Source: Tropicibacter sp. R16_0 (GTDB lineage Bacteria; Pseudomonadota; Alphaproteobacteria; Rhodobacterales; Rhodobacteraceae). Taken from it: a stretch of 64,000 nt of DNA. The DNA is taken from the NCBI RefSeq assembly GCF_017743935.1, contig NZ_JAGHRE010000007.1, positions 124,001-188,000 of the forward strand, read 5' to 3'. The first letter of the stretch is position 1. Each line of letters starts with the position of its first letter. Of the stretch, positions 1-64,000 are shown in pieces. Both the position numbers and the translations under genes were made by a program. The notes beneath the pieces were generated by a model. It worked only from the letters and a program-made list of their open reading frames with translations. It was not told the origin of the DNA and made no database searches.

Positions 1-998
1 ATGACATCGCCGATGACGTGCTGACCATGCTGATGGGCGCAATGGACGCGCTGCAAGTGGGCGATCCTTGGCACATCTCGGCCGACTGCGGACCGGTCAT
101 TGATGAGACCGCACGCAAGGGCATTGCCGATCACATTGCCGTGGCGCGTGCCGACGGTCGGATCCTCAAGGAAATGGCCACTCCGGATCAAGGCACCTTC
201 GTTGCCCCGACATTGATCAAGGTATCCGGTATCGGTGATCTGGAACGCGAGGTTTTTGGGCCGGTTCTGCATGTGGCCCGATTCAAAGCTCAAGATCTTG
301 ACCGGGTGATCGACGACATCAACGCCACTGGCTATGGCCTGACGTTCGGGCTGCACACCCGCATCGACGACCGGGTGCAGCACGTCACGGACGCCATTCA
401 TGCGGGCAACATTTATGTCAACCGCAACCAGATCGGCGCCATCGTTGGCAGTCAACCTTTTGGGGGAGAGGGGCTTTCCGGCACCGGCCCCAAAGCGGGC
501 GGGCCCAACTACATGACCCGTTTCTGCGCCCCGGATCGTCAGTCGACCGAGGACAGCTGGTCCGAAACCATGGCAGAGCTGCCCGCGCCCACAGGCGCAC
601 CCGCAGCACCTGAAACGCAATCCCTGCCCGGCCCAACTGGCGAATCAAACCGATTGACCACCTTGCCCCGGCCACCCTTGTTGTGCCTGGGACCGGGAGC
701 CCAGGCCGTCGCCGCGCAGGCCAAAAGCGTCGAGGCCCATGGCGGCACCGCCATCCGCACCACCGGTATGATCGACCTGCACCGTTTGGAACACGCAGAC
801 GGTTTCGCCGGGGTGCTGTGGTGGGGCGACGCCGACACGGCTGCTCAGATCGAACAGGCCCTGTCGCGCAGAAATGGCCCGATCTTGCCGCTGATCCCGG
901 GCAAACCCGACCGCACCCGCGTCCTGGCCGAGCGTCACGTCTGCGTCGACACCACCGCCGCCGGGGGCAATGCCGCCCTTCTAGGCGGAGCCGCCTAA
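1..998 (+). CDS. putA: Bifunctional proline dehydrogenase / P5C dehydrogenase PutA, C-terminal part (5' end outside window)
   Basis: The reading frame enters the window open at base 3 and ends with TAA at 998, leaving about 331 residues. It is the C-terminal half of the aldehyde-dehydrogenase module that oxidises glutamate semialdehyde (from P5C) to glutamate with NAD+. Visible family signatures are the EVFGPVLHVARF segment and the N-R-N-Q-I-G-A-I-V-G-S-Q-P-F-G-G-E-G-L-S-G-T-G stretch typical of PutA rather than of single-function aldehyde dehydrogenases. A tail of about 150 residues follows, as in other long PutA proteins. The catalytic Cys and the proline dehydrogenase domain would lie upstream of the window. 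Proline catabolism, cytoplasm or membrane-associated. Confidence 0.93.
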   Translation, partial: DIADDVLTMLMGAMDALQVGDPWHISADCGPVIDETARKGIADHIAVARADGRILKEMATPDQGTFVAPTLIKVSGIGDLEREVFGPVLHVARFKAQDLDRVIDDINATGYGLTFGLHTRIDDRVQHVTDAIHAGNIYVNRNQIGAIVGSQPFGGEGLSGTGPKAGGPNYMTRFCAPDRQSTEDSWSETMAELPAPTGAPAAPETQSLPGPTGESNRLTTLPRPPLLCLGPGAQAVAAQAKSVEAHGGTAIRTTGMIDLHRLEHADGFAGVLWWGDADTAAQIEQALSRRNGPILPLIPGKPDRTRVLAERHVCVDTTAAGGNAALLGGAA

Positions 999-1312
999 GG
1001 TAGAGCGTCGCGCGCCTTTTTCTAAATCTAGGCGATTTTCTGAACCTAGTCAGCGCGACGCATCACGCAGTCTTGGCCTAACCGCCAAGCAATTCTGAGC
1101 CGATGTCAGCTACGTGGCCAAAGCGGAATATCCCGTTGAAAGTTCGAATGTCCGCACCGTGCTGCTTCACCAATTGGCTGGTCAAATGACCGGACTGAAG
1201 GGACCCCCGCATGGAAATTCCGGAGAGCGGTTAGGTATTTAGTGGGTATTGGGGCTGCGAGAGAGCCGTCAAAGCAAGGGCAGGAATGCGAGACAAAACG
1301 GCACTTACAAGT
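999..1312. other. Intergenic region putA / RidA-family gene
   Basis: This 314-bp stretch lies between the putA stop and the stop of the convergent RidA-family gene. Apart from the nested inverted repeat at 1005-1061 I see no coding frame with credible start and composition, no RNA gene and no clear repeat. It is visibly less GC-rich than the flanking putA sequence. Confidence 0.5.
1005..1061. terminator. Nested inverted repeat just after putA
   Basis: GCGTCGCG at 1005-1012 pairs with CGCGACGC at 1054-1061, and inside it CTAGG at 1028-1032 pairs with CCTAG at 1045-1049. It begins 7 bases after the putA stop. A T-rich stretch lies inside the loop rather than after the stem, so it is not a textbook terminator. 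A role in ending putA transcription or stabilising its 3' end is inferred from position only. Confidence 0.35.
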
Positions 1313-1798
1313 TCAGGGCTTGATCAATACTTCACCTTCAATCTCCATAGCGAACCCAAGCGGCAATCCGGACACGCCGATTGCAGAGCGTGCGTGACGA
1401 CCAACGTCATTGCCGAATACCTCGATTACAAGGTCGCTAAATCCATTCACTACAACATGTTGCTCCGAATAGCCTGGCGCAGACGTCACCATTCCAAAGA
1501 CGCGGACCCAACCCACTATTCGCGACAATTCTCCAATTTCTGCCTTAAGGTTCGCTAACACGCTCAGCGCCACTTCGCGGGCTTCCACATATCCTTGGTC
1601 TGTGGTGATGTCGGCTCCAACAACTCCAAAGGGACCAGCAATACTACCATCCATCGCACTTTTAGGGTGTCCCGAAAAAAGCACCCGGTCACCTCTGATG
1701 TTCACGAACTCGAAGGGTAAGCGTAAGCCCTCTGGCAGCTTAGTCGGTTGCGGCAATTTCAAACCCAATTGTTCCAATCTGCTTTCAGGTGTCGGCAT
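1313..1798 (-). CDS. RidA family protein (YjgF/YER057c/UK114 superfamily)
   Basis: 161 residues, matching the longer RidA branch rather than the 128-residue canonical RidA. Family-typical features are the central V-x-x-D-I-T-x-x-Q-G-Y-x-x-A-R segment (about residues 60-80), Leu-rich L-A-N-L-K and the C-terminal R-S-A-I-G-V-S-G-L-P-L-G-F-A-M-E-I-E-G. RidA proteins deaminate reactive enamine/imine intermediates made by PLP enzymes; this branch is often annotated only as RidA family. The exact substrate cannot be read from sequence. It is convergent to putA, stands alone, and its codons look somewhat more AT-rich than its neighbours, so recent acquisition is possible but unproven. Confidence 0.85.
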   Translation of the reverse strand: MPTPESRLEQLGLKLPQPTKLPEGLRLPFEFVNIRGDRVLFSGHPKSAMDGSIAGPFGVVGADITTDQGYVEAREVALSVLANLKAEIGELSRIVGWVRVFGMVTSAPGYSEQHVVVNGFSDLVIEVFGNDVGRHARSAIGVSGLPLGFAMEIEGEVLIKP

Positions 1799-2010
1799 AC
1801 CTTGTCCTCAGTTCAACTGGTGCTCCGACAGGCTAAACCACATGGAGATGAATGTCTTCATTAGGCTAGAACCAGACGTTCGTGATTTGTGCTAGATCAG
1901 AAGACATGAAGGCGAGCCGGATCAGTTTTGGTCGCAAAGAGCAAAATTGCCCGATGTTCAAGACCTAACCTCTCTTGACGCTGGACTGCTTTCGGCCCAG
2001 CGTCAGCCCC

Positions 2011-2754
2011 ATGTTACCCATCCGCGACCACAACCCCTCCGGGCGCACGCCCTATGTCGTCTACGCTCTGATGGCGGCCAACATCCTGATCTTCCTCAGC
2101 TATGTGGGCATCCTGAACGACGCGCCCTTGATCAACCGCTTCTTCTTTGACTGGGCCCTGATCCCCGCCCGCACCGCCGACGGCTTTGCGCCAGAGACGT
2201 TGATCAGCTCGATGTTCCTGCACGGCGGCTGGATGCATCTGGCGGGCAACATGCTGTTTTTGTGGATCTTCGGCGACAACATGGAGGACGAGATGGGACA
2301 TGTCCCCTTTCTGATCTTCTATCTGGTCAGCGGAGTGGGCGCGTCGTTGTTGCACGTACTGGCCTCGCCCTCATCCACAGTCCCGCTGGTCGGGGCTTCG
2401 GGGGCCATTGCGGGTGTCATGGGCGGCTATCTGCTGCTCTTTCCCAAAGCGCGCGTTGATATCCTGCTGATCCTGATCATCTATTTTCGCGTCTTTTCCA
2501 TCCCCGCTTTTGTCATGCTGGGCGTTTGGCTGGGCATGCAGTTTCTGGGGGGCATTGGGTCCAACCCGGACGAGGGCGGCGTCGCCTATTGGGCGCATGC
2601 AGGCGGCTTCTTCGTGGGGCTCGTCTTGTGCATCCCGCTCTGGCTCAAACGCGGTGGAGTAGCGTATTGGGATCGCACCCATGGTCATCCGCCCCATCCC
2701 GAACATGAATACCGTTTCTCAGCCTCGCGCATTCCAAAGGTGCCACGCAAATGA
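2011..2754 (+). CDS. Rhomboid family intramembrane serine protease
   Basis: 247 residues from the ATG at 2011; a TTG 36 bases earlier is open but lacks conserved sequence. The family begins with the P-I-R-D-H-N-P-S-G-R-T-P motif seen here at residues 3-14. Membrane segments are visible at about 15-35, 68-88, 98-118, 125-145, 150-180 and 195-213. The catalytic Ser is S130 in G-A-S-G-A-I-A-G, the catalytic His is H196 in W-A-H-A-G-G-F, and N80 in H-L-x-G-N-M lies in the oxyanion region. It cleaves membrane proteins within the inner membrane; the substrate is unknown. The next gene overlaps its stop by 4 bases, so the two are co-translated. Confidence 0.93.
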   Translation: MLPIRDHNPSGRTPYVVYALMAANILIFLSYVGILNDAPLINRFFFDWALIPARTADGFAPETLISSMFLHGGWMHLAGNMLFLWIFGDNMEDEMGHVPFLIFYLVSGVGASLLHVLASPSSTVPLVGASGAIAGVMGGYLLLFPKARVDILLILIIYFRVFSIPAFVMLGVWLGMQFLGGIGSNPDEGGVAYWAHAGGFFVGLVLCIPLWLKRGGVAYWDRTHGHPPHPEHEYRFSASRIPKVPRK

Positions 2755-3122
2755 CCGAGACCCTGACCGCCAGCTGCCATTGCGGCGCAGTCGAACTTGA
2801 GGCCGAATTCCCGCAAGGCTTGGCCTCGGCCGCCCGTTGCGACTGTTCCTTCTGTCGCCGCCGCGGCGCCGCTGCGGTCACCGCCATCGCCGCCAGCCTG
2901 CGGGTAACCAAAGGCGCCGAAAACCTGACGCTCTACACTTGGGGCACGGGCACCGCGAAACACCATTTCTGCAAGATCTGCGGCATCTACACCCACCATC
3001 AACGCCGCTCGGACCCGTCCGAATGCGGCGTTAACCTGGGCTGTATCAAAGACGTCAACCCACGCGACCACGACCCGATCCCCTGGCATGACGGTGTGAA
3101 TCATCCGTCGGATCAGACATAA
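2751..3122 (+). CDS. GFA family protein (CENP-V/GFA zinc domain)
   Basis: 123 residues in an ATGA overlap with the rhomboid gene. Zinc-binding cysteines fit the GFA fold: C9 and C11 (C-H-C-G), C30, C32 and C35 (C-D-C-S-F-C), C74 and C77 (F-C-K-I-C-G) and C92. The founding member was called glutathione-dependent formaldehyde-activating enzyme, but most family members have no proven activity, so only the fold should be taken as secure. Tight coupling to the rhomboid protease is the only functional hint. A strong stem-loop follows directly after the stop. Confidence 0.88.
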   Translation: MTETLTASCHCGAVELEAEFPQGLASAARCDCSFCRRRGAAAVTAIAASLRVTKGAENLTLYTWGTGTAKHHFCKICGIYTHHQRRSDPSECGVNLGCIKDVNPRDHDPIPWHDGVNHPSDQT

Positions 3123-3123
3123 A

Positions 3124-3143
3124 AAGGAGCCCTCGGGCTCCTT
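3124..3143. terminator. Bidirectional stem-loop terminator
   Basis: Perfect inverted repeat AAGGAGCCC / GGGCTCCTT with an A-run on the left side and a T-containing run on the right. It lies between the convergent GFA and SuhB-type genes and can serve both. Confidence 0.75.
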
Positions 3144-3180
3144 CAATTGACTTAAACCTTGCTTGGATCCGGCTTCGACC

Positions 3181-3966
3181 TCAGCCGCGGATCACCTTGG
3201 CAAAGGTTTCAAAGATCGGCTCGTTGGCGCAGATCACTTCGCCATCCGACAGGATGTGTCCTTCGGGGTCGATGGCTTGTGCAAAGCCACCTGCCTCTTT
3301 CACAAGAATGATACCCGCTGCCATGTCCCAAGCGTTCAGACGGCGTTCCCAGAAACCCTCGTAACGACCGGCTGCAACATAGGCCATGTCGAGCGCGGCG
3401 GAGCCCCAGCGGCGAACACCTGCACAGGCAGGCATCAACCGCGCCAAATCCTGCAAGGTCGCTGGCAGATCAGAGCGTCCACCAAACGGCAGGCCGGTGG
3501 CAAAGATCGATTCGATCATGCGATGACGGCCCGACACGCGGATGCGGCTTTCGTTCATCCAGGCGCCTGCGCCCTTTTCGGCAAAGAACATTTCGTCCTT
3601 GGCTGCGTCATAAATCACGCCAGCGACGATCTTGCCCTTGTGTTCCAACGCAATCGAGATCGCCCAATGTGGCAGACCATGCAAAAAGTTGGTGGTGCCA
3701 TCCAGTGGATCCACGATCCAGCGGCGGGTGGGGTCTTCGCCCTCGATCTCGCCGCCCTCTTCTGCGATCCAGCCATAGGTCGGACGCGCGCCCAGCAGTT
3801 CTTCTTTCAGGATCGCCTCGGCCGCGATATCGGCTTTGGAGACAAAGTCCCCGGCGCCTTTCATCGACACCTGCAGGTTTTCAACCTCGCGAAAGTCTTT
3901 CACAAGGGAACGCCCCGCTTTACGCGCGGCCTTTTGCATGATGTTGAGGTTTGCACTGCCAATCAT
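3181..3966 (-). CDS. suhB: Inositol monophosphatase family protein (SuhB type)
   Basis: 261 residues. Metal-dependent phosphatase of the IMPase fold. Metal ligands are visible as E70 in W-I-A-E-E-G-G and D86 and D89 in W-I-V-D-P-L-D-G-T-T-N-F; the C-terminal W-D-M-A-A-G motif supplies the last Asp. SuhB-type proteins hydrolyse inositol-1-phosphate and related phosphates, and in enterobacteria SuhB also assists rRNA antitermination. Start ATG at 3966 is supported by CAGGAG seven bases ahead. Single gene; its 3' end meets the terminator at 3124-3143. Confidence 0.93.
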   Translation of the reverse strand: MIGSANLNIMQKAARKAGRSLVKDFREVENLQVSMKGAGDFVSKADIAAEAILKEELLGARPTYGWIAEEGGEIEGEDPTRRWIVDPLDGTTNFLHGLPHWAISIALEHKGKIVAGVIYDAAKDEMFFAEKGAGAWMNESRIRVSGRHRMIESIFATGLPFGGRSDLPATLQDLARLMPACAGVRRWGSAALDMAYVAAGRYEGFWERRLNAWDMAAGIILVKEAGGFAQAIDPEGHILSDGEVICANEPIFETFAKVIRG

Positions 3967-4142
3967 CGGGTGGGCTCCTGTTCGGTCAGATCGCGCGTAT
4001 ACTTGGACCGGACGCTCTTGCCAAGAGGCAGCTTTTGCATGGCTGCCCCCGTACTTTCGCCTATCGTGGCGTTACAAAACGCCAATGCTTGTCTTGCCCG
4101 CACACTCGCCTAACCTGTCGCCCAACAGGGAGGAGCAAGTCA

Positions 4143-5183
4143 ATGACCGAACAGATGTACCGCGTGGCCCTGGCCAGTCGCCCCACCGGCGCGCCCGAGG
4201 CCGCCAACTTCAGCTATGAAAGCGCACCCATTCCGACGCCTGGCGAGGGCGAGGTGCTGGTCCGCGTCCATTACATGTCGCTTGACCCGTACATGCGGGG
4301 CCGAATGGATGACGCCAAATCCTATGCGGCGCCCGTGCCCATCGGCGGTACCATGGAAGGGGGCGGTGTGGGCGAAATCATCGCCTCTAACAGCCCACAT
4401 TTTGCGCCCGGCGACTTTGCGTTTGGCATGTTCGGCTGGGCCACCCATGCGGTGCAGCCTGCCAACATGATGCGCAAAATCGACCCGAACCAGATGCCGA
4501 TCACAACTGCGCTTGGCGTGCTCGGCATGCCGGGCTTCACCGGCTGGTATGGGTTGACCGAGCTGGGTCGGCCCAAGGCGGGCGAGACATTGGTTGTTGC
4601 CGCCGCCACTGGTCCGGTTGGCTCGATGGTGGGCCAAATCGCGCGATTGGCCGGGTTGCGGACGGTGGGCATCGCGGGCGGGGCAGACAAATGCAAGCTT
4701 GCGACCGAGACCTTTGGCTTTGATGCCTGCCTGGATCACCGCGCCTATTCCGACGCCAAAGCCTTGCGCGCAGATCTGAAACAGGCCTGCCCCGACGGGG
4801 TCGACATCTATTTCGAGAACGTGGGCGGCAAAGTGCTCGAAGCGGTGATGCCGCTGATGAACCCACATGGCCGCATCCCGATCTGCGGCATGATCAGCTG
4901 GTACAATGCAGGCGGTTTGGGAGCCGGAGCGTCTGACCCGGGTCTGAGTGCGCCGGGGTTATGGCGCACGATCCTGGTGAACTTCCTGAGTGTGAACGGC
5001 TTCATCATCTCAAACCACTTTGACCGCTATCCGGAATTCCTTGGACAGATTGCTCCCAAGATCGCCAGCGGAGAGATCCGCTATGTCGAGGACATCGCCG
5101 AAGGGCTGGAAAACGCGCCACAAGCCTTCATGTCGATGCTGGGTGGCGGCAACATGGGCAAACAGATCGTCAAAGTTCTCTGA
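4143..5183 (+). CDS. NADP-dependent oxidoreductase (zinc-free MDR family, CurA-like)
   Basis: 346 residues from the ATG at 4143, chosen because AGGAG stands just ahead and because upstream extensions lack conserved sequence. The N-terminal catalytic domain shows the S-L-D-P-Y-M-R-G-R-M signature of the medium-chain reductase branch that includes prostaglandin reductase and E. coli CurA. The nucleotide-binding motif is A-A-T-G-P-V-G-S-M-V-G-Q-I-A (about residues 155-170), and F-E-N-V-G-G follows. No catalytic zinc cysteines are present. It would reduce enone double bonds with NADPH; the natural substrate is unknown. A perfect 25-bp hairpin follows the stop. Confidence 0.9.
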   Translation: MTEQMYRVALASRPTGAPEAANFSYESAPIPTPGEGEVLVRVHYMSLDPYMRGRMDDAKSYAAPVPIGGTMEGGGVGEIIASNSPHFAPGDFAFGMFGWATHAVQPANMMRKIDPNQMPITTALGVLGMPGFTGWYGLTELGRPKAGETLVVAAATGPVGSMVGQIARLAGLRTVGIAGGADKCKLATETFGFDACLDHRAYSDAKALRADLKQACPDGVDIYFENVGGKVLEAVMPLMNPHGRIPICGMISWYNAGGLGAGASDPGLSAPGLWRTILVNFLSVNGFIISNHFDRYPEFLGQIAPKIASGEIRYVEDIAEGLENAPQAFMSMLGGGNMGKQIVKVL

Positions 5184-5203
5184 CGGATCCGTATCACGAG
5201 ACC

Positions 5204-5262
5204 GCGCGGGGGCGGCGGCCATATGGGCAGGCACCCCGCCCATATGGCCGCCGCCCCCGCGC
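5204..5262. terminator. Perfect 25-bp stem hairpin between convergent genes
   Basis: Bases 5204-5228 are the exact reverse complement of 5238-5262, with a 9-base loop at 5229-5237. The arm carries CATATG, GGCGGC and a G-run. It starts 20 bases after the oxidoreductase stop and ends 8 bases before the metR stop. There is no T-tract, so it is not a classical intrinsic terminator. It does not match the repeat family found elsewhere in the window. Confidence 0.6.
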
Positions 5263-5270
5263 CACCGCTC

Positions 5271-6176
5271 CTATTGCGACTGGAGTTTCTTGGCCTCGAC
5301 GCTCGCCAGATTGATCAGCTTCTGTACGAACGGTTTCTCCAGGTCCTCGGACCTGACCGCAGCGTACAGGCGTCGGGTGATCCCCGCCTCGGTCAACGGA
5401 CGTGTCACATAGTCCGAACTGTACTTCACCTCGCGCACAACCCAATCAGGCAACACCGAGATCCCTCGGTTCGACGCGACAAGAAGCAAAATCACCGCCG
5501 TCAGTTCCACCTGCCGGATCATCGCCGGTTCCACCTTGGCCGGGATCAACAACTGGCTGAACACATCCAGGCGCGTCCGCTCGACCGGATAGGTGATCAA
5601 GGTTTGGCCGCGAAAATCCTCAGCTTCTATGAATGGCTTTTCCGCCAGAGCATGAGTGGCCGCAGCAACAAACACCGCCTTGTAGTCAAAAAGCTCTATG
5701 AACTCGACGCCTGGCAATTCCTCTGGGTCCGAGGACACCACCAAATCCACCTCTTCCTTTTGCAAGGCGGGCAAGGCGTCGAACGCCAGTCCTGGGCGGA
5801 TGTCCACATCCACATCCGGCCAGCTTTTGCGAAATTGCTCAAGTACCGGGAACAACCATTCGAAACAGGCATGACATTCGATTGCGATATGCATCCGCCC
5901 CGTCTTGCCATCCCGCAGCGAGGAAAACTCGGCCTGCGCTGCCTCGACCTGCGGCAGAACTTGTTCTGCAAGCCGCAACAACCGCAAACCCGCCGCCGAA
6001 AGCTTCATCGGCTTTGATCTACGTATGAAGAGCTCGACGCCCGCTTGGTCCTCAAGTCCCTTGATCTGATGACTGAGCGCCGATTGCGTGATGTTCAACT
6101 GATCCGCCGCGCGCGCCAATCCACCGCACTCGTGGATGGCTTTGATCGTCCTGAGGTGTCGGAATTCGATGTGCAT
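5271..6176 (-). CDS. metR: LysR family transcriptional regulator MetR
   Basis: 301 residues from the ATG at 6176; an upstream in-frame start would run into the preceding small gene. Winged helix-turn-helix at residues 1-60 (I-E-F-R-H-L-R-T-I...S-A-L-S-H-Q-I-K-G-L-E), then a co-inducer domain. The I-E-C-H-A-C-F-E-W-L-F-P-V-L segment is characteristic of MetR, the homocysteine-responsive activator of methionine genes. It is transcribed away from metF, its classical target, and follows a small membrane-protein gene with a 4-base gap, so those two are probably one transcript. Identification rests on sequence and the divergent metF context. Confidence 0.88.
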   Translation of the reverse strand: MHIEFRHLRTIKAIHECGGLARAADQLNITQSALSHQIKGLEDQAGVELFIRRSKPMKLSAAGLRLLRLAEQVLPQVEAAQAEFSSLRDGKTGRMHIAIECHACFEWLFPVLEQFRKSWPDVDVDIRPGLAFDALPALQKEEVDLVVSSDPEELPGVEFIELFDYKAVFVAAATHALAEKPFIEAEDFRGQTLITYPVERTRLDVFSQLLIPAKVEPAMIRQVELTAVILLLVASNRGISVLPDWVVREVKYSSDYVTRPLTEAGITRRLYAAVRSEDLEKPFVQKLINLASVEAKKLQSQ

Positions 6177-6180
6177 GAAT

Positions 6181-6375
6181 CTACTCTCGATCGCGAACCG
6201 AGTCCGCAATCATTTGCTCAGTCCTGTATTGGCTTAGCGCATAAACGGCCCAAATCGCTGCGGGTATCCAACCGATCAGAGTCAGCTGTAAAATCAGGCA
6301 AAACAGTCCCTGCCAAGGGCGTCCGATTGTGAAAAACACAACCGGGGGCAGCAGCAGCGCCAACAATAACCTCAT
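6181..6375 (-). CDS. YqaE/Pmp3 family small membrane protein (UPF0057)
   Basis: 64 residues. The start is the ATG at 6375, preceded by GAGG; longer in-frame extensions upstream are not conserved. It has the family layout: a first hydrophobic helix (M-R-L-L-L-A-L-L-L-P-P), a short polar turn with G-R-P, and a second helix with L-I-G-W-I-P-A-A-I-W-A. Pmp3/YqaE proteins are small plasma-membrane proteolipids linked to ion and stress homeostasis; the mechanism is not established. It ends 4 bases before metR starts, an unusual partner for a methionine regulator. Confidence 0.85.
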   Translation of the reverse strand: MRLLLALLLPPVVFFTIGRPWQGLFCLILQLTLIGWIPAAIWAVYALSQYRTEQMIADSVRDRE

Positions 6376-6403
6376 ATCAGCCTCATGTTGTTCTTGAGCA
6401 TTA

Positions 6404-6416
6404 TGAAATTGTCTCA
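6404..6416. promoter_or_regulatory. Candidate MetR operator in the metF upstream region
   Basis: TGAAATTGTCTCA fits the enterobacterial MetR pattern TGAA-N5-TTCA with one mismatch. It lies 40 bases ahead of the metF start and 29 bases ahead of the yqaE-metR transcript start codon, in the only gap between the divergent units. Confidence 0.4.
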
Positions 6417-6455
6417 CAATGCTGCACATGCGACAAGAGGCCAAATCCGAGAGAC

Positions 6456-7337
6456 ATGAGTGAGACACCGATGACCGCGCCTGACATTTCCTTTGAGTTC
6501 TTCCCGCCCCAAAGCCTGGAGGCCTCCTTCCGTCTGTGGGATACGGTTCAAACGCTGGCGCCAATGGATCCGCGTTTTGTCTCGGTCACTTATGGCGCGG
6601 GTGGCACCACGCGCGATCTGACCCGTGACGCAGTGGCAACGTTGCACAAGTCCTCGGGCTTGAATGTGGCGGCGCATCTGACCTGCGTGAATGCCAGCAA
6701 GGTGGAGACCCTTGCCATCGCCGATCAATTTGCGGCGGCCGGGGTCACAGACATTGTGGCCCTGCGCGGCGATCCGCCCAAAGGCGAAGGTCAGTTCACG
6801 CCGCACCCAGATGGCTTTGCAAATTCCGTTGAATTGATCGAGGCGCTGGCCGCCACCGGCAAGTTCAACATCCGCGTCGGCGCCTACCCCGACGTCCACC
6901 CTGAAGCACAGCATGCACAAGCCGACGTCGACTGGCTCAAGCGCAAGCTGGACGCAGGCGCGGATGAGGCGCTGACGCAGTTCTTTTTTGAGGCCGAGAC
7001 GTTCTTTCGGTTCCGCGACGCCTGCGCCAAGGCGGGGATCGACAAGCAGATCACACCCGGCATCCTGCCGATCGAGAACTGGAAAGGCGCGCGCAACTTT
7101 GCCCGCCGCTGTGGTACGAACATCCCGCAATGGGTCGAAGATGCATTTGCCAAAGCCGTCCGCGATGATCGCGAAGACTTGCTGGCAACCGCAATTTGCA
7201 CCGAACTGTGTTCGGATCTGATCGACGGCGGAGTAGACAAACTGCATTTCTACACGCTCAATCGCCCCGAGTTGACGCGCGACGTGTGTCATGCGCTTGG
7301 CGTCGTGCCCAAGGTCGACCTGCAGAACGTTGCGTAA
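6456..7337 (+). CDS. metF: Methylenetetrahydrofolate reductase [NAD(P)H]
   Basis: 293 residues, the usual length of bacterial MetF. FAD-dependent TIM barrel reducing 5,10-methylene-THF to 5-methyl-THF for methionine synthesis. Family motifs are the N-terminal S-F-E-F-F-P-P (catalytic Glu of the E-F-F-P-P loop), S-V-T-Y-G-A-G-G-T-T-R, A-H-L-T-C, A-L-R-G-D-P-P and the C-terminal L-H-F-Y-T-L-N-R-P. The start at 6456 has GAGAG ahead; a second ATG five codons later is possible. Divergent from metR with a candidate MetR site between. Confidence 0.96.
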   Translation: MSETPMTAPDISFEFFPPQSLEASFRLWDTVQTLAPMDPRFVSVTYGAGGTTRDLTRDAVATLHKSSGLNVAAHLTCVNASKVETLAIADQFAAAGVTDIVALRGDPPKGEGQFTPHPDGFANSVELIEALAATGKFNIRVGAYPDVHPEAQHAQADVDWLKRKLDAGADEALTQFFFEAETFFRFRDACAKAGIDKQITPGILPIENWKGARNFARRCGTNIPQWVEDAFAKAVRDDREDLLATAICTELCSDLIDGGVDKLHFYTLNRPELTRDVCHALGVVPKVDLQNVA

Positions 7338-7395
7338 GGCTTGCCGCTCAGCGCGCCGCTGCTAGCGTGGCGGCGCGAAAAGCAGGAGGCGCGCC

Positions 7396-7848
7396 ATGAG
7401 CGACACATTCGACATCACCGACATGTCCGGGCTGGACCTGATGCAGGCCGTGTTGAACGGCGACATCCCCGGCGCGCCGATTGCCAGAACCTTGGGCTTT
7501 GCGCCTTACCTAGTCGAAGAAGGAAAGGTGATCTTTCGCGGAACTCCGACCGAGGCGGCAACCAACCCGCATGGCGGCGTTCATGGCGGCTGGTACGGAA
7601 CGCTGCTCGACAGTTGCATGGCCTGCGCAGTCTGGACGAAAGTGCCTGCCGGATCGACCTATACGACGCTGGAGTACAAGGTGAACATCATCCGCCCGAT
7701 TAAACTGGGCACGCAGATCGAAGCCATCGGCATCACGGATCACGCGGGGCGATCCACAGGGATCGCCCATGGTGAAATTCGCGGAGTCGACGACGGCAAA
7801 CTGTATGCCACAGGGTCCACCACCTGCATCATCATGAAGATGAAATAG
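7396..7848 (+). CDS. PaaI family hotdog-fold thioesterase
   Basis: 150 residues. Hotdog-fold acyl-CoA thioesterase of the PaaI/YbgC-like group, marked by N-P-H-G-G-V-H-G-G-W (residues 57-66) where the HGG loop contacts the thioester, and by the conserved T-T-L-E-Y-K-V-N-I-I-R-P strand. AGGAGG stands before the ATG. It follows metF by 58 bases on the same strand but has no evident link to methionine synthesis. Substrate unknown. Repeat copy A lies downstream. Confidence 0.88.
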   Translation: MSDTFDITDMSGLDLMQAVLNGDIPGAPIARTLGFAPYLVEEGKVIFRGTPTEAATNPHGGVHGGWYGTLLDSCMACAVWTKVPAGSTYTTLEYKVNIIRPIKLGTQIEAIGITDHAGRSTGIAHGEIRGVDDGKLYATGSTTCIIMKMK

Positions 7849-7900
7849 GCTGTCAGCCTGTCATCCTACCAAAAGCAGCCGTCACCTCTGAAGCGATACA

Positions 7901-8101
7901 GGGGGCGCTCCCGCCCGTCGTCGATGCCCCTGGTGGGACATCTCCTCCCGTTGGGCCGAGCCTCGCTGCGCTCGGCGGTTGGCTGATGTGGCAAGACGGC
8001 AGCCCCGATTGAAACCGCGCCGAGCCGAAGGCGAGGCACTCGGCCCAAAGCCGTTAGCGGTACCGACGCAGTCGGGACTGCTCGGGTGCGGGAGCGCCCC
8101 C
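7901..8101 (+). repeat. Dispersed palindromic intergenic repeat, copy A (full length)
   Basis: About 200 bp between the convergent thioesterase and DUF2235 genes. It opens with GGGGGCGCTCCCGCCCG and closes with CGGGTGCGGGAGCGCCCCC, imperfect terminal inverted repeats. Arm 1 (GGGCGGGAG end, with CTCCTCCCGTTGGGCC inside) lies on the left, arm 2 (GCCGTTAGCGG, GACGCAGTCGGGA) on the right. The GC-rich centre contains local hairpins. Copies C, D and E share both arms; B and F share arm 1. Confidence 0.85.
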
Positions 8102-8138
8102 CGAGCCACCGGCGCCAGTGCAAACAATGATAGCTCGT

Positions 8139-9215
8139 TCAATGCGTGGCTGTGGGTTCTGCCATAGGGGCGCGTGTTGCGCCTGGAACGTCTTCTGGCC
8201 TGACCGTTTCGTGCAACCGTTCTGATCTGTCGCGTCCTACGGTACGTGGGCCGCGCAGCAGAAAGATTTTGCCCCATCCCCGCCACGTTCCAACCGATGG
8301 CGCATCCGGATCGGCCGGGAACCGGGCGTGCCAATCAGGCGGCAAAGGAAAGCCATGGGCTTCGGCCTTTTCCAGCATCCACACCAGAGAGACGTTGGCC
8401 AAAGGACGGGCTTGCTCATATTCGCCCAACTGACCCCCGACATCCCCATGACTGCCCCGGAACCAGACCTGCTCGACATGGCCCTTGAACCCGGGCGAGC
8501 ACTGCCAGAGAACCGGCGTGAACACCTGCCGCGTTTCATCCAGGGCCAGCGCGTGATAGCCATGCTGAATGCTGGGGCCCAGTTGATGGTTGTGGAATGC
8601 ATGTCGTGCCTCAGCCCAGCGCCACAAGAGCGGCAACCTCATGCCAAGAGCCTTCACCGAATCCCAGACGCCCACCATCTCGATTGGCGTCTCGTCGTGG
8701 CAAAAAGCCCGCGCAAAGGCCGCGGCATGCGGGCTGCTGGGATTGCACTCATAGTGGCGATAGGCCTGCCGGATGTTGCGCACTGTCGCGTGCTCGGCCT
8801 TGAGCAGCCCGACCATATCGATCACACCAGCCAAGCTCCGCACGCCGTAAGCCCCGCGCGAGTACCCTATCAAGAAAATCCGATCGCCGGGTTTGTAGCG
8901 TGAGGCAAGATATCCGTAAGCCCGTCTGATCTGCCGATTGATCCCACGCCCCATCATGACGTCCAAGGTCGTGCGCCAGCTTTTCCACTGCACCCCGGCT
9001 TCGTAGAACACCGACACCTGCGAGCCCATCTCGCAGGCCAGGCGCAAGAACTGGCCGGCATGCGTTTCACGCCCGGGCTCCAGCGTCGACATGGTGCCGT
9101 CCAGAATGATTACATGCGTTCGCGGTCCGCGATGCGGTGTTTCTGCAGAATGCTCGGACCGCAGTGGCCGTCCAAGCCAACCCAGAAGTTTCTTACTCAG
9201 CCGCGACAGCACCAT
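8139..9215 (-). CDS. DUF2235 domain protein (alpha/beta hydrolase, Tle1-like phospholipase fold)
   Basis: 358 residues. The DUF2235 fold is seen from the N-terminal I-I-L-D-G-T-M (about residues 36-42) and the nucleophile elbow G-Y-S-R-G-A with S119; a later V-W-D-S-V-K-A-L-G motif supplies the acid and F-R-G-S-H-G-D-V-G-G the probable catalytic His. The same fold is used by type VI phospholipase effectors, but here no type VI gene is near, so a housekeeping lipase or esterase is equally possible. The ATG at 9215 has AAGG ahead and overlaps the end of the upstream CoxL-type gene by 23 bases. Confidence 0.85.
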   Translation of the reverse strand: MVLSRLSKKLLGWLGRPLRSEHSAETPHRGPRTHVIILDGTMSTLEPGRETHAGQFLRLACEMGSQVSVFYEAGVQWKSWRTTLDVMMGRGINRQIRRAYGYLASRYKPGDRIFLIGYSRGAYGVRSLAGVIDMVGLLKAEHATVRNIRQAYRHYECNPSSPHAAAFARAFCHDETPIEMVGVWDSVKALGMRLPLLWRWAEARHAFHNHQLGPSIQHGYHALALDETRQVFTPVLWQCSPGFKGHVEQVWFRGSHGDVGGQLGEYEQARPLANVSLVWMLEKAEAHGFPLPPDWHARFPADPDAPSVGTWRGWGKIFLLRGPRTVGRDRSERLHETVRPEDVPGATRAPMAEPTATH

Positions 9216-11490
9216 CCTTAATCATTTCCCATACTTTGAGGGGTGTGAACGGCATGTCCGCCTGACGCACCCCCCGATCCCAGAGCGCGTCCTGCACGGC
9301 GTTTGCCACGGCGGCGAGCGCCCCGACCGTCCCGGCCTCGCCGCAGCCCTTCATCCCCATTGGGTTGGCCGTCGACGGAACCGGTTGCGAGGTAAACTCA
9401 ATCATGGGCACGTCGGCGGCGCGGGGCAAGGCATAGTCCATGAACGTTGCCGTGAGCAGTTGTCCATCTGCATCATGCACAACATGTTCGGTGACCGCCT
9501 GTCCGATGCCCTGGACCACCCCGCCATGCACTTGCCCCTCGGCCAACATGGGGTTGATAAGATTACCGAAATCATCGACCACCGTATAGCGGTCGACAGT
9601 GGTCACCCCGGTGTCCGGGTCGATCACAACTTCGGCAACATGGGCGCCGTTGGGATAGCTGCGACCGGGCAGCTGCGCCCGGGCTTCGTGCCTCAGCAGG
9701 TCGGTCCGACCATCCGCGCGCGCCATCTCGGCCGCCTCAACCAGCGTCGGGGTCAGGTTCGACCCGGGTGCGCGGAATGTCTCGTCGTCGAACATGACGT
9801 CGCTCTCCTGAACCCCCATCTTGTCCGCAAGATAGGGCGTGAATGCGGCGAGGATCACGTCGACCGTTGCCAAGGTGGCATTGGCTTGTGTGGTCACGGA
9901 ACGGGATCCACCCGTTCCCCCGCCTTGCGCGATACGGTCACTGTCGCCTTGCACGACCCGGATCAACTCGGCCGGGATACCCGTCTGATCGGCCAGGAAT
10001 TGAGCATAAACCGTTTCATGCCCCTGCCCGTTCGACTGCGTCCCGACATAAAGGTTGACCGTGCCATCTTCACAGAACTCGACCGTCGCACCTTCGGAAG
10101 GGTCGCCCAAAATACTTTCAATATAGTAACACAGACCCTGGCCCCGCAGCAGGCCTCGCGCCGCATCCGCTGCACGGCGCGCAGCAAAACCTGCCGCCCC
10201 GGCCTGTTCCCCAGCACGCGAAAGGATCATGTCAAACTCACCCACGTCATAGGTCTCACCCGTCGCGGACTTATAGGGAAAGGCATCGGGCTTGATGAAG
10301 TTCTTGCGGCGCAGTTCCCACGGGTCGACGCCCAATTCGCGCGCGGCACGGTCCATGACCCGCTCCAGCACATAGATCGCCTCGGGCCGCCCAGCGCCGC
10401 GATAGGCGTCGACCTGGGTGGTGTTTGTGTAGATCCCTTCGACCTGCAGCCATGTGGTCTGCACGTCATAAACACCCATCAGCACTCGGCTAAACAGATT
10501 GGTCTGAATTGCTTGTGCAAAATGACTGTTGTAGGCGCCCAGATTGCAGCGCGTCTGCACGCGGTAGGCGGTGATCTTGTGATCCGCGTCAAAGGCCAGC
10601 TCGGCCAGCGAGGTCAGGTCGCGGCCATGGTTGTCGGTCAGCATTGCCTCCGTGCGCTCGGACATCCAGCGCACCGGACGCCCCAACACACGCGCGGCAT
10701 GCGCAACTGGCATGTACTCAGGGTACGGCATCGCCTTCATACCGAATCCACCGCCCACGTCTGGCGTGGTGACATGCAGGTTCTCGGGCTGCATCCCCAG
10801 CTTGTCGGCCAGTTGCGCCTTCATGGCCCAAACGCCCTGCCCACCGTATGAGAAGTGCAAATGGTCGCCGTCCCAGGCCGCATGACATCCGCGCGGCTCC
10901 ATCGAATTGGCGATGATCCGGTTGTCATACACATCCAGCGACACGACATGCGCCGCCGCGTCAAAGGCCGCTTGCGTCGCCTCTTCGTCACCCAGCCCCC
11001 AATCAAATGCGCGGTTGTCTGGTGCCTCGGGGTGCAGCTCCGCTCCACCCGGGGCAAGGTCGGTCTTGGCGGGCAAATCTTCGGTGTCCATCCAGATCGC
11101 TTCGATCGCGTCGCGGGCCTGTTCGGGCGTCTCGGCCACAACCATGGCCACGGGCTCACCCACGAAACGCACACGCCCCCGCGCCAACATAGGGCGTTCA
11201 GGTGCTGCGGCCTTGGACCCATCGCGGTTTTGCAGGGTGGTGCCATCCATCGCCACCTTGATCCCCGCTGCCTCCAGATCTTCGACCGTCACGATCAGAT
11301 GCACGCCATCCATCTCGCGCGCAGCGTCCAGATCGAGCGAGGTGATGATCCCATGCGCAACAGGGCTGCGAAAGAACGCGGCATAAAGCGCACCGTCCGG
11401 GGCCACGTCTTCCATGAACCGCCCTTGCCCGGTCAGAAAGCGGACGTCCTCGACCCGTTTGACTGGCTGGCTTTTTCCGAACTTTTCCAT
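9193..11490 (-). CDS. Xanthine dehydrogenase family molybdopterin-binding subunit (form II CoxL type)
   Basis: 765 residues, large subunit of a molybdenum hydroxylase. Molybdopterin cytosine dinucleotide contacts include G-G-G-F-G-M-K (246-252) and the C-terminal G-C-G-E-A-G with the catalytic Glu. The active-site loop reads A-Y-R-G-A-G-R (362-368), the form II signature; true aerobic CO dehydrogenases (form I) carry A-Y-x-C-S-F-R. So the substrate is probably not CO, and an aldehyde, nicotine-like or purine-like substrate is unresolved. No medium (FAD) or small (2Fe-2S) subunit gene adjoins it, which is unusual. AGGGAG precedes the start; the ornithine decarboxylase gene ends 46 bases upstream. 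Confidence 0.9.
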   Translation of the reverse strand: MEKFGKSQPVKRVEDVRFLTGQGRFMEDVAPDGALYAAFFRSPVAHGIITSLDLDAAREMDGVHLIVTVEDLEAAGIKVAMDGTTLQNRDGSKAAAPERPMLARGRVRFVGEPVAMVVAETPEQARDAIEAIWMDTEDLPAKTDLAPGGAELHPEAPDNRAFDWGLGDEEATQAAFDAAAHVVSLDVYDNRIIANSMEPRGCHAAWDGDHLHFSYGGQGVWAMKAQLADKLGMQPENLHVTTPDVGGGFGMKAMPYPEYMPVAHAARVLGRPVRWMSERTEAMLTDNHGRDLTSLAELAFDADHKITAYRVQTRCNLGAYNSHFAQAIQTNLFSRVLMGVYDVQTTWLQVEGIYTNTTQVDAYRGAGRPEAIYVLERVMDRAARELGVDPWELRRKNFIKPDAFPYKSATGETYDVGEFDMILSRAGEQAGAAGFAARRAADAARGLLRGQGLCYYIESILGDPSEGATVEFCEDGTVNLYVGTQSNGQGHETVYAQFLADQTGIPAELIRVVQGDSDRIAQGGGTGGSRSVTTQANATLATVDVILAAFTPYLADKMGVQESDVMFDDETFRAPGSNLTPTLVEAAEMARADGRTDLLRHEARAQLPGRSYPNGAHVAEVVIDPDTGVTTVDRYTVVDDFGNLINPMLAEGQVHGGVVQGIGQAVTEHVVHDADGQLLTATFMDYALPRAADVPMIEFTSQPVPSTANPMGMKGCGEAGTVGALAAVANAVQDALWDRGVRQADMPFTPLKVWEMIKDGAVAAE

Positions 11491-11536
11491 CGCGCGCTCC
11501 CTGCTGGCTCAGAACGCGACGATAGCTCTTGAGGTG

Positions 11537-12679
11537 TCATTGTCCAGAGAAGGAAAGCACCGTTGCCACGTCACGCAGGCCATAGCCGTTGAACATGGTC
11601 GACATGGCGACAGAATAGGCACCCATGCCGGCGATCAGCAGATAGTCGCCGGTTTGTGTGTCGTCCGGCAGAACCAGCCCATCGGGCAGGCGATCCAGGC
11701 TGTCGCAGGTTGGGCCGAAGACAATACGTGCCACCCCCGGGGCCGTGCGTTCAACCCCCTTGTCTGATACCACCCGAACGCGGTCCATCAGGCCCATATC
11801 CCGCAGATCAACAAGACCTCCGTAGATGCCATCGTTGAGAAAGACGATCCGTCCGTCCTGTTTCATGCCCTTGATCCGTGTCGCCAAGACAAAAGCCTCG
11901 GACACCATGGCGCGTCCCGGCTCGCAGATGAGAGCAGGCGCGGCGTTCGCGAACACCCGATCCACCGTCTCGCGGATGGTTTTGAACACGCCTTCCAGAT
12001 CTGGGGCTTGCCCATTTCGATGCGCGGCAAAACCACCACCCACATTCAAGCGCGCCAAGGTGACACCTGCGGCCTGCGCAATGTCGGCGGCGGCTTCGAT
12101 GTAACGTGCCCAGGCGCTTGCATCCTCACATTGCGTACCCGGATGGAAACACAAGGACGGCGACCAGCCGTTCTCCTGAACTCGCCGCAACAGCGCTGCG
12201 GCCTCATCCTTGGTCGCACCAAACTTCTCGCCAAAGTCATAAGCCGCGCCCTCAACCGGCAGGGCAAAGCGCACCGAGATTTCGCAGGACTTGGGTACGG
12301 CCGCCAGCTTGTCCAACTCGGCGGCATCATCCACCGACCAGCTTGCCACCTGATGCGCAATGCCAGAAGCAACCTCGGCCTCGGACCGTACCGGGTTGTT
12401 GTAGTGCAAAACCGCATCCGGCAGCGCCGCGCGCACGGCCTGCATCTCGACCGGAGAGGCGACGTCAAATGTGGTCACACCCGCCGCAACCAGATTGGCC
12501 AGCACCTCGGCCCGATCGTTGGCCTTGACCGCATAGGTCACCAACCCGTCAAAGCCCTGCTGGAATCGCCGCGCCGTGGCCTGCAGCACCGCAGGCGACA
12601 GATACATCACCGGGTGATCGGGGCGAATTCGGCTCAGATGGGTTTCCGGGGTGGCCCAAGGGGTCGAAAGATGCTGCAT
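11537..12679 (-). CDS. Ornithine decarboxylase-like fold-III PLP decarboxylase
   Basis: 380 residues from the ATG at 12679 with GAGG ahead. Alanine-racemase-fold decarboxylase of the eukaryotic-type ODC family. The PLP lysine is K52 in Y-A-V-K-A-N, the glycine-rich phosphate loop is V-G-G-G-F (213-217), E-P-G-R lies at 253-256, and the partner-subunit catalytic cysteine is C325 in G-P-T-C-D-S-L-D. The reaction is ornithine (possibly lysine) to putrescine (or cadaverine) plus CO2, in polyamine synthesis. Divergent from an Lrp-type regulator that is the natural candidate regulator. Confidence 0.9.
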   Translation of the reverse strand: MQHLSTPWATPETHLSRIRPDHPVMYLSPAVLQATARRFQQGFDGLVTYAVKANDRAEVLANLVAAGVTTFDVASPVEMQAVRAALPDAVLHYNNPVRSEAEVASGIAHQVASWSVDDAAELDKLAAVPKSCEISVRFALPVEGAAYDFGEKFGATKDEAAALLRRVQENGWSPSLCFHPGTQCEDASAWARYIEAAADIAQAAGVTLARLNVGGGFAAHRNGQAPDLEGVFKTIRETVDRVFANAAPALICEPGRAMVSEAFVLATRIKGMKQDGRIVFLNDGIYGGLVDLRDMGLMDRVRVVSDKGVERTAPGVARIVFGPTCDSLDRLPDGLVLPDDTQTGDYLLIAGMGAYSVAMSTMFNGYGLRDVATVLSFSGQ

Positions 12680-12683
12680 CGGT

Positions 12684-12711
12684 GCCTCACTGTTTTTTCT
12701 TAAGGTGAGGC
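12684..12711. promoter_or_regulatory. Inverted repeat in the decarboxylase / Lrp intergenic region
   Basis: GCCTCAC at 12684-12690 and GTGAGGC at 12705-12711 form a perfect 7-bp inverted repeat with a T-rich 14-base spacer, directly covering the decarboxylase ribosome-binding region. It could be an operator for the divergent Lrp-type protein or an mRNA hairpin that masks the Shine-Dalgarno GAGG. Function inferred. Confidence 0.4.
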
Positions 12712-12782
12712 AATCAGACGTCGATTTCACGCGGCGTATTGAATAATATGCAGGAAAGATTCGTCATTATGCCGAAAGCGTC

Positions 12783-13220
12783 ATGCAACTTGATGAAATT
12801 GACACCAGACTTCTGTCGCTCTTGGGGGACAATGCCCGTACACCGGTGACCGAATTGGCGCGTCTTCTAGGTCTGGCGCGCACGACGGTTCAGGCCCGGA
12901 TCGAACGGTTGGAAAACACAGGCGTTATTGCGGGATATACCCTGCGTCTGAGCGCTGCCGCACGTCCCCCCTTGCAGGCCACGGTACTGGTCTCGATCGA
13001 GCCACGCACCGGCCCCACGGTTCTCAGCCGGCTGCGCAACCTGCCGGGTGTCGAGGTCGTGCACACCACATCAGGACGGTTCGATCTGCTGGTGCAGGTC
13101 AGCGCCGCGACTACGGCAGAGTTGGACGAGACCCTCGACCGGATCGGCGAAGCGCGCGGCGTCTTGTCGTCCGAGAGCCTGATTCATCTCTCCACCAAAC
13201 TGGACCGCGGCGGGCGCTAA
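12783..13220 (+). CDS. Lrp/AsnC family transcriptional regulator
   Basis: 145 residues. N-terminal helix-turn-helix (residues 1-50: L-D-E-I-D-T-R-L-L...R-T-T-V-Q-A-R-I-E-R-L) followed by the RAM ligand-binding domain (65-140) with the conserved L-P-G-V-E-V-V-H-T-T-S-G-R-F-D-L-L-V segment. These proteins sense amino acids as octamers. Its divergent position suggests control of the decarboxylase gene and of itself. Amino acid specificity cannot be read from the sequence. Confidence 0.92.
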   Translation: MQLDEIDTRLLSLLGDNARTPVTELARLLGLARTTVQARIERLENTGVIAGYTLRLSAAARPPLQATVLVSIEPRTGPTVLSRLRNLPGVEVVHTTSGRFDLLVQVSAATTAELDETLDRIGEARGVLSSESLIHLSTKLDRGGR

Positions 13221-13268
13221 GCCCGGTCAGCACTCACACTCCCGATCATTGCAAGCCCCTGCGGGTGG

Positions 13269-13350
13269 CGGCCCGCCGCGCAACGCGCGGCGCCCGGCCC
13301 AACGGGAGGAGGGCATCTTTGATGCCTGATCGACGGGCGGGAGCACTCCG
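13269..13350 (-). repeat. Dispersed intergenic repeat, copy B (arm 1 only)
   Basis: Between convergent Lrp and LysR genes. Contains GGCCCAACGGGAGGAGGGC, the small hairpin GGCATCTTTGATGCC and CGACGGGCGGGAG, as in arm 1 of the full copies, plus one inner GC-rich hairpin. Arm 2 with GCCGTTAGCGG is missing, so this is a half copy in reverse orientation relative to copy A. Confidence 0.8.
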
Positions 13351-13388
13351 GGGGCTGGCGCAGCGACGAACCCGGTGCGCAACCTGCC

Positions 13389-14270
13389 CTAAGTCGGTGC
13401 AAGATACTCCAACAGCCATTTGCGAAACACACGGGCGGCTGGACGCAACGCGGATGTGTCGGCGTAAACAAGATGATACCCCTCCTGCCCTGCCACCTCG
13501 AACCCCGGCAGACACGGCACAAGGCCACACATCGTGGTAATGGTATCGCTGGCAGGCGCTCTTGCCAGACAGATCCCTCCCCCTGCCGCCGCCATGGTGG
13601 CCGCCACGATCGTGTTGTCGACAAAGGTATGGCGCGCGTTGCCTTGTGGCAGTTTCAGCGCTTCGAACACATAGGGCCAACCCGCCCGATGCGAGGCGAC
13701 CTCGATCAGCACGTGATCCAGCAGATCCTGTGGCGCAGCGATCCTGTCCGCCACCTCTGGCAATGCCATAGGGTAAAGCCGCTCTTGCAGCAAAGGGTCA
13801 TGGGTCGCGCCAAACAGCGTCGGGTTGCCAAAGACGATCTGCAGGTCGGTGAACTGACTGGCGCTTTCGCTGGCCTGGTTGCTGGTCCCCAACATCACCC
13901 GCACATCGGGATGCGCCTGGTTGAAACGCGGAATGCCTGCCGACAGAAACCCATGCGCAAAGAGCATGTTGGATTGCACAAACACCCGTTGCTGCCGCGT
14001 TTCACCGAACAGGCCGGTTGTCGCCGTTTCCAGCATCAACAGCGATTGCTGCACCGACGGAAGATAACCTCGCCCCGCTTCGGTCAAGGTCACCGAATGG
14101 GGGTGTCGCACAAAAAGACGTGCCCCCAATTGCGTCTCTAACGCCTTGACTTGCTGGCTGACAGCGGCCGCAGACATGTTCAACTGCTGCGCCGCCCGCG
14201 CGAAACTTTCGGTGCGCGCAGCTGCTTCGAACACGCGCAGCCAATTCAAGGAAGGAATACGAGACGCCAT
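13389..14270 (-). CDS. LysR family transcriptional regulator (GcvA-like)
   Basis: 293 residues from the ATG at 14270; a TTG six codons earlier is open but unlikely. The N-terminal winged helix (L-N-W-L-R-V-F-E-A-A-A-R-T-E-S-F-A-R-A-A-Q-Q-L...A-V-S-Q-Q-V-K-A-L-E) is of the GcvA/AmpR type. The effector domain has V-A-A-T-M-A-A-A-G-G-G-I-C-L-A-R. It is transcribed away from the dioxygenase / HD-oxygenase genes, and a near-ideal LysR box lies 8 bases upstream of its start, so it very likely controls that operon and itself. The inducer is unknown. Confidence 0.9.
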   Translation of the reverse strand: MASRIPSLNWLRVFEAAARTESFARAAQQLNMSAAAVSQQVKALETQLGARLFVRHPHSVTLTEAGRGYLPSVQQSLLMLETATTGLFGETRQQRVFVQSNMLFAHGFLSAGIPRFNQAHPDVRVMLGTSNQASESASQFTDLQIVFGNPTLFGATHDPLLQERLYPMALPEVADRIAAPQDLLDHVLIEVASHRAGWPYVFEALKLPQGNARHTFVDNTIVAATMAAAGGGICLARAPASDTITTMCGLVPCLPGFEVAGQEGYHLVYADTSALRPAARVFRKWLLEYLAPT

Positions 14271-14277
14271 GAGATGC

Positions 14278-14298
14278 AGGCTAAGCAAAACTTAGCCT
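14278..14298. promoter_or_regulatory. LysR-type operator (T-N11-A) in the LysR / PhyH intergenic region
   Basis: AGGCTAAG at 14278-14285 and CTTAGCCT at 14291-14298 form a perfect 8-bp inverted repeat with a CAAAA spacer. Inside it T14282 and A14294 give the T-N11-A core typical of LysR recognition sites. It lies 8 bases from the regulator start and 82 bases ahead of the dioxygenase start. Confidence 0.75.
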
Positions 14299-14379
14299 AA
14301 GCTGCAAGACTTCGCGTTCTGAGATCTTTGCCCTCTCGTCTAGCGTGAAGGAACACAGCCGCAGCCCGCAGGAGCCACC

Positions 14380-15279
14380 ATGCCGCAGCCCCTTTCCCTG
14401 GATCACGGTCGTCTGACAGAGGCGCAAAAAGACCAGTACTGGTCCGAAGGTTTTCTCTTTCCAATCCAGATCATGCCCCCTGAAGAGGCATCTGGCATAC
14501 GGGCGGAGCTGGAGCAAATCGAACAAGACTGGATGGCGTCGGATCTGCCCAAGCCGCTGATGACCTACAAACGCAATCACGCCCATATGGTGATGCCGCT
14601 GGCCGCCAAGCTGGCGCGCGATCCCCGCATCCTGGATGCAGTCGAGGGCATCTTGGGCCCGGACCTGATGATCTGGTCGGCCGAGTTCTTCATCAAGGAG
14701 CCCCACACAAAACACGTCGTCGGAATGCATCAGGACCTGACTTATTGGGGCTTGGGCGAAACCTCGGATCAGGTCACGGCTTGGGTGGCGCTGTCGCCTG
14801 CGACGGTCGACAGCGGATGCATGGATTTTGTCAAAGGCAGCCACAAGAACCCGATCATGCCGCACAACGACACATTCGCTGAAACCAACCTGCTGTCGCG
14901 CGGACAGGAAATTGCGGTGGACGTTCGAGATGAAGACAAGACCCACATCGAGCTGCAACCGGGCCAGATCTCGTTGCACCATGGGCTGACCTTCCACGGC
15001 TCCGGTCCCAATGTATCGGATGACCGCCGGATCGGATTTGCCATCCGTTACATCAACCCGAATGCGCGACAAGAGGTGGCCGACCGGGATTATGCCATGA
15101 TGGCGCGCGGCACCGACACTTCGGGCGCGTTTGTCCACGTACCGACGCCGTCCGGCCTGTTCGCGACAGAGGCCCTGGCCCTGCATCACGAAATTCAGTC
15201 TGAACAGACAAAAGCGCTTGCCCAGGGCCTGAAAAAGGATGTTTCTCTGTATCAGGGCCTCGGGGCCGCAAACGACTAG
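14380..15279 (+). CDS. Phytanoyl-CoA dioxygenase (PhyH) family Fe(II)/2-oxoglutarate oxygenase
   Basis: 299 residues. Double-stranded beta-helix oxygenase. The iron triad is readable as H117 and D119 (M-H-Q-D-L-T-Y-W-G) and H206 (H-G-L-T-F-H-G-S), with R217 or R223 as the 2-oxoglutarate anchor. It should hydroxylate a small substrate using O2 and 2-oxoglutarate. AGGAG lies ahead of the ATG. The next gene, an HD-domain oxygenase, starts 12 bases after its stop. A PhyH-family hydroxylase followed by an HD-domain mixed-valence diiron oxygenase is the layout of the PhnY/PhnZ phosphonate pathway. No phosphonate transporter is nearby, so the substrate is open. Confidence 0.9.
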   Translation: MPQPLSLDHGRLTEAQKDQYWSEGFLFPIQIMPPEEASGIRAELEQIEQDWMASDLPKPLMTYKRNHAHMVMPLAAKLARDPRILDAVEGILGPDLMIWSAEFFIKEPHTKHVVGMHQDLTYWGLGETSDQVTAWVALSPATVDSGCMDFVKGSHKNPIMPHNDTFAETNLLSRGQEIAVDVRDEDKTHIELQPGQISLHHGLTFHGSGPNVSDDRRIGFAIRYINPNARQEVADRDYAMMARGTDTSGAFVHVPTPSGLFATEALALHHEIQSEQTKALAQGLKKDVSLYQGLGAAND

Positions 15280-15291
15280 GAAGGACCGGCT

Positions 15292-15915
15292 GTGGACAAA
15301 GTCAGTTTTACCCAAATGAAGGACGGCACCAAGGAAGAATATGAATTCCTGACCGCCCACGAGATCGACCACACCAAGCACACCGCCGACCGGCTGTTGC
15401 AGGCGCTGGTCGATTTGGACGAAAGCCTCTCGGGCTATCAGATCACTCGTCTGGGACATTCGGTGCAATCGGCCACCCGCGCGTACCGCGACGGAGCCGA
15501 CATCGACTGGATCGTCTCGGCCTTGCTGCATGACATCGGCGACATCTATGCGCCCTACAACCACGACGAATATGCAGCAACGATATTGAAGCCCTTTGTG
15601 CGCGAGCAGTGTTCCTGGGTCGTGCAAACCCACGGCGATTTCCAGATGCTCTACTACGGTCATCACCTGGACGGTTTTGACCAGCACAAGCGCGAGCGTC
15701 ACCGCGGCCACGCCTATTTCGAAGACAACGAGGTGTTCTGTGAACGCTGGGACCAGGCCTCTTTCGACCCCGAGTACAAGGACCTGCCGCTGGAGTTCTT
15801 TGCCCCCATGGTGCGCGAGGTGTTTGATCGCACGCCCTATGACCCGGAGGTGATCCGCCCTGGTGCGCGCGAGCCGCTCCAGAACGCGGAAGTGGCGGCG
15901 GCTCGATCAGAATAG
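15292..15915 (+). CDS. HD-domain protein, probable diiron oxygenase (PhnZ/TmpB-like)
   Basis: 207 residues, GTG start with AAGGA ahead, 12 bases after the dioxygenase gene. Candidate metal ligands are H56 (L-G-H-S-V-Q), H80 and D81 (L-L-H-D-I-G-D), H91 (N-H-D-E-Y-A-A) and H114 (V-Q-T-H-G-D-F-Q). The 24-residue gap H56-H80 equals the H34-H58 gap of PhnZ. PhnZ/TmpB and myo-inositol oxygenase use this fold for oxidative C-P or C-C cleavage rather than phosphohydrolysis. With the upstream dioxygenase it suggests hydroxylation followed by oxidative cleavage. An ordinary HD phosphohydrolase is the alternative. Confidence 0.75.
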   Translation: MDKVSFTQMKDGTKEEYEFLTAHEIDHTKHTADRLLQALVDLDESLSGYQITRLGHSVQSATRAYRDGADIDWIVSALLHDIGDIYAPYNHDEYAATILKPFVREQCSWVVQTHGDFQMLYYGHHLDGFDQHKRERHRGHAYFEDNEVFCERWDQASFDPEYKDLPLEFFAPMVREVFDRTPYDPEVIRPGAREPLQNAEVAAARSE

Positions 15916-16032
15916 AACCCAAAGCGGTCAAAAAAGCAGAGAAATAGCGGATTTTCGGCCCATTTGGGCCGGAAACACTGCGTTTTTGCACGATCCGTGG
16001 ATTTAGCATGTGTACTGCGCTATGTCCCCGAT

Positions 16033-16764
16033 ATGTCCTCGTGGGAACCTGATCGAACCTTTGAATTCACCGCTGCGCTGAGCATCGGTGGTGAGGCCAC
16101 GCATACCGTGCATGTCCGGGGCGACGGCCCACCGATCCTTCTGTTGCAGGAGCTGCCGGGCATCGGCCCGGAAACGCTGGATCTGGTCGATCGCCTGACG
16201 GATTCTGGGTTTCGCGTCTACCTGCCACACCTTTTTGGCACATTCGGCAAGGTGACAATGACGCGCAACGCCTTGCGCATGTTCTGCATCCGACGCGAAT
16301 TCAACGTGTTCCTGAAAGGCCGACAAAGCCCGATTTCGACCTGGATGCGCGCCCTGTGCCGCCACATCCGATCCGAAGAAGAGGCCTTGGGTGTTGGCGT
16401 CATCGGCATGTGCCTAACGGGCAGTTTTGCACTCGCTCTGATGGCGGATGAGGCGGTTCTGGGCGGCGTGGCCAGCCAGCCCGCCTTGCCGCTTTTTGGC
16501 GGCGATACGTTGCACATGAGTGAGGCTGACATCACCGAGGCGCGTGCCGGGATGAAAAGCAAAGGCCCCGGGCTTGCCATGCGGTACACCGGCGACCGGG
16601 TGGCCCCCGCCCGCCTGATGCGCGCCCTGGAGAGCGCCTTTGGCGAAGACCTGCAAACGGTCGAATTCCCCGGCAATGACCACTCCCTGCTGACGCTGCA
16701 CTTTCATGATCCGGCGTATCACAGGGTCGAGGCCTATTTTCATGAGCGGTTTGCACGGCCCTGA
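16033..16764 (+). CDS. Dienelactone hydrolase family protein
   Basis: 243 residues from the ATG at 16033; no good Shine-Dalgarno is visible, and an upstream in-frame start 69 bases earlier is less conserved. Alpha/beta hydrolase with the DLH hallmarks: L-Q-E-L-P-G (E40), nucleophile C127 in G-M-C-L-T-G, and a late G-N-D-H-S-L-L-T-L-H with the catalytic His. It follows the HD-oxygenase gene by 117 bases on the same strand. Whether it belongs to the same pathway is uncertain. Substrate unknown. Confidence 0.85.
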   Translation: MSSWEPDRTFEFTAALSIGGEATHTVHVRGDGPPILLLQELPGIGPETLDLVDRLTDSGFRVYLPHLFGTFGKVTMTRNALRMFCIRREFNVFLKGRQSPISTWMRALCRHIRSEEEALGVGVIGMCLTGSFALALMADEAVLGGVASQPALPLFGGDTLHMSEADITEARAGMKSKGPGLAMRYTGDRVAPARLMRALESAFGEDLQTVEFPGNDHSLLTLHFHDPAYHRVEAYFHERFARP

Positions 16765-16798
16765 CACGTGCTCTGACGGACGGTCCCGCTTGGGCTGC

Positions 16799-16981
16799 GG
16801 GGGCGCTCCCGCGCCCGCACAATCCCGACTTCGTCGGCACTGTTGGCGGACTTGGGCCGAGCGCCTCGCCTGCGGCTCGGCGCGGTCGCGTCCAGCTGAA
16901 CGCTCCCGCCGCGCGTAGCGCGGCCCGGCCCAACGGGAGGAGGGCATCTTTGATGCACGAACGACGGGCGGGAGTGCCCCC
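16799..16981 (-). repeat. Dispersed intergenic repeat, copy C (full length, inverted relative to A)
   Basis: About 183 bp in the 336-bp gap between the dienelactone hydrolase gene and valS; the rest of that gap (16982-17100) shows no gene and no clear signal. Arm 2 is on the left (GGGGGCGCTCCCGCGCCCG, then a CCGACTTCGTCGG hairpin) and arm 1 on the right (CAACGGGAGGAGGGCATC, then CGACGGGCGGGAGTGCCCCC). This is the only copy between co-directional genes. Confidence 0.85.
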
Positions 16982-17100
16982 GCTCAGCAGGGCGCAAATC
17001 GCGGGTCTCGCACGGTTCCCATCGACAAACCCTTCCCCTTACCGCCCCCATTCGCTATTGCAGGCGCTGACCCCGAATTCGATGACGCAGGATACATCTG

Positions 17101-20256
<3,156 letters not shown>

Positions 20257-20286
20257 TCTTCACCTTTTTCAAATACTCAAATTCCA

Positions 20287-20318
20287 AACCCCGCCGCGCA
20301 CGCCACGGCGGGGTTTTT
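20287..20318 (+). terminator. Intrinsic terminator after valS
   Basis: AACCCCGCCG at 20287-20296 pairs with CGGCGGGGTT at 20306-20315 around a 9-base loop, followed by a run of five T. Located 31 bases after the valS stop. Confidence 0.85.
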
Positions 20319-20375
20319 GATTGCCTTCTCGGCTCTGCGATTGTTAGCTCGGCCCACTTGAGCACGAGGCCTTGA

Positions 20376-21539
20376 ATGACGCGTCCCTTTCCCCCTTTGC
20401 AAACCATCTCGACCGGCCTCGTCGTGGCCGTCGTGGGCTTCTTCAGCTCCTTCCCCATCGTGTTGCAGGGCCTTTCGGCCATGGGGGCCACTGGGCCGCA
20501 GGCCGCCTCTGGCCTGATGAGCGCGGCGCTTGCCATGGGGATCACCGCCATCGTTCTCAGCCTGCTCTACCGCCAACCGATCAGCGTGGCCTGGTCAACA
20601 CCTGGTGTGGCGCTCCTTGCGGTGTCGGCGCTGCCCGACGGCGGCTTTGCAGAAGCGGCAGGCGCCTTCGTCTGCGCCGGCGCCCTGACGGTGCTTGCAG
20701 GCATGTGGCGGCCTTTGGCGCGATTGGCCTCGGCCATCCCCACCACACTCGCCCAGGCCATGTTGGCAGGCGTTCTGCTGCCGCTCTGCATCGCCCCGTT
20801 TCAAGCTGCAGCTGAATTGCCCACCCAAGCCCTGCCCGTCATCCTGATCTGGTTCATTGCGGGCCGTTTCAACCGCCTCGTCGCTGTCCCCGCTGCGGTG
20901 ATTGCCGCCGCCGTGGTTGTGATCCTGAACGCCAGCGACACCGGCATCGCCCCCGATCAGGTGCTGACGGCACCTCTCTGGATCACGCCCACCTTCTCGT
21001 TGGCCTCTGCCATCGGTATCGGCGTGCCTTTGTTCGTGGTCACCATGGCGACGCAGAACATTCCCGGCATCGCCGTGATGCGCAGTTTTGGCTATTCGCC
21101 AAAACCTGGCCCCCTGTTTGCCTCGGTCGGCGCCGCAAGCATCCTCACGGCCCCATTTGGTGCCGCCGCCACCTGTCTTGCGGCCATCACGCAGGCCATG
21201 TGCTCAAACGAAGACAGCCATCCGGATCCCGGCTTGCGGTACTGGTCCGCGATCATGGCGGGGGTTTTCTATTGCATCCTTGGCGTCTTTGCCGCCGCCA
21301 TCACCGGCTTTGCCGCCCACGCCAACCCGCTCTTGATGGCCACGCTCACGGGTGTGGCGCTGTTGGGCGTACTTGCCAATGCCACCCATGCAGCTCTTGC
21401 TGTGACCGAGGAACGCGAGGCCGCCGTCATCACCTTCGCCATCACCGCCTCTGGCATCACCGTTTTTGGCCTTGGCGCCGCGGTCTGGGGGCTGCTGGCC
21501 GGAGGTATTGTTTACCTGCTGTCCCGAAAACCCGCGTGA
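20376..21539 (+). CDS. benE: Benzoate/H+ symporter BenE family transporter
   Basis: 387 residues, almost wholly hydrophobic with about 12 membrane segments, matching BenE length. Family features include the N-terminal G-F-F-S-S-F-P-I-V-L-Q-G and V-A-W-S-T-P-G repeat and the later T-M-A-T-Q-N-I-P-G-I-A-V-M-R-S-F-G-Y. Inner-membrane proton symporter for benzoate or a related aromatic acid. GAGG precedes the start. No benzoate-catabolic genes lie nearby, so the substrate is not confirmed by context. Confidence 0.9.
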   Translation: MTRPFPPLQTISTGLVVAVVGFFSSFPIVLQGLSAMGATGPQAASGLMSAALAMGITAIVLSLLYRQPISVAWSTPGVALLAVSALPDGGFAEAAGAFVCAGALTVLAGMWRPLARLASAIPTTLAQAMLAGVLLPLCIAPFQAAAELPTQALPVILIWFIAGRFNRLVAVPAAVIAAAVVVILNASDTGIAPDQVLTAPLWITPTFSLASAIGIGVPLFVVTMATQNIPGIAVMRSFGYSPKPGPLFASVGAASILTAPFGAAATCLAAITQAMCSNEDSHPDPGLRYWSAIMAGVFYCILGVFAAAITGFAAHANPLLMATLTGVALLGVLANATHAALAVTEEREAAVITFAITASGITVFGLGAAVWGLLAGGIVYLLSRKPA

Positions 21540-21578
21540 ACCATTCCAAACGGGTCATTTCGACCTTATGTTGAGGGC

Positions 21579-21908
21579 ATGAGAAGCTTTCGCAACCTGA
21601 TCGAACGACAGATCAAAAAAGCCCAGGCCGAAGGGCAGCTCGACAACCTGCCTGGCGCCGGAAAACCTCTGCCTGACCGTTCGGGCGAAGCGGGCGGTGA
21701 CGCGGCTCTGAACACGGCGCACCGTATCATGGCGCAGGCGGGCGTTTTGCCGGAAGAGTTCAAGATCAAGAAAGAGCTTGATGCCGCGCGGGCCGAATAT
21801 CCGACACTGACCGACCCAGCCGAACGCAAAGCGGCCATGGCCCGTCTTGCCGATCTGGAGATGCGCTATCACATGGCGCAGGACGCACGCCGCAGCTTCA
21901 TGCGCTGA
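21579..21908 (+). CDS. DUF1992 domain protein (DnaJ homologue C28-like)
   Basis: 109 residues. The conserved block I-E-R-Q-I-K-K-A-Q-A-E-G-Q-L-D-N-L-P-G-A-G-K-P-L at residues 8-31 identifies DUF1992, also found in DNAJC28. There is no J domain here and no known activity. Helical and highly charged, predicted cytoplasmic. It starts 39 bases after benE and may be co-transcribed. Repeat copy D starts 8 bases after the stop. Confidence 0.88.
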   Translation: MRSFRNLIERQIKKAQAEGQLDNLPGAGKPLPDRSGEAGGDAALNTAHRIMAQAGVLPEEFKIKKELDAARAEYPTLTDPAERKAAMARLADLEMRYHMAQDARRSFMR

Positions 21909-21916
21909 AGTCGTTT

Positions 21917-22136
21917 GGGGGCACTCCTGCCCGTCGCGCGTGCATCAAAGATGCCCTTCTCCCGTTGGCCAAAAGAAATCATGCGCTTGGGTCACTAGGA
22001 ACCCACTCCCCAAAACACCGCAAACTACACCCCTACACCAACCGCAGGCGGGACTGCGCCGCGCAAGGCGCGGCGCTACGCCCAAGGCCGTTAGCGGTGC
22101 CGACGCAGTCGGGATCGCTCGGGTGCGGGAGCCCCT
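21917..22136 (+). repeat. Dispersed intergenic repeat, copy D (full length)
   Basis: About 220 bp between the convergent DUF1992 and enoyl-CoA hydratase genes. Arm 1 left: GGGGGCACTCCTGCCCGTCG, GCATCAAAGATGC, CTCCCGTTGGCC. Arm 2 right: AGGCCGTTAGCGGTGCCGAC, then TCGGGTGCGGGAGCCCC. The central 90 bases differ from the other copies and are less GC-rich, so the arms are conserved and the centre is not. Confidence 0.85.
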
Positions 22137-22157
22137 CGCCCGTTGACACGGATCAAA

Positions 22158-22940
22158 TCATTTGAAGACCGGTACACGTCCTTGCATGTTGGCGGCGATC
22201 ACCTCCATCTGCTCGGCCCCGCCAATCAGCTTGGCCTGCTCGGCGCTTTCGGCCAGCAGCACGTCCTGGCGCCCGTGGCTTTCTGCGAGGTCGATCAAAC
22301 GCTTGGCCGCACGGATGGCACTTGGGCTCTTGCCAGCGATTTCCTCGGCCAAGGCCAGCGCCGCCGTCACCGGGTCCTCGGAGATCGACGTGACAAGCCC
22401 CCAGGCCAGCGCCTGATTGGCATCCACGGGCCGTGCGGTATAAGTCATCTGGCGCAGCGCATCCGAGCGCATCAGCTGGGGCAGCAGGACCATGCCGCCC
22501 ATGTCGGGGATCAATCCCCATTTCATTTCCATGACCGAGACCTTGGTGTCGGGCGCAGCAATGCGAATGTCCGCCCCAAGCGCCAGTTGCAGACCACCGC
22601 CATAAGCCGCGCCCTGCAGGGCTGCGATCACCGGCACCTTGACTCGGCGCCAGACCAACGCGACCTCTTGGAAGAGGTTGGCGTCTTCATGCGTGCGCTC
22701 AAGCAACTGCTCCGCCCCGCCACTCGCGGCAAGCGCGCCGAAACTCGCCATATCCAGACCAGCGCAGAACGACTTGCCTTCCCCCGACAGCACCACTGCA
22801 CGCGCGTCCGAAGCAGCCACCTCTTGCCCGGCGCTCACGATGGCTTCGATCATCGCCTTGTCGAGCGCATTCATCTTGTCGCCGCGCGTCAGGGTCACCC
22901 GGGCGATGTTGTCCTGATATTCAACCGATACACGTGCCAT
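22158..22940 (-). CDS. Enoyl-CoA hydratase/isomerase family protein
   Basis: 260 residues from the ATG at 22940, preceded by AGGAGAGG. Crotonase fold: oxyanion-hole glycines in F-C-A-G-L-D-M-A-S-F and in G-A-A-Y-G-G-G-L-Q-L-A-L; the helix K-W-G-L-I-P-D-M-G-G follows. The conserved residues allow hydratase or isomerase chemistry on acyl-CoA, but crotonase members range widely and the substrate is not set by context. It stands as a monocistronic unit. Confidence 0.87.
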   Translation of the reverse strand: MARVSVEYQDNIARVTLTRGDKMNALDKAMIEAIVSAGQEVAASDARAVVLSGEGKSFCAGLDMASFGALAASGGAEQLLERTHEDANLFQEVALVWRRVKVPVIAALQGAAYGGGLQLALGADIRIAAPDTKVSVMEMKWGLIPDMGGMVLLPQLMRSDALRQMTYTARPVDANQALAWGLVTSISEDPVTAALALAEEIAGKSPSAIRAAKRLIDLAESHGRQDVLLAESAEQAKLIGGAEQMEVIAANMQGRVPVFK

Positions 22941-23019
22941 GGCTTGGCCTCTCCTCATTCACTGTTGCGGGCACTGTGCCGTGAAGAGAGCCCCCGCGCC
23001 ACCAAAACGTCGGGGCAGT

Positions 23020-24090
23020 CTAGGGCATGTCCGCAACAGGCATGCGCCCAAAGCCGGGCGAATCCAACGTCATGACATAGAACTGATCACCGACAACCCG
23101 CGCGCCGGTGGTTATGCCCAACCGACCCGAGGGATCTTGCAACGTGCGCAGGATCTTTCCGTCGGGATCGAACTGAATGACCATTCCGCGTTCGATCGGC
23201 GCCGGGCGCACGGCCGACCCCAGCCGCCAGATCACCTTGCGCAGGAACGGATAGGGCATCAGCGCCTCAGCCGGGACCCGTGGGCTGGCAAAAGCCAGCC
23301 AAAAGGTGCCATCGTCCTGACGTTCCAGGTTGTCGGGGTAGCCCGGCAGATTGTCCAGGAACACCTCCTGCTCCCCCGCCTTGGGGCCGGTCAACCACAA
23401 CCGGTGCACCCTTGCGCGGCCGGTTTCATTGATCAGCAGGAAATCCTCGTCTGGCGAGAGCGCCACCCCGTTGGTGTAGACAAAACCGGTCGCTATTTTT
23501 TCAACCGTGCCATCCGGGGTGCGCCGCGCGACATATCCGGCGTCGGACTGCTCCCAAATCGCTAGAACCGAGGTTGGTTTGGTCCCGCCCATGGTTTCCG
23601 GGTCGAACCGGTCCGTCGAATTCGAGAAATAGATCGTGCCATCGCGACCCACGTCCAACTGGTTGGCGTAGATCACCGGTGCGCCATCAATCTCGGACAC
23701 CACGCTTTCCAGCGTGCCCGGCCCAGTCCAACGCATGATCCCGCGAAAGCTGTCGGCGATGTAAAGCGCACCATCCGGCCCGGCCTTGAGCCCCAACGGG
23801 CGCCCTTCAAGGCGGTCAACTTCGACGGGCGTGTCGCCCTCGATCTGATAGAGCACGCCGGACAGGCTGGTGGTGAAAATACGACCGTCGGGCAGCACCG
23901 CCAGATCCTCGGGGCCGATTTCTCCATCCGGCAAGGTGACGATCTGTGCCTTGTCGAGCGCAGCGTTTTCGGCAAAGTCCCCCACAAAGCCGCGATCTTC
24001 GGGCGGGCGATAGGCGATCGGATCAACTGGAACGGGCCAGAACAGCAGATAGCCAAGCCCGGCCAGAAGCAAAATCAACAGAATGCGCAT
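23020..24090 (-). CDS. SMP-30/strictosidine-synthase-like beta-propeller protein
   Basis: 356 residues. A single hydrophobic anchor or signal at residues 3-20, then a six-bladed propeller with repeated D-G-x-I/L-Y/F turns, for example L-P-D-G-R-I-F-T-T, G-P-D-G-A-L-Y-I-A-D and G-R-D-G-T-I-Y-F-S-N. The Y-T-N-G-V-A-L-S-P-D block and the following P-G-Y-P-D-N-L are typical of the strictosidine synthase / adipocyte plasma-membrane-associated protein group. Such proteins are lactonases or esterases when characterised. Probably faces the periplasm. Its substrate is unknown. Confidence 0.85.
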   Translation of the reverse strand: MRILLILLLAGLGYLLFWPVPVDPIAYRPPEDRGFVGDFAENAALDKAQIVTLPDGEIGPEDLAVLPDGRIFTTSLSGVLYQIEGDTPVEVDRLEGRPLGLKAGPDGALYIADSFRGIMRWTGPGTLESVVSEIDGAPVIYANQLDVGRDGTIYFSNSTDRFDPETMGGTKPTSVLAIWEQSDAGYVARRTPDGTVEKIATGFVYTNGVALSPDEDFLLINETGRARVHRLWLTGPKAGEQEVFLDNLPGYPDNLERQDDGTFWLAFASPRVPAEALMPYPFLRKVIWRLGSAVRPAPIERGMVIQFDPDGKILRTLQDPSGRLGITTGARVVGDQFYVMTLDSPGFGRMPVADMP

Positions 24091-24334
24091 GAATGTCCCC
24101 GCCGCTACAAATCTCGGGCAAACCCTGCAACCTTGGGGTGATCAGCGCAACCCGCTGACGGGATCAACCTCGGAATTACTGCACCAAATGGTTCAAAAAC
24201 CTCGGCAAAGACCCGCTGAGAGGATTGTCGCAATATGTAAAAAGTGAATACTGCCCTCTTGCGTGGCAGACGACCCATCTGCATATGCGGTGAAATCAGA
24301 GTTAAACAATAAGATTTCCTCGGAGGGACATTGA

Positions 24335-25234
24335 ATGGGTTTTGCCATACTCGCGATCTTTGTGCTGTGCTCGATCTACGTACAGACCCGAGGTAAGCTG
24401 CGTCACGAATTGATCCGCCGCCGGATCACGGACCACGCCAACCTTTTTGCGCCACTGAACTGCTTGTTCTACGCCTTTTCCAAGGTGCCGACGACGCCCT
24501 ACATCGACCCGGCCCTGTTTCCCGAACTGAAGCCGCTGCAAGACAATTGGGAAACCATCCGGGATGAGGCGGTGCAGCTCAACAGCACCGGCGCGATCAA
24601 GGCGTCCGATGATCTGGACGACATCGGCTTCAACTCGTTCTTCAAAACCGGCTGGACGCGATTTTACCTGAAATGGTACGGCTCGTCGCTGGGGTCTGCC
24701 AAGGACAACTGCCCGGTGACCACGCAGATGGTGGAGCAGATCCCCTCGATCAAAGGTGCGATGTTCGCCAGCCTGCCACCCGGCGCCACATTGGTGCGCC
24801 ACCGTGATCCCTTTGCCGGATCGCTGCGGTATCACATGGGGCTTACGACGCCAAACGACGACGGCTGCTATATCAATGTTGATGGCGAGAACTACTCATG
24901 GCGCGACGGCGAGGTGGTCATGTTTGACGAGACCTACATTCACCACGCAGAAAACACGACCGATGCAAACCGCATCGTGCTGTTCCTGGACATCAAGCGT
25001 CCGGTGACCTTTGCGCCCATCAACTGGATCAACACCGCGTTTTCGAACATCGTCATGTCAGCCTCGGCGACCAAGAACGTGCCGGGCGACAAAGTGGGTG
25101 CCGTCAACAAGGCCTTTGCCTGGATCTACAAGGTGCGCGCCTTCGGGAAACGCATCAAGGCGTGGAACAGGACCGTCTATTACGCCATCCAGTACGGTAT
25201 CTATGCCGGGATCATCTATCTGATCTTCTTCTAA
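24335..25234 (+). CDS. Aspartyl/asparaginyl beta-hydroxylase domain protein (LpxO-like)
   Basis: 299 residues with an N-terminal hydrophobic segment (2-17), a hydrophobic C-terminus, and a hydroxylase domain between. Active-site motif H-R-D-P gives H156 and D158, R165 follows in S-L-R-Y-H, H203/H204 lie in T-Y-I-H-H-A and R213 in N-R-I-V-L. Length, the terminal membrane segments and F-Y-L-K-W-Y-G-x-x-L match LpxO, which 2-hydroxylates a lipid A acyl chain at the inner membrane with Fe(II) and 2-oxoglutarate. Lipid A modification is therefore the favoured role. CGGAGGG precedes the start. Confidence 0.82.
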   Translation: MGFAILAIFVLCSIYVQTRGKLRHELIRRRITDHANLFAPLNCLFYAFSKVPTTPYIDPALFPELKPLQDNWETIRDEAVQLNSTGAIKASDDLDDIGFNSFFKTGWTRFYLKWYGSSLGSAKDNCPVTTQMVEQIPSIKGAMFASLPPGATLVRHRDPFAGSLRYHMGLTTPNDDGCYINVDGENYSWRDGEVVMFDETYIHHAENTTDANRIVLFLDIKRPVTFAPINWINTAFSNIVMSASATKNVPGDKVGAVNKAFAWIYKVRAFGKRIKAWNRTVYYAIQYGIYAGIIYLIFF

Positions 25235-25301
25235 GTCGATCGAGACCCTTTGACAGTGCGCGAGGCTTGCGAGAGCCCGCGCGCTGCGGTTATCTGCGGG
25301 C

Positions 25302-26426
25302 ATGACACAGCTCCGCTTTACCCCCCTCGCCCAATCCCTGCCTGCCACTGTTCCCTTTGTTGGACCCGAGACACAGGAGCGCCAGCGCGGCGCGCCTTTT
25401 GACGCGCGCCTTGGGGCGAACGAGAACGTCTTTGGCCCCTCTCCCCGCGCAATCGAAGCGATGCAAAAGGCGGCTGGTGACATCTGGATGTACGGTGATC
25501 CGGAAAACCACGATCTGCGGCACGCTTTGGCCGCACACCACGGAGTAACCCCGGAAAACATCGTTGTCGGCGAAGGGATCGACGGGCTGTTGGGCTATCT
25601 GGTGCGGCTTTTCATAGGTCCCGGCGATGCGGTGGTGACTTCGGAAGGCGCCTATCCCACATTCAACTATCACGTCGCGGGGTTCGGCGGGGTGCTCCAC
25701 AAGGTGCCGTATTCCGGTGATCACGAGGATCCGGCGACACTTTTTGCCAAAGCCGCTGAAGTCGACGCCAAACTGGTGTACCTCGCCAACCCGGACAATC
25801 CGATGGGCACCTGGCATTCGGGCGCCGAGATCGTCGCTGCGATGGACGCCCTGCCCGAAGGGTGTCTTTTGGTTCTGGACGAGGCCTATGTCGAATGTGC
25901 CCCTGACGGGACCGCGGCACCGGTCGACTCGGGCGACACACGCCTGATCCGGATGCGCACATTTTCAAAGGCTTACGGTATGGCAGGCGCCCGGGTGGGC
26001 TACGCCCTTGGCGCGCCCGAGCTGATTTCGGCCTTCAACAAGGTGCGCAATCATTTCGGCATGAACCGGGCGGCGCAAGCTGGCGCACTTGCTGCTTTGG
26101 GTGATGCGGATTGGTTGGCACATGTGCAGGCCGAAATCAGCGATGCGCGCGCGCGCATCGATGCAATTGCGCAAGACAACGGGCTGAGTACGGTTCCCTC
26201 TGCCACCAATTTTGTCGCCATCGACTGCGGCCAGGACGGGGTGTTTGCCAAGGCGGTTCTGGACGCGCTGATCGCGGAGGGGCTTTTTGTGCGCATGCCG
26301 TTTGCGGCGCCCCAGAACCGGTGCATCCGCATCAGCTGTGGCCGCCCGCAAGACCTCGACGCCTTCGCCGCCGCCCTGCCTGGCGCGCTACAGACCGCGC
26401 AAGCCCAGACCAACACCCAAGTGTGA
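25302..26426 (+). CDS. Histidinol-phosphate aminotransferase-like class I/II aminotransferase
   Basis: 374 residues. Fold-type I PLP enzyme. L-A-N-P-D-N-P-M-G-T contains the cofactor Asn, D193 in L-D-E-A-Y-V pairs with the pyridine nitrogen, the Schiff-base lysine is K223 in F-S-K-A-Y-G, and R-I-S-C-G-R near the end binds the substrate carboxylate. It resembles HisC, but is not in a his operon, and roseobacters have HisC paralogues. Substrate therefore uncertain: histidinol phosphate, aromatic amino acid or another. The small membrane-protein gene follows 49 bases later. Confidence 0.85.
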   Translation: MTQLRFTPLAQSLPATVPFVGPETQERQRGAPFDARLGANENVFGPSPRAIEAMQKAAGDIWMYGDPENHDLRHALAAHHGVTPENIVVGEGIDGLLGYLVRLFIGPGDAVVTSEGAYPTFNYHVAGFGGVLHKVPYSGDHEDPATLFAKAAEVDAKLVYLANPDNPMGTWHSGAEIVAAMDALPEGCLLVLDEAYVECAPDGTAAPVDSGDTRLIRMRTFSKAYGMAGARVGYALGAPELISAFNKVRNHFGMNRAAQAGALAALGDADWLAHVQAEISDARARIDAIAQDNGLSTVPSATNFVAIDCGQDGVFAKAVLDALIAEGLFVRMPFAAPQNRCIRISCGRPQDLDAFAAALPGALQTAQAQTNTQV

Positions 26427-26475
26427 CCTGACACATCCCGCCCCCGCGCTATACTGCTGTGTGGAGGAGAGACCC

Positions 26476-26655
26476 GTGCGAGGCAAGCCACCGGGCCGCG
26501 CGCCCGATTACACAACAGCGGCACTGACCATGTTGGGTGTAAACCTGATGTGGATGCTCTGCGCGATCTGGGCGCTTTTTGGCTTTGGCGTCGCGCTGAT
26601 TTTGGCCGCAGTCCTGAATGCCGGCATCACCCGCCTGGGGCAGCGTACGGGATAA
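26476..26655 (+). CDS. Small membrane protein of unknown function
   Basis: 59 residues, GTG start with a perfect GGAGG six bases upstream. A short basic N-terminus (R-G-K-P-P-G-R-A-P-D-Y) is followed by a hydrophobic helix of about 30 residues (about 18-50: M-L-G-V-N-L-M-W-M-L-C-A-I-W...) and a basic tail R-L-G-Q-R-T-G. One or two membrane segments are possible. No family recognised. Strong ribosome-binding site and position after the aminotransferase gene suggest a real gene. Repeat copy E starts 8 bases after the stop. Confidence 0.6.
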   Translation: MRGKPPGRAPDYTTAALTMLGVNLMWMLCAIWALFGFGVALILAAVLNAGITRLGQRTG

Positions 26656-26663
26656 CGGTCAAC

Positions 26664-26862
26664 GGGGTGCTCCCGCGCCCGAGCGATCCTGACTGCGTCA
26701 GCACCGCCAGCGGCCTTGGGCCGAGCGCCGGGCAAAGCCCGGCGCGGTTCCGTTTGGGGTCGTCGTTCCGCCACAAGCGCCGAGCGCAGCGGGGCGCCTT
26801 AAAATTCGGAGCCCAACGGGAGGAGTGCATCTTTGATGCACGACCGACGGGCGGGAGCGCAC
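26664..26862 (-). repeat. Dispersed intergenic repeat, copy E (full length, inverted relative to A)
   Basis: About 199 bp filling the gap between two convergent genes, 8 bases from one stop and 6 from the other. Arm 2 left: GGGGTGCTCCCGCGCCCGAG and GACTGCGTCAGCACCGCC. Arm 1 right: CCCAACGGGAGGAGTGCATC, then CGACGGGCGGGAGCGC. The centre has its own hairpin, GCGCCGGGCAAAGCCCGGCGC. Confidence 0.85.
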
Positions 26863-26868
26863 CGAGCC

Positions 26869-28083
26869 TCAAGCACCAACGCTTGCAATCACTGCAGCCG
26901 CCGCATCCAACGCGCCTTTGCCACGGGGGACATCCAATGCCGCCAAACCGGCTTCGACGCCGCCCAGCATGCCCATGACCATCTGACCATTCAGATGCCC
27001 CATGTGACCCAAGCGAAAGAAGTCATCCCGTCTTGGATCACCCGGCTCTGCCATGCCCAGACCGATGCCCAGGGTCAGCCCCAGATTGCTTTCCACCCAG
27101 TTGCGCAATGCCGTGCCGCGTCCTTGATCCAGGCGCAGCGACGTGACGGCACGCGAACGGTGCTCGGGGTCACTCACATTCAACGCCAGCGCCCCGCCTT
27201 CGGCCCAGACCTCACAGGCGGCCCAGATCGCGCGCGCCAAGGTCTCGTGCCTTGCCCAGACGTTGTCCATCCCCTCGCCATGGATCATGTCCAAGGCCTG
27301 GCGCAGACCATAGAGGTGATGCGTAGGCGCGGTGCCGTTGAAATACTGATAGAACTCCTCCGGATGCGCACGCGGCGTCCAATCCCAATACCCCGACACG
27401 CGCGGCATCGATGCCCGCTTGACCGCCGCCTTTTCGTTGAAGAACACAAACGCCGTACCGGGCGGGACCATCAACCCTTTCTGGCTTCCGGTGACCGCAA
27501 CATCCACGCCCCAGGCGTCCATCTCGAACCGATCACAGCCCATCGAGGCGATGCAATCAGCCATCAGCAATGCGGGGTGATTCAGCTCGTCCAACAGCGC
27601 GCGCAGTGCGGGCACGTTGTTGCGGACCGAGGTCGAGGTGTCCACATGCACCGCCAGCACGGCCTTGATCTGATGGGCCGTGTCAGCGCGCAAAGCCTCG
27701 GCGATTTGCTCCATGTCCCACGGGCTGGATTTGCCGAAATCGAGGATCTGCGTCTCGATCCCCAGGCCGTCGGCCATGAGCGCCCAGCCATGGGCAAACC
27801 GCCCTGTCGCAGGGACTAGAACCCGCTCTCCGGGTGCAATGGTGTTGGCCAGGGCTGCCTCCCACACGCCGTGACCGTTGGCGATGTAGATGGCGACATT
27901 GTGCTCGGTTCGGGCCACGCGCCGCAAATCAGCCGTCAGCCCCGGCATCATGTCGATCAGCTCACCCTCGTAAATGTTGGGCGCGGCGCGGTGCATAGCC
28001 TGCAAAACCGCATCGGGCATCACCGAGGGACCTGGAATGGCAAGGTAGTGGCGGCCCGAAACGGGCGTGGAATTCGTCGTCAT
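26869..28083 (-). CDS. Class V aminotransferase (alanine/serine--glyoxylate type)
   Basis: 404 residues from the ATG at 28083. Class V PLP aminotransferase; the Schiff-base lysine is K202 in V-T-G-S-Q-K-G-L-M-V-P-P-G, and A-N-G-H-G-V-W-E-A-A-L-A-N near residue 68 binds the cofactor phosphate. The segment V-H-V-D-T-S-T-S-V-R and N-G-T-A-P-T-H-H-L-Y are typical of the alanine-glyoxylate / serine-glyoxylate / phosphoserine-like group. Probable role: transamination to glyoxylate or pyruvate. No serine-cycle or photorespiration genes adjoin it, so the exact donor is not settled. Confidence 0.88.
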   Translation of the reverse strand: MTTNSTPVSGRHYLAIPGPSVMPDAVLQAMHRAAPNIYEGELIDMMPGLTADLRRVARTEHNVAIYIANGHGVWEAALANTIAPGERVLVPATGRFAHGWALMADGLGIETQILDFGKSSPWDMEQIAEALRADTAHQIKAVLAVHVDTSTSVRNNVPALRALLDELNHPALLMADCIASMGCDRFEMDAWGVDVAVTGSQKGLMVPPGTAFVFFNEKAAVKRASMPRVSGYWDWTPRAHPEEFYQYFNGTAPTHHLYGLRQALDMIHGEGMDNVWARHETLARAIWAACEVWAEGGALALNVSDPEHRSRAVTSLRLDQGRGTALRNWVESNLGLTLGIGLGMAEPGDPRRDDFFRLGHMGHLNGQMVMGMLGGVEAGLAALDVPRGKGALDAAAAVIASVGA

Positions 28084-28254
28084 CTGAAAGCCTGTTCTCT
28101 CTGCGTCCGCCACCCTAGCGGACGCGCGCGCGGCGTCAATTCACCAAACGGCAAGCGCGCTGCAAACTTGCGCCTTTGCTGCGACGTGCTTAAATGGGCG
28201 CGTCATGACCCAAACCCTGTCGTCATCCCTGCTCCCCCAAATGAAAGCAACGCC

Positions 28255-30111
28255 ATGAGTGTAAAACACAAATCAAGCCGTGAACTCATGGGCTGGCTCT
28301 GGCGCGGCTACCTCTACAAGCATCTGCCGCTCTTGGGCATTGCAATGGTGTTCATGCTGCTCGAAGGCAGCATGGTCGGTGTGCTCAGTTACATGATGCA
28401 GCCGATGTTCGACGACGTCTTCGTCAAGGGCAATACGGATGCGCTGAAATGGGTGAGCCTGGCGTTCCTGATCATCTTTGCGATCCGAGGCGGCGCCGGC
28501 GTGATTCAAAAGGTGCTGTTGACGCGGATCTCGCAAGAGACGGCAGCGCATCTGCGATTGGATCTGCTGAACCGATTGATCCGTCAGGACACCTCGTTTC
28601 ACCAGACCCACCCGCCCGGTTTTCTGATCCAGCGGGTGCAGATGGACGTGAGCGCCGTGAACCATGTCTGGCAGGTGATCATCACCGGCGCCGGGCGTGA
28701 TGCGGTGTCTCTGGTGGTTCTGATCGGCGTGGCCATCAACGTCGATTGGGTCTGGACTGCGGTCATGCTGATCGGCGTTCCCATTCTGCTTTTGCCGGTG
28801 GCCGCCGCGCAGCGCTATGTGCGCAAGAAGGCGGCTCAGGCGCGCGATCTGGGGGCAGAACTGTCCACGCGGTTGGACGAGATCTTTCACGGGATTGTCC
28901 CGATCAAGCTGAACAATCTGGAAAAGTACCAAGTCAACCGGTTTGACGGCCATATGAGCGGCTTTGTCCGCTCGGAGGTGCGCGCCAGTTTCGGCACCGC
29001 GTCGATCACTGGACTGGTCGATGTCATGGCCGGGGTCGGCTTTATGGGCGTGCTTTTGTACGGCGGATCCGAGATCATCTCGGGCGAAAAGACCGTGGGG
29101 GAGTTCATGAGCTTCTTCACCGCCATTGGCCTGGCCTTTGACCCGATGCGGCGACTGGCCTCGGTCAGCGGCACCTGGCAAGTGGCCGCCGCTGCCCTCG
29201 ACCGTCTCAAGGATCTGATGGACGAGCCAATCAAGCTGCTCTCGCCCGAAAAACCCGTCGCAGCCCCGTCTGGCCGTCCCGAGATCGCGCTGAAAGACGT
29301 GCAGCTGAACTATGGCGAGGCGGCGGTGCTGCGCGGGCTGACCCTGAGGGCCGAGTCTGGCAAGACCACAGCGCTTGTGGGCGCATCCGGCGCGGGCAAA
29401 TCGACGATCTTCAACCTGCTGACCCGCCTGGTCGACCCCCAAGCCGGATCGGTTCAGGTTGGTGACGTCGAGGTGCGGGATATGTCGCTCGACAAACTGC
29501 GCGATCTTTATTCGGTGGTCACGCAAGAGGCGTTGCTGTTCGACGAAACCCTGCGCGAGAACATCCTGCTGGGGCGGACGGACGTGAGCGATGCGCAGCT
29601 ACAGGAGGTGTTGGACGCGGCCCATGTGTCAGATTTCCTGCCCAAGCTGGACAACGGTCTTGATACCCTGGTTGGGCCGCGCGGATCAGCCTTGTCGGGC
29701 GGGCAGCGTCAGCGGGTTGTGATTGCCCGCGCCTTGCTGCGGGATACCCCGGTGCTGCTGCTGGACGAGGCCACCAGCGCATTGGATGCGCAATCTGAAA
29801 AAGTGGTGCAGGAGGCGCTTGATCGGCTGTCTGGGGGGCGCACGACCATCGTCATCGCGCACCGGTTGTCCACCATTCGCAACGCCGACAAGATCGTGGT
29901 GATGGAACGGGGTGAAGTCGTGGATGAGGGCACGCATGACGAGCTCTTGGCGCGTGGCGGCATCTATGCCGATTTGTACCGGTTGCAGTTCCAGGACGGC
30001 AAAACGGTGATTGACCCCGAAGGAATGGCAGCCCTGACACCCCTCGCAAAAAAGGTCGATCCACCCCAGGCTGGATGGGTTCGGCGCATATTTGATCGGC
30101 TGATGGGGTAA
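28255..30111 (+). CDS. ABC transporter, fused permease and ATPase (MsbA-like exporter)
   Basis: 618 residues from the ATG at 28255. N-terminal six-helix exporter domain (about 15-310), then the ATPase domain. Walker A is G-A-S-G-A-G-K-S-T at about 375, signature A-L-S-G-G-Q-R-Q-R near 480, Walker B V-L-L-L-D-E-A-T-S-A-L-D near 500 and the switch His in I-V-I-A-H-R-L. The Shine-Dalgarno is weak. Homodimeric exporters of this type flip lipid A, phospholipids or drugs outward. MsbA is a candidate, but the substrate cannot be proved by sequence. Repeat copy F starts 4 bases after the stop. Confidence 0.92.
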   Translation: MSVKHKSSRELMGWLWRGYLYKHLPLLGIAMVFMLLEGSMVGVLSYMMQPMFDDVFVKGNTDALKWVSLAFLIIFAIRGGAGVIQKVLLTRISQETAAHLRLDLLNRLIRQDTSFHQTHPPGFLIQRVQMDVSAVNHVWQVIITGAGRDAVSLVVLIGVAINVDWVWTAVMLIGVPILLLPVAAAQRYVRKKAAQARDLGAELSTRLDEIFHGIVPIKLNNLEKYQVNRFDGHMSGFVRSEVRASFGTASITGLVDVMAGVGFMGVLLYGGSEIISGEKTVGEFMSFFTAIGLAFDPMRRLASVSGTWQVAAAALDRLKDLMDEPIKLLSPEKPVAAPSGRPEIALKDVQLNYGEAAVLRGLTLRAESGKTTALVGASGAGKSTIFNLLTRLVDPQAGSVQVGDVEVRDMSLDKLRDLYSVVTQEALLFDETLRENILLGRTDVSDAQLQEVLDAAHVSDFLPKLDNGLDTLVGPRGSALSGGQRQRVVIARALLRDTPVLLLDEATSALDAQSEKVVQEALDRLSGGRTTIVIAHRLSTIRNADKIVVMERGEVVDEGTHDELLARGGIYADLYRLQFQDGKTVIDPEGMAALTPLAKKVDPPQAGWVRRIFDRLMG

Positions 30112-30115
30112 GACC

Positions 30116-30200
30116 GGGGGCACTCCCGCCCGTCGTCGATGCCCCTTGCGGGACACCTCCTCCCGTTGGGCCGGGCGCGCCTCGCCTTCGGCGCGGCGCG
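30116..30200 (+). repeat. Dispersed intergenic repeat, copy F (arm 1 only)
   Basis: Between the convergent ABC exporter and eda genes. Begins GGGGGCACTCCCGCCCGTCG, continues GATGCCCC and CTCCTCCCGTTGGGCC, and ends with a GCGCC/GGCGC hairpin. Its ATGCCCC..GGGACA.CTCCTCC core is nearly identical to copy A, but arm 2 is absent. Confidence 0.8.
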
Positions 30201-30248
30201 TCACCGCAGAACACTGGCCAGTTCGGTTCCGCGGCGAGCCGGAGCTTT

Positions 30249-30884
30249 CTACCGTGGCAGCGCTGCGGCGTCGCGCGCCAACTGCTCGATCCCTGACCAG
30301 TCGCCCGCCTGCACCATCGCCTTGGGGGCCACCCAGCTGCCACCGGCGCAGACCACATTCGAAAGCCCCAAATAGTCCCGCGCATTGTCGGGCGACACGC
30401 CACCTGTGGGACAGAACGACACCTGCGGCAGCGGCGCGCCAATGGCCTTGAGCGCAGGCGCCCCACCCGATGCCTCGGCGGGAAAGAACTTGAGCATGTC
30501 ATAGCCCTGTTCCAGCAGCCGCATCGCCTCGGATGCGGTAGCTGCGCCTGGCAACAGGGGTAAACCTTCGGCCTCGCAAGCCGCGATCAGAGCATCCGTC
30601 GCCCCCGGAGAGACACCGAATTGCGCGCCCGCGGATTTGGCCGCGCGCACGTCGTCAGGCGTGATCAGCGTCCCCGCCCCCACGACCCCGCCCGGAACGC
30701 GGGCCATGGCCCGAATGGCGTCCAATGCCGCAGGGGTGCGCAGCGTCACCTCCAGCGCAGGCAGACCGCCCGCGACAAGCGCCTCGGCCAGAGGCGCCGC
30801 CTGATTGGCGTCATCGACCACCAGAACCGGAACGATTGGGGCAAGCTCGCAGATCTCGCGCGTGCGGACGGATTTCGATGTCAT
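30249..30884 (-). CDS. eda: 2-dehydro-3-deoxy-6-phosphogluconate (KDPG) aldolase
   Basis: 211 residues, normal length. Class I aldolase splitting KDPG into pyruvate and glyceraldehyde 3-phosphate, the last step of the Entner-Doudoroff pathway. The Schiff-base lysine is K132 in M-L-K-F-F-P-A-E; E45 and R49 lie in A-L-E-V-T-L-R-T, and the phosphate loop is C-P-T-G-G-V. It is the last gene of zwf-edd-eda, starting 3 bases after edd. Confidence 0.96.
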   Translation of the reverse strand: MTSKSVRTREICELAPIVPVLVVDDANQAAPLAEALVAGGLPALEVTLRTPAALDAIRAMARVPGGVVGAGTLITPDDVRAAKSAGAQFGVSPGATDALIAACEAEGLPLLPGAATASEAMRLLEQGYDMLKFFPAEASGGAPALKAIGAPLPQVSFCPTGGVSPDNARDYLGLSNVVCAGGSWVAPKAMVQAGDWSGIEQLARDAAALPR

Positions 30885-30887
30885 GGG

Positions 30888-32696
30888 TCAGTTCCCGAAT
30901 ACAGTTGCGCCGGTGTCAGCGGATCCAACCGTCTGACGAAACATGGCAAAGAGGTCGCGGCCCGTACCGAAGGCATTTGCGGTCAGGTCAACGGGGTCGA
31001 TCGCGCGCTCGGTCACGCCGGGCGTCAGGATCTCCAACTGCCCGGCCACCGCGTCCACGCGCAACAGGTCCCCGTCGCGCAGCTGAGCGATCGGGCCATC
31101 GTCAAGGGCCTCTGGGCAGACGTGGATCGCAGCAGGCACCTTGCCCGACGCGCCCGACATGCGCCCATCCGTGACCAGAGCCACCTTTTGTCCGCGCCCC
31201 TGCAACACCTGCAGCACCGGTGTCAGAGAATGCAGTTCAGGCATCCCGTTGGATTTGGGTCCCTGGTAGCGAACAACGACGACCACATCGCCCGTCAACT
31301 CCCCGGCCTTGAACGCCGCTTTGACGCTCTCCTGATTCTCGAACACACGCGCGGGTGCCTCGACGATCCGATGCTCCGGAGCCACGGCCGAAAGTTTCAT
31401 CACGCCCGTTCCCAATGAGCCGCTCAACCGCGACAGTCCGCCCGTGGGTTGAAACGGGTCGGACGCGGGTCGAAGGATCTTGTCGTTCAGGCTTTGGCCT
31501 GCGCCGGTTTGCCAGACCAACTGACCATCGATCAGTTTGGGATCTTGCGTGTAATGCGCGAGCCCCTCGCCCGCGACCGTTTGCGTGTCAGGATGCAAGA
31601 GGCCTGCATCCAGAAGGGTCGAGATCGCATAGCCCAATCCGCCAGCCGCATGAAAATGGTTCACATCCGCCAAGCCGTTGGGATAGACCCGCGCGATCAG
31701 GGGAACCACCGTGGAAATGTCCGAAAAATCCTGCCAATCCAAGGCAATGCCACCGGTTCGCGCCATCGCCACCAAATGGATCAACAGGTTGGTCGAGCCA
31801 CCAGTGGCCATCAACCCCACGATGCCGTTTACGAACGCCTTTTCGTCCAAGATCTGACACACGGGTGTATAGTCATTGCCAAGCGCACTGAGTGAAAGGG
31901 CGCGCTTGGCCCCTTCGACGGTAAGCGCATCGCGCAAGTCTGTATTCGGCGGCACAAAGGACGCACCGGGCAAATGCAGCCCCATGAACTCCATCAGCAT
32001 CTGGTTGGTGTTTGCCGTTCCATAGAACGTGCAGGTCCCGGGCCCGTGATAGGCCGCCATTTCGGCCGCCATCAACGCATCGCGGTCACACTCTCCGGCC
32101 GCAAACTGCTGTCGCACCTTGGCCTTTTCGTCGTTGGCCAATCCGCTGGCCATCGGCCCCGCAGGCAGGAAAACCGCCGGGAGGTGACCAAAGCTCTGCG
32201 CCGCGATCACCAGCCCGGGAACAATCTTGTCACATACCCCAAGGAACACGGCCGCATCGAAGGTATTGTGGCTTAGGGCAACGCCCGCCGCCATGGCGAT
32301 CACATCGCGGGAGAACAACGACAGCTCCATCCCCGGCGCGCCCTGGGTGACGCCGTCGCACATCGCAGGCACCCCGCCCGCGACCTGAGCCGTGCCACCT
32401 GCCGCGCGGATGGCAGTGCGGATCAATTCCGGGTAACGCTCGAACGGCTGATGCGCCGACAACATGTCGTTGTAGCTGGTGACAATCCCCAGGTTCCCCA
32501 CGCTGCCCTCGGCCAGTCGGGTCTGGTCCATCCCCGCACCGGCATAGGCGTGCGCCTGCCCGCTGCAGCTGAGATGCCCGCGCGCTGGACCTTGGGCCGT
32601 CGCCTCGGCCATGCGCGCCAGATAGGCGGTACGCATCGGCGCGCTGCGGTCGATGATGCGGTTGGTCACATTCGCAATGGTCTGGTTCAACGTCAT
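30888..32696 (-). CDS. edd: Phosphogluconate dehydratase
   Basis: 602 residues from the ATG at 32696 with GGAG ahead, 4 bases after zwf ends. IlvD/Edd family iron-sulfur dehydratase forming KDPG from 6-phosphogluconate. Family segments seen are [34 protein letters not shown] (cluster cysteine) and M-A-T-G-G-S-T-N. Cytoplasmic. Middle gene of the Entner-Doudoroff operon. Confidence 0.96.
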
Positions 32697-32700
32697 CTGA

Positions 32701-34152
32701 TCACTCTCCGATCTGGCGCCAACGGCGTCCATCGCGATGCATCAGCATCAAGGCATCTTCGGGACCCGAACTGCCCGCATCATAAGGCGCCGGTCGATCG
32801 GTCCGCTCTTCCCAGGCACTGATAATCGGGTCGGCCCAGGTCCAGGCGGCTTCGACCTCGTCCCCGCGCATGAACAGGGTCTGATCGCCCCGGATCACAT
32901 CCATCACCAACCGCTCATAGGCGTCCTGAGGGCGGTTGTCGGCGCCAAGGGCTTCGGCAAAGGACATATCGAGCGAGACCTCCTTCAAACGCAGGCCGCC
33001 GGGACCCGGATCCTTGATCGTGGTACGCAACGTGATCCCCTCGTCCGGTTGCAGGCGGATCACCAGAACGTTGCCCCGCAGATGGCCGACATTGGGAAAG
33101 ATCGTATGCGGCGGGTCGCGGAACACGACGGCAATTTCGGATTCTCGCGCGCGCAGCTTCTTGCCCGTGCGCAGATAGAACGGCGTACCTGACCAGCGCC
33201 AATTGGCGACACGCACTTTCATCGCGACAAAGCTTTCGGTCCGGCTGTCGGGGTCGCCGACATGATCCAGATAACTGTCGTCGCCTGTGTCAGCGCGGTA
33301 TTGTCCGCGTGCAATATCGCCATCCGGAACCGGATCGAGCGCCTCGATCACCTTAACCTTTTCATCCCTCACCGCATTGGGTGTGAACTTCGACGGCGGC
33401 TCCATCGCGGTCAGGCACAACAGCTGTACCAGATGGTTCTGTACCATGTCCCGCATGGCGCCGGATTTGTCATAATAGGCCTCGCGCCCTTCGATACCGA
33501 TGCTCTCGGAAACCGTGACTTGCACGTGGTCTATGTGGGTAGAGTTCCACAACGGTTCGAACAACGAGTTCGCAAACCGAAGGGCCATCAGGTTCTGTAC
33601 GGTTTCCTTACCCAGGTAGTGATCGATGCGATAGATCTGATGTTCGTCAAAACAGGCGCGCAGCCCGGCATTCAGTTCTCGAGCGGATTTCAGATCGCGG
33701 CCAAAGGGTTTTTCCACCACGATCCGGCTGTCTGCCGTGGCAAGACCGCCAGAGTGCAAGCGTGACGCAATCTCAGAGAACAGAGAGGGGGCAACAGACA
33801 AATAGAACGCCCGCACCGTATCTGGCCTGAGCTTGCCTGCCAGTTCATCCCATCCTTCGGGACCAGTGGCATTGACCGCGACATAATCGATACGCTCCAG
33901 GAAGGTGTTCAACACATCGTCCTGCTCGGCCTCTTCGCCCGCCTGTTCAAGAATGGCGGCGCGCACCGTGGCACGGAATTCATCTGCGCTGATGGCGGAC
34001 CTGGCCGTACCGATGATACGCGCAGTGTCAGGCATCTGCCCCACGACAAAACGGTGGAACAGACCTGGCAGGATCTTGCGATGCGCCAAGTCGCCTGTGG
34101 CTCCAAACAGCACAAGATCGAACGGATCAACCGGGATCACACGCGAAACCAT
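32701..34152 (-). CDS. zwf: Glucose-6-phosphate 1-dehydrogenase
   Basis: 483 residues. NADP-linked oxidation of glucose 6-phosphate to 6-phosphogluconolactone. Coenzyme motif F-G-A-T-G-D-L-A-H-R-K at 16-26 and the substrate signature R-I-D-H-Y-L-G-K at 175-182 are intact. First gene of zwf-edd-eda with 3-4-base spacings, so one transcript. The lactonase gene pgl, often inserted between zwf and edd in relatives, is absent here. An 18-bp palindrome lies 48 bases upstream of the start. Confidence 0.97.
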   Translation of the reverse strand: MVSRVIPVDPFDLVLFGATGDLAHRKILPGLFHRFVVGQMPDTARIIGTARSAISADEFRATVRAAILEQAGEEAEQDDVLNTFLERIDYVAVNATGPEGWDELAGKLRPDTVRAFYLSVAPSLFSEIASRLHSGGLATADSRIVVEKPFGRDLKSARELNAGLRACFDEHQIYRIDHYLGKETVQNLMALRFANSLFEPLWNSTHIDHVQVTVSESIGIEGREAYYDKSGAMRDMVQNHLVQLLCLTAMEPPSKFTPNAVRDEKVKVIEALDPVPDGDIARGQYRADTGDDSYLDHVGDPDSRTESFVAMKVRVANWRWSGTPFYLRTGKKLRARESEIAVVFRDPPHTIFPNVGHLRGNVLVIRLQPDEGITLRTTIKDPGPGGLRLKEVSLDMSFAEALGADNRPQDAYERLVMDVIRGDQTLFMRGDEVEAAWTWADPIISAWEERTDRPAPYDAGSSGPEDALMLMHRDGRRWRQIGE

Positions 34153-34897
34153 CTATTTGTTCCTTTCCCTGCCGCGATCAGTGTCAGTGAGTTAACGGCA
34201 ATGTTAGCGATAACATTTCTCAAATCTGCTTTTGCCCCCAAGTCGGGCAAAAAGCAACCCACCTCACCCTATCACTTAAGTCTGCACGGTGCAGGATTGT
34301 CATTTTTTCAGAAGCGGGCGCCCATAGTGAGCATGAACAGGCAAGAAACCAAGCATGTCAGAAAATTCTTTTGTTTCCGACAGCTAGCTCAGGCAGTCGA
34401 ACTAAGAAATTATCCACAATTGTCTGTTCTCAAGAGGTTATGTGAAGAAATTCAACCGCATGGCTTCAGGCAGTAATACACTGTTTTTACGTTATTTTTA
34501 CCTGTATCGCCCAGAAAACAGAGTGAATGATGAACACCATTCAGTGGAGGATACTGCCCTTACGTTGTACGGCCGCCGTATCCGCAGCAACATGTGAAGT
34601 GCTTTGGGGATAGAAACTCAGCCAAGCCCTCAGAAATGTTCGAAAATTAAAAACACTTTATGCGTATTTACCTCACATGAACATCTGGTAGTTGATTATC
34701 GTCAAGTTTGTGAGCTCGAATCCATCCACATCTTAGCAAAAATTCTGTGGACAACCCTATGGATAAACCAGGTATCGAGGCGATCGGCACAATGGCTGGT
34801 CAATCAGGAGCCAAAGCCAGGCTTACCAGTTAACGAGTCACACAGAACCCGTTGAAATACTGAAGATTTCCGGAGAATACCGCTTGAATTTGAGCGC
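34153..34897. other. 745-bp AT-rich intergenic region with DnaA-box-like sites
   Basis: The longest gene-free stretch in the window. Besides the palindrome at 34200-34217 it has a perfect DnaA box TTATCCACA at 34410-34418 and, in the opposite orientation, TGTGGACAA at 34746-34754 and TATGGATAA at 34758-34766, each one mismatch from consensus. A short palindrome TACGGCCGCCGTA lies near 34570. I see no credible gene: open frames here lack ribosome-binding sites and codon bias. No replication-initiation genes are adjacent, so an origin is not claimed. Confidence 0.5.
34200..34217. promoter_or_regulatory. LacI-type operator ahead of zwf-edd-eda
   Basis: AATGTTAGCGATAACATT is an inverted repeat with perfect 7-bp arms and a central CG. 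It contains ATGTTA-N4-TAACAT, the consensus of E. coli GntR, a LacI-family repressor of gluconate and Entner-Doudoroff genes. It sits 48-65 bases before the zwf ATG, where promoter elements are expected. The cognate regulator is not in the window; a LacI-family protein such as a GntR- or PckR-like one is inferred. Confidence 0.65.
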
Positions 34898-37141
34898 TCA
34901 GCTCTGCTGCTTCAACCAATCCATGACGGCCGGTCGAACACTTTGTTCTCCGCGGTGCCGCGCATCTGAGATGATCTTGCGCAGATCATCCAGATTTGAC
35001 CGCAAAAGCAGGCTCTTGACCGGTCCAATTGAAGCAGGACGCATGGACAATGTGCGAATACCCATGGCGGCAAGGCACAGCGCTTCGATCGGACGACCGG
35101 CATCTTCACCGCAAAAGCTCAGCGGCGTGCCCGAGATGGCGCACCGTTCGACGATACGTTCGATCAAGCTCAGGAAACTGACGTTCAGCGTGTCATACCG
35201 ACGGCGCACCCGTTCGTTTTCCCGGTCTGCGGCAAAGAAGAATTGCTTCAAATCATTGCCGCCGATGGACAGGAAACCCACGTCGTCAAAAAACTTTTGC
35301 GGTGCAAATGCCAACGATGGGGTCTCAAGCATCGCCCCCACTTCCAGCGTTTCCGGCAGGACATGCCCCAGCTTCCGTTCGCGCTCGATGGTCTTGTCAA
35401 CCTCGGCGCGGGCCATGCGGTATTCTTCGGCCTGAGCCACAAAAGGGAACATGATCGTCAAAGGACGGCCATTGGCCGCGCGGATCAACGCCTGTAGCTG
35501 CATGCGCATCACGCCCGGTTTATCCAGACCAACCCGGATCGCGCGCCACCCCAGTGCGGGGTTTGGCTCGTCCGTGGGCTTCATGTAGGGCAGCACCTTG
35601 TCCGATCCGATGTCGAGCGTGCGGAACACCACGCGTTTGCCGTGCGCGGCGTCCAGAACCCGACCATACAACGACACAAGCTCAGACCGCTTAGGCATCT
35701 GATTGCGCACCAGGAACTGCAGTTCGGTGCGGAACAGCCCCACCCCTTCGGCGCCAGAGCTGTCCAGAGACGGCAGGTCGGCCATAAGCCCCGCATTCAT
35801 CACCAGCGAAAGCTCCTTGCCGTCACGGGTCACCGTCTTGCGATCGCGGATCGAGGCATAGCGTTCCTGCGCGTCCGCCTGCATCGCGATCTTGTCACGA
35901 AAGGCGGTCACAACCGTATCATCAGGGCGCAGATGAACGATCCCCTGATCGCCGTCCACCATGATGTGATCGCCGTTCAACGCCTCGGTCGTGATGCGCG
36001 CCGTATGCACCACCAGCGGGATCGCCAATGCCCGGGCCACAATGGCCGCGTGGCTTCCGACCGAGCCTTCTTCGAGCACGATACCTTTGAGAGAACGGCC
36101 ATACTCCAGCAGCTCTCCGGGTCCGATATTGCGCGCAACCAGGATCGGATCGGCGGGCAGTTCAGCGCCGGAGTTGCTCCCTTGTCCGGTCAGAATGCGC
36201 AGCAACCGATTGCTGAGGTCATCCAGATCCGCAAGGCGTTCACGCAGATAAGCGTCATTAACCTGCTCCATGCGCGCACGCGCCTGGGATTGTTCCTTTT
36301 CAACGGCAGCCTCGGCGCTCAGGCCGCGGGCGATGTCCTCTTCCATGCGGCGCATCCAGCCCTTGGAATTGGCAAACATGCGATAGGCTTCAAGGACTTG
36401 CAGCTGTTCTTTGTCGCCGGTCTGGGACATTTCGAGCATTTTATCGACGCCGACGCGCAGCTCTTCGACGGCCTCGTTCAGGCGTTCAAGCTCGCGGTGT
36501 GGATCATCGGCGATGGGGTTCGTGACCACCACGCGCGGCTCGTGCAGCCAAACATGGCCCTCGGCCGCGCCCTCTTGGCCGGTGCCCCCGCGCAACAAGA
36601 CCGATTGTTGGTGGAGCGGCGACAAGGCCGCACCTTCACCAACAAAAGCCCCCAGTTCGGTCATTTCGGCCACGACCATGGCAACCACTTCGAGGGCATA
36701 GACCTCATCAGCGGAAAACTCGCGTGCATCCCGGGATTGCACGACCAGAACGCCCAGCTTTTCGCCCAAACGTTGCACTGGAATGCCCAGGAAAGACGAG
36801 AACCGCTCTTCCCCCGTTTCCGGCATATAGCGGAAACCCTTGGCCGATGGCGCGTCGGGCGTGTTGATGACCTTGCTGTATTTGGCGACGCGACCCACCA
36901 GACCCTCGCCCATGCGCAGGCGGGTTTGGTGAACAGATTCGGGCTGCAACCCTTCGGTCGCGCAAAGCTCCAGCGTTTCGGCATCGCGGAACAGGTAGAT
37001 CGAGCAGACCTCGGTCCCCATGCTGTCCGCAATCAGATGGGTGATCTTGTCCAGACGCGCCTGGCCAGCGTCATCGCTGGCCATGGCTTCACGCAGCCGC
37101 CCAAGCAGCTTGCGGGATTCACTTTCTGTGCCGTCCGCCAT
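34898..37141 (-). CDS. ptsP: Phosphoenolpyruvate--protein phosphotransferase PtsP (nitrogen PTS enzyme I)
   Basis: 747 residues. N-terminal GAF domain (about 25-160), a helical linker, the PEP-utiliser swivelling domain with active-site H364 in G-S-V-G-S-H-A-A-I-V-A-R, and a C-terminal PEP-binding barrel with G-L-F-R-T-E and the late L-S-F-C-G-E-D-A-G-R cysteine. It passes phosphate from PEP to NPr and EIIA-Ntr and has a regulatory rather than a sugar-uptake role. It follows lysC by 45 bases, an arrangement I know as common in Rhodobacteraceae. Confidence 0.95.
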   Translation of the reverse strand: MADGTESESRKLLGRLREAMASDDAGQARLDKITHLIADSMGTEVCSIYLFRDAETLELCATEGLQPESVHQTRLRMGEGLVGRVAKYSKVINTPDAPSAKGFRYMPETGEERFSSFLGIPVQRLGEKLGVLVVQSRDAREFSADEVYALEVVAMVVAEMTELGAFVGEGAALSPLHQQSVLLRGGTGQEGAAEGHVWLHEPRVVVTNPIADDPHRELERLNEAVEELRVGVDKMLEMSQTGDKEQLQVLEAYRMFANSKGWMRRMEEDIARGLSAEAAVEKEQSQARARMEQVNDAYLRERLADLDDLSNRLLRILTGQGSNSGAELPADPILVARNIGPGELLEYGRSLKGIVLEEGSVGSHAAIVARALAIPLVVHTARITTEALNGDHIMVDGDQGIVHLRPDDTVVTAFRDKIAMQADAQERYASIRDRKTVTRDGKELSLVMNAGLMADLPSLDSSGAEGVGLFRTELQFLVRNQMPKRSELVSLYGRVLDAAHGKRVVFRTLDIGSDKVLPYMKPTDEPNPALGWRAIRVGLDKPGVMRMQLQALIRAANGRPLTIMFPFVAQAEEYRMARAEVDKTIERERKLGHVLPETLEVGAMLETPSLAFAPQKFFDDVGFLSIGGNDLKQFFFAADRENERVRRRYDTLNVSFLSLIERIVERCAISGTPLSFCGEDAGRPIEALCLAAMGIRTLSMRPASIGPVKSLLLRSNLDDLRKIISDARHRGEQSVRPAVMDWLKQQS

Positions 37142-37186
37142 CGGGCCTTTACCTTGTCTTACTCAGACCGGCCCAAAGCGTTTCGC

Positions 37187-38425
37187 TCAGGCTGCCTGAT
37201 CCAATTCAAAGGCATCATGCAGTGCCTGAACAGCAAGTTCCATGTATTTCCGATCAATCAGAACGGAAATTTTTATCTCAGAGGTTGTAATGACCTTGAT
37301 GTTGATCCCCTCATCCGAGAGCACCTTGAACATTTTGGCCGCAACGCCCGACTGTGAACGCATGCCGATGCCCACAACCGAAACCTTGGCCACGTCGGTG
37401 TCCGCGATCAGTTCGGCATAGTTCAGCTCGCCCTGCTCCTTGGTCGCCAACAGCGACTGTTCGGCGCGCGCAACCTGATCGGTGGGGCAGCTGAACGTCA
37501 TGTCGGTGCGGCCCTCGTCCGAGATGTTCTGCACGATCATGTCGACGTTGACACCGCCATCGCTCAGCGCTGTAAAGATGGTGGCAGCAATACCTGGGCG
37601 GTCCGCGACCGATTGCAGGGTCATCTTGGCTTCGTCCCGCGAATAGGCCACGCCCGAAACTACATTGGATTCCATGATATCCTCCTCATCGCAGACCAGG
37701 GTACCGGCCTCGTCGGATTGTTCTTCAAAGCTGCTCAGAACGCGCAGTTTTACCTTGTAGCGCATCGCCAGCTCGACCGAGCGGGTCTGCAGCACCTTGG
37801 CCCCCAGCGAAGCCAGTTCGAGCATCTCCTCGAACGAGATCTTGTCCAGTTTGCGCGCTTTCTCGCAGATGCGCGGGTCGGTGGTATAGACACCATCGAC
37901 GTCGGTGTAGATGTCACAGCGCTCGGCATCGAACGCCGCGGCAAAGGCCACCGCAGTCGTATCCGAACCGCCCCGGCCCAGGGTGGTGATCCGACCTTCG
38001 GGGCTGATGCCCTGGAAACCCGCGACCACGGCAACGCGCATGCCCTCGGCGAACTTCTCGTTGATGTTCTTGGTCGGAATCTCTTCGATCCGGGCCTGAC
38101 CGTGGGCCGATGTGGTCATCAGCGGCACTTGCCAGCCCTGCCAGCTGCGCGCGGGAACGTCCATTTCCTGCAAGGTCAGCGCCATCAGGCCCGCTGTCAC
38201 ATTCTCGCCCGAGGATACAACAGCGTCGTATTCACGCGCATCATAGAGTGGCGAGGTTTCGTTCACCCAGCCGACCAGTTCGTTGGTCTTGCCCGACATG
38301 GCCGACACGATGACGATGACGTCATAGCCTTTGGCCACTTCGACACCCACACGCTTGGCCACGCGGCGGATACGATCAAGGTTGGCAACGGACGTGCCAC
38401 CGAATTTCATCACGAGTACGGGCAT
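37187..38425 (-). CDS. lysC: Aspartate kinase
   Basis: 412 residues. Amino acid kinase domain beginning V-M-K-F-G-G-T-S-V-A (5-14), with G-R-G-G-S-D-T-T-A-V-A in the ATP/aspartate site, followed by two ACT domains (about 265-405) that carry feedback control by lysine and/or threonine. First step of the aspartate family, leading to lysine, methionine and threonine. Single-chain LysC without the alternative internal beta start being obvious. thrC, another enzyme of this pathway, lies 23 kb away in the window. Confidence 0.96.
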   Translation of the reverse strand: MPVLVMKFGGTSVANLDRIRRVAKRVGVEVAKGYDVIVIVSAMSGKTNELVGWVNETSPLYDAREYDAVVSSGENVTAGLMALTLQEMDVPARSWQGWQVPLMTTSAHGQARIEEIPTKNINEKFAEGMRVAVVAGFQGISPEGRITTLGRGGSDTTAVAFAAAFDAERCDIYTDVDGVYTTDPRICEKARKLDKISFEEMLELASLGAKVLQTRSVELAMRYKVKLRVLSSFEEQSDEAGTLVCDEEDIMESNVVSGVAYSRDEAKMTLQSVADRPGIAATIFTALSDGGVNVDMIVQNISDEGRTDMTFSCPTDQVARAEQSLLATKEQGELNYAELIADTDVAKVSVVGIGMRSQSGVAAKMFKVLSDEGINIKVITTSEIKISVLIDRKYMELAVQALHDAFELDQAA

Positions 38426-38610
38426 GGGGTCAGAAGTCTCCAGCGCCTTGGATTATTGGTTCCACGCCTCATATGCGAGGGGGGTCTCAATCGCAAGTGG
38501 CGAGGCCGCAATGTTAGCGTCATCTACGACGCTTTTGTGTCGCAACCGCTTTACAGGCCGGTTTGGCGGTGCCAGTTTGAAACAAAATCACTGATCTTAC
38601 AGGACATTCA

Positions 38611-38970
38611 ATGCGTTTGTTTCCCGCGGCCCTTGCGCTGACCCTGCTCGCCTCACCCCTGTTTGCACAACAGGCCACTGTTTCCGGCACCGATGGCAAC
38701 AACAACGCCTTGGGTACCGTGCCGTGTGCTGCCCCCGGCAACGCCCTGCAAAACTGCCATGCAGAGTTGCGTCGCAAAGAAGACGGTGGCGTCACGCTTG
38801 CGGTGCAAATTCCCGGCGGTGATGTGCGGCGCATCTATTTCGAGGACGGCAAACCCACATCATCAAGCTCCCCCACCCCGATCAGCCACGAAGTGCAGGG
38901 GGGAATCATGCGGATTTTCATCGAACCCGGCGAGGTGTTCGAAATTCCCGCGGATGCCGTGAAACCTTAA
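38611..38970 (+). CDS. Secreted hypothetical protein
   Basis: 119 residues with AGGA ahead of the ATG. A clear signal peptide (M-R-L-F-P-A-A-L-A-L-T-L-L-A-S-P-L-F-A, cleavage after about residue 19) precedes a small domain with two cysteines (P-C-A-A-P-G and N-C-H-A-E-L) that could form a disulfide. The rest is beta-rich (V-T-L-A-V-Q-I-P-G-G-D-V-R-R-I-Y-F). I recognise no named family. It is periplasmic by prediction and stands alone, divergent from lysC. Confidence 0.72.
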   Translation: MRLFPAALALTLLASPLFAQQATVSGTDGNNNALGTVPCAAPGNALQNCHAELRRKEDGGVTLAVQIPGGDVRRIYFEDGKPTSSSSPTPISHEVQGGIMRIFIEPGEVFEIPADAVKP

Positions 38971-39066
38971 CCGCACTTTGCGTTTGGTATGAATCACTTG
39001 TTCGCTGCCTCTCCCTCCAGTCGAACGCGAAAAGCGATCCATCTCCCAAGTGAAACGCAAAGAGCG

Positions 39067-39708
39067 TTAGTAAGCGTGATCGCGCCCGTCCCAGGTCTTG
39101 AAGCAGCCGGTGCTGGCCATGTCCAACTCGGCAAAGCGAGCGATGAGCCCTTCGGCGGCTTCATCGACCGAGATGTCGCCCTCGGCCCCGCCCATATCGG
39201 TGCGAACCCAGCCGGGATGATAGATGCCGACGGCGATGCCTTTGGATTTCAGATCCGATGACAGGTTGCGACCCAGATTCAAGGCCGCCGCCTTGGATGC
39301 TCGATAGATATAGCTACCACCCGGCGCGCGGGTGTGTGACGCCATCTGCGAGGAGATGATGGCAATCCGTGCACCTTTGGCCAGTTCAAGGTTTGGCATC
39401 AACGCCTGCACAGTCAGAAACACGCCTGTGACATTGGCGGCAAAGGTCTGCGCCCACATCTCGGCCGGGTAGCCATCCGGCCCCTGCCCCTTGTCCAGAT
39501 AGACGCCTGCATTGCAGATCAGCAGGTCCACAGGTTTGCCCAACATCTGCTCGGCCATCGCGCGGTGTTGCGCGGGATCGGTGACATCCAGCGTCACGGT
39601 TTCAGAGCCGTCCCGCGCGGTTCCGGTCACGGTGTGGCCGTCTGCGCGGTATCTGTTGCTGATTTCCTTGCCGATACCGCGATTGGCGCCCGTGATCAGG
39701 ATATGCAT
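39067..39708 (-). CDS. SDR family oxidoreductase
   Basis: 213 residues from the ATG at 39708, placed 4 bases after the DUF1178 gene stop. Classical short-chain dehydrogenase: cofactor loop T-G-A-N-R-G-I-G at 6-13, N-A-G at about 66-68, catalytic S120, Y135 and K139 (Y-R-A-S-K). The P-G-W-V-R-T-D-M-G-G segment is typical of the CsgA/carbonyl-reductase-like group. NAD(P)H-dependent; substrate unknown. Confidence 0.9.
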   Translation of the reverse strand: MHILITGANRGIGKEISNRYRADGHTVTGTARDGSETVTLDVTDPAQHRAMAEQMLGKPVDLLICNAGVYLDKGQGPDGYPAEMWAQTFAANVTGVFLTVQALMPNLELAKGARIAIISSQMASHTRAPGGSYIYRASKAAALNLGRNLSSDLKSKGIAVGIYHPGWVRTDMGGAEGDISVDEAAEGLIARFAELDMASTGCFKTWDGRDHAY

Positions 39709-39712
39709 GGGA

Positions 39713-40165
39713 TCAATTTGTCTTTCTGTTAGGCATGAAAGGAAGCGGTGTGACCGGCACACCATCATCAATCAGGGATTTGGCGTCTTCCAGGTTCGCC
39801 TCACCATAGATCGACCGTTCCGGCGCTTCGCCTTCGTGCATGGCGCGCGCCTCGGACGCGAAATCCTTGCCGACATAGTCCGAGTTCTCTTCGATCTGCT
39901 TGCGCGCCTCGGCCAGGGCTTTTTCCATGTCAGAGGTCGGCTCGCTGAGCTTTGGCGCTGGTGCAGCATCGGGCACAGGCGGCGTGGCCACGGCGGAACG
40001 TGCGGGCCGCACGCGGGGCGTCATGATTGCCTTTTCAACTTGCGTGCTGCCACAAACGGCGCATGTCACCATGCCCGCAGCCGCCAGCTTGTCATAAGCT
40101 TCGGCGGACTGGAACCAGCTGTCAAAGCTGTGGCCATCCTTGCATTTCAACGCATACTGAATCAT
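39713..40165 (-). CDS. DUF1178 family protein
   Basis: 150 residues. N-terminal zinc-ribbon-like motif with C8, H12, C35 and C38 (K-C-K-D-G-H...C-A-V-C-G-S), a proline- and alanine-rich linker and the conserved C-terminal D-Y-V-G-K-D-F-A-S-E-A-R-A-M-H-E-G-E-A-P-E-R-S-I-Y-G-E-A. This pattern identifies DUF1178, widespread in alpha- and betaproteobacteria without known function. Translationally close to the downstream SDR gene. Confidence 0.9.
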   Translation of the reverse strand: MIQYALKCKDGHSFDSWFQSAEAYDKLAAAGMVTCAVCGSTQVEKAIMTPRVRPARSAVATPPVPDAAPAPKLSEPTSDMEKALAEARKQIEENSDYVGKDFASEARAMHEGEAPERSIYGEANLEDAKSLIDDGVPVTPLPFMPNRKTN

Positions 40166-40280
40166 CGTCGGCTCATCATCTAGGTTCGCGAATAGATATC
40201 CACACCGGCCCCAAGATCAAGCCCGGACGTAAAGCCCCGAGATCACAACAGGAAAGCCGCTAAACCCCTTCACATTCACT

Positions 40281-41039
40281 CTAGCTTATTTGATCCGACA
40301 TTCTAGAGCGTAAACGCAAAACCAACTCGTCCTGCGGCAGGTCTGCATCCACGGCCAAGCGGCGCAGGCCGAATTGGACATGGGCGATTTGCTGGTAATA
40401 GCGCGTGTAGGCAAAGTTCGTGCCCGCCCCGGCCACAGCGCCCAGAATTGGCACGGTTTGCGCAGCCAGTTTCTGCCCCAAAGCCGTTGCCAGCTTGGGC
40501 GCCACAGTGGCAATCAGTTTCTGCATCGCCCCGCCGGTCAACGTCATGCGCGCCGACAGGAACCCCAGATCGGCGCCATCGTCGAAATCCAACGGTCCAG
40601 CGGCAGAAAACACCCTGACACAGTCGAACTGAACGCTTTCGGTGGCCGGGTCGAAGCCTGTTTCCGCGGCAACACCCTGAATGGCGCGCAGCAGCATCGT
40701 GGTGGTGGCGGGCAGTTCAACCAAGGCGCCGGGCAGCCCACCAAACCCACCTGCGGCCCCAAGGGCCGTGGTCACGGCGGTGTTGACCCATTCCTTTTGG
40801 TCCGGAACGGCGCGACGCGTCCCCTGGGCGGCCTGCACCGAAAGGCGCAGCGCGCGTTCCGTCGCCTCGGTCAACCCGTCGCGAACATTGGCAGGCAATT
40901 GGTCCAGCAGGCCTTCGGCCTTGCCACCCAGGGCATTGAGCATCTGCACGCCTGTTCCCCCGGCCGAGCGATAGTGCTTGGCAATCCGATCCAGTTCCGT
41001 GTCGGTATCCAGTGGCGGGCGGGTGATGATGTCGTGCAT
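40281..41039 (-). CDS. EcsC family protein
   Basis: 252 residues from the ATG at 41039, supported by GGGAG eight bases ahead; a longer in-frame extension overlaps the upstream gene. Contains the EcsC fold seen in G-G-L-P-G-A-L-V-E-L-P-A-T-T-T-M-L-L-R-A-I, a Gly/Ala-rich amphipathic region, and G-A-V-A-G-A-G-T-N-F-A-Y-T. Bacillus EcsC belongs to an exporter locus, but alphaproteobacterial relatives have no assigned role. Possibly membrane-associated. It follows the GNAT gene by 46 bases. Confidence 0.82.
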   Translation of the reverse strand: MHDIITRPPLDTDTELDRIAKHYRSAGGTGVQMLNALGGKAEGLLDQLPANVRDGLTEATERALRLSVQAAQGTRRAVPDQKEWVNTAVTTALGAAGGFGGLPGALVELPATTTMLLRAIQGVAAETGFDPATESVQFDCVRVFSAAGPLDFDDGADLGFLSARMTLTGGAMQKLIATVAPKLATALGQKLAAQTVPILGAVAGAGTNFAYTRYYQQIAHVQFGLRRLAVDADLPQDELVLRLRSRMSDQIS

Positions 41040-41085
41040 GGTGCTCCCTTCTCGTCCTTCAAGATTGGGAACGAAAGGCCGGATT

Positions 41086-41574
41086 TCAAGCACTCCAGCG
41101 GGTTACAACACCCACAACACCGTCCCAGGCGCCCTGTTGCAGGGCATTGCCCAGAACCCGGTCCGGGTTGGTGGGGGGCGGCATCTCAACACCTGTCAAA
41201 CGTTCGAATCCGAACCGGTTGTAATAGGGCGCATCGCCCACCAGCATCACCCTTTTCCAGCCGTGATTGGCGGCGGCCTCCAGCCCCTCCTGGATCAGAA
41301 ACCCACCCAGACCTTCACCCTGGTGGGTTGGGTGCACCGCAACGGGACCAAGCAAAAGGCTGTCGTGATCGCCCACATGCACCGGCCAGAACCGGATGGC
41401 GCCTGCCAAAATGCCCAGCTCATCGCGCGCCACCAGTGAAAACTCCTTTACCGGGTCCACATCGTCACGCAGACGGTAAGATGACAGCGCCTCGCGACCG
41501 GGGGCAAAGCAGAGGTCAAAGAGGGCCTCGACCTCCCACCAATCATTGGCAGTTTCCGGTTTGACCTCGATCAC
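41086..41574 (-). CDS. GNAT family N-acetyltransferase (YhbS-like)
   Basis: 162 residues. The acetyl-CoA-binding stretch is L-G-P-V-A-V-H-P-T-H-Q-G-E-G-L-G-G-F-L-I (about 75-94). The late V-M-L-V-G-D-A-P-Y-Y-N-R-F-G-F motif assigns it to the YhbS/COG3153 branch. Acceptor substrate not known. First gene of a minus-strand pair with the EcsC-family gene. Confidence 0.88.
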   Translation of the reverse strand: MIEVKPETANDWWEVEALFDLCFAPGREALSSYRLRDDVDPVKEFSLVARDELGILAGAIRFWPVHVGDHDSLLLGPVAVHPTHQGEGLGGFLIQEGLEAAANHGWKRVMLVGDAPYYNRFGFERLTGVEMPPPTNPDRVLGNALQQGAWDGVVGVVTRWSA

Positions 41575-41664
41575 CTGCGTCTTGCCCTTTACCCAACTCT
41601 TTCCACGGGTGGCAATCGCCCTACCACTTCGCTACCCCTAGGGCAAACACTTGGAGAGAGATTG

Positions 41665-42270
41665 ATGTTTTACCGCCCCGAGGACGGCCACGGCCTGCCC
41701 CACAACCCGTTCAACGCCATCATCACCCCGCGCCCGATCGGCTGGATCTCTTCGCGTGATGGAGATGGGGTAAACAACCTGGCCCCCTATTCGTTTTTCA
41801 ACGGCGTGGCTTACTTTCCGCCGCAGGTCATGTTTGCCTCGACCGGGGTGAAAGAGGATCAGGACAACACCAAGGACAGCATGGCCAATATCGAAGAAAC
41901 GGGGGAGTTCTGCGTTAACGTGGTGGAATTTGCCGCCCGCGACGCAATGAACGCCAGCTCGGCCACCCTGGACAAATCGGTGGACGAATTTGCCCATGCG
42001 GGTCTGAAGGCGGTCGAATGCGAGACCATCAATTGCGCCCGGGTCGAAGGTGCACCCGCAGCGCTGGAATGCAAGCTGACCAAGATCGTGACCTTGCCGG
42101 GGGAGTCGAACCGCGTGGCGTTCGGCGAGGTGACCGGCATTCATCTGCGCGATGATTGCCTGCGCGATGGGATCTTTGACGTGACAACCTATCGACCGCT
42201 GGCCCGATTGGGGTACCGCGATTATTCAGTGGTCCGCGAACTGTTCTCGCTGCAACGACCTGACGATTGA
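41665..42270 (+). CDS. Flavin reductase family protein (FMN-binding split barrel)
   Basis: 201 residues from the ATG at 41665, with GGAGAGAG ahead. Split-barrel flavin domain: N-A-I-I-T-P-R-P-I-G-W-I-S-S (about 17-30), N-L-A-P-Y-S-F-F-N-G and the C-terminal Y-R-P-L-A-R-L-G-Y-R-D-Y-S. This subgroup may bind FMN and reduce it with NAD(P)H or supply it to a partner; the partner is unknown. The next gene overlaps its stop by one base (TGATG). Confidence 0.9.
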   Translation: MFYRPEDGHGLPHNPFNAIITPRPIGWISSRDGDGVNNLAPYSFFNGVAYFPPQVMFASTGVKEDQDNTKDSMANIEETGEFCVNVVEFAARDAMNASSATLDKSVDEFAHAGLKAVECETINCARVEGAPAALECKLTKIVTLPGESNRVAFGEVTGIHLRDDCLRDGIFDVTTYRPLARLGYRDYSVVRELFSLQRPDD

Positions 42271-42893
42271 TGCCCCTGCCCGACGCAACACGACGGTATC
42301 CAGTGACGCTGCCCGACGGCAGCGAGCACAAGGGAACTGTGTTCCTGAACCGCGTGATTGATCATCCGCGGTTTCAGGTGGGCGACTATAGCTACGCCTC
42401 GGACTTTGATCCGCCCCAGGATTGGGCCAGCCATCTTGCGCCCTACCTGTTCGAAACCTCAGCCGAGACACTTCGCATCGGAAAATTCTGTCAGATTGCC
42501 CATGGGGTGCGCTTCATTACCAGTTCGGCCAATCACGCAATGGACGGGCTGACCTGCTTCCCGTTCCCAGTGTTCGACCCCGAGCGGATGGTCGGATACC
42601 AGCCCGACACCCGTGACACAGTGATTGGGCATGATGTCTGGATTGGATACGGCGCGTTGATCCTGCCCGGCGCTCAGATCGGGAACGGAGCGATCATCGG
42701 CGCAGGTGCCGTCGTGCGCGGAACGGTGCCGGACTATGGCATCGTGACGGGCAATCCCGGTACGGTGATCCGGCATCGGTTCGATGCGGATACAACTGCT
42801 GCACTGCTTGATCTGGCCTGGTGGGATTGGGAGCCTGAGAGGATTGCACAGGCGGAACCCGCGCTGCTCTCTGGCGACCTGAAGAGGTTGTAA
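42270..42893 (+). CDS. CatB-related O-acetyltransferase (hexapeptide repeat)
   Basis: 207 residues starting at the ATG overlapping the flavin reductase stop. Left-handed beta-helix acetyltransferase of the xenobiotic/virginiamycin group: I-G-K-F-C-Q-I-A-H-G-V-R-F, the catalytic-His region S-S-A-N-H-A-M-D-G, then V-I-G-H-D-V-W-I-G-Y-G-A and G-A-I-I-G-A-G-A-V-V-R hexapeptides. Acts on hydroxyl groups using acetyl-CoA; real substrate unknown and antibiotic resistance should not be assumed. A terminator follows. Confidence 0.9.
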   Translation: MPLPDATRRYPVTLPDGSEHKGTVFLNRVIDHPRFQVGDYSYASDFDPPQDWASHLAPYLFETSAETLRIGKFCQIAHGVRFITSSANHAMDGLTCFPFPVFDPERMVGYQPDTRDTVIGHDVWIGYGALILPGAQIGNGAIIGAGAVVRGTVPDYGIVTGNPGTVIRHRFDADTTAALLDLAWWDWEPERIAQAEPALLSGDLKRL

Positions 42894-42898
42894 AGCAA

Positions 42899-42929
42899 AA
42901 CGGGCGACCAACTGGCCGCCCGTTTGTTT
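42899..42929. terminator. Stem-loop terminator between convergent genes
   Basis: AACGGGCG at 42899-42906 pairs with CGCCCGTT at 42917-42924, followed by a T-rich run. An A-run precedes the left arm, so it can also serve the convergent SulP gene. Confidence 0.8.
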
Positions 42930-42935
42930 TTGGGA

Positions 42936-44570
42936 TCAGTGACCGCCCAGAATGCCGGTGCGGACGGAATAGTCGACCGCCAGCGCGTAATCGGGGTCGT
43001 CGTCGCTGTCGACCATCAGGTGACCGGCTTTCGTCAGCAACTGGTGACAATCACGGGTCAGATGACGCAGCATGATTTTCTTGCCAGCTTCTTCGTATTT
43101 GAGTGCGACAGCCTCGATCGCTTGCAGCGCCGATTGGTCCACCACGCGGCTGCGGGCGAAGTCGACGATCACCGTGTCGGGGTCTTCCTTCACGGTGAAC
43201 AACTCGGCAAAACCGTCAGCCGAGCCAAAGAACAGCGGGCCGTCGATCTCATAGACCTTGGCGCCCTCTTCAGTTTCCGAATCCCGCGTGATGGCCGTGA
43301 TCCGCTTGGCGTTGTTCCAAGCATAGGCCAGCGCCGAGACGATGACACCGACCACAACGGCGACGGCAAGGTCCTCCATCACGGTCACAACCGTCACCAG
43401 CACGATGACAAAGGCGTCCATCAGGGGCACCTTGCGCATGATCTTGAACGAGTTCCAGGCAAAGGTCCCGATCACCACCATGAACATCACGCCGACCAAG
43501 GCGGCCAGCGGGATCTGTTCAATCAGCGGCGAACCAACAAGGATGAAGATCAGCAGGAACATAGCCGCCGCAATCCCCGCAACACGGGTACGACCGCCAG
43601 ATTTCACGTTGATCATCGACTGACCGATCATCGCGCAACCGCCCATGCCGCCAAAGAAACCGGTGACAACGTTGGCCGCACCTTGGGCAATACACTCCTG
43701 GCTGGCACCACCGCGTTTGCCGGTCATTTCGCCCACCAGGTTCAGGGTCAGCAGCGATTCAATCAGGCCAATAGCGGCCAGGATCACAGCATAAGGCAGG
43801 ATGATTTCAAAGGTTTCCCAGTTCAGCGGCACCATCGGGATATGGAAGCTCGGCAAACCGCCCTTGATCGAGGCCAAATCGCCCACGCGTGGCACGTCCA
43901 ACCCCATCGCGATGACAAGACCGGCAACCACGGCAATACCTGCCAGAGGGGCCGGGATCACACGGGTGATGCGCGGCATGACCCAGATGATTGCCATGGT
44001 CAGCGCCACCAGCCCCAGCATCATGTAAAGCGGTGTGCCAGACAGCCATTCGCCACCCGACATACCATGGCCGGTGTTTTCCATCGTACCGGGCACTTTG
44101 AACTGGCCCATTTGCGCTAGGAAAATCACGATCGCCAGACCGTTCACAAAGCCCAGCATCACCGGATGGGGCACCAGTCGGATGAATTTACCCCACTGCA
44201 TCACACCGGCGATGACCTGCAAAATTCCCATCAAGACAACGGTGGCGAACAAGTACTCAACCCCGTGCTGCGCCACCAGCGCCACCATGACCACCGCCAA
44301 GGCGCCCGTCGCGCCCGAGATCATGCCGGGGCGTCCACCGATCAGCGCGGTGATCAAGCCAACCAGAAACGCCGCATACAAACCCACCAATGGGTGCACA
44401 CCGGCCACAAATGCAAAAGCGACGGCCTCAGGCACCAGCGCCAAGGCAACGGTCAGGCCGGACAAGAGTTCGATCCGGATGCGGCCGATGCTGAACCCTT
44501 CGTCGGGCATCCAACGCAGATCGGGATAGTCTAGACGGCTGGCGAATGAGGCCAAAAGGGCTCGGGGCAT
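42936..44570 (-). CDS. SulP family inorganic anion transporter with STAS domain
   Basis: 544 residues. About 12-14 membrane helices (35-420), with the SulP motif A-L-A-L-V-P-E-A-V-A-F-A-F near residue 42, then a cytoplasmic STAS domain (about 430-540) with V-I-V-D-F-A-R-S-R-V-V-D-Q-S-A-L. Members carry sulfate, bicarbonate or dicarboxylates. The sequence has the short-linker layout seen in BicA-like proteins, but the substrate is undetermined. Monocistronic. Confidence 0.92.
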   Translation of the reverse strand: MPRALLASFASRLDYPDLRWMPDEGFSIGRIRIELLSGLTVALALVPEAVAFAFVAGVHPLVGLYAAFLVGLITALIGGRPGMISGATGALAVVMVALVAQHGVEYLFATVVLMGILQVIAGVMQWGKFIRLVPHPVMLGFVNGLAIVIFLAQMGQFKVPGTMENTGHGMSGGEWLSGTPLYMMLGLVALTMAIIWVMPRITRVIPAPLAGIAVVAGLVIAMGLDVPRVGDLASIKGGLPSFHIPMVPLNWETFEIILPYAVILAAIGLIESLLTLNLVGEMTGKRGGASQECIAQGAANVVTGFFGGMGGCAMIGQSMINVKSGGRTRVAGIAAAMFLLIFILVGSPLIEQIPLAALVGVMFMVVIGTFAWNSFKIMRKVPLMDAFVIVLVTVVTVMEDLAVAVVVGVIVSALAYAWNNAKRITAITRDSETEEGAKVYEIDGPLFFGSADGFAELFTVKEDPDTVIVDFARSRVVDQSALQAIEAVALKYEEAGKKIMLRHLTRDCHQLLTKAGHLMVDSDDDPDYALAVDYSVRTGILGGH

Positions 44571-44745
44571 GGCGGGATCCTACGGGGTTTGTTCGCGACT
44601 TTGGCGCGTTTTCGCCGGAAACCGCTGGCAAACCCTGCGAGCCCGGCAAGAGACGTCGCGCAGCCATTAACATACCTGAGGTGAAAAACCACCCCTCTCG
44701 CCAACGTGACTTGCGAGAATGCCACACCGCCGTCATCCCTGAGGC

Positions 44746-45309
44746 ATGAGATGGCTTTGGATGATACTTTTGTTGCTCCCTTGGGCAACGTGGGCTCAGG
44801 ACCTGCAGGGCAATGACACCCCAGGCAACTGGCGCATGACACACCATGAAATCCACGACATCTGGAATTCCATGTGCGACGAGCGCGAGGAACAGGGCAG
44901 TTTGGTGAAGCGCTGCTATCTGCGCCGGGTCGATGTCTTTTCCCCGCGCCCCAAGTTTGCGGCACAGTTCCTGTTCATCACGCCTGAGGCTGAGGGTTAC
45001 AAGGTCGAGTTTGGGATGGAGCCGGGAACGTTGTTTTCACCAAACGGGTTCCGGATCGAGACGATGCAGAGCGACATCTGGCGCACCAGGTTTCCGGGCT
45101 GCCTGACGGGGTTGAGCTGTACCTTCACCGGCGAGGACGCCGATGTGCTGATTGCCAGCATGCAGGACGGAGAGGCGTTCCGCTTCACCTTTCGCGACCG
45201 ACATGGACAACCGCAGGATCTAAGCTGGTCCTTGTCTAGCTTTGAAGACGCCTGGCGGGATTTTCAGCAGCAAACCAAGGCGCGCGGCCTTTTGCCCGAC
45301 GGTGAATAG
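44746..45309 (+). CDS. Secreted protein, invasion-associated locus B (IalB)-like
   Basis: 187 residues. GAGG precedes the ATG and an N-terminal signal peptide (about 1-17) is clear. The mature part contains paired cysteines (M-C-D-E-R...R-C-Y-L-R-R and F-P-G-C-L-T-G-L-S-C-T-F) and a M-E-P-G-T-L-F-S-P-N-G-F-R-I-E-T strand, recalling the IalB pattern of a Pro-Gly-x-x-L strand then G-C-x-x-x-C. Family match is tentative. Periplasmic; IalB relatives in free-living alphaproteobacteria have no known role. Confidence 0.6.
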   Translation: MRWLWMILLLLPWATWAQDLQGNDTPGNWRMTHHEIHDIWNSMCDEREEQGSLVKRCYLRRVDVFSPRPKFAAQFLFITPEAEGYKVEFGMEPGTLFSPNGFRIETMQSDIWRTRFPGCLTGLSCTFTGEDADVLIASMQDGEAFRFTFRDRHGQPQDLSWSLSSFEDAWRDFQQQTKARGLLPDGE

Positions 45310-45381
45310 GCCACCCTTGCCAAACTAGGCGCCAACCCTCACAACTTGCGAAACACTCAATCCAACAGGGGGATACGACCC

Positions 45382-46254
45382 GTGAGCAAAACCAAAATCG
45401 CCGTCATCGGCGGATCGGGCATCTATGACATCGACGGGTTGCAGGGCGCGGAATGGGTCAGCGTCGAAACGCCTTGGGGCGCCCCTTCGGATCAGATCCT
45501 GACCGGCATGCTGGATGGGGTGGACATGGCGTTTCTGCCGCGACACGGGCGGGGCCATGTACATTCCCCAACCGAAGTCCCCTATCGCGCCAACATTGAC
45601 GCGCTCAAGCGGTTGGGCGTGACAGATGTGATCAGCGTCAGCGCCTGCGGGTCGTTCCGCGAAGCGATGGCACCGGGCGATTTTGTGATCGTCGATCAGT
45701 TCATCGACCGTACATTTGCCCGCGACAAAAGCTTTTTTGGCACCGGATGCGTGGCACATGTCAGCGTCGCCCACCCCACCTGCCCGCGCCTGAGCGATGC
45801 TTGCGAAACCGCGGCCAAGGCTGCTGACATCAACGTGCATCGCGGCGGCACCTATCTGGCGATGGAAGGCCCGCAATTCTCGACCCTGGCGGAATCCAAG
45901 ATGTACCGCGAACACTGGGGCGCAGATGTGATCGGCATGACCAACATGCCCGAAGCCAAACTCGCCCGCGAGGCCGAGCTTTGCTACGCCTCTGTTGCCA
46001 TGGTCACCGACTATGACAGCTGGCACCCCGATCATGGCGAGGTGGACGTAACCGCCATCATCGCCACCCTGACCGGCAACGCCGAAAAGGGTCGCAATCT
46101 GGTCAAAGGGTTGCCCGCCCTGTTGGGGGCAGATCGCGATCCATGCCCCCATGGCTGCGACCGGGCGCTGGAATATGCGATCCTGACCGCCCCTGAGAAA
46201 CGCGACCCAGCCCTGTTGGCCAAACTTGACGCGGTTGCCGGGCGCATTCTGTAA
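45382..46254 (+). CDS. mtnP: S-methyl-5'-thioadenosine phosphorylase
   Basis: 290 residues from a GTG at 45382 with an AGGGGGAT ribosome-binding site; the family begins I-A-V-I-G-G-S-G-I-Y, seen at residues 6-15. The phosphate/ribose site shows P-R-H-G-R-G-H and the nucleoside site E-G-P-Q-F-S-T, with M-T-N-M-P-E-A-K-L-A-R-E-A confirming the MTAP rather than PNP type. It cleaves methylthioadenosine to adenine and methylthioribose 1-phosphate. apt, 3.4 kb downstream, would salvage the adenine. Confidence 0.94.
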   Translation: MSKTKIAVIGGSGIYDIDGLQGAEWVSVETPWGAPSDQILTGMLDGVDMAFLPRHGRGHVHSPTEVPYRANIDALKRLGVTDVISVSACGSFREAMAPGDFVIVDQFIDRTFARDKSFFGTGCVAHVSVAHPTCPRLSDACETAAKAADINVHRGGTYLAMEGPQFSTLAESKMYREHWGADVIGMTNMPEAKLAREAELCYASVAMVTDYDSWHPDHGEVDVTAIIATLTGNAEKGRNLVKGLPALLGADRDPCPHGCDRALEYAILTAPEKRDPALLAKLDAVAGRIL

Positions 46255-46267
46255 GCTCAAAAAATCT

Positions 46268-46297
46268 CTCCCGCCGGTCAGTTTTGACCGACGGGAG
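46268..46297. terminator. Stem-loop between convergent mtnP and a hypothetical gene
   Basis: CTCCCGCCGGTCA at 46268-46280 pairs with TGACCGACGGGAG at 46285-46297 with one mismatch and a GTTT loop, 13 bases after the mtnP stop. No T-tract after the stem. Confidence 0.6.
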
Positions 46298-46341
46298 GCC
46301 TCGGGCCCCGGGAGGATGACCCGAGTTCACGCGTTTTCAGG

Positions 46342-47031
46342 TTACGCGTCTTCTCCGCTTGGCTGATTTGCGCCAAAGACCTGTACGATGTTCCAGTTCT
46401 TTTTCTGCTTGGTCAGCCAGCCAACATCCAAAAGCGTTTCAAGGGAAACACCAGTGCCGCAATTGGCGGTGCAATCACTCGTGACAATGGGCCTAGGGTT
46501 GAATTTCACATACCGCTCGACCCCGTCGCGGTCGCGATCGAGGTACACGGTTTCGACGATAAAGACGAAGTATCCGTCCTCGGTCGCCTTTTCGAACACC
46601 TTGTCCCGACAGCCGTCGCGCATGTTTTCTTGCTCGGCCGTCTGGCGGAAAATCTTGTTCAGCGAGATCGAATACACGTGCTCATCAAAGTGGAACCATT
46701 CCCAAATGCTCTGCTGTGCGACAGTTTCACTTTGCCCCATCGCCCAATTCACGCTTTCACCAAGATAGTTGAAGACGGTCAGGTTCACAGCATTCGGGTG
46801 AGAGATGAACTGTTGGCCATAAAGGCTGCAGATCGCATTGTCGGCAAAGGTCTTTGACGGACCGTGATAGGCAAAAGCGTCGCCCGGTTTGGGTTCGTTC
46901 ACATGGGCGGCATCCACCAGTTTGAAATGATACCTCAGATCCAGGTGGTCGGCGTCCAGAACGCTTTTTCGGGACACTCCAAATATGACGATCAGCCCGA
47001 CAAGGGCCACGAACAATATTTTGCGTGACAT
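46342..47031 (-). CDS. Membrane-anchored hypothetical protein
   Basis: 229 residues from the ATG at 47031, with GAGG ahead. One N-terminal hydrophobic anchor (about 4-20) then an exported domain with several cysteines (A-I-C-S-L-Y, D-G-C-R-D-K, S-D-C-T-A-N-C-G-T-G) and many aromatic residues. I recognise no family. A 37-residue cysteine-rich secreted peptide is encoded 8 bases upstream on the same strand, so both are probably co-expressed. Composition is less GC-rich than its neighbours, hinting at acquisition. Confidence 0.7.
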   Translation of the reverse strand: MSRKILFVALVGLIVIFGVSRKSVLDADHLDLRYHFKLVDAAHVNEPKPGDAFAYHGPSKTFADNAICSLYGQQFISHPNAVNLTVFNYLGESVNWAMGQSETVAQQSIWEWFHFDEHVYSISLNKIFRQTAEQENMRDGCRDKVFEKATEDGYFVFIVETVYLDRDRDGVERYVKFNPRPIVTSDCTANCGTGVSLETLLDVGWLTKQKKNWNIVQVFGANQPSGEDA

Positions 47032-47039
47032 GGCGGACC

Positions 47040-47153
47040 TCACTTTGGACAGCACAAGCTACCGCCGCAGTTGTAGTAACCCGGCGGACACGCGAGTGCG
47101 ATTGAGGGTAGAATGACGAACAGGCCCAAAAGGGCCGCTGCAATCAGTTTCAT
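47040..47153 (-). CDS. Small cysteine-rich secreted peptide (37 residues)
   Basis: ATG at 47153, TGA at 47042-47040. Lys at position 2, a hydrophobic stretch to about residue 20 and A-L-A just before the first Cys make a full signal peptide; the predicted mature part is only 16 residues, C-P-P-G-Y-Y-N-C-G-G-S-L-C-C-P-K. Its four cysteines at 22, 29, 34 and 35 could form two disulfides. GGAG lies about nine bases before the start. The next gene begins 8 bases after the stop. Signal peptide, Shine-Dalgarno and tight spacing argue for a true gene. Function unknown; a lipoprotein is unlikely because no clear lipobox precedes C22. Confidence 0.65.
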   Translation of the reverse strand: MKLIAAALLGLFVILPSIALACPPGYYNCGGSLCCPK

Positions 47154-47411
47154 AGCAATAACTCCAGTAAAATAATGCGCTCACCTTAGCACAAATTCTT
47201 GAAAACTCCGAATCCGGGGGGCCAAAACGTCAAAGCACAGTGAATTTGGCCTGTGTTCAAATCTGCGGTCTGACACCTGCAAGACACGCAAAAACGGACA
47301 ATTTCGACGCAGGGTTGAAATCGGCCAGGAACTTCCCAATGTCGGAACCTGTTGGAAACATGGCAAATTGATTTACCGACATGGTGCTTGTGATGATAGA
47401 GATGGTGTCTC

Positions 47412-48440
47412 GTGGCCAAGGTTGAAACGCAACACAAACCCCGCCTTCATGGGTTGGATGCAGCCCGGTTCTTGGCCTTTTGCGGCATGGTCCTGGTCAA
47501 CTTTCGCATTGCCGCCGAAGTGGCCCCCGGCCCCGATTGGGCCAATGTTCTGATCAACAGCCTTGAGGGACGCGCAGCCGCATTGTTTGTCGTGCTGGCC
47601 GGAATCGGCGTCACTTTGGGCAAGCCCACGCCTTGGCTGATGGCGAAACGTGCGGCGTTTCTGTTTGTTGTCGGCATGTTGAACATGACCATCTTTGACG
47701 CCGACATCTTGCATTTCTATGCGCTCTATTTCGTGGTTGCGATCCCGTTTTTGACCAGCAGCAACCGCACCCTTTGGATCGGCGCCATCGGCATCGTCGC
47801 CGCATCTCTGCTGGCCCACGGTATCCTGGACTACGATACCGGGTGGGATTGGGACACGCTCGTTTACACCGATTTGTGGACCCTGCCCGGTTTCCTGCGC
47901 AATGCGGTCTTCAACGGTTGGCATCCGGTGTTGCCTTGGGCTGCATTCCTGCTCATCGGAATGGCACTTGGCCGCAGTGATCTGGGCAAGCGGTGCACCC
48001 AGCACCGACTGATCCTGTGGGGGTTGGCCGCAGCGATTTTTGCGCTGGTGCCGCAGTTCCTGACACAAGACCCCGACTTGCAAGCCCTGCTGGGAACCGA
48101 ATCCATTCCGCCCGGTCCTTTCTATATCATGGCTGGCACAGGCACGGCCTGTGTGGCCATTGGCCTGACGCTCAAACTCATGCCCGCGCTGGATCGTTTG
48201 CACCTATCCCCGCTTCTGACCGCGCCCGGCAAGCAGACCCTGACACTCTACGTGGCGCATATCCTCATCGGCATGGGCACGTTAGAGGAGTTGGGGTTGC
48301 TGGGCGGTGCCCTTACCGCGCCACAGATCACCTGGATCGGGCTGGGATTTGCGACAGCAACATCGATCTATGCCGTGGTGTGGTTTCGCCTCTTCCGTCG
48401 GGGTCCGTTGGAGGCCATCATGCGCAAACTGACCGGATGA
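47412..48440 (+). CDS. DUF418 / heparan-alpha-glucosaminide acetyltransferase-like membrane protein
   Basis: 342 residues, GTG start at 47412 with AGAGATGG ahead. About eight to ten membrane segments. The N-terminal L-H-G-L-D-A-A-R-F-L-A-F-C-G-M-V-L-V-N-F matches the DUF418/DUF1624 group of putative membrane acyltransferases (YeiB-like), whose conserved R and N lie in the first helix. C-terminal G-K-Q-T-L-T-L-Y-V-A-H fits DUF418. Inner membrane; function unproven. Confidence 0.78.
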   Translation: MAKVETQHKPRLHGLDAARFLAFCGMVLVNFRIAAEVAPGPDWANVLINSLEGRAAALFVVLAGIGVTLGKPTPWLMAKRAAFLFVVGMLNMTIFDADILHFYALYFVVAIPFLTSSNRTLWIGAIGIVAASLLAHGILDYDTGWDWDTLVYTDLWTLPGFLRNAVFNGWHPVLPWAAFLLIGMALGRSDLGKRCTQHRLILWGLAAAIFALVPQFLTQDPDLQALLGTESIPPGPFYIMAGTGTACVAIGLTLKLMPALDRLHLSPLLTAPGKQTLTLYVAHILIGMGTLEELGLLGGALTAPQITWIGLGFATATSIYAVVWFRLFRRGPLEAIMRKLTG

Positions 48441-48467
48441 TTCCGACCGTTTGCTGAGAGACCCCAC

Positions 48468-49097
48468 ATGTCCTTTGATCTTTGGCTCGCTTTTGCTGCT
48501 GCTTCGACCGCATTGTTGCTGGTCCCAGGGCCGACCGTCCTGTTGGTTCTGAGCTACGCCCTGTCCAAGGGACGCCCTGTTGCCGTTGCTTCGGCCACGG
48601 GCGTGGCGTTGGGGGATCTGATTGCCATGTCAGCCTCGCTTGCGGGCCTAGGCGCCTTGGTTTTGGCATCAGCCACGCTCTTTACCGCGTTGAAATGGGT
48701 CGGGGCGGCCTATTTGCTGTGGCTGGGGTTCAAACTACTGCGGTCTGCCCCTTCCGAAGGCATGGGCACCGTTTCGACGGGCAAGGATGTCACCCCGCGC
48801 AGCGTGTTCGTGCACGCCGCTGCTGTGACCGCGTTGAACCCCAAATCCATCGCCTTCTTCATCGCCTTTGTGCCGCAATTCCTGCGCCCGTCCGAGCCGC
48901 TGCTGCCGCAGTTTGCGATCTTGATCGCGACCTTTGTTGGTCTGGCAGGGTTCAACGCGCTTGCCTATGCCCTGCTGGCAGACAAGCTGCGCCAATGGAT
49001 CGATCGCCCGTCAGTGATCACAGGTTTGACCCGCTTTGGGGGTGTCACTCTGATGGGGATGGGACTGGCAACGGCATTCCTGCGTCGCCCGGCCTGA
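48468..49097 (+). CDS. LysE/RhtB family translocator
   Basis: 209 residues with GAGAG upstream. Six hydrophobic segments; V-P-G-P-T-V-L-L-V-L-S-Y-A at about 19-31 and A-A-Y-L-L-W-L-G-F-K-L-L-R are LysE/RhtB signatures, and N-P-K-S-I-A-F-F-I-A-F-V-P-Q-F marks the middle. Exports an amino acid or derivative, often homoserine, threonine or lysine; the substrate is not known. It follows the DUF418 gene by 27 bases, so co-transcription is likely. Confidence 0.92.
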   Translation: MSFDLWLAFAAASTALLLVPGPTVLLVLSYALSKGRPVAVASATGVALGDLIAMSASLAGLGALVLASATLFTALKWVGAAYLLWLGFKLLRSAPSEGMGTVSTGKDVTPRSVFVHAAAVTALNPKSIAFFIAFVPQFLRPSEPLLPQFAILIATFVGLAGFNALAYALLADKLRQWIDRPSVITGLTRFGGVTLMGMGLATAFLRRPA

Positions 49098-49101
49098 AAC
49101 C

Positions 49102-49275
49102 TTAGTCCTGCGCGTTTTCCTTGAGAAACCCCCGGATAAACCGGCGGATTTCGCGCGCAGCGCTGGTGTCCAGCTCTTTGCACAGATCGACAAATGCGTC
49201 CCGTTCGGATTTGTCCAAACGCAGAACCAGTTGCGCGTTTTTCTTGCCCGACGACTTGCTGTCTTTTTTCTTCAC
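49102..49275 (-). CDS. Small ribbon-helix-helix-like DNA-binding protein (57 residues)
   Basis: GTG start at 49275, TAA ending at 49102; upstream the frame is closed by a stop. A lysine-rich start (K-K-K-D-S-K-S-S-G-K-K-N) leads into A-Q-L-V-L-R-L-D-K-S-E-R-D-A-F-V-D-L-C-K, a beta-strand followed by a helix as in CopG/Arc/MetJ folds, then a second helix T-S-A-A-R-E-I-R-R-F-I-R-G-F. It is not accompanied by a toxin gene. Convergent to the LysE-type gene with 4 bases between stops. A perfect 12-bp palindrome lies 56 bases upstream. RHH assignment is by pattern only. Confidence 0.6.
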   Translation of the reverse strand: MKKKDSKSSGKKNAQLVLRLDKSERDAFVDLCKELDTSAAREIRRFIRGFLKENAQD

Positions 49276-49621
49276 CGTGTCCGCGCCCCATGCGATTTCT
49301 CATGGATACCTTGATTCACTTTGATATACGTTGTATATACAATGAATAGCAATTCCATATTACCGAACAGTAACAACAGAAAAGAGCAGAAAGCAAATGA
49401 ACCTATTGGCCGCATCATCCCTTCTTGTTCAGGACCGCCGCGATTGGCGCAGGCCGCACCTGTTGTGGCTGCCATCCAGCCTGTATCGCTCGTACCTCAG
49501 CAAAAAGGGCAAGAAATAAGTCACGCGCAGTAGAACGACGTTCAGCGTGACGTCTTGACCCTTGCAAGCCGATCCCACATCGGCCAAACCCCCGCTCAAC
49601 TGACCTGATCGGGGGGCCAAC
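49276..49621. other. Intergenic region RHH-like gene / apt
   Basis: 346 bp. Holds the palindrome at 49331-49342, a possible but weak 40-codon frame at 49397-49519 (see rejected items), a short hairpin CCGATCCCACATCGG near 49570, and the apt ribosome-binding site GGGGGG before 49622. Nothing else is evident. Confidence 0.45.
49331..49342. promoter_or_regulatory. Perfect palindrome TTGTATATACAA upstream of the RHH-like gene
   Basis: Twelve-base perfect palindrome in an AT-rich stretch, with related GATATAC just left of it. It is placed 56 bases ahead of the GTG start of the ribbon-helix-helix-like gene, a typical place for autoregulation. Role inferred. Confidence 0.45.
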
Positions 49622-50161
49622 ATGCCAAAGAAGACATCCGTCCAAGATTACATTCGCACCATCGTGGATTTCCCCCATGAAGGGATCATGTTCCGCGACG
49701 TGACCACGCTCTTTGCCGATCCGCGCGGGTTTCGCATGGCCATCGACCAGATGTTGCACCCCTACGCGGGTGAGCGGATCGACAAGGTCGTGGGGCTTGA
49801 GGCGCGTGGCTTTATCCTGGGCGGCGCCATCGCTCACCAGCTGAGCGTGGGTTTTGTCCCGATCCGCAAAAAGGGCAAGCTCCCCGGCACCACGATCAGC
49901 CAAGACTACAAACTGGAATATGGCGAGGCGATCGTCGAGATCCACGATGACGCGATCCAACCCGGTGAAAAGATCCTGGTGGTCGACGATCTGCTTGCCA
50001 CCGGTGGCACAGCAGAGGCGGGCATCAAACTGATCGAACGACTGGGCGGCGAAATCATCTCGTGCTCTTTCATCGTTGATCTGCCCGATCTGGGTGGTCG
50101 CAAACGGCTGGAAGACATGGGCATGGATGTGCATGTCCTGTGCGCGTTTGAGGGCGAATAA
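49622..50161 (+). CDS. apt: Adenine phosphoribosyltransferase
   Basis: 179 residues, standard for bacterial Apt. The PRPP-binding motif [14 protein letters not shown] lies at 118-131; the N-terminal [14 protein letters not shown] and E-A-R-G-F-I-L-G motifs are Apt-specific. Converts adenine and PRPP to AMP. Together with mtnP upstream it supports recycling of adenine released from methylthioadenosine. Confidence 0.96.
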
Positions 50162-50327
50162 GCCCCGATACGGTCACAAGATCGTGACTGGACGTCTTGG
50201 TCTTGCGGGGCTTAGCGCAAGACCTTTACGGTTCAAGGCAAGAAACCTTGCGAATGCTCTGATCCGGTTTTGAACGCCGCCCGTACCCTCCGCATTGCCA
50301 CTAACGGCACCACATGGAGGACACCAT

Positions 50328-50810
50328 ATGTTTCGCAAGATCGCACTGACCGCCGCTGCCACCGCAATCGCAGCCACCGCCGCATTTGCCGGCAGCTCAT
50401 CCAAGGACATCGTCGACACCGCCGTAGGCGCAGGGGACTTCGGCACGCTGGTAGCTGCCGTTCAGGCCGCTGACTTGGTTGATGTTCTGAAGGGCGATGG
50501 CCCGTTCACCGTTTTTGCACCGACCGATGCCGCCTTTGCTGCGCTGCCCGAGGGTACTGTCGAAAACCTGCTGAAGCCTGAAAACAAGGATCAACTGATC
50601 GCAATCCTCACGTATCACGTGGTGCCGGGCAAGGTCATGTCGACCGACCTGAGCGACGACATGAAAGCCGCAACCGTGCAGGGCGGCAACGTGACCATCG
50701 ACCTGGACAACGGCGTGATGGTGAATGACGCAACCGTTGTGGCCGCAGACATCGACGCCAGCAACGGCGTGATCCACGTGATCGACAAGGTCATTCTGCC
50801 CAGCTCGTAA
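50328..50810 (+). CDS. Fasciclin domain secreted protein
   Basis: 160 residues from the ATG at 50328, selected because GGAGG stands seven bases ahead. Signal peptide to about residue 22 (A-A-F-A-G). One FAS1 domain: conserved H1 block [17 protein letters not shown] and H2 block [13 protein letters not shown], with Y-H-V-V-P-G between. Periplasmic or surface-associated; FAS1 domains act in adhesion or matrix interactions. Monocistronic. Confidence 0.94.
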
Positions 50811-50818
50811 ATCTGTTT

Positions 50819-50842
50819 GGGGCGGCTCTTCAGGGTCGCCCC
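50819..50842. terminator. Stem-loop at the convergent fasciclin / LysR 3' ends
   Basis: GGGGCGGCTC and GGGTCGCCCC pair over 10 bases with two wobble pairs and a TTCA loop. It begins 9 bases after the fasciclin stop and overlaps the last codons of the LysR gene. Confidence 0.55.
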
Positions 50843-51747
50843 TCCCCCTCTCCCATCCCGATCATCCAGTCGCGCACCTGCTCGGCCTGCGGGATGAGCG
50901 GAACGGTCTTGGACCAAACCAGGTAAAAGCCCTTGCCGGTCCTCCAAGCCCAATCCGATTTCGCTGCGAGCAACCCCTGTTCGATCAGCCGCAGGGTCAC
51001 ATGGCGCCAGCCAAAGGCAAAGCCTTCGCCCGCCATCGCCGCCTGCAACACCAGCGCATAGTCATTCAACCTGAGACCCGCCTTTGGTGCCCGCGCCGGA
51101 ATGTCGTGATGCGCAAACCAGGCCTGCCACGTGGGCCGTTCCCGCACCGGCTCTTCCAAATGGATCAACCGCTCGTGCAACAGATTGGCCGGCGTGGCCA
51201 GGTTCACCGCAGCCGCCATCACCTGTGGGCTGGCGATCGGAGAGATGACCTCATGGGCAATCAGGGCGGCGTGAACACCGGGCCATGATCCATCGCCTCG
51301 CCTTATGGCAAGGCTGATCCCTTCGGCGTCTATATCGGGCTCACGGTCGCTGGTTTGCACCCGCAGATCGATGCCCGGATGGCTGTCATGGAACTGCTGT
51401 AGGCGCGGCACCATCCAATAGTTCGCAAAGGCCGAGCTGACCGAGACTGTCACGTGATCGTTCCGGCCACGCTGATGCACCTCTCGCGCGGATTGCAGGA
51501 TACGGTTCAAAGCAGCGGAAACATCTGAAAACAAACGCTCTCCGGCGTGGGTCAGCCCGACTTTGCGGTGCGCCCGGTCGAAGAGCAGCACGCCCAGAGA
51601 CGCCTCAAGCTGCGCGATTGATGCGCTGACGGCGGGTTGCTGCACATTCAACTCTGCAGCTGCACGGGTGAACGACCCGTACCGCGCGGCAGCTTCGAAC
51701 ACGATGAGGTGGCGGGGGGATGTGACGAGTTTCCAGAGCTCTTGCAT
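50830..51747 (-). CDS. LysR family transcriptional regulator
   Basis: 305 residues. Winged helix (P-R-H-L-I-V-F-E-A-A-A-R-Y-G-S-F-T-R-A-A-A-E-L...A-V-S-A-S-I-A-Q-L-E) of the GcvA-like subgroup, then the two-lobed effector domain with G-E-G-F-A-F-G-W-R. It is divergent from the MttB-family methyltransferase gene; a 17-bp inverted repeat lies 6 bases from its start. Likely controls betaine demethylation genes in response to a methylamine, by context. Confidence 0.92.
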   Translation of the reverse strand: MQELWKLVTSPRHLIVFEAAARYGSFTRAAAELNVQQPAVSASIAQLEASLGVLLFDRAHRKVGLTHAGERLFSDVSAALNRILQSAREVHQRGRNDHVTVSVSSAFANYWMVPRLQQFHDSHPGIDLRVQTSDREPDIDAEGISLAIRRGDGSWPGVHAALIAHEVISPIASPQVMAAAVNLATPANLLHERLIHLEEPVRERPTWQAWFAHHDIPARAPKAGLRLNDYALVLQAAMAGEGFAFGWRHVTLRLIEQGLLAAKSDWAWRTGKGFYLVWSKTVPLIPQAEQVRDWMIGMGEGEGRP

Positions 51748-51752
51748 AACTC

Positions 51753-51769
51753 ATGCTTATCTAAAGCAT
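51753..51769. promoter_or_regulatory. Inverted-repeat operator between LysR and MttB-family genes
   Basis: ATGCTT-ATCTA-AAGCAT, perfect 6-bp arms with a 5-base spacer. It is 6 bases from the LysR gene start and about 70 bases ahead of the methyltransferase start, as expected for a LysR site serving divergent promoters. Confidence 0.65.
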
Positions 51770-51839
51770 CAGGTTTTTCAACCGTCACAGGGGCCTTTTA
51801 TGCCGCTAGCCTTGCGCATCACTTAACGGAGAGATCGCC

Positions 51840-53360
51840 ATGGCCCGCCGCGCCCGCGCCAGCCGCACCCGACAGACCGCCCCAAGCGGGGCTCCTGCCT
51901 CGCCCCATATCCAGCGCAGCCTGCCCTTTTTTGATCCGTTGGATCCCGATCAGATCGCCACGCTGGAAGCTCAGGTCGATTGGATCATCCAAGACGTTGG
52001 CATCGCTTTTCGGGATGATCCGGTGGCGCTGGATTTGTGGCGCGAAGCCGGTGCCAGGATCGAGGATGACACGGTGCGCGCCGATGCAGCGTGGATCCGC
52101 GAACTTTGCGCCAAGGCCCCGTCACAGTTCACACAACTCGCCCGCAACCCCGAACGCTCGGTCACCATCGGCGGCATCCATCAGGTCTTCGCGCCGATAT
52201 ACGGCGCGCCATTTGTGCGTGACCTGGAAGGCGGGCGTCGCTATGGCGACATGGCCGCGTTTGAGCAGCTGGTGAAGCTGACCTATCTGCATCCCAACCT
52301 GCACCACGGCGGGTTTGTGACCTGCGAGCCCTGTGACGTGCCGGTCAGCAAACGGCATCTGGATATGCTGTTCACCCATATGACGATGAGCGACAAGCCG
52401 CATCTGGGCGCGATCACCGAGATGAGCCGCGCGCAGGACAGCGTCGATATGGCCGAGATCGTCTTTGGTGCCGAGGTGATGGAAGACAACTGCGTCATCA
52501 TGGGCAACGTCAACACCAACTCGCCCCTGCTGGTCGACAAGGTGGTGACCGAAGCAATCCGCACCTATTGCGGGCGCGGGCAAGGCATTGTTGTTGTTCC
52601 CTTTATTCTGTCCGGTGCCATGGGCCCCGTGTCAACAGCGGCCAGCGTGGCGCAGGCCATGGCCGAGGCGATGATGTGCTGCGCTTATGCGCAGATGATC
52701 CGCCCCGGCGCGCCCTTTGTACTGGGCAACTTCCTGAGCTCCATGTCGCTGAAATCCGGCGCGCCGACTTTTGGGATGCCGGAACCGGTGATCTCGAACT
52801 ACGCCATCGGTCAGCTGGCCCGCCGGGTGGGTCTGCCTCTGCGCTGTGGCGGGTCGTTGACCGCGTCCAAGATCGAGGATGCGCAGGCAGCCTATGAAAG
52901 CGCGGATTCGATGCATTCAACCATGCTGGCCGGAGCCAATTTCGTGCTGCATTCCGCCGGGTGGCTGGAGGGCGGGCTGTGCACCGGGTTCGAGAAGCTG
53001 ATCATGGATGCGGATCGTCTTGGGTCTTATCAAAAGGTCCTCGGTCAGGGCCTGGATACCAGCGACGAGGCGCTGGCGCGCGATGCTTACGGCGAAGTTG
53101 CGCCCGGCGGGCATTTCCTGGGATCCGGCCACACGATGCGCAATTATCAGACCGCGTTTTATGAGCCTGCACTCAGCGACAGCGAGAATGTGGAGAGCTG
53201 GGAAGAAGGCGGCTCCAAGGACATGCGACGGCGCGCCTATGAGCGCTGGAATGCGATGTTGGACGCCTATCAACCGCCCGCCATGGATCAAGGCTTGCGC
53301 GAGGAGCTCGCGGCCTATGTGGCCCGCCGCAAGGAAGAGCTACCCGATGCCTGGTACTGA
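51840..53360 (+). CDS. Trimethylamine methyltransferase family (MttB-like) protein without pyrrolysine; probable betaine:corrinoid methyltransferase
   Basis: 506 residues read through without any in-frame TAG, so the archaeal-type pyrrolysine codon is absent. Family segments include P-I-Y-G-A-P-F-V-R-D-L-E-G-G-R-R, G-N-V-N-T-N-S-P-L, P-F-I-L-S-G-A-M-G-P-V-S and F-L-G-S-G-H-T-M-R-N-Y. Characterised non-Pyl relatives such as MtgB demethylate glycine betaine to dimethylglycine, passing the methyl group to a corrinoid protein. The dimethylglycine-dehydrogenase-like gene comes next, which supports that substrate. No corrinoid-protein gene is adjacent. GGAGAG precedes the ATG. Confidence 0.88.
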   Translation: MARRARASRTRQTAPSGAPASPHIQRSLPFFDPLDPDQIATLEAQVDWIIQDVGIAFRDDPVALDLWREAGARIEDDTVRADAAWIRELCAKAPSQFTQLARNPERSVTIGGIHQVFAPIYGAPFVRDLEGGRRYGDMAAFEQLVKLTYLHPNLHHGGFVTCEPCDVPVSKRHLDMLFTHMTMSDKPHLGAITEMSRAQDSVDMAEIVFGAEVMEDNCVIMGNVNTNSPLLVDKVVTEAIRTYCGRGQGIVVVPFILSGAMGPVSTAASVAQAMAEAMMCCAYAQMIRPGAPFVLGNFLSSMSLKSGAPTFGMPEPVISNYAIGQLARRVGLPLRCGGSLTASKIEDAQAAYESADSMHSTMLAGANFVLHSAGWLEGGLCTGFEKLIMDADRLGSYQKVLGQGLDTSDEALARDAYGEVAPGGHFLGSGHTMRNYQTAFYEPALSDSENVESWEEGGSKDMRRRAYERWNAMLDAYQPPAMDQGLREELAAYVARRKEELPDAWY

Positions 53361-53414
53361 GTTAACCCTATCTTCACGCATATGCTCAGGTGATGCTAAA
53401 TACCAAAAACCCCT

Positions 53415-53466
53415 GTGCACAACCCGTGCACTAAGCGTGCACTACCCGTGCACCGCTGTTGTGCGC
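53415..53466. promoter_or_regulatory. Helically phased GTGCAC repeats upstream of the dimethylglycine dehydrogenase-like gene
   Basis: GTGCAC, itself a palindrome, starts at 53415, 53426, 53437 and 53448, an exact 11-bp period, with a degenerate GTGCGC at 53461. The array ends 50 bases before the ATG at 53516, in the 155-bp gap after the methyltransferase gene. Same-face spacing suggests cooperative binding of a regulator; no protein is assigned. Confidence 0.65.
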
Positions 53467-53515
53467 CTGAATCCCACTCTTTCGCCCGCATACCCCTGCT
53501 CCAAGGACGCCAGAC

Positions 53516-55990
53516 ATGTCTGATCAATTCACCCAATCCACCCTCAACATCCACAAGGATGAACCAACCAGCGGCAAGCCCCTGCCCTCGCACGCCAAGG
53601 TCGTGGTCATCGGCGGCGGCGTCGTTGGCTGTTCGATCCTGTTCCATCTGGCCAAGTTTGGCTGGAAAGACGTTGTTCTGCTGGAACGCGACGAGCTGAC
53701 CAGCGGATCGAGCTGGCACGCGGCCGGGCAGATCCACACCATCAGCTCGGACCCCAACATCTCGCGCCTGCAGAGCTATACCATCGACCTGTACAAAGAG
53801 ATCGAAGAGACCTCGGGTCACTCGGTCGGCCTACACATCACGGGCGGTTTCTATCTGGCGTCGAACAAGACGTGGTATGACTACCTGAAACGCGAACGCT
53901 CGAAAGCGCGGTATATGGGTCTGAACCAAGAGTTCATCTCTCCGGCTGAGGTGGCCGAGCGGCACCCGCTGATCGACCCGGAGCACTATTACGCGGCGCT
54001 GTGGGATGATCAGGACGGCGATCTGGATCCGTCGGGTGCAACCTATGCCTTTGCCAAGTCCGCCAAAGTACACGGCGCGCAGTATTTCACCCATTGCGGT
54101 GTCACGGGCCTGAGCCAGCGCCCCGATGGCAGCTGGGACGTGACCACGCCTAAGGGCATGATCAACGCCGAGCATATTGTGAACTGTGGCGGTCTGTGGG
54201 CGCGCGAGGTGGGGCATATGTCGGGCATTCACCTGCCCGTCCAGCCGATGGAGCATCACTATCTAATCACCGAAAAAATCGACGCCGTGGCCAACCACCC
54301 CACCCGCCTGCCCGCAGGCATCGATTACGAGGCGAACATCTATTTCCGGCAGGAACGCCAGGGGATGCTTTTGGGAACCTATGAGCCCAAGGGGACGCCA
54401 TGGAAGGTGGATGGCACGCCTTGGGACTTTGGTCACGAGCTGCTGCAGCCCGATCTGGACCGGATCGCCGACCGGCTGGAGATGTCGTTCGAACGCATCC
54501 CGGCGATTGGTGAGGCCGGGATCAAGGACATGATCAACGGGCCGTTCACTTTTGGCCCCGATGGCAACCCGATGATCGGCCCGGTGCCGGGGATGAAGAA
54601 CTATTGGTGCGCTGTGGGTGTCATGGCGGGTTTCTGCCAGGGCGGCGGCGTGGGGCTGACCATGGCCGAGTGGATGATTGACGGCGAGCCGTCGATCGAC
54701 GTTTGGGCCATGGATGTGGCGCGGTTTGGCGAATTTGCGACGCCGGACTGGGGCACGGTGAAGTCGACCGAGAACTATGAACGCCGGTTCGTGATGACCT
54801 TCCCGAACGAGACGCTGCCCAAGGGGCGGATGCAGAAGACCACCGCGCTCTATGATCGCTTGGTTGCGAAAGGCGCGCGGATGGGTCAGGGCTTTGGCCT
54901 GGAAAACGCGCTATGGTTTGCGGATGGGCCAGAGGATGCCCATGAAGAGCCCACATTCGAGCGCAACCGGTCCCATGACTATGTGGCGCGCGAGGTCAAG
55001 GCGGTGCGCGAGGCCGTGGGTGGGATCGAGATCGCGAACTTTGCCAAGCACGAGTTCAAGGGCCCCGGTGCGCGCGCCTATCTGGACCGGGTGCTGGCGG
55101 GCTATGTGCCCAAACCCGGTCGCCTGACTCTGACGCCAATGCTGACGCCCAAGGGCAAGCTGTATGGCGATCTGACCGTGGCCTGTCTGGGCGAGGAGCA
55201 CTTCATGCTGTTCGGATCGGGCGCGATGCAGGATGCGCACCGCCGCTGGTTCGAAAAGGACCTACCCGACGATGTGACTTACGCCAATGTCAGCGACGAT
55301 TGGCACGGCATCGCCCTGTCGGGGCCGAAATCGCGGGCGCTGCTGCAGCGGATCATGCGCGAGGATGTGAGCGCCGAGGCGTTCAAATTCCGCGACCTGC
55401 GCCAGACTTTCGTGGGCGGCGTGCCCGTGATCCTGAACCGGATCAGCTTCTCAGGCGAGTTGGGATACGAGATATATTGCAAGCCGCAATACCTGCTGCG
55501 TCTGGCCGAGGCGATCGAAGAGGCGGGTGCCGATCTGGGCTATCGCTGGTACGGGGCGCGGGCGTTGATGTCGATGCGGCTGGAAAAGGGTTGGGGCGTC
55601 TGGACGCTGGATTTCCGGCCCGATTTCGACGCGGTGGAAAGCGGCATGGATGTGTTCATCAACTGGAAGAAGGACTTTGTCGGCAAAGAGGCGACGCTGG
55701 CCGCGCGCGAGGCAGGTCCGAAACGCAAGCTGGTGACCATGACCATCGACGTGGACGGCATAGATGTCAGCAATGACGAGGCGATCCTAAAGGATGGCAC
55801 CGCGATAGGATACATCAGCTCGGGCGGCTATGGGCATCACGCGCAAAAGTCGATGGCGATGGGATATGTCAGCGCCGAACACGCGGCCCCCGGCACGCAG
55901 CTACAGGTCGAAATCCTGGGTGAAATGTATGCGGCAGAGGTTCTTGGCGCGCCGATCTATGACGCCAATGGCGCGAACATGCGGGCCTGA
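53516..55990 (+). CDS. Dimethylglycine/sarcosine dehydrogenase-like FAD protein with GcvT domain
   Basis: 824 residues. N-terminal DAO-type FAD domain with V-V-V-I-G-G-G-V-V-G-C-S (29-40); S-G-S-S-W-H-A-A-G-Q places H68 where mitochondrial dimethylglycine dehydrogenase binds FAD covalently. The C-terminal half (from about 430) is a tetrahydrofolate-binding GcvT-like domain with W-H-G-I-A-L-S-G-P-K-S-R and F-S-G-E-L-G-Y-E-I-Y. Oxidative demethylation of dimethylglycine or sarcosine would give a one-carbon unit on THF. It follows the MttB-family gene, making a two-step betaine demethylation pair. Dimethylglycine is favoured over sarcosine by context only. Confidence 0.9.
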   Translation: MSDQFTQSTLNIHKDEPTSGKPLPSHAKVVVIGGGVVGCSILFHLAKFGWKDVVLLERDELTSGSSWHAAGQIHTISSDPNISRLQSYTIDLYKEIEETSGHSVGLHITGGFYLASNKTWYDYLKRERSKARYMGLNQEFISPAEVAERHPLIDPEHYYAALWDDQDGDLDPSGATYAFAKSAKVHGAQYFTHCGVTGLSQRPDGSWDVTTPKGMINAEHIVNCGGLWAREVGHMSGIHLPVQPMEHHYLITEKIDAVANHPTRLPAGIDYEANIYFRQERQGMLLGTYEPKGTPWKVDGTPWDFGHELLQPDLDRIADRLEMSFERIPAIGEAGIKDMINGPFTFGPDGNPMIGPVPGMKNYWCAVGVMAGFCQGGGVGLTMAEWMIDGEPSIDVWAMDVARFGEFATPDWGTVKSTENYERRFVMTFPNETLPKGRMQKTTALYDRLVAKGARMGQGFGLENALWFADGPEDAHEEPTFERNRSHDYVAREVKAVREAVGGIEIANFAKHEFKGPGARAYLDRVLAGYVPKPGRLTLTPMLTPKGKLYGDLTVACLGEEHFMLFGSGAMQDAHRRWFEKDLPDDVTYANVSDDWHGIALSGPKSRALLQRIMREDVSAEAFKFRDLRQTFVGGVPVILNRISFSGELGYEIYCKPQYLLRLAEAIEEAGADLGYRWYGARALMSMRLEKGWGVWTLDFRPDFDAVESGMDVFINWKKDFVGKEATLAAREAGPKRKLVTMTIDVDGIDVSNDEAILKDGTAIGYISSGGYGHHAQKSMAMGYVSAEHAAPGTQLQVEILGEMYAAEVLGAPIYDANGANMRA

Positions 55991-56005
55991 CCCGAATCCA
56001 ATGGG

Positions 56006-56021
56006 GGGCGGCTCGCCGCCC
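56006..56021. terminator. Short GC hairpin after the dimethylglycine dehydrogenase-like gene
   Basis: GGGCGG at 56006-56011 and CCGCCC at 56016-56021 with a CTCG loop, 16 bases after the stop. No T-tract, so a weak terminator at best. The following 220 bases to 56248 show no gene. Confidence 0.4.
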
Positions 56022-56248
56022 GCCGATGCTGCAACTGTTGATTGCGTATGGCTCCGCCACATTGGGTGACAGAGCCGTTTCCAATGACCTAAATGCCGCC
56101 GTTCGCCCCATATGCGACGAAGTTCCGGTTCGAGCCCATAGTGAAAAATGTTACGCGCTCGATGAATGTCGGCCTTGCGGGATGATGCATGTGCAACAGC
56201 CCACAGTAAGAACGAACAGAACGCATTTGCAGTGAGTTTAGTGTCTAC

Positions 56249-57346
56249 TTACTGGACGTCCAAAACCTCAAGTTCCGGGAGAGTATACGCTTTCATTGCC
56301 TCCACGTCTGGGCTGTATGCCCGAATTTGAGCGCGCCATCCATCAACGGGAGTAAGCGCATAGTTTACATCGCGCTCCTCAGCGATTTTGCGGCAGGTAT
56401 CGTTCCCGAAGATAATCGTGAAACTTTCGTCAGCGTTTGCGCGGAATGCCTCGCGGTTGGTGCTGACGACGTTGTATTCGTCCGTCATCAAGTAATTGTC
56501 TTTGTCGTACATTGTGAGCGATGCGAACGCTTCCGCAGGGACTTTGTCAAACGTCGCCGTATAGCACGTATTGGCCTTAGTGCCCTCAGGTGCCCAAGAC
56601 GCGTACATTGCTGTGGATTCAGGGCTCAGGCCCCAAGACCCGGCAATGGCATATGTCCACTTTTCCCAATCTGAGACATCGTTGATATTGAACTGAACGG
56701 AGTCGAACATGTCTGGCAGGTTGCCCCACTCCACCAAGAGGGCGTCGCGCAGCTCTGCTACGTCTTCCTCAGTCGTATCTGTTTCAAAAGGGACGGCTGA
56801 GTTGGCCGTTATCACCATCGCTGGCTGTAAGACGTCGTCTATGTAATCGAGGTCATCTTGGGTTGCGTCTGTGCCAACCCGGACGCCAATGATCACGTAG
56901 TCCGTGTCGACATCTTCGCCCGCGTATTCATGAAGGCCTGAGTCCCAAGTGTAATCCACAAACGTGTGGTTCTGGTCTTGAACATGCAGGGAAATGAAGC
57001 GGTCGCCGACATCAGGCAACTCGACCGAGAAACCTTCGCGCGCATCAATGACCGCAACAGAGTAAACAGTGTCAACATTCGGCGTTACGACCCACTTATC
57101 GGCGGCTTTCGACAGGCCGTCAAAGTGCACGAACTCGTTCAATCCAGCTCGAGACAACATATCCATGAAAATCAGGTCTGCCTCTTTGCGCTGGAACTCC
57201 ATGGCGGTCATCCCATAGTCCATTGGGTCGACGGCCCAGTTACTGGAGTCGATGCTAGCTATAATCTCCTCAGCGGCCCTCGTATCCGCATAAGCAGCAG
57301 TCATACTGATCGAAACCAAAAGCGTAGAGAAAAACTGTCTTTTCAT
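56249..57346 (-). CDS. DUF1254 family secreted protein
   Basis: 365 residues. Signal peptide (M-K-R-Q-F-F-S...A-A-Y-A, cleavage after about residue 20). The DUF1254 part has N-V-D-T-V-Y-S-V-A-V-I-D (about 90-101) and F-I-S-L-H-V-Q-D-Q-N-H; the C-terminal DUF1214-like part has W-A-P-E-G-T-K-A-N-T-C-Y and F-A-S-L-T-M-Y-D-K-D-N-Y-L. The mature protein is very acidic. Function unknown. Codons are clearly more AT-rich than in flanking genes, which suggests horizontal acquisition. Monocistronic. Confidence 0.85.
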   Translation of the reverse strand: MKRQFFSTLLVSISMTAAYADTRAAEEIIASIDSSNWAVDPMDYGMTAMEFQRKEADLIFMDMLSRAGLNEFVHFDGLSKAADKWVVTPNVDTVYSVAVIDAREGFSVELPDVGDRFISLHVQDQNHTFVDYTWDSGLHEYAGEDVDTDYVIIGVRVGTDATQDDLDYIDDVLQPAMVITANSAVPFETDTTEEDVAELRDALLVEWGNLPDMFDSVQFNINDVSDWEKWTYAIAGSWGLSPESTAMYASWAPEGTKANTCYTATFDKVPAEAFASLTMYDKDNYLMTDEYNVVSTNREAFRANADESFTIIFGNDTCRKIAEERDVNYALTPVDGWRAQIRAYSPDVEAMKAYTLPELEVLDVQ

Positions 57347-57544
57347 AATGCTGGTCCATTCGCTTCTCGTGAGTTCGAGACCGAAGACTACACGATGTTT
57401 GTCTCAAAGAAATACCGACCTTTGGACCCTGCGCAGCAAAGGGCGGCTTTGTCCGCATGTCGCATGTCGACCATCACCACAAGGATGTTGCAAAGTCGTT
57501 TTAACGTTTGCCACATGGGCTGGCGGTGCGTCGTCCCTTTTTGC

Positions 57545-58960
57545 TTACCCCCGCAGAACCGCTCCGGGGTTCATGATCCCCAGCGGATCAAGGGCGGCTT
57601 TGATCGCTCGCATCGCCGCCAGTTTGGTCGGATCGCCATAGCGTTCCAAATCCGCTGCCTTGAGCCGCCCAATGCCATGTTCGGCACTGATAGACCCTCC
57701 CATCTGGTGCACCAGATCATGCACGATGCGGGTCAGGTCGGCGGACATCGGTTTATAGGCATCCCGCGGCTGCCCTTTGGGCGGGAAGATGTTGTAGTGC
57801 AGGTTGCCGTCGCCCGCGTGACCAAATGCGTTGATGCGATACTCGCCCTTGGCTGCGATGCGTTTACCCGCCTCGGCCACGAACTCGGGGATTAGAGAAA
57901 TAGGAACCGAGATGTCATGGCTGGCAATGGACCCAATCAGTCGATTCGCCTCGGGGATGTGTTCGCGCACGGTCCAGAGGTCATGCCGCTGCGCCTGTGA
58001 CTGGGCAATCACGCCGTCCAATGCCAGGTCTTGCGCGACGGCCTGTTCAAACAGCTGCTCCAGCATCTGCGCGGGGTCCAGCCCGGCGGCCAAGCCCAAC
58101 TCAATCAGAACGCACCATTCGGGCGGTTCGGCAAAGGGTTGGCGGACGTCTGGCAGCACTTCGGCGAGAAACTCCAACCCCTGCCGATGGATCAACTCAA
58201 ACGCGCTGACACCGTCGCCCACGATCGCGCGCGCCAATGCCAGCAGGTCCAGCGCGGCAGCGGCAGACGGAACCACGATCATGGCCGTCCCCTGCCCCAC
58301 GGGCACAGGCGAAAGTTTCAGCGCCGCCGCCGTGATGATGCCCAACGTCCCTTCGGCCCCAACCAGCAGGTTGCGCAGATCATAGCCGGTGTTGTCCTTG
58401 CGCAGGCGCGTCAGCCCATTCCAGATCTCGCCGTTGGGCAGCACCGCCTCAAGCCCCAAGCACAGATCGCGCGCATTGCCGTAGCGCAGCACATTCACCC
58501 CGCCCGCGTTGGTCGACAGGTTGCCACCAATGCGGCAGGAGCCTTCGGCGGCCAGCGACAGGGGGAACAGCCTGTCCTCGGCCTCGGCCGCGGCCTGGAC
58601 ATCGGCCAATACAGCACCTGCCTCGGCCACCAGCACGTTCTCGGTTGGATAGACGCCCCGGATCGCCGACATACGTTCCAGTGATATCACCAGTGGCGCC
58701 GGACCATCCCAAGCCACCTGCCCGCCCACCAAGCCTGTCCCACCGCCGTATGGCAGAACCGGCACGCGCGCCTCTGCTGCGGCTTTGACCAGGATGGACA
58801 CCTGATGCACATCGCGCGGCAGGGCCAGAACCCCGACCTGCCCCTCACGCCGACCGCGCGGGTCCTGGGCATAACGCGCCTCGGGCTGGCGCAGCACATC
58901 CGCCGGCACAAGGGTTGTCAGCCGCGTTGCAAATACCTCATCCGCCGCGTTCAAAGTCAT
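57545..58960 (-). CDS. FAD-binding oxidoreductase (GlcD / D-lactate dehydrogenase type)
   Basis: 471 residues from the ATG at 58960 with GAGG seven bases ahead. PCMH-type FAD domain with P-Y-G-G-G-T-G-L-V-G-G (70-80) and L-S-T-N-A-G-G-V-N-V, then the FAD-oxidase C-terminal domain with H-A-G-D-G-N-L-H-Y-N and S-A-E-H-G-I-G-R. Oxidises a 2-hydroxy acid such as D-lactate, glycolate or 2-hydroxyglutarate; no iron-sulfur partner (GlcE/F) adjoins, so a single-subunit enzyme is likely. It follows the MBL-fold gene by 15 bases. Confidence 0.92.
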   Translation of the reverse strand: MTLNAADEVFATRLTTLVPADVLRQPEARYAQDPRGRREGQVGVLALPRDVHQVSILVKAAAEARVPVLPYGGGTGLVGGQVAWDGPAPLVISLERMSAIRGVYPTENVLVAEAGAVLADVQAAAEAEDRLFPLSLAAEGSCRIGGNLSTNAGGVNVLRYGNARDLCLGLEAVLPNGEIWNGLTRLRKDNTGYDLRNLLVGAEGTLGIITAAALKLSPVPVGQGTAMIVVPSAAAALDLLALARAIVGDGVSAFELIHRQGLEFLAEVLPDVRQPFAEPPEWCVLIELGLAAGLDPAQMLEQLFEQAVAQDLALDGVIAQSQAQRHDLWTVREHIPEANRLIGSIASHDISVPISLIPEFVAEAGKRIAAKGEYRINAFGHAGDGNLHYNIFPPKGQPRDAYKPMSADLTRIVHDLVHQMGGSISAEHGIGRLKAADLERYGDPTKLAAMRAIKAALDPLGIMNPGAVLRG

Positions 58961-58975
58961 GCCAGTCCTCAAGAG

Positions 58976-59803
58976 CTAGTCGTCAGGTTCTATCAAATAT
59001 CGCGGCTCGAGCACGATCACCGTGGGGCGGTCGGGCAAGGTTGCCAGGGACACTTCGATCTCGCTTATCCAATCGCGCCGCACGTCGAACTCTTCGGCGA
59101 TGCCAACCAGAAACGCCCCAAGCGTATAGTCGCCAAACCAATGCATGGGAATAACAATCGACGATTTGAGCCGGTTCAGCACCTTGATCATCTCGGGCAG
59201 CGACAGCGTCGTGCCCCCATCCACGGCGGCCATCACCACATCGAGCCGCCCGAGGGCGGCAAACTGTTCGTCGCTTGGCATGTGATGCAGGTGGCCAAGA
59301 TGGCCGATGCACAGCCCTTCAACCTCGAACACAAAGATCGAATTGCCCTTGGTTTCGATCCCACTGAACTGTGAGCGGATGTCCGTTGAAACATTGCGGA
59401 CCAGCATTTCGCCCAGATCCAGGTAATGCTCGACGCCCTGACCAAACTCTTCACCCCAGCCATTGAGTGGGTATTTGATCGCCGGATCGGGAAAGGCGGT
59501 CCAATGGGTTTCATGGGCGTGGTTCATGGTGACCACATCCGGGATCAGGTCGACATTACCAATGAACCCGGTGAAATCGGTAACAGCGCTCAGCCCGCCA
59601 TGGGTTTGCAACAGGAACGAGGCATGCGCGATATAGCTGATCCTGACCGAATACTGCGGCACCGGATCCTGCCAGCTCGCTTTGTGCAAATACTCGAGAC
59701 CGGGGGCTGCATCGGCGATGGCGATACAATGACTCGGCCGCCGCTCCTGCGCGCCCGCCGCGGCTGCCACCAAACTCAAGATCCCTGCCAAAATCCAACG
59801 CAT
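58976..59803 (-). CDS. MBL-fold metallo-hydrolase, exported
   Basis: 275 residues from the ATG at 59803. Signal peptide to about residue 18 (A-A-A-G-A-Q). Metallo-beta-lactamase fold resembling the UlaG-like group: Y-I-A-H-A-S-F-L-L-Q and D-F-T-G-F lead to H-A-H-E-T-H (H95, H97, H100), where the usual HxHxDH Asp is replaced by Thr99. Later I-G-H-L-G-H-L-H-H and I-P-M-H-W-F offer further ligands. The missing Asp could mean a single metal site. Substrate unknown. Probably co-transcribed with the following FAD oxidase. Confidence 0.83.
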   Translation of the reverse strand: MRWILAGILSLVAAAAGAQERRPSHCIAIADAAPGLEYLHKASWQDPVPQYSVRISYIAHASFLLQTHGGLSAVTDFTGFIGNVDLIPDVVTMNHAHETHWTAFPDPAIKYPLNGWGEEFGQGVEHYLDLGEMLVRNVSTDIRSQFSGIETKGNSIFVFEVEGLCIGHLGHLHHMPSDEQFAALGRLDVVMAAVDGGTTLSLPEMIKVLNRLKSSIVIPMHWFGDYTLGAFLVGIAEEFDVRRDWISEIEVSLATLPDRPTVIVLEPRYLIEPDD

Positions 59804-59865
59804 ACACCGAAGTGTAGCGCCAGTGGCTTTCAAGTCACCCTATATTCTTATTGTGACCAATACGG

Positions 59866-59887
59866 TGGGGTTTGGGGTGAAACCCCA
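59866..59887 (-). terminator. Hairpin after the RimJ-like acetyltransferase gene
   Basis: TGGGGTTT and AAACCCCA pair over 8 bases with a 6-base loop, just past the end of the cox3-to-acetyltransferase run on the minus strand. No clear T-tract. Confidence 0.4.
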
Positions 59888-59903
59888 AGTCAACGGTTCA
59901 AGT

Positions 59904-60488
59904 CTAACCGACGTCCGTCTTGCCGCGTCGGTCGCTGCGCAGTGAGGCATACAAAACATGCGTCCGCCACCGACCGCTGATCTGCAAATAGGATTGCGCC
60001 ACGCCCTCGTACTTGAAGCCCGAGCTTTCCAGCAGCCCGCGTGAGGCCGCGTTTTCCGGCAGGCAGGCGGCCTCGATCCGGCTCAGGTCCAGCCGGGCAA
60101 AGGCGTAATGCACCATCGCTCCGATGGCCTCTCGCATGTAGCCCTGACGCGCGTAGGCCTGACCGGTCCAATAGCCCAGAGTGCCCGCCTGCGCAGGGCC
60201 CCGGCGGATGTTGTCCAGGGTGATGGCCCCCAGCAGGCGCTCGTCCTCGCGTCGGAACAGAAACAGCGGGATCGCCGTCCCCCCCGAGACCGAGCGTTGC
60301 GCCCAATAGACCCGGTTGGTGAACGCCTTGCGGGTCAGATGGTCAGCGGCCCAGCTGGGCTCCCAAGGTGTCAGATAGGCTTCGCTGGATCGGCGCAAGG
60401 CGGACCATTCGCGAAAATCCGAATGCACCGGCGGGCGCAGGCTCAGACGTTCGGTCTCGATCTTCAGCTTGCGCTTGGACAGGAGCAT
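59904..60488 (-). CDS. GNAT family N-acetyltransferase (RimJ/RimL-like)
   Basis: 194 residues; the ATG overlaps the M16 peptidase stop by one base (TGATG). The E-T-E-R-L-S-L-R-P-P start and the C-terminal A-C-L-P-E-N-A-A-S-R-G-L-L-E-S-S-G-F-K-Y-E-G motif are characteristic of RimJ-type enzymes that acetylate N-terminal alanines of ribosomal proteins. Acetyl-CoA loop about Y-A-R-Q-G-Y-M-R-E-A. Last gene of the thrC run. Confidence 0.9.
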   Translation of the reverse strand: MLLSKRKLKIETERLSLRPPVHSDFREWSALRRSSEAYLTPWEPSWAADHLTRKAFTNRVYWAQRSVSGGTAIPLFLFRREDERLLGAITLDNIRRGPAQAGTLGYWTGQAYARQGYMREAIGAMVHYAFARLDLSRIEAACLPENAASRGLLESSGFKYEGVAQSYLQISGRWRTHVLYASLRSDRRGKTDVG

Positions 60489-61750
60489 CAGGCGGCGCGC
60501 CTTTCTTGCAACTCCTGCAGCGAGGGTGCTGCGTCAACCGGGCCATAAACTGCAAGTGCGGCAGGAGCACGGACGGCCATCTGCTCGGCAAAGGCGCGCA
60601 CGTCTTGCGTTGTCACGGCGTCGATCCGGGCCACCGTATCCTCGAGCGAGGGCACCTTGTCCCAGATCTGCACCAGACGGGCCAGACGCTCGGCACGGTT
60701 GGATGGGCTTTCCAGCCCCATCAGCATCCCGGCCTTCATCTGGGCGCGGGCGCGGGCGACCTCTTGATCCGACATGTCGTCGGCGGCGCGCTTCATCTCG
60801 TCGATGGTGATCCCGGCCAGTTCCGCGACCTGTTCACCGGATGTGCCGGCATAGATCGTGGTGGCGCCGGTGTCTGCGTAAGCGCCGGTCTGGGCAAAAA
60901 TCGTGTAGCACAGGCCGCGGGTCTCGCGCACCTCTTGGAACAGACGGGACGACATGCCGCCACCCAAGGCGCTGGAATAGATCTGTGCGGTGTAGATCTG
61001 ATCGTCGCGATAGCCCGGGCTTTCCAGAGCAAGGGCAAAATGGGCCTGTTCCAGATCCTTGAGTTGGCGCGCCTCGCCCCCGGTGAACCGGGCCGCATCG
61101 GCGATCAGGCCCTTGCGGGGGTGCAGGTGGCCGAACATCTCTTGCGCCGTTTTGACCAGCATGTCGTGGTCCACTGCACCGGCAGCCGACAGGATCATCT
61201 GCTCGGGGCCATAGTGCTCGGCCACGAAACCCGACAAGTCCTCGCGGGAGAAATTGCTGACCCGCTCGGTCGGGCCAAGGATGGTCCGGCCCAACGGCTG
61301 GTCGCGATAGCTTTCTTCCTGCAACCAGTCAAAGATCACATCGTCGGGCGTGTCCGCCGCCTGACCGATTTCCTGCAGGATCACGCCGCGCTCGATCTCG
61401 ATCTCTTTGGGATCAAAGACCGGGTTCATCACGATGTCGCCAATGACGTCCATCGCCAGCGGCACATCCGCTTTGAGCACGCGGGCATAGTATGCCGTCA
61501 CTTCGCGCGAGGTATAGGCGTTGATGTAGCCGCCCACATCCTCGATCGCCTCGGCGATCTGCAAGGCACTGCGCTTCTTTGTGCCCTTGAACGCCATATG
61601 CTCAAGGAAATGGGCGATGCCGTTCTGCTCGATGCGTTCGTGCCGGGCACCTGCGGCGACCCAGATCCCGATCGAGGCCGATTGCAGCCCCGGCATATGT
61701 TCACTGACGATCCGGAAACCGTTGCTCAGTTGGTCCTGTCTTACTGTCAC
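60488..61750 (-). CDS. M16 family zinc peptidase (processing peptidase-like)
   Basis: 420 residues. Inverted zinc motif H-F-L-E-H with H47, E50 and H51, as in the mitochondrial processing peptidase beta subunit; the third ligand Glu lies about 75 residues on. R-E-V-T-A-Y-Y-A and G-G-G-M-S-S-R-L-F-Q-E-V-R-E mark the second half. Cytoplasmic or membrane-near; natural substrate unknown. It overlaps thrC by 4 bases (ATGA) and the next gene by one, so translation is coupled. A linked thrC-M16 pair is familiar in alphaproteobacteria. Confidence 0.94.
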   Translation of the reverse strand: MTVRQDQLSNGFRIVSEHMPGLQSASIGIWVAAGARHERIEQNGIAHFLEHMAFKGTKKRSALQIAEAIEDVGGYINAYTSREVTAYYARVLKADVPLAMDVIGDIVMNPVFDPKEIEIERGVILQEIGQAADTPDDVIFDWLQEESYRDQPLGRTILGPTERVSNFSREDLSGFVAEHYGPEQMILSAAGAVDHDMLVKTAQEMFGHLHPRKGLIADAARFTGGEARQLKDLEQAHFALALESPGYRDDQIYTAQIYSSALGGGMSSRLFQEVRETRGLCYTIFAQTGAYADTGATTIYAGTSGEQVAELAGITIDEMKRAADDMSDQEVARARAQMKAGMLMGLESPSNRAERLARLVQIWDKVPSLEDTVARIDAVTTQDVRAFAEQMAVRAPAALAVYGPVDAAPSLQELQERRAA

Positions 61751-63138
61751 TTGGCGATATGCTCTTTGATATGGGATTGCAGGACGCCCAGATCATTGGC
61801 AACGCGGGTCATCCGTTCCGAGCGTTCATACAGGTCCGCCATGCGAGAGGGAAGAGGCGGATGTACACCGCTGGCCTCTTCGACCGCCGCGGGGAACTTG
61901 GCCGGATGCGCCGTGGCAAGGGTGATCATCGGGGTGGCGGCGTCGCGCTGTGCCTCGCCCACCATCACACCGACGGCCGAATGCGGACACAGCAGCTCAC
62001 CGCTCGACGCCAATGTCGATTTGATCGTCGCCAGTGTTTCATCCTCACCTACGCGGCCCGAGTCGTACTCTTCGCGCAGAGCTTGCATCGCGCCTTGGCT
62101 GACTTCGAACCCACCGCCCGATTTCAGCTCGTCCATCAGCTGCGCCACGGCATTGCCGTCGCGACCATAGGCAAAGTAGAGCGCACGTTCAAAGTTCGAG
62201 CTGACCTGAATGTCCATCGAGGGGCTGATCGAGGGGATCGTTTCGCCCTTGTGATAGCCCTGCCCGCTCAGGCAGCGGTGCAGGATGTCGTTCTGGTTGG
62301 TGGCCACGACCAGACGGTCGATGGGCAGGCCCATCTGCTTGGCGATGAAGCCCGCAAAGATGTCGCCAAAGTTGCCGGTGGGCACGGTAAAGCTGACCTT
62401 GCGGTGCGGGGCACCCAGCGACACGGCAGAGGTGAAGTAGTAAACCACCTGCGCCAGCACGCGGGCGATGTTGATCGAGTTGACGCCGGCCAGTTTGACG
62501 CCATCGCGGAAGTCGAAATCGTTGAACATCTCCTTCACAGCCGCCTGGCAATCGTCGAAATCGCCGTCCAGCGCCAGCGCGTGCACGTTGCCTTCCTGCG
62601 GCGTGGTCATCTGGCGGCGCTGCACTTCGGACACGCGGCCATCGGGGAAGAGGATGAAGACATCCACCGCGTCGAGGCCCTTGAACGCCTCCATCGCGGC
62701 CGAGCCGGTGTCGCCCGAGGTGGCGCCTACGATGGTCACGCGGTCATTGCGACGTTTCAGAGCCACCTGGAACAGCTGGCCGATGAGTTGCATGGCAAAG
62801 TCTTTGAACGCCAGTGTGGGGCCGTGGAACAGCTCCAGCAGATAGTGGTTTTCGTTCAGCTGCACCAAGGGCGCGCGGGCGTCGTGGCCAAAGACCGCAT
62901 AGGCGCGGTCGATGATGGCGCGGAATTCCTCGTCGGTGAAGCTGTCGCCCACAAAGGGGCGCATCACGCGGTACGCGACCTCTTCATAGGATTTTCCCGC
63001 AAGGTCCGAGATCTCATCCTTTGTCATCGTCGGAATTTCAGCGGGCACATACAGGCCACCGTCGCGCGCCAGGCCGGTCAGCATGGCTTCTTCAAATGTC
63101 AGCTCGGGCGCTTGGCCCCGGGTCGAGATGTATTTCAT
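61747..63138 (-). CDS. thrC: Threonine synthase
   Basis: 463 residues, the longer bacterial/fungal-type ThrC. PLP-dependent conversion of phosphohomoserine to threonine. The Schiff-base lysine is K112 in L-A-F-K-D-F-A-M-Q; A-T-S-G-D-T-G-S-A-A-M-E-A-F binds phosphate, and P-T-G-N-F-G-D-I-F-A-G-F-I-A-K-Q-M-G-L-P is the second cofactor loop. N-terminal M-K-Y-I-S-T-R-G is typical. It begins 6 bases after SURF1 and overlaps the M16 gene. Confidence 0.97.
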   Translation of the reverse strand: MKYISTRGQAPELTFEEAMLTGLARDGGLYVPAEIPTMTKDEISDLAGKSYEEVAYRVMRPFVGDSFTDEEFRAIIDRAYAVFGHDARAPLVQLNENHYLLELFHGPTLAFKDFAMQLIGQLFQVALKRRNDRVTIVGATSGDTGSAAMEAFKGLDAVDVFILFPDGRVSEVQRRQMTTPQEGNVHALALDGDFDDCQAAVKEMFNDFDFRDGVKLAGVNSINIARVLAQVVYYFTSAVSLGAPHRKVSFTVPTGNFGDIFAGFIAKQMGLPIDRLVVATNQNDILHRCLSGQGYHKGETIPSISPSMDIQVSSNFERALYFAYGRDGNAVAQLMDELKSGGGFEVSQGAMQALREEYDSGRVGEDETLATIKSTLASSGELLCPHSAVGVMVGEAQRDAATPMITLATAHPAKFPAAVEEASGVHPPLPSRMADLYERSERMTRVANDLGVLQSHIKEHIAK

Positions 63139-63144
63139 CGCTCT

Positions 63145-63813
63145 CTAGCTCTCTGAACGGGCGCGGGTGCGCCACAGGAAAAACGCGCTCATGGCGGCCC
63201 AGACAAGGGCCAGGCCAAACCATGTGACCGCATATTGCAAGTGATCGTTGGGAATGCCGCTGGTGTCGACGGGCAAGGGCGTCACATTCGGGTCGGTTTT
63301 GGACTTTGCGATCAAAAGGATTGGATCGGTACCCAACACGGCTGAGGCCATGTCGACCTCGCGCGCGAACCAGATCTCTCCCTCGATGTCCGGTTCGGGG
63401 GTAAAGTCGTCCACTTCGTCCGGCCAATGCAGGTTGCCGGTGATGGTCATCGGTCCGATTGTGCGGTCTCGGTTCTTGTCCTCAAGCGGGACAAAACCGC
63501 GGTCGATCATGATCACGCGAGTGCCGTCATCAAACGGGGCCAGGATGCGATAGCCGGGCCCTACCCGCTTGACCGAGACAAGAACGTGGATTTCCCCTGG
63601 CAGCATTTCCCCGGTGACGGTGACGGGCAGATAGCGGTCACGCTCGCGGTCGATCTGGTCGGGGATCGTCACGGGATCGGCGGCGATGCGCGCTTCGATC
63701 TCGGCCAGCACGCCCTCTTTCCAGGCCAGGCGCTGCACCTGCCAGGTGCCCAGATAGAGCAACACCCCGAGGCCAGCGGCCACGATGATCAGCAGAAAAA
63801 GGAAACGGCCCAT
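63145..63813 (-). CDS. SURF1 family protein, cytochrome oxidase assembly
   Basis: 222 residues. Two membrane helices, at about 4-20 and 192-212, enclose a periplasmic domain, the SURF1 layout. Conserved G-T-W-Q-V-Q-R-L-A-W-K at 27-37, R-G-F-V-P at about 105 and the C-terminal Y-A-V-T-W-F-G-L-A-L. It helps insert heme a into subunit I of aa3-type cytochrome c oxidase, fitting the cox3 gene upstream. Confidence 0.94.
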   Translation of the reverse strand: MGRFLFLLIIVAAGLGVLLYLGTWQVQRLAWKEGVLAEIEARIAADPVTIPDQIDRERDRYLPVTVTGEMLPGEIHVLVSVKRVGPGYRILAPFDDGTRVIMIDRGFVPLEDKNRDRTIGPMTITGNLHWPDEVDDFTPEPDIEGEIWFAREVDMASAVLGTDPILLIAKSKTDPNVTPLPVDTSGIPNDHLQYAVTWFGLALVWAAMSAFFLWRTRARSES

Positions 63814-63845
63814 GGATGCGCCTTGCCCAACTGGTTGAATTGAAA

Positions 63846-63876
63846 ACAGCGCCCGGGGATGTGCCCCGCGCGCTGT
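63846..63876 (-). terminator. Intrinsic terminator between cox3 and SURF1
   Basis: On the minus strand ACAGCGCGCGGGG pairs with CCCCGGGCGCTGT with one mismatch around a 5-base loop, followed by TTTTCA. It may end or attenuate cox3 transcription before SURF1. Confidence 0.7.
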
Positions 63877-63936
63877 GCTTGTTACGTGTTGTCAGAGGTT
63901 TTGCAACCGCTCGACGCCTTTCTTACAGGACCGCCC

Positions 63937-64000
63937 TTAGAGGACAGATTGACCCCAGAGGTAGACAGCGAAGAACAGGAACAGCCAGACAACGTCAACA
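63937..64000 (-). CDS. Cytochrome c oxidase subunit III, C-terminal end (5' part outside window)
   Basis: Only the last 20 full codons are visible: D-V-V-W-L-F-L-F-F-A-V-Y-L-W-G-Q-S-V-L then TAA. The D-V-V-W-L-F-L-F block is the final helix of COX3, preceded in the family by W-H-F-V. Subunit III of aa3-type oxidase in the inner membrane. Identity from a short but highly specific tail plus the SURF1 neighbour. Confidence 0.88.
   Translation of the reverse strand, partial: VDVVWLFLFFAVYLWGQSVL

What the first reader, a model, noticed from the sequence alone, without database searches (positions are those of the whole stretch)
7901..30200. A family of about 200-bp palindromic intergenic repeats, six copies in 22 kb
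Copies A (7901-8101), C (16799-16981), D (21917-22136) and E (26664-26862) share two arms: arm 1 with GGGCGGGAGnGCCCCC at its end plus AACGGGAGGAG and a GATGC hairpin, arm 2 with GCCGTTAGCGG, GACGCAGTCGGGA and CGGGTGCGGGAG. B and F have arm 1 only. Terminal sequences are imperfect inverted repeats, like a MITE or a REP-like element; no transposase is in the window. The density suggests hundreds of copies genome-wide. I know of no named family with this sequence, but cannot search.
Basis: seen in the sequence. Interest (0 to 1): 0.72.

Follow-up and report, generated by a model that had tools for sequence, protein, structure and literature searches.

The report
Paired hairpin repeats at gene ends
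A marine bacterium carries over a hundred copies of a hairpin-forming DNA repeat placed mostly just behind genes; the copies mostly stay put between related species and keep their fold while their letters change, so they look more like a working part of messenger-RNA ends than like jumping junk DNA.

Summary
In detail: six copies in the window, 118 exact arm-1 cores in the 5.24-Mb genome (reversed-pattern control 0). Boundaries are sharp. The family is patchy in Rhodobacteraceae (exact pattern in 30 of 295 genomes; covariance model in 20 of 149) and was in 0 of 285 sampled genomes of other families. The MITE reading fails: no target-site duplication, no covariation between the two ends, positions mostly shared between species. 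Each arm is two boxes around a hairpin whose sequence is almost free but whose pairing covaries strongly. The arms are probably distant homologues on opposite strands; in each, wobble pairs lie on its own centre-to-outside strand (G.T:A.C 134:16 and 95:2), as for a single-stranded, RNA-like structure. Copies sit behind stop codons, mostly between convergent genes (166 of 265). At orthologous loci the boxes are 97.8% identical against 69% for flanks. Best reading: a REP-like head-to-head dimer, closest to CGTC-tagged REPs but failing part of their definition, kept as a two-directional 3'-end RNA structure. Function is inferred. Against it: ordinary terminators are not clearly replaced, and single arms in tandem sites often face the wrong way.

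The parts
7899..7957 (-). Copy A, arm 1 (centre-to-outside strand is minus)
   Evidence: R1 hit 71.8 bits, E 4e-13
8042..8103 (+). Copy A, arm 2
   Evidence: R1 hit E 0.10, weak alone; inverted repeat with copy C
13296..13352 (+). Copy B, arm 1; followed toward the centre only by a GC-rich hairpin
   Evidence: R1 E 1.1e-10; sequence
16927..16983 (+). Copy C, arm 1
   Evidence: R1 E 5.7e-11
16797..16858 (-). Copy C, arm 2
   Evidence: R1 E 0.064
21915..21970 (-). Copy D, arm 1 (boxes partly decayed)
   Evidence: R1 E 1.1e-5
22079..22140 (+). Copy D, arm 2
   Evidence: R1 E 0.64; 22065-22135 is 87% identical to 8028-8098 of copy A
26810..26866 (+). Copy E, arm 1
   Evidence: R1 E 1.4e-9
26661..26722 (-). 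Copy E, arm 2
   Evidence: R1 E 0.077
30114..30172 (-). Copy F, arm 1; its hit begins two bases after the plus-strand gene ending at 30111; followed only by a GC-rich hairpin
   Evidence: R1 E 1.2e-12; gene call

Best explanation
The repeat is a REP-like head-to-head dimer (some copies have only one arm) that works at the 3' ends of genes as an RNA structure. Each arm, read from the centre outward, is: a GC-rich central hairpin, GCCCAACGGGAG, a hairpin of almost free sequence, CGACGGGCGGGAG, and perhaps a weak terminal hairpin. Because the arms lie on opposite strands, a two-armed copy between convergent genes would give each of the two mRNAs one correctly oriented arm at its 3' end. I think it protects or defines the 3' end, or hinders transcripts from running into the opposite gene, probably by offering the two boxes to a protein or nuclease. 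Shown: anatomy, covariation, strand-specific wobble, 3'-end placement, and conservation of the boxes at mostly fixed loci. Inferred: that it is transcribed, the partner, and the effect on the mRNA. It was spread once, by an unknown process; now copies mostly stay in place, and the hairpin cassette is occasionally replaced by another.
For: Covariation of the inner hairpin in 109 arms: 243 cells with both sides changed against 104.9 +- 9.4 shuffled, 0 of 500. G.T:A.C on the centre-to-outside strand 134:16 for 252 distinct arm-1 hairpins and 95:2 for 90 arm-2 hairpins; letter-shuffled arm-1 control 52:64 (not corrected for relatedness of copies). Placement of 265 distinct copies: 166 convergent, 88 tandem, 9 divergent, 2 unclear; in 1.4 Mb of the genome 30 of 114 convergent, 21 of 509 tandem and 1 of 184 divergent intergenic regions carry it, and no arm-1 core lies in a called gene. 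Median distance from the stop codon of a gene facing arm 1 is 14.5-28 bp by type. Orthologous sites: boxes 758/775 identical against flanks 813/1178 in the two less biased subsets; of 34 changed stem pairs with pairing in at least one species in 25 orthologous hairpins, 26 keep pairing, 22 of them through a G.T.
Against: T-tract terminators are not significantly rarer with the element: 15/30 against 46/84 convergent regions, p 0.68; regions of 60 bases or more 15/30 against 40/61, p 0.18. A four-genome sample of orthologous stretches had suggested depletion, 10/31 against 27/57, both directions 1/31 against 16/57. Single-armed copies in tandem sites prefer the orientation in which the upstream gene reads the wrong strand (25 against 10), while two-armed copies prefer arm 1 in sense (29 against 12). 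The family was not found in most genera of the bacterial family, so it is not a general necessity. Many arm-1 loops are GNYA rather than the RNA-typical GNRA. No transcript data were available. Strand-biased C-to-T mutation could also raise G.T over A.C.
Confidence: 0.45

Rival explanations
1. A selfish REP-like repeat whose mobilising enzyme has been lost or is unknown; it lies behind genes only because insertions elsewhere are harmful, and it does nothing for the host.
For: Patchy distribution, 1 to 111 copies in the 30 positive genomes of a family sample; modular subtypes sharing arm 1; avoidance of divergent regions and genes; hairpin cassettes replaced at the same locus in 7 of 40 orthologous pairs by my reading; CGTC REPs also lack a dedicated transposase (PMC3733652, abstract and passages).
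Against: A dead repeat should decay like its flanks, but the boxes are 97.8% identical while flanks are 69%; most positions, and all orientations seen, are shared between species. Gene conversion alone should homogenise the hairpins too, which are 76-89% identical in those subsets.
Confidence: 0.33
2. A DNA-level element: single-stranded DNA hairpins formed in replication or recombination, or a site for a chromosome-organising protein.
For: Frequent loops C(GNA)G and C(GNNA)G are, from recall, especially stable DNA mini-hairpin loops; the third loop base shows no clear purine preference as RNA GNRA loops would.
Against: A duplex-binding site needs no hairpin covariation, and a cruciform would treat G.T and A.C alike; the observed asymmetry is extreme in both arms. 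No covariation between the two ends. Placement follows the ends of genes.
Confidence: 0.15
3. A miniature inverted-repeat transposon (MITE) moved by a DDE or Y1 transposase.
For: Sharp ends and CTCCCGC...GCGGGAG terminal inverted repeats.
Against: No target-site duplication, no covariation of the ends, single-armed copies common (109 of 265 by my patterns), no Y1 transposase in the genus, mostly fixed positions. DDE transposases were not searched.
Confidence: 0.04

Closest known systems
CGTC-tagged REP superfamily (Di Nocera et al. 2013, PMC3733652; I saw the abstract, passages and sections 6, 14 and 15)
   Same: Mostly alphaproteobacterial, intergenic, inverted pairs with tags outside (HH dimers), heterodimers with structured spacers, convergent or unidirectional sites close to stop codons, no dedicated transposase known, proposed to act as RNA. 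Arm 1 holds CCCGTCG beside its hairpin.
   Different: Arm model is 58 positions and the element about 200 bp (REPs 20-40 bp); about 25 conserved box bases; hairpin sequence nearly free; the AT start of the stem and the CCA tail are missing; arm 2 has no CGTC tag in the copies I read.
GTAG-tagged REPs / REPINs with RAYT transposases
   Same: Inverted hairpin pairs at 3' ends of genes.
   Different: No GTAG tag in the boxes; no Y1 transposase in 4 of 4 genomes of the genus.
CIR repeats of Caulobacter and Brucella (Chen and Shapiro 2003, not held; known here through passages of PMC2229807)
   Same: About 110-bp intergenic alphaproteobacterial repeats with two inverted-repeat arms and a linker.
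   Different: CIRs carry GANTC methylation sites; here GANTC is depleted, 8 sites in 105 two-armed elements against 54 after letter shuffling.
HRC-8-4 and SAM/SAH motifs of Rhodobacterales (PMC8632094, PMC2864571; passages)
   Same: Structured RNA candidates of the same order.
   Different: Each sits mainly beside one particular gene set; this family sits beside many genes in over 100 copies. Sequences were not compared, apart from the Rfam scans.

Membership tests
CGTC-tagged REP | Unpaired CGTC tag next to the hairpin | tested here: inconclusive
   CCCGTCG in arm 1 (selected by pattern); the three bases after CCCGTC are GTC, so that by my reading a CGTC abuts the stem, in 129 of 253 distinct arm-1 hairpins; none seen in arm 2
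CGTC-tagged REP | 8-9 bp stem starting with AT pairs, 4-5 nt loop | tested here: not met
   Only 2 perfect hairpins of that form in 1.4 Mb of the genome, one of them apparently a copy of this family. Loop length by itself is 4-5 nt in 142 of 238 arm-1 hairpins and 3 nt in 88
CGTC-tagged REP | CCA tail | tested here: not met
   The hairpin is followed by CTCC or similar, then CGTTGGGC
CGTC-tagged REP | Dimers with tags outside (HH), convergent or unidirectional 3'-end placement | tested here: met
CGTC-tagged REP | No dedicated transposase | tested here: inconclusive
   No Y1 transposase; other classes not searched
GTAG REP / REPIN | RAYT (Y1) transposase in the genome | tested here: not met
   PF01797: 0 of 4 genus genomes; 5 of 14 control genomes positive
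MITE | Target-site duplication | tested here: not met
   No offset and length above chance in 81 copies; the top scores rest on single matches
MITE | Terminal inverted repeats that correspond to each other | tested here: inconclusive
   CTCCCGC/GCGGGAG shared by pattern choice, but the bases outside do not covary
CIR | Conserved GANTC sites | tested here: not met
   8 of 105 elements have one; 54 sites expected after letter shuffling
RIME (rhizobia) | Sequence similarity to RIME1/RIME2 | not tested
   No RIME sequence at hand
Any Rfam family | Covariance-model match at gathering score | tested here: not met
   0 in the window; one weak hit (sR22, E 0.42, 17 bits, gathering 40) at copy A, none up to E 1 over copies B and C

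The most novel reading that the evidence does not exclude
A family-wide RNA module recognised by a dedicated, still unknown protein: two conserved boxes presented by an interchangeable hairpin, mounted in inverted pairs so that both strands of a convergent gene pair end in the same signal. The hairpin cassette is exchanged between copies while boxes and loci stay fixed, which would be a new way for a repeat family to be kept by selection.
Probability: 0.25. Interest if true: 0.75.

Novelty: new variant of a known kind. Interest (0 to 1): 0.52.

Why it matters
Whether REP-type repeats are parasites or working parts of bacterial genomes is an old open question. Here related species share most loci examined, the boxes outlast their flanks, and the fold is kept with a strand bias that says which strand matters. 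That makes the question testable arm by arm in harmless marine bacteria.

Tried and rejected
MITE: no duplication, no end-to-end covariation. RAYT/Y1: absent from the genus. Whole element folding as one cruciform: contradicted by the lack of end covariation (the local pairings tried there gave z 0 except one at 2.1, mostly because one side never varies). Substitute for intrinsic terminators: suggested by 10/31 against 27/57 in four orthologous stretches (no p computed), not confirmed in 1.4 Mb of one genome. Anti-Shine-Dalgarno (CUCCUCCC) RNAs: considered because arm 1 on its other strand reads CTCCTCCC; the first CTC is not kept across genera, and no Rfam family of that kind matched, so I left it. 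Tandem G.A or kink-turn reading of GGAG/CGAC: possible, but those columns do not vary, so untestable here. RNAalifold on the raw alignment found only the invariant stem; I then named the hairpin columns by hand. A clean empty site was not obtained: sites without the element (3 of 51; locus A in G001 and D in G003) have flanks too diverged, and one of the three (L363) has a G000 interval of full length and may hold a decayed copy.

Limits: exact patterns select for exact boxes, so the invariant columns of A1 say nothing. Of the 51 orthologous sites, 39 came from loci fetched because they match the element (22 by arm 2, 11 by the arm-1 box, 6 by BLAST with copy A); the other 12 lie on long stretches, some of which I chose after seeing where copies lie. 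In the two more biased subsets boxes were 147/150 and 225/225, flanks 195/228 and 254/342. Genes were called by my own codon-usage script trained on the window and applied to other genera too. Copies per genome are lower bounds since only 37-40 candidates are scored. A1 used 109 of 129 arms selected for diversity from 238; the rest were dropped for length, for an empty string, or because one arm per locus was taken. In some searches and 69 sites scored absent or with a G000 interval over 700 bases were dropped before the identity counts. In one search one measure (pairs with a change on both sides, 8) does not separate the structure from shuffles. Plasmid and phage collections were searched with copy A alone, viral contigs with the exact two-box pattern: no match. 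A first context count was replaced.
Full report
What is there. The six copies exist at the stated places. The window is G000:C35:124001-188000 of a 5.24-Mb, 37-contig genome. The arm-1 core occurs 118 times in the genome with no match of the reversed control; a strict arm-2 pattern 48 times, control 0. The two-box pattern gives 111, 85, 90 and 70 copies in the four genomes of the genus and is found in 30 of 295 genomes of the family, two of them of the window's genus. In a class-wide sample of 289 it is found only in the window's own genome; the sample held three other members of the family, negative, and 285 genomes of other families, negative. A covariance model finds it in 20 of 149 family genomes, again two of them of the window's genus, under stricter filters that lose weak matches.

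Anatomy. Arm 1, read from the centre outward, is GCCCAACGGGAG, a hairpin, CGACGGGCGGGAG; toward the centre follows a GC-rich hairpin in the copies I read. It is joined to arm 2 (GGCCCAA..., a hairpin usually with a C(GNA)G loop...CGGGYGCGGGAG), or to a long hairpin plus CCGTCCGCAGGACG...GGCC...GGCC (type II), or to nothing more: 127 two-armed, 29 type II and 109 single copies among 265 (class by my own patterns, so some singles may hold an unrecognised second arm). The arm-1 model R1, built from 109 arms, ranks the four arm 2s of the window directly after the six arm 1s, full length and mirrored, at E 0.064-0.64. Each value is weak alone; that the four next hits are the four arm 2s makes common descent of the arms likely. 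The element stops about 8 bases outside CTCCCGC and GCGGGAG.

Structure. The inner hairpin is nearly free in sequence. In 109 arms, 243 cells changed on both sides keep a standard pair, against 104.9 +- 9.4 in shuffles, 0 of 500 reaching it; the covariation score is 0.308 against 0.141, and sliding the partner by 1 to 3 columns lowers paired cells, double-change cells, pair types and covariation score. The count of pairs with any double change, 8, is the same in shuffles and tells nothing. The stem GCCC/GGGC never varies, which is by pattern choice. On the centre-to-outside strand the stems show G.T 134 and A.C 16 for arm 1 (252 distinct hairpins; 98 with more G.T, 9 with more A.C, 143 ties) and 95 against 2 for arm 2 (90 hairpins; 70, 0, 20); arm-1 letters shuffled give 52 against 64; arm 2 was not shuffled. 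My scoring treated both mismatches alike; copies are related, so the counts are not independent. So each arm behaves as a single-stranded structure on its own strand, and the two arms use opposite strands. The two ends of 81 two-armed copies do not covary with each other, so the 'terminal inverted repeat' is better seen as two separate arm ends.

Place. In the window five of six copies lie between convergent genes and C between tandem genes. In 1.4 Mb of the genome 30 of 114 convergent, 14 of 264 and 7 of 245 tandem, and 1 of 184 divergent regions longer than 20 bases carry it, and no arm-1 core lies in a called gene. Among 265 distinct copies from the loci in hand: 166 convergent, 45 and 43 tandem, 9 divergent, 2 unclear; where a gene's stop codon faces arm 1 it lies a median of 28 (two-armed, n 94), 14.5 (type II, n 22) and 27 (single, n 93) bases away. 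In tandem sites two-armed copies favour arm 1 in sense (29:12), but single copies the reverse (25:10), which speaks against a simple sense-RNA rule.

History. Of 68 copies taken from G001 and G002, 51 had a comparable G000 site in hand: 40 carry the element with exact boxes in the same orientation, 8 a decayed or other arm by a looser pattern, 3 none found; none was inverted. Because 39 of the 51 G000 sites came from loci fetched for matching the element, the cleaner figure is the 12 on long stretches: 9 exact, 1 decayed, 2 not found. In the long-stretch and the arm-2-fetched subsets boxes are 225/225 and 533/550 identical, outer flanks 271/342 and 542/836. In 7 of 40 exact pairs the hairpin is a different one altogether (my reading), six of them in the more distant G001, and at one locus G003 holds what I read as a type-II remnant where G000 and G001 hold type I. 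In 25 orthologous hairpins 26 of 34 changed stem pairs stay paired, 22 through a G.T and 4 by double change, and 8 are paired in one species only. The variable centre of type I is only 55.5% (G001) and 59.5% (G002) identical in the alignments. So boxes and fold are kept, positions mostly stay, hairpins are sometimes replaced. Whole-element conversion does not explain this well; selection on the boxes, perhaps with short-tract exchange, does.

Mobility. No target-site duplication, no Y1 transposase in 4 of 4 genomes while 5 of 14 control genomes ring; no match of the exact pattern in viral contigs or of copy A in plasmids or phages. DDE and other classes were not searched.

Function. Intrinsic terminators are not clearly replaced: 15/30 against 46/84 convergent regions have one (p 0.68), 15/30 against 40/61 at 60 bases or more (p 0.18); the earlier hint of 10/31 against 27/57 in orthologous stretches did not hold. 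What remains is a two-directional 3'-end structure: protection, 3'-end definition or a brake on run-in transcription. This is inference from place, strand asymmetry and constraint; no expression data were seen.

Known kinds. The nearest is the CGTC-tagged REP superfamily, which shares alphaproteobacterial hosts, outward tags, structured spacers, 3'-end placement and lack of a dedicated transposase (PMC3733652, abstract, passages and sections 6, 14, 15). Size, stem start, tail and arm 2 do not fit, so I do not file it as a member; it works like one. Its text names none of Rhodobacter, Ruegeria, Silicibacter, Roseobacter, Paracoccus, Dinoroseobacter, Jannaschia or Phaeobacter, but says families occur in all alphaproteobacterial orders, and its Figure 2 was not held, so a Rhodobacterales entry there cannot be excluded. 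CIR repeats carry GANTC (PMC2229807, passages), which is depleted here. Nothing with this sequence was found in nine searches of an open-licence library without figures; most of those papers I saw only as listings, with passages of PMC4809877, PMC2229807, PMC2267715, PMC2864571 and PMC8632094.

Noticed in passing
window 5204-5262: A 28-nt, 96% complementary inverted repeat with a 3-nt gap between the convergent genes ending at 5183 and 5271; not this family by eye.
   Followed up: no
two-armed elements in the loci in hand (105 distinct): GANTC, the CcrM methylation site of alphaproteobacteria, is strongly depleted: 8 sites against 54 expected after letter shuffling.
   Followed up: partly
G003:C2 at the locus of window copy B: The same convergent gap holds a different hairpin element with an end CTCCCGCCCCCG and what looks like a decayed arm 1 on the other side, as if one element type had replaced another.
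   Followed up: no
L132, L134: Single arms followed by CCTCCGGCGGGAGTATTTGG, which looks like a short terminator and shares the GGCGGGAG motif; CCTCCGGCGGGAGTATTTG does not occur in 1.4 Mb of the window's genome.
   Followed up: partly
L131 (G008:C1 near 557800): A run of some 45 C close to a copy of the element, possibly an assembly artefact.
   Followed up: no
L133 / G127:C6:1927278-1927629: Two arm-1 copies in inverted orientation, outer ends outward, about 260 bases apart, like a wide homodimer.
   Followed up: no
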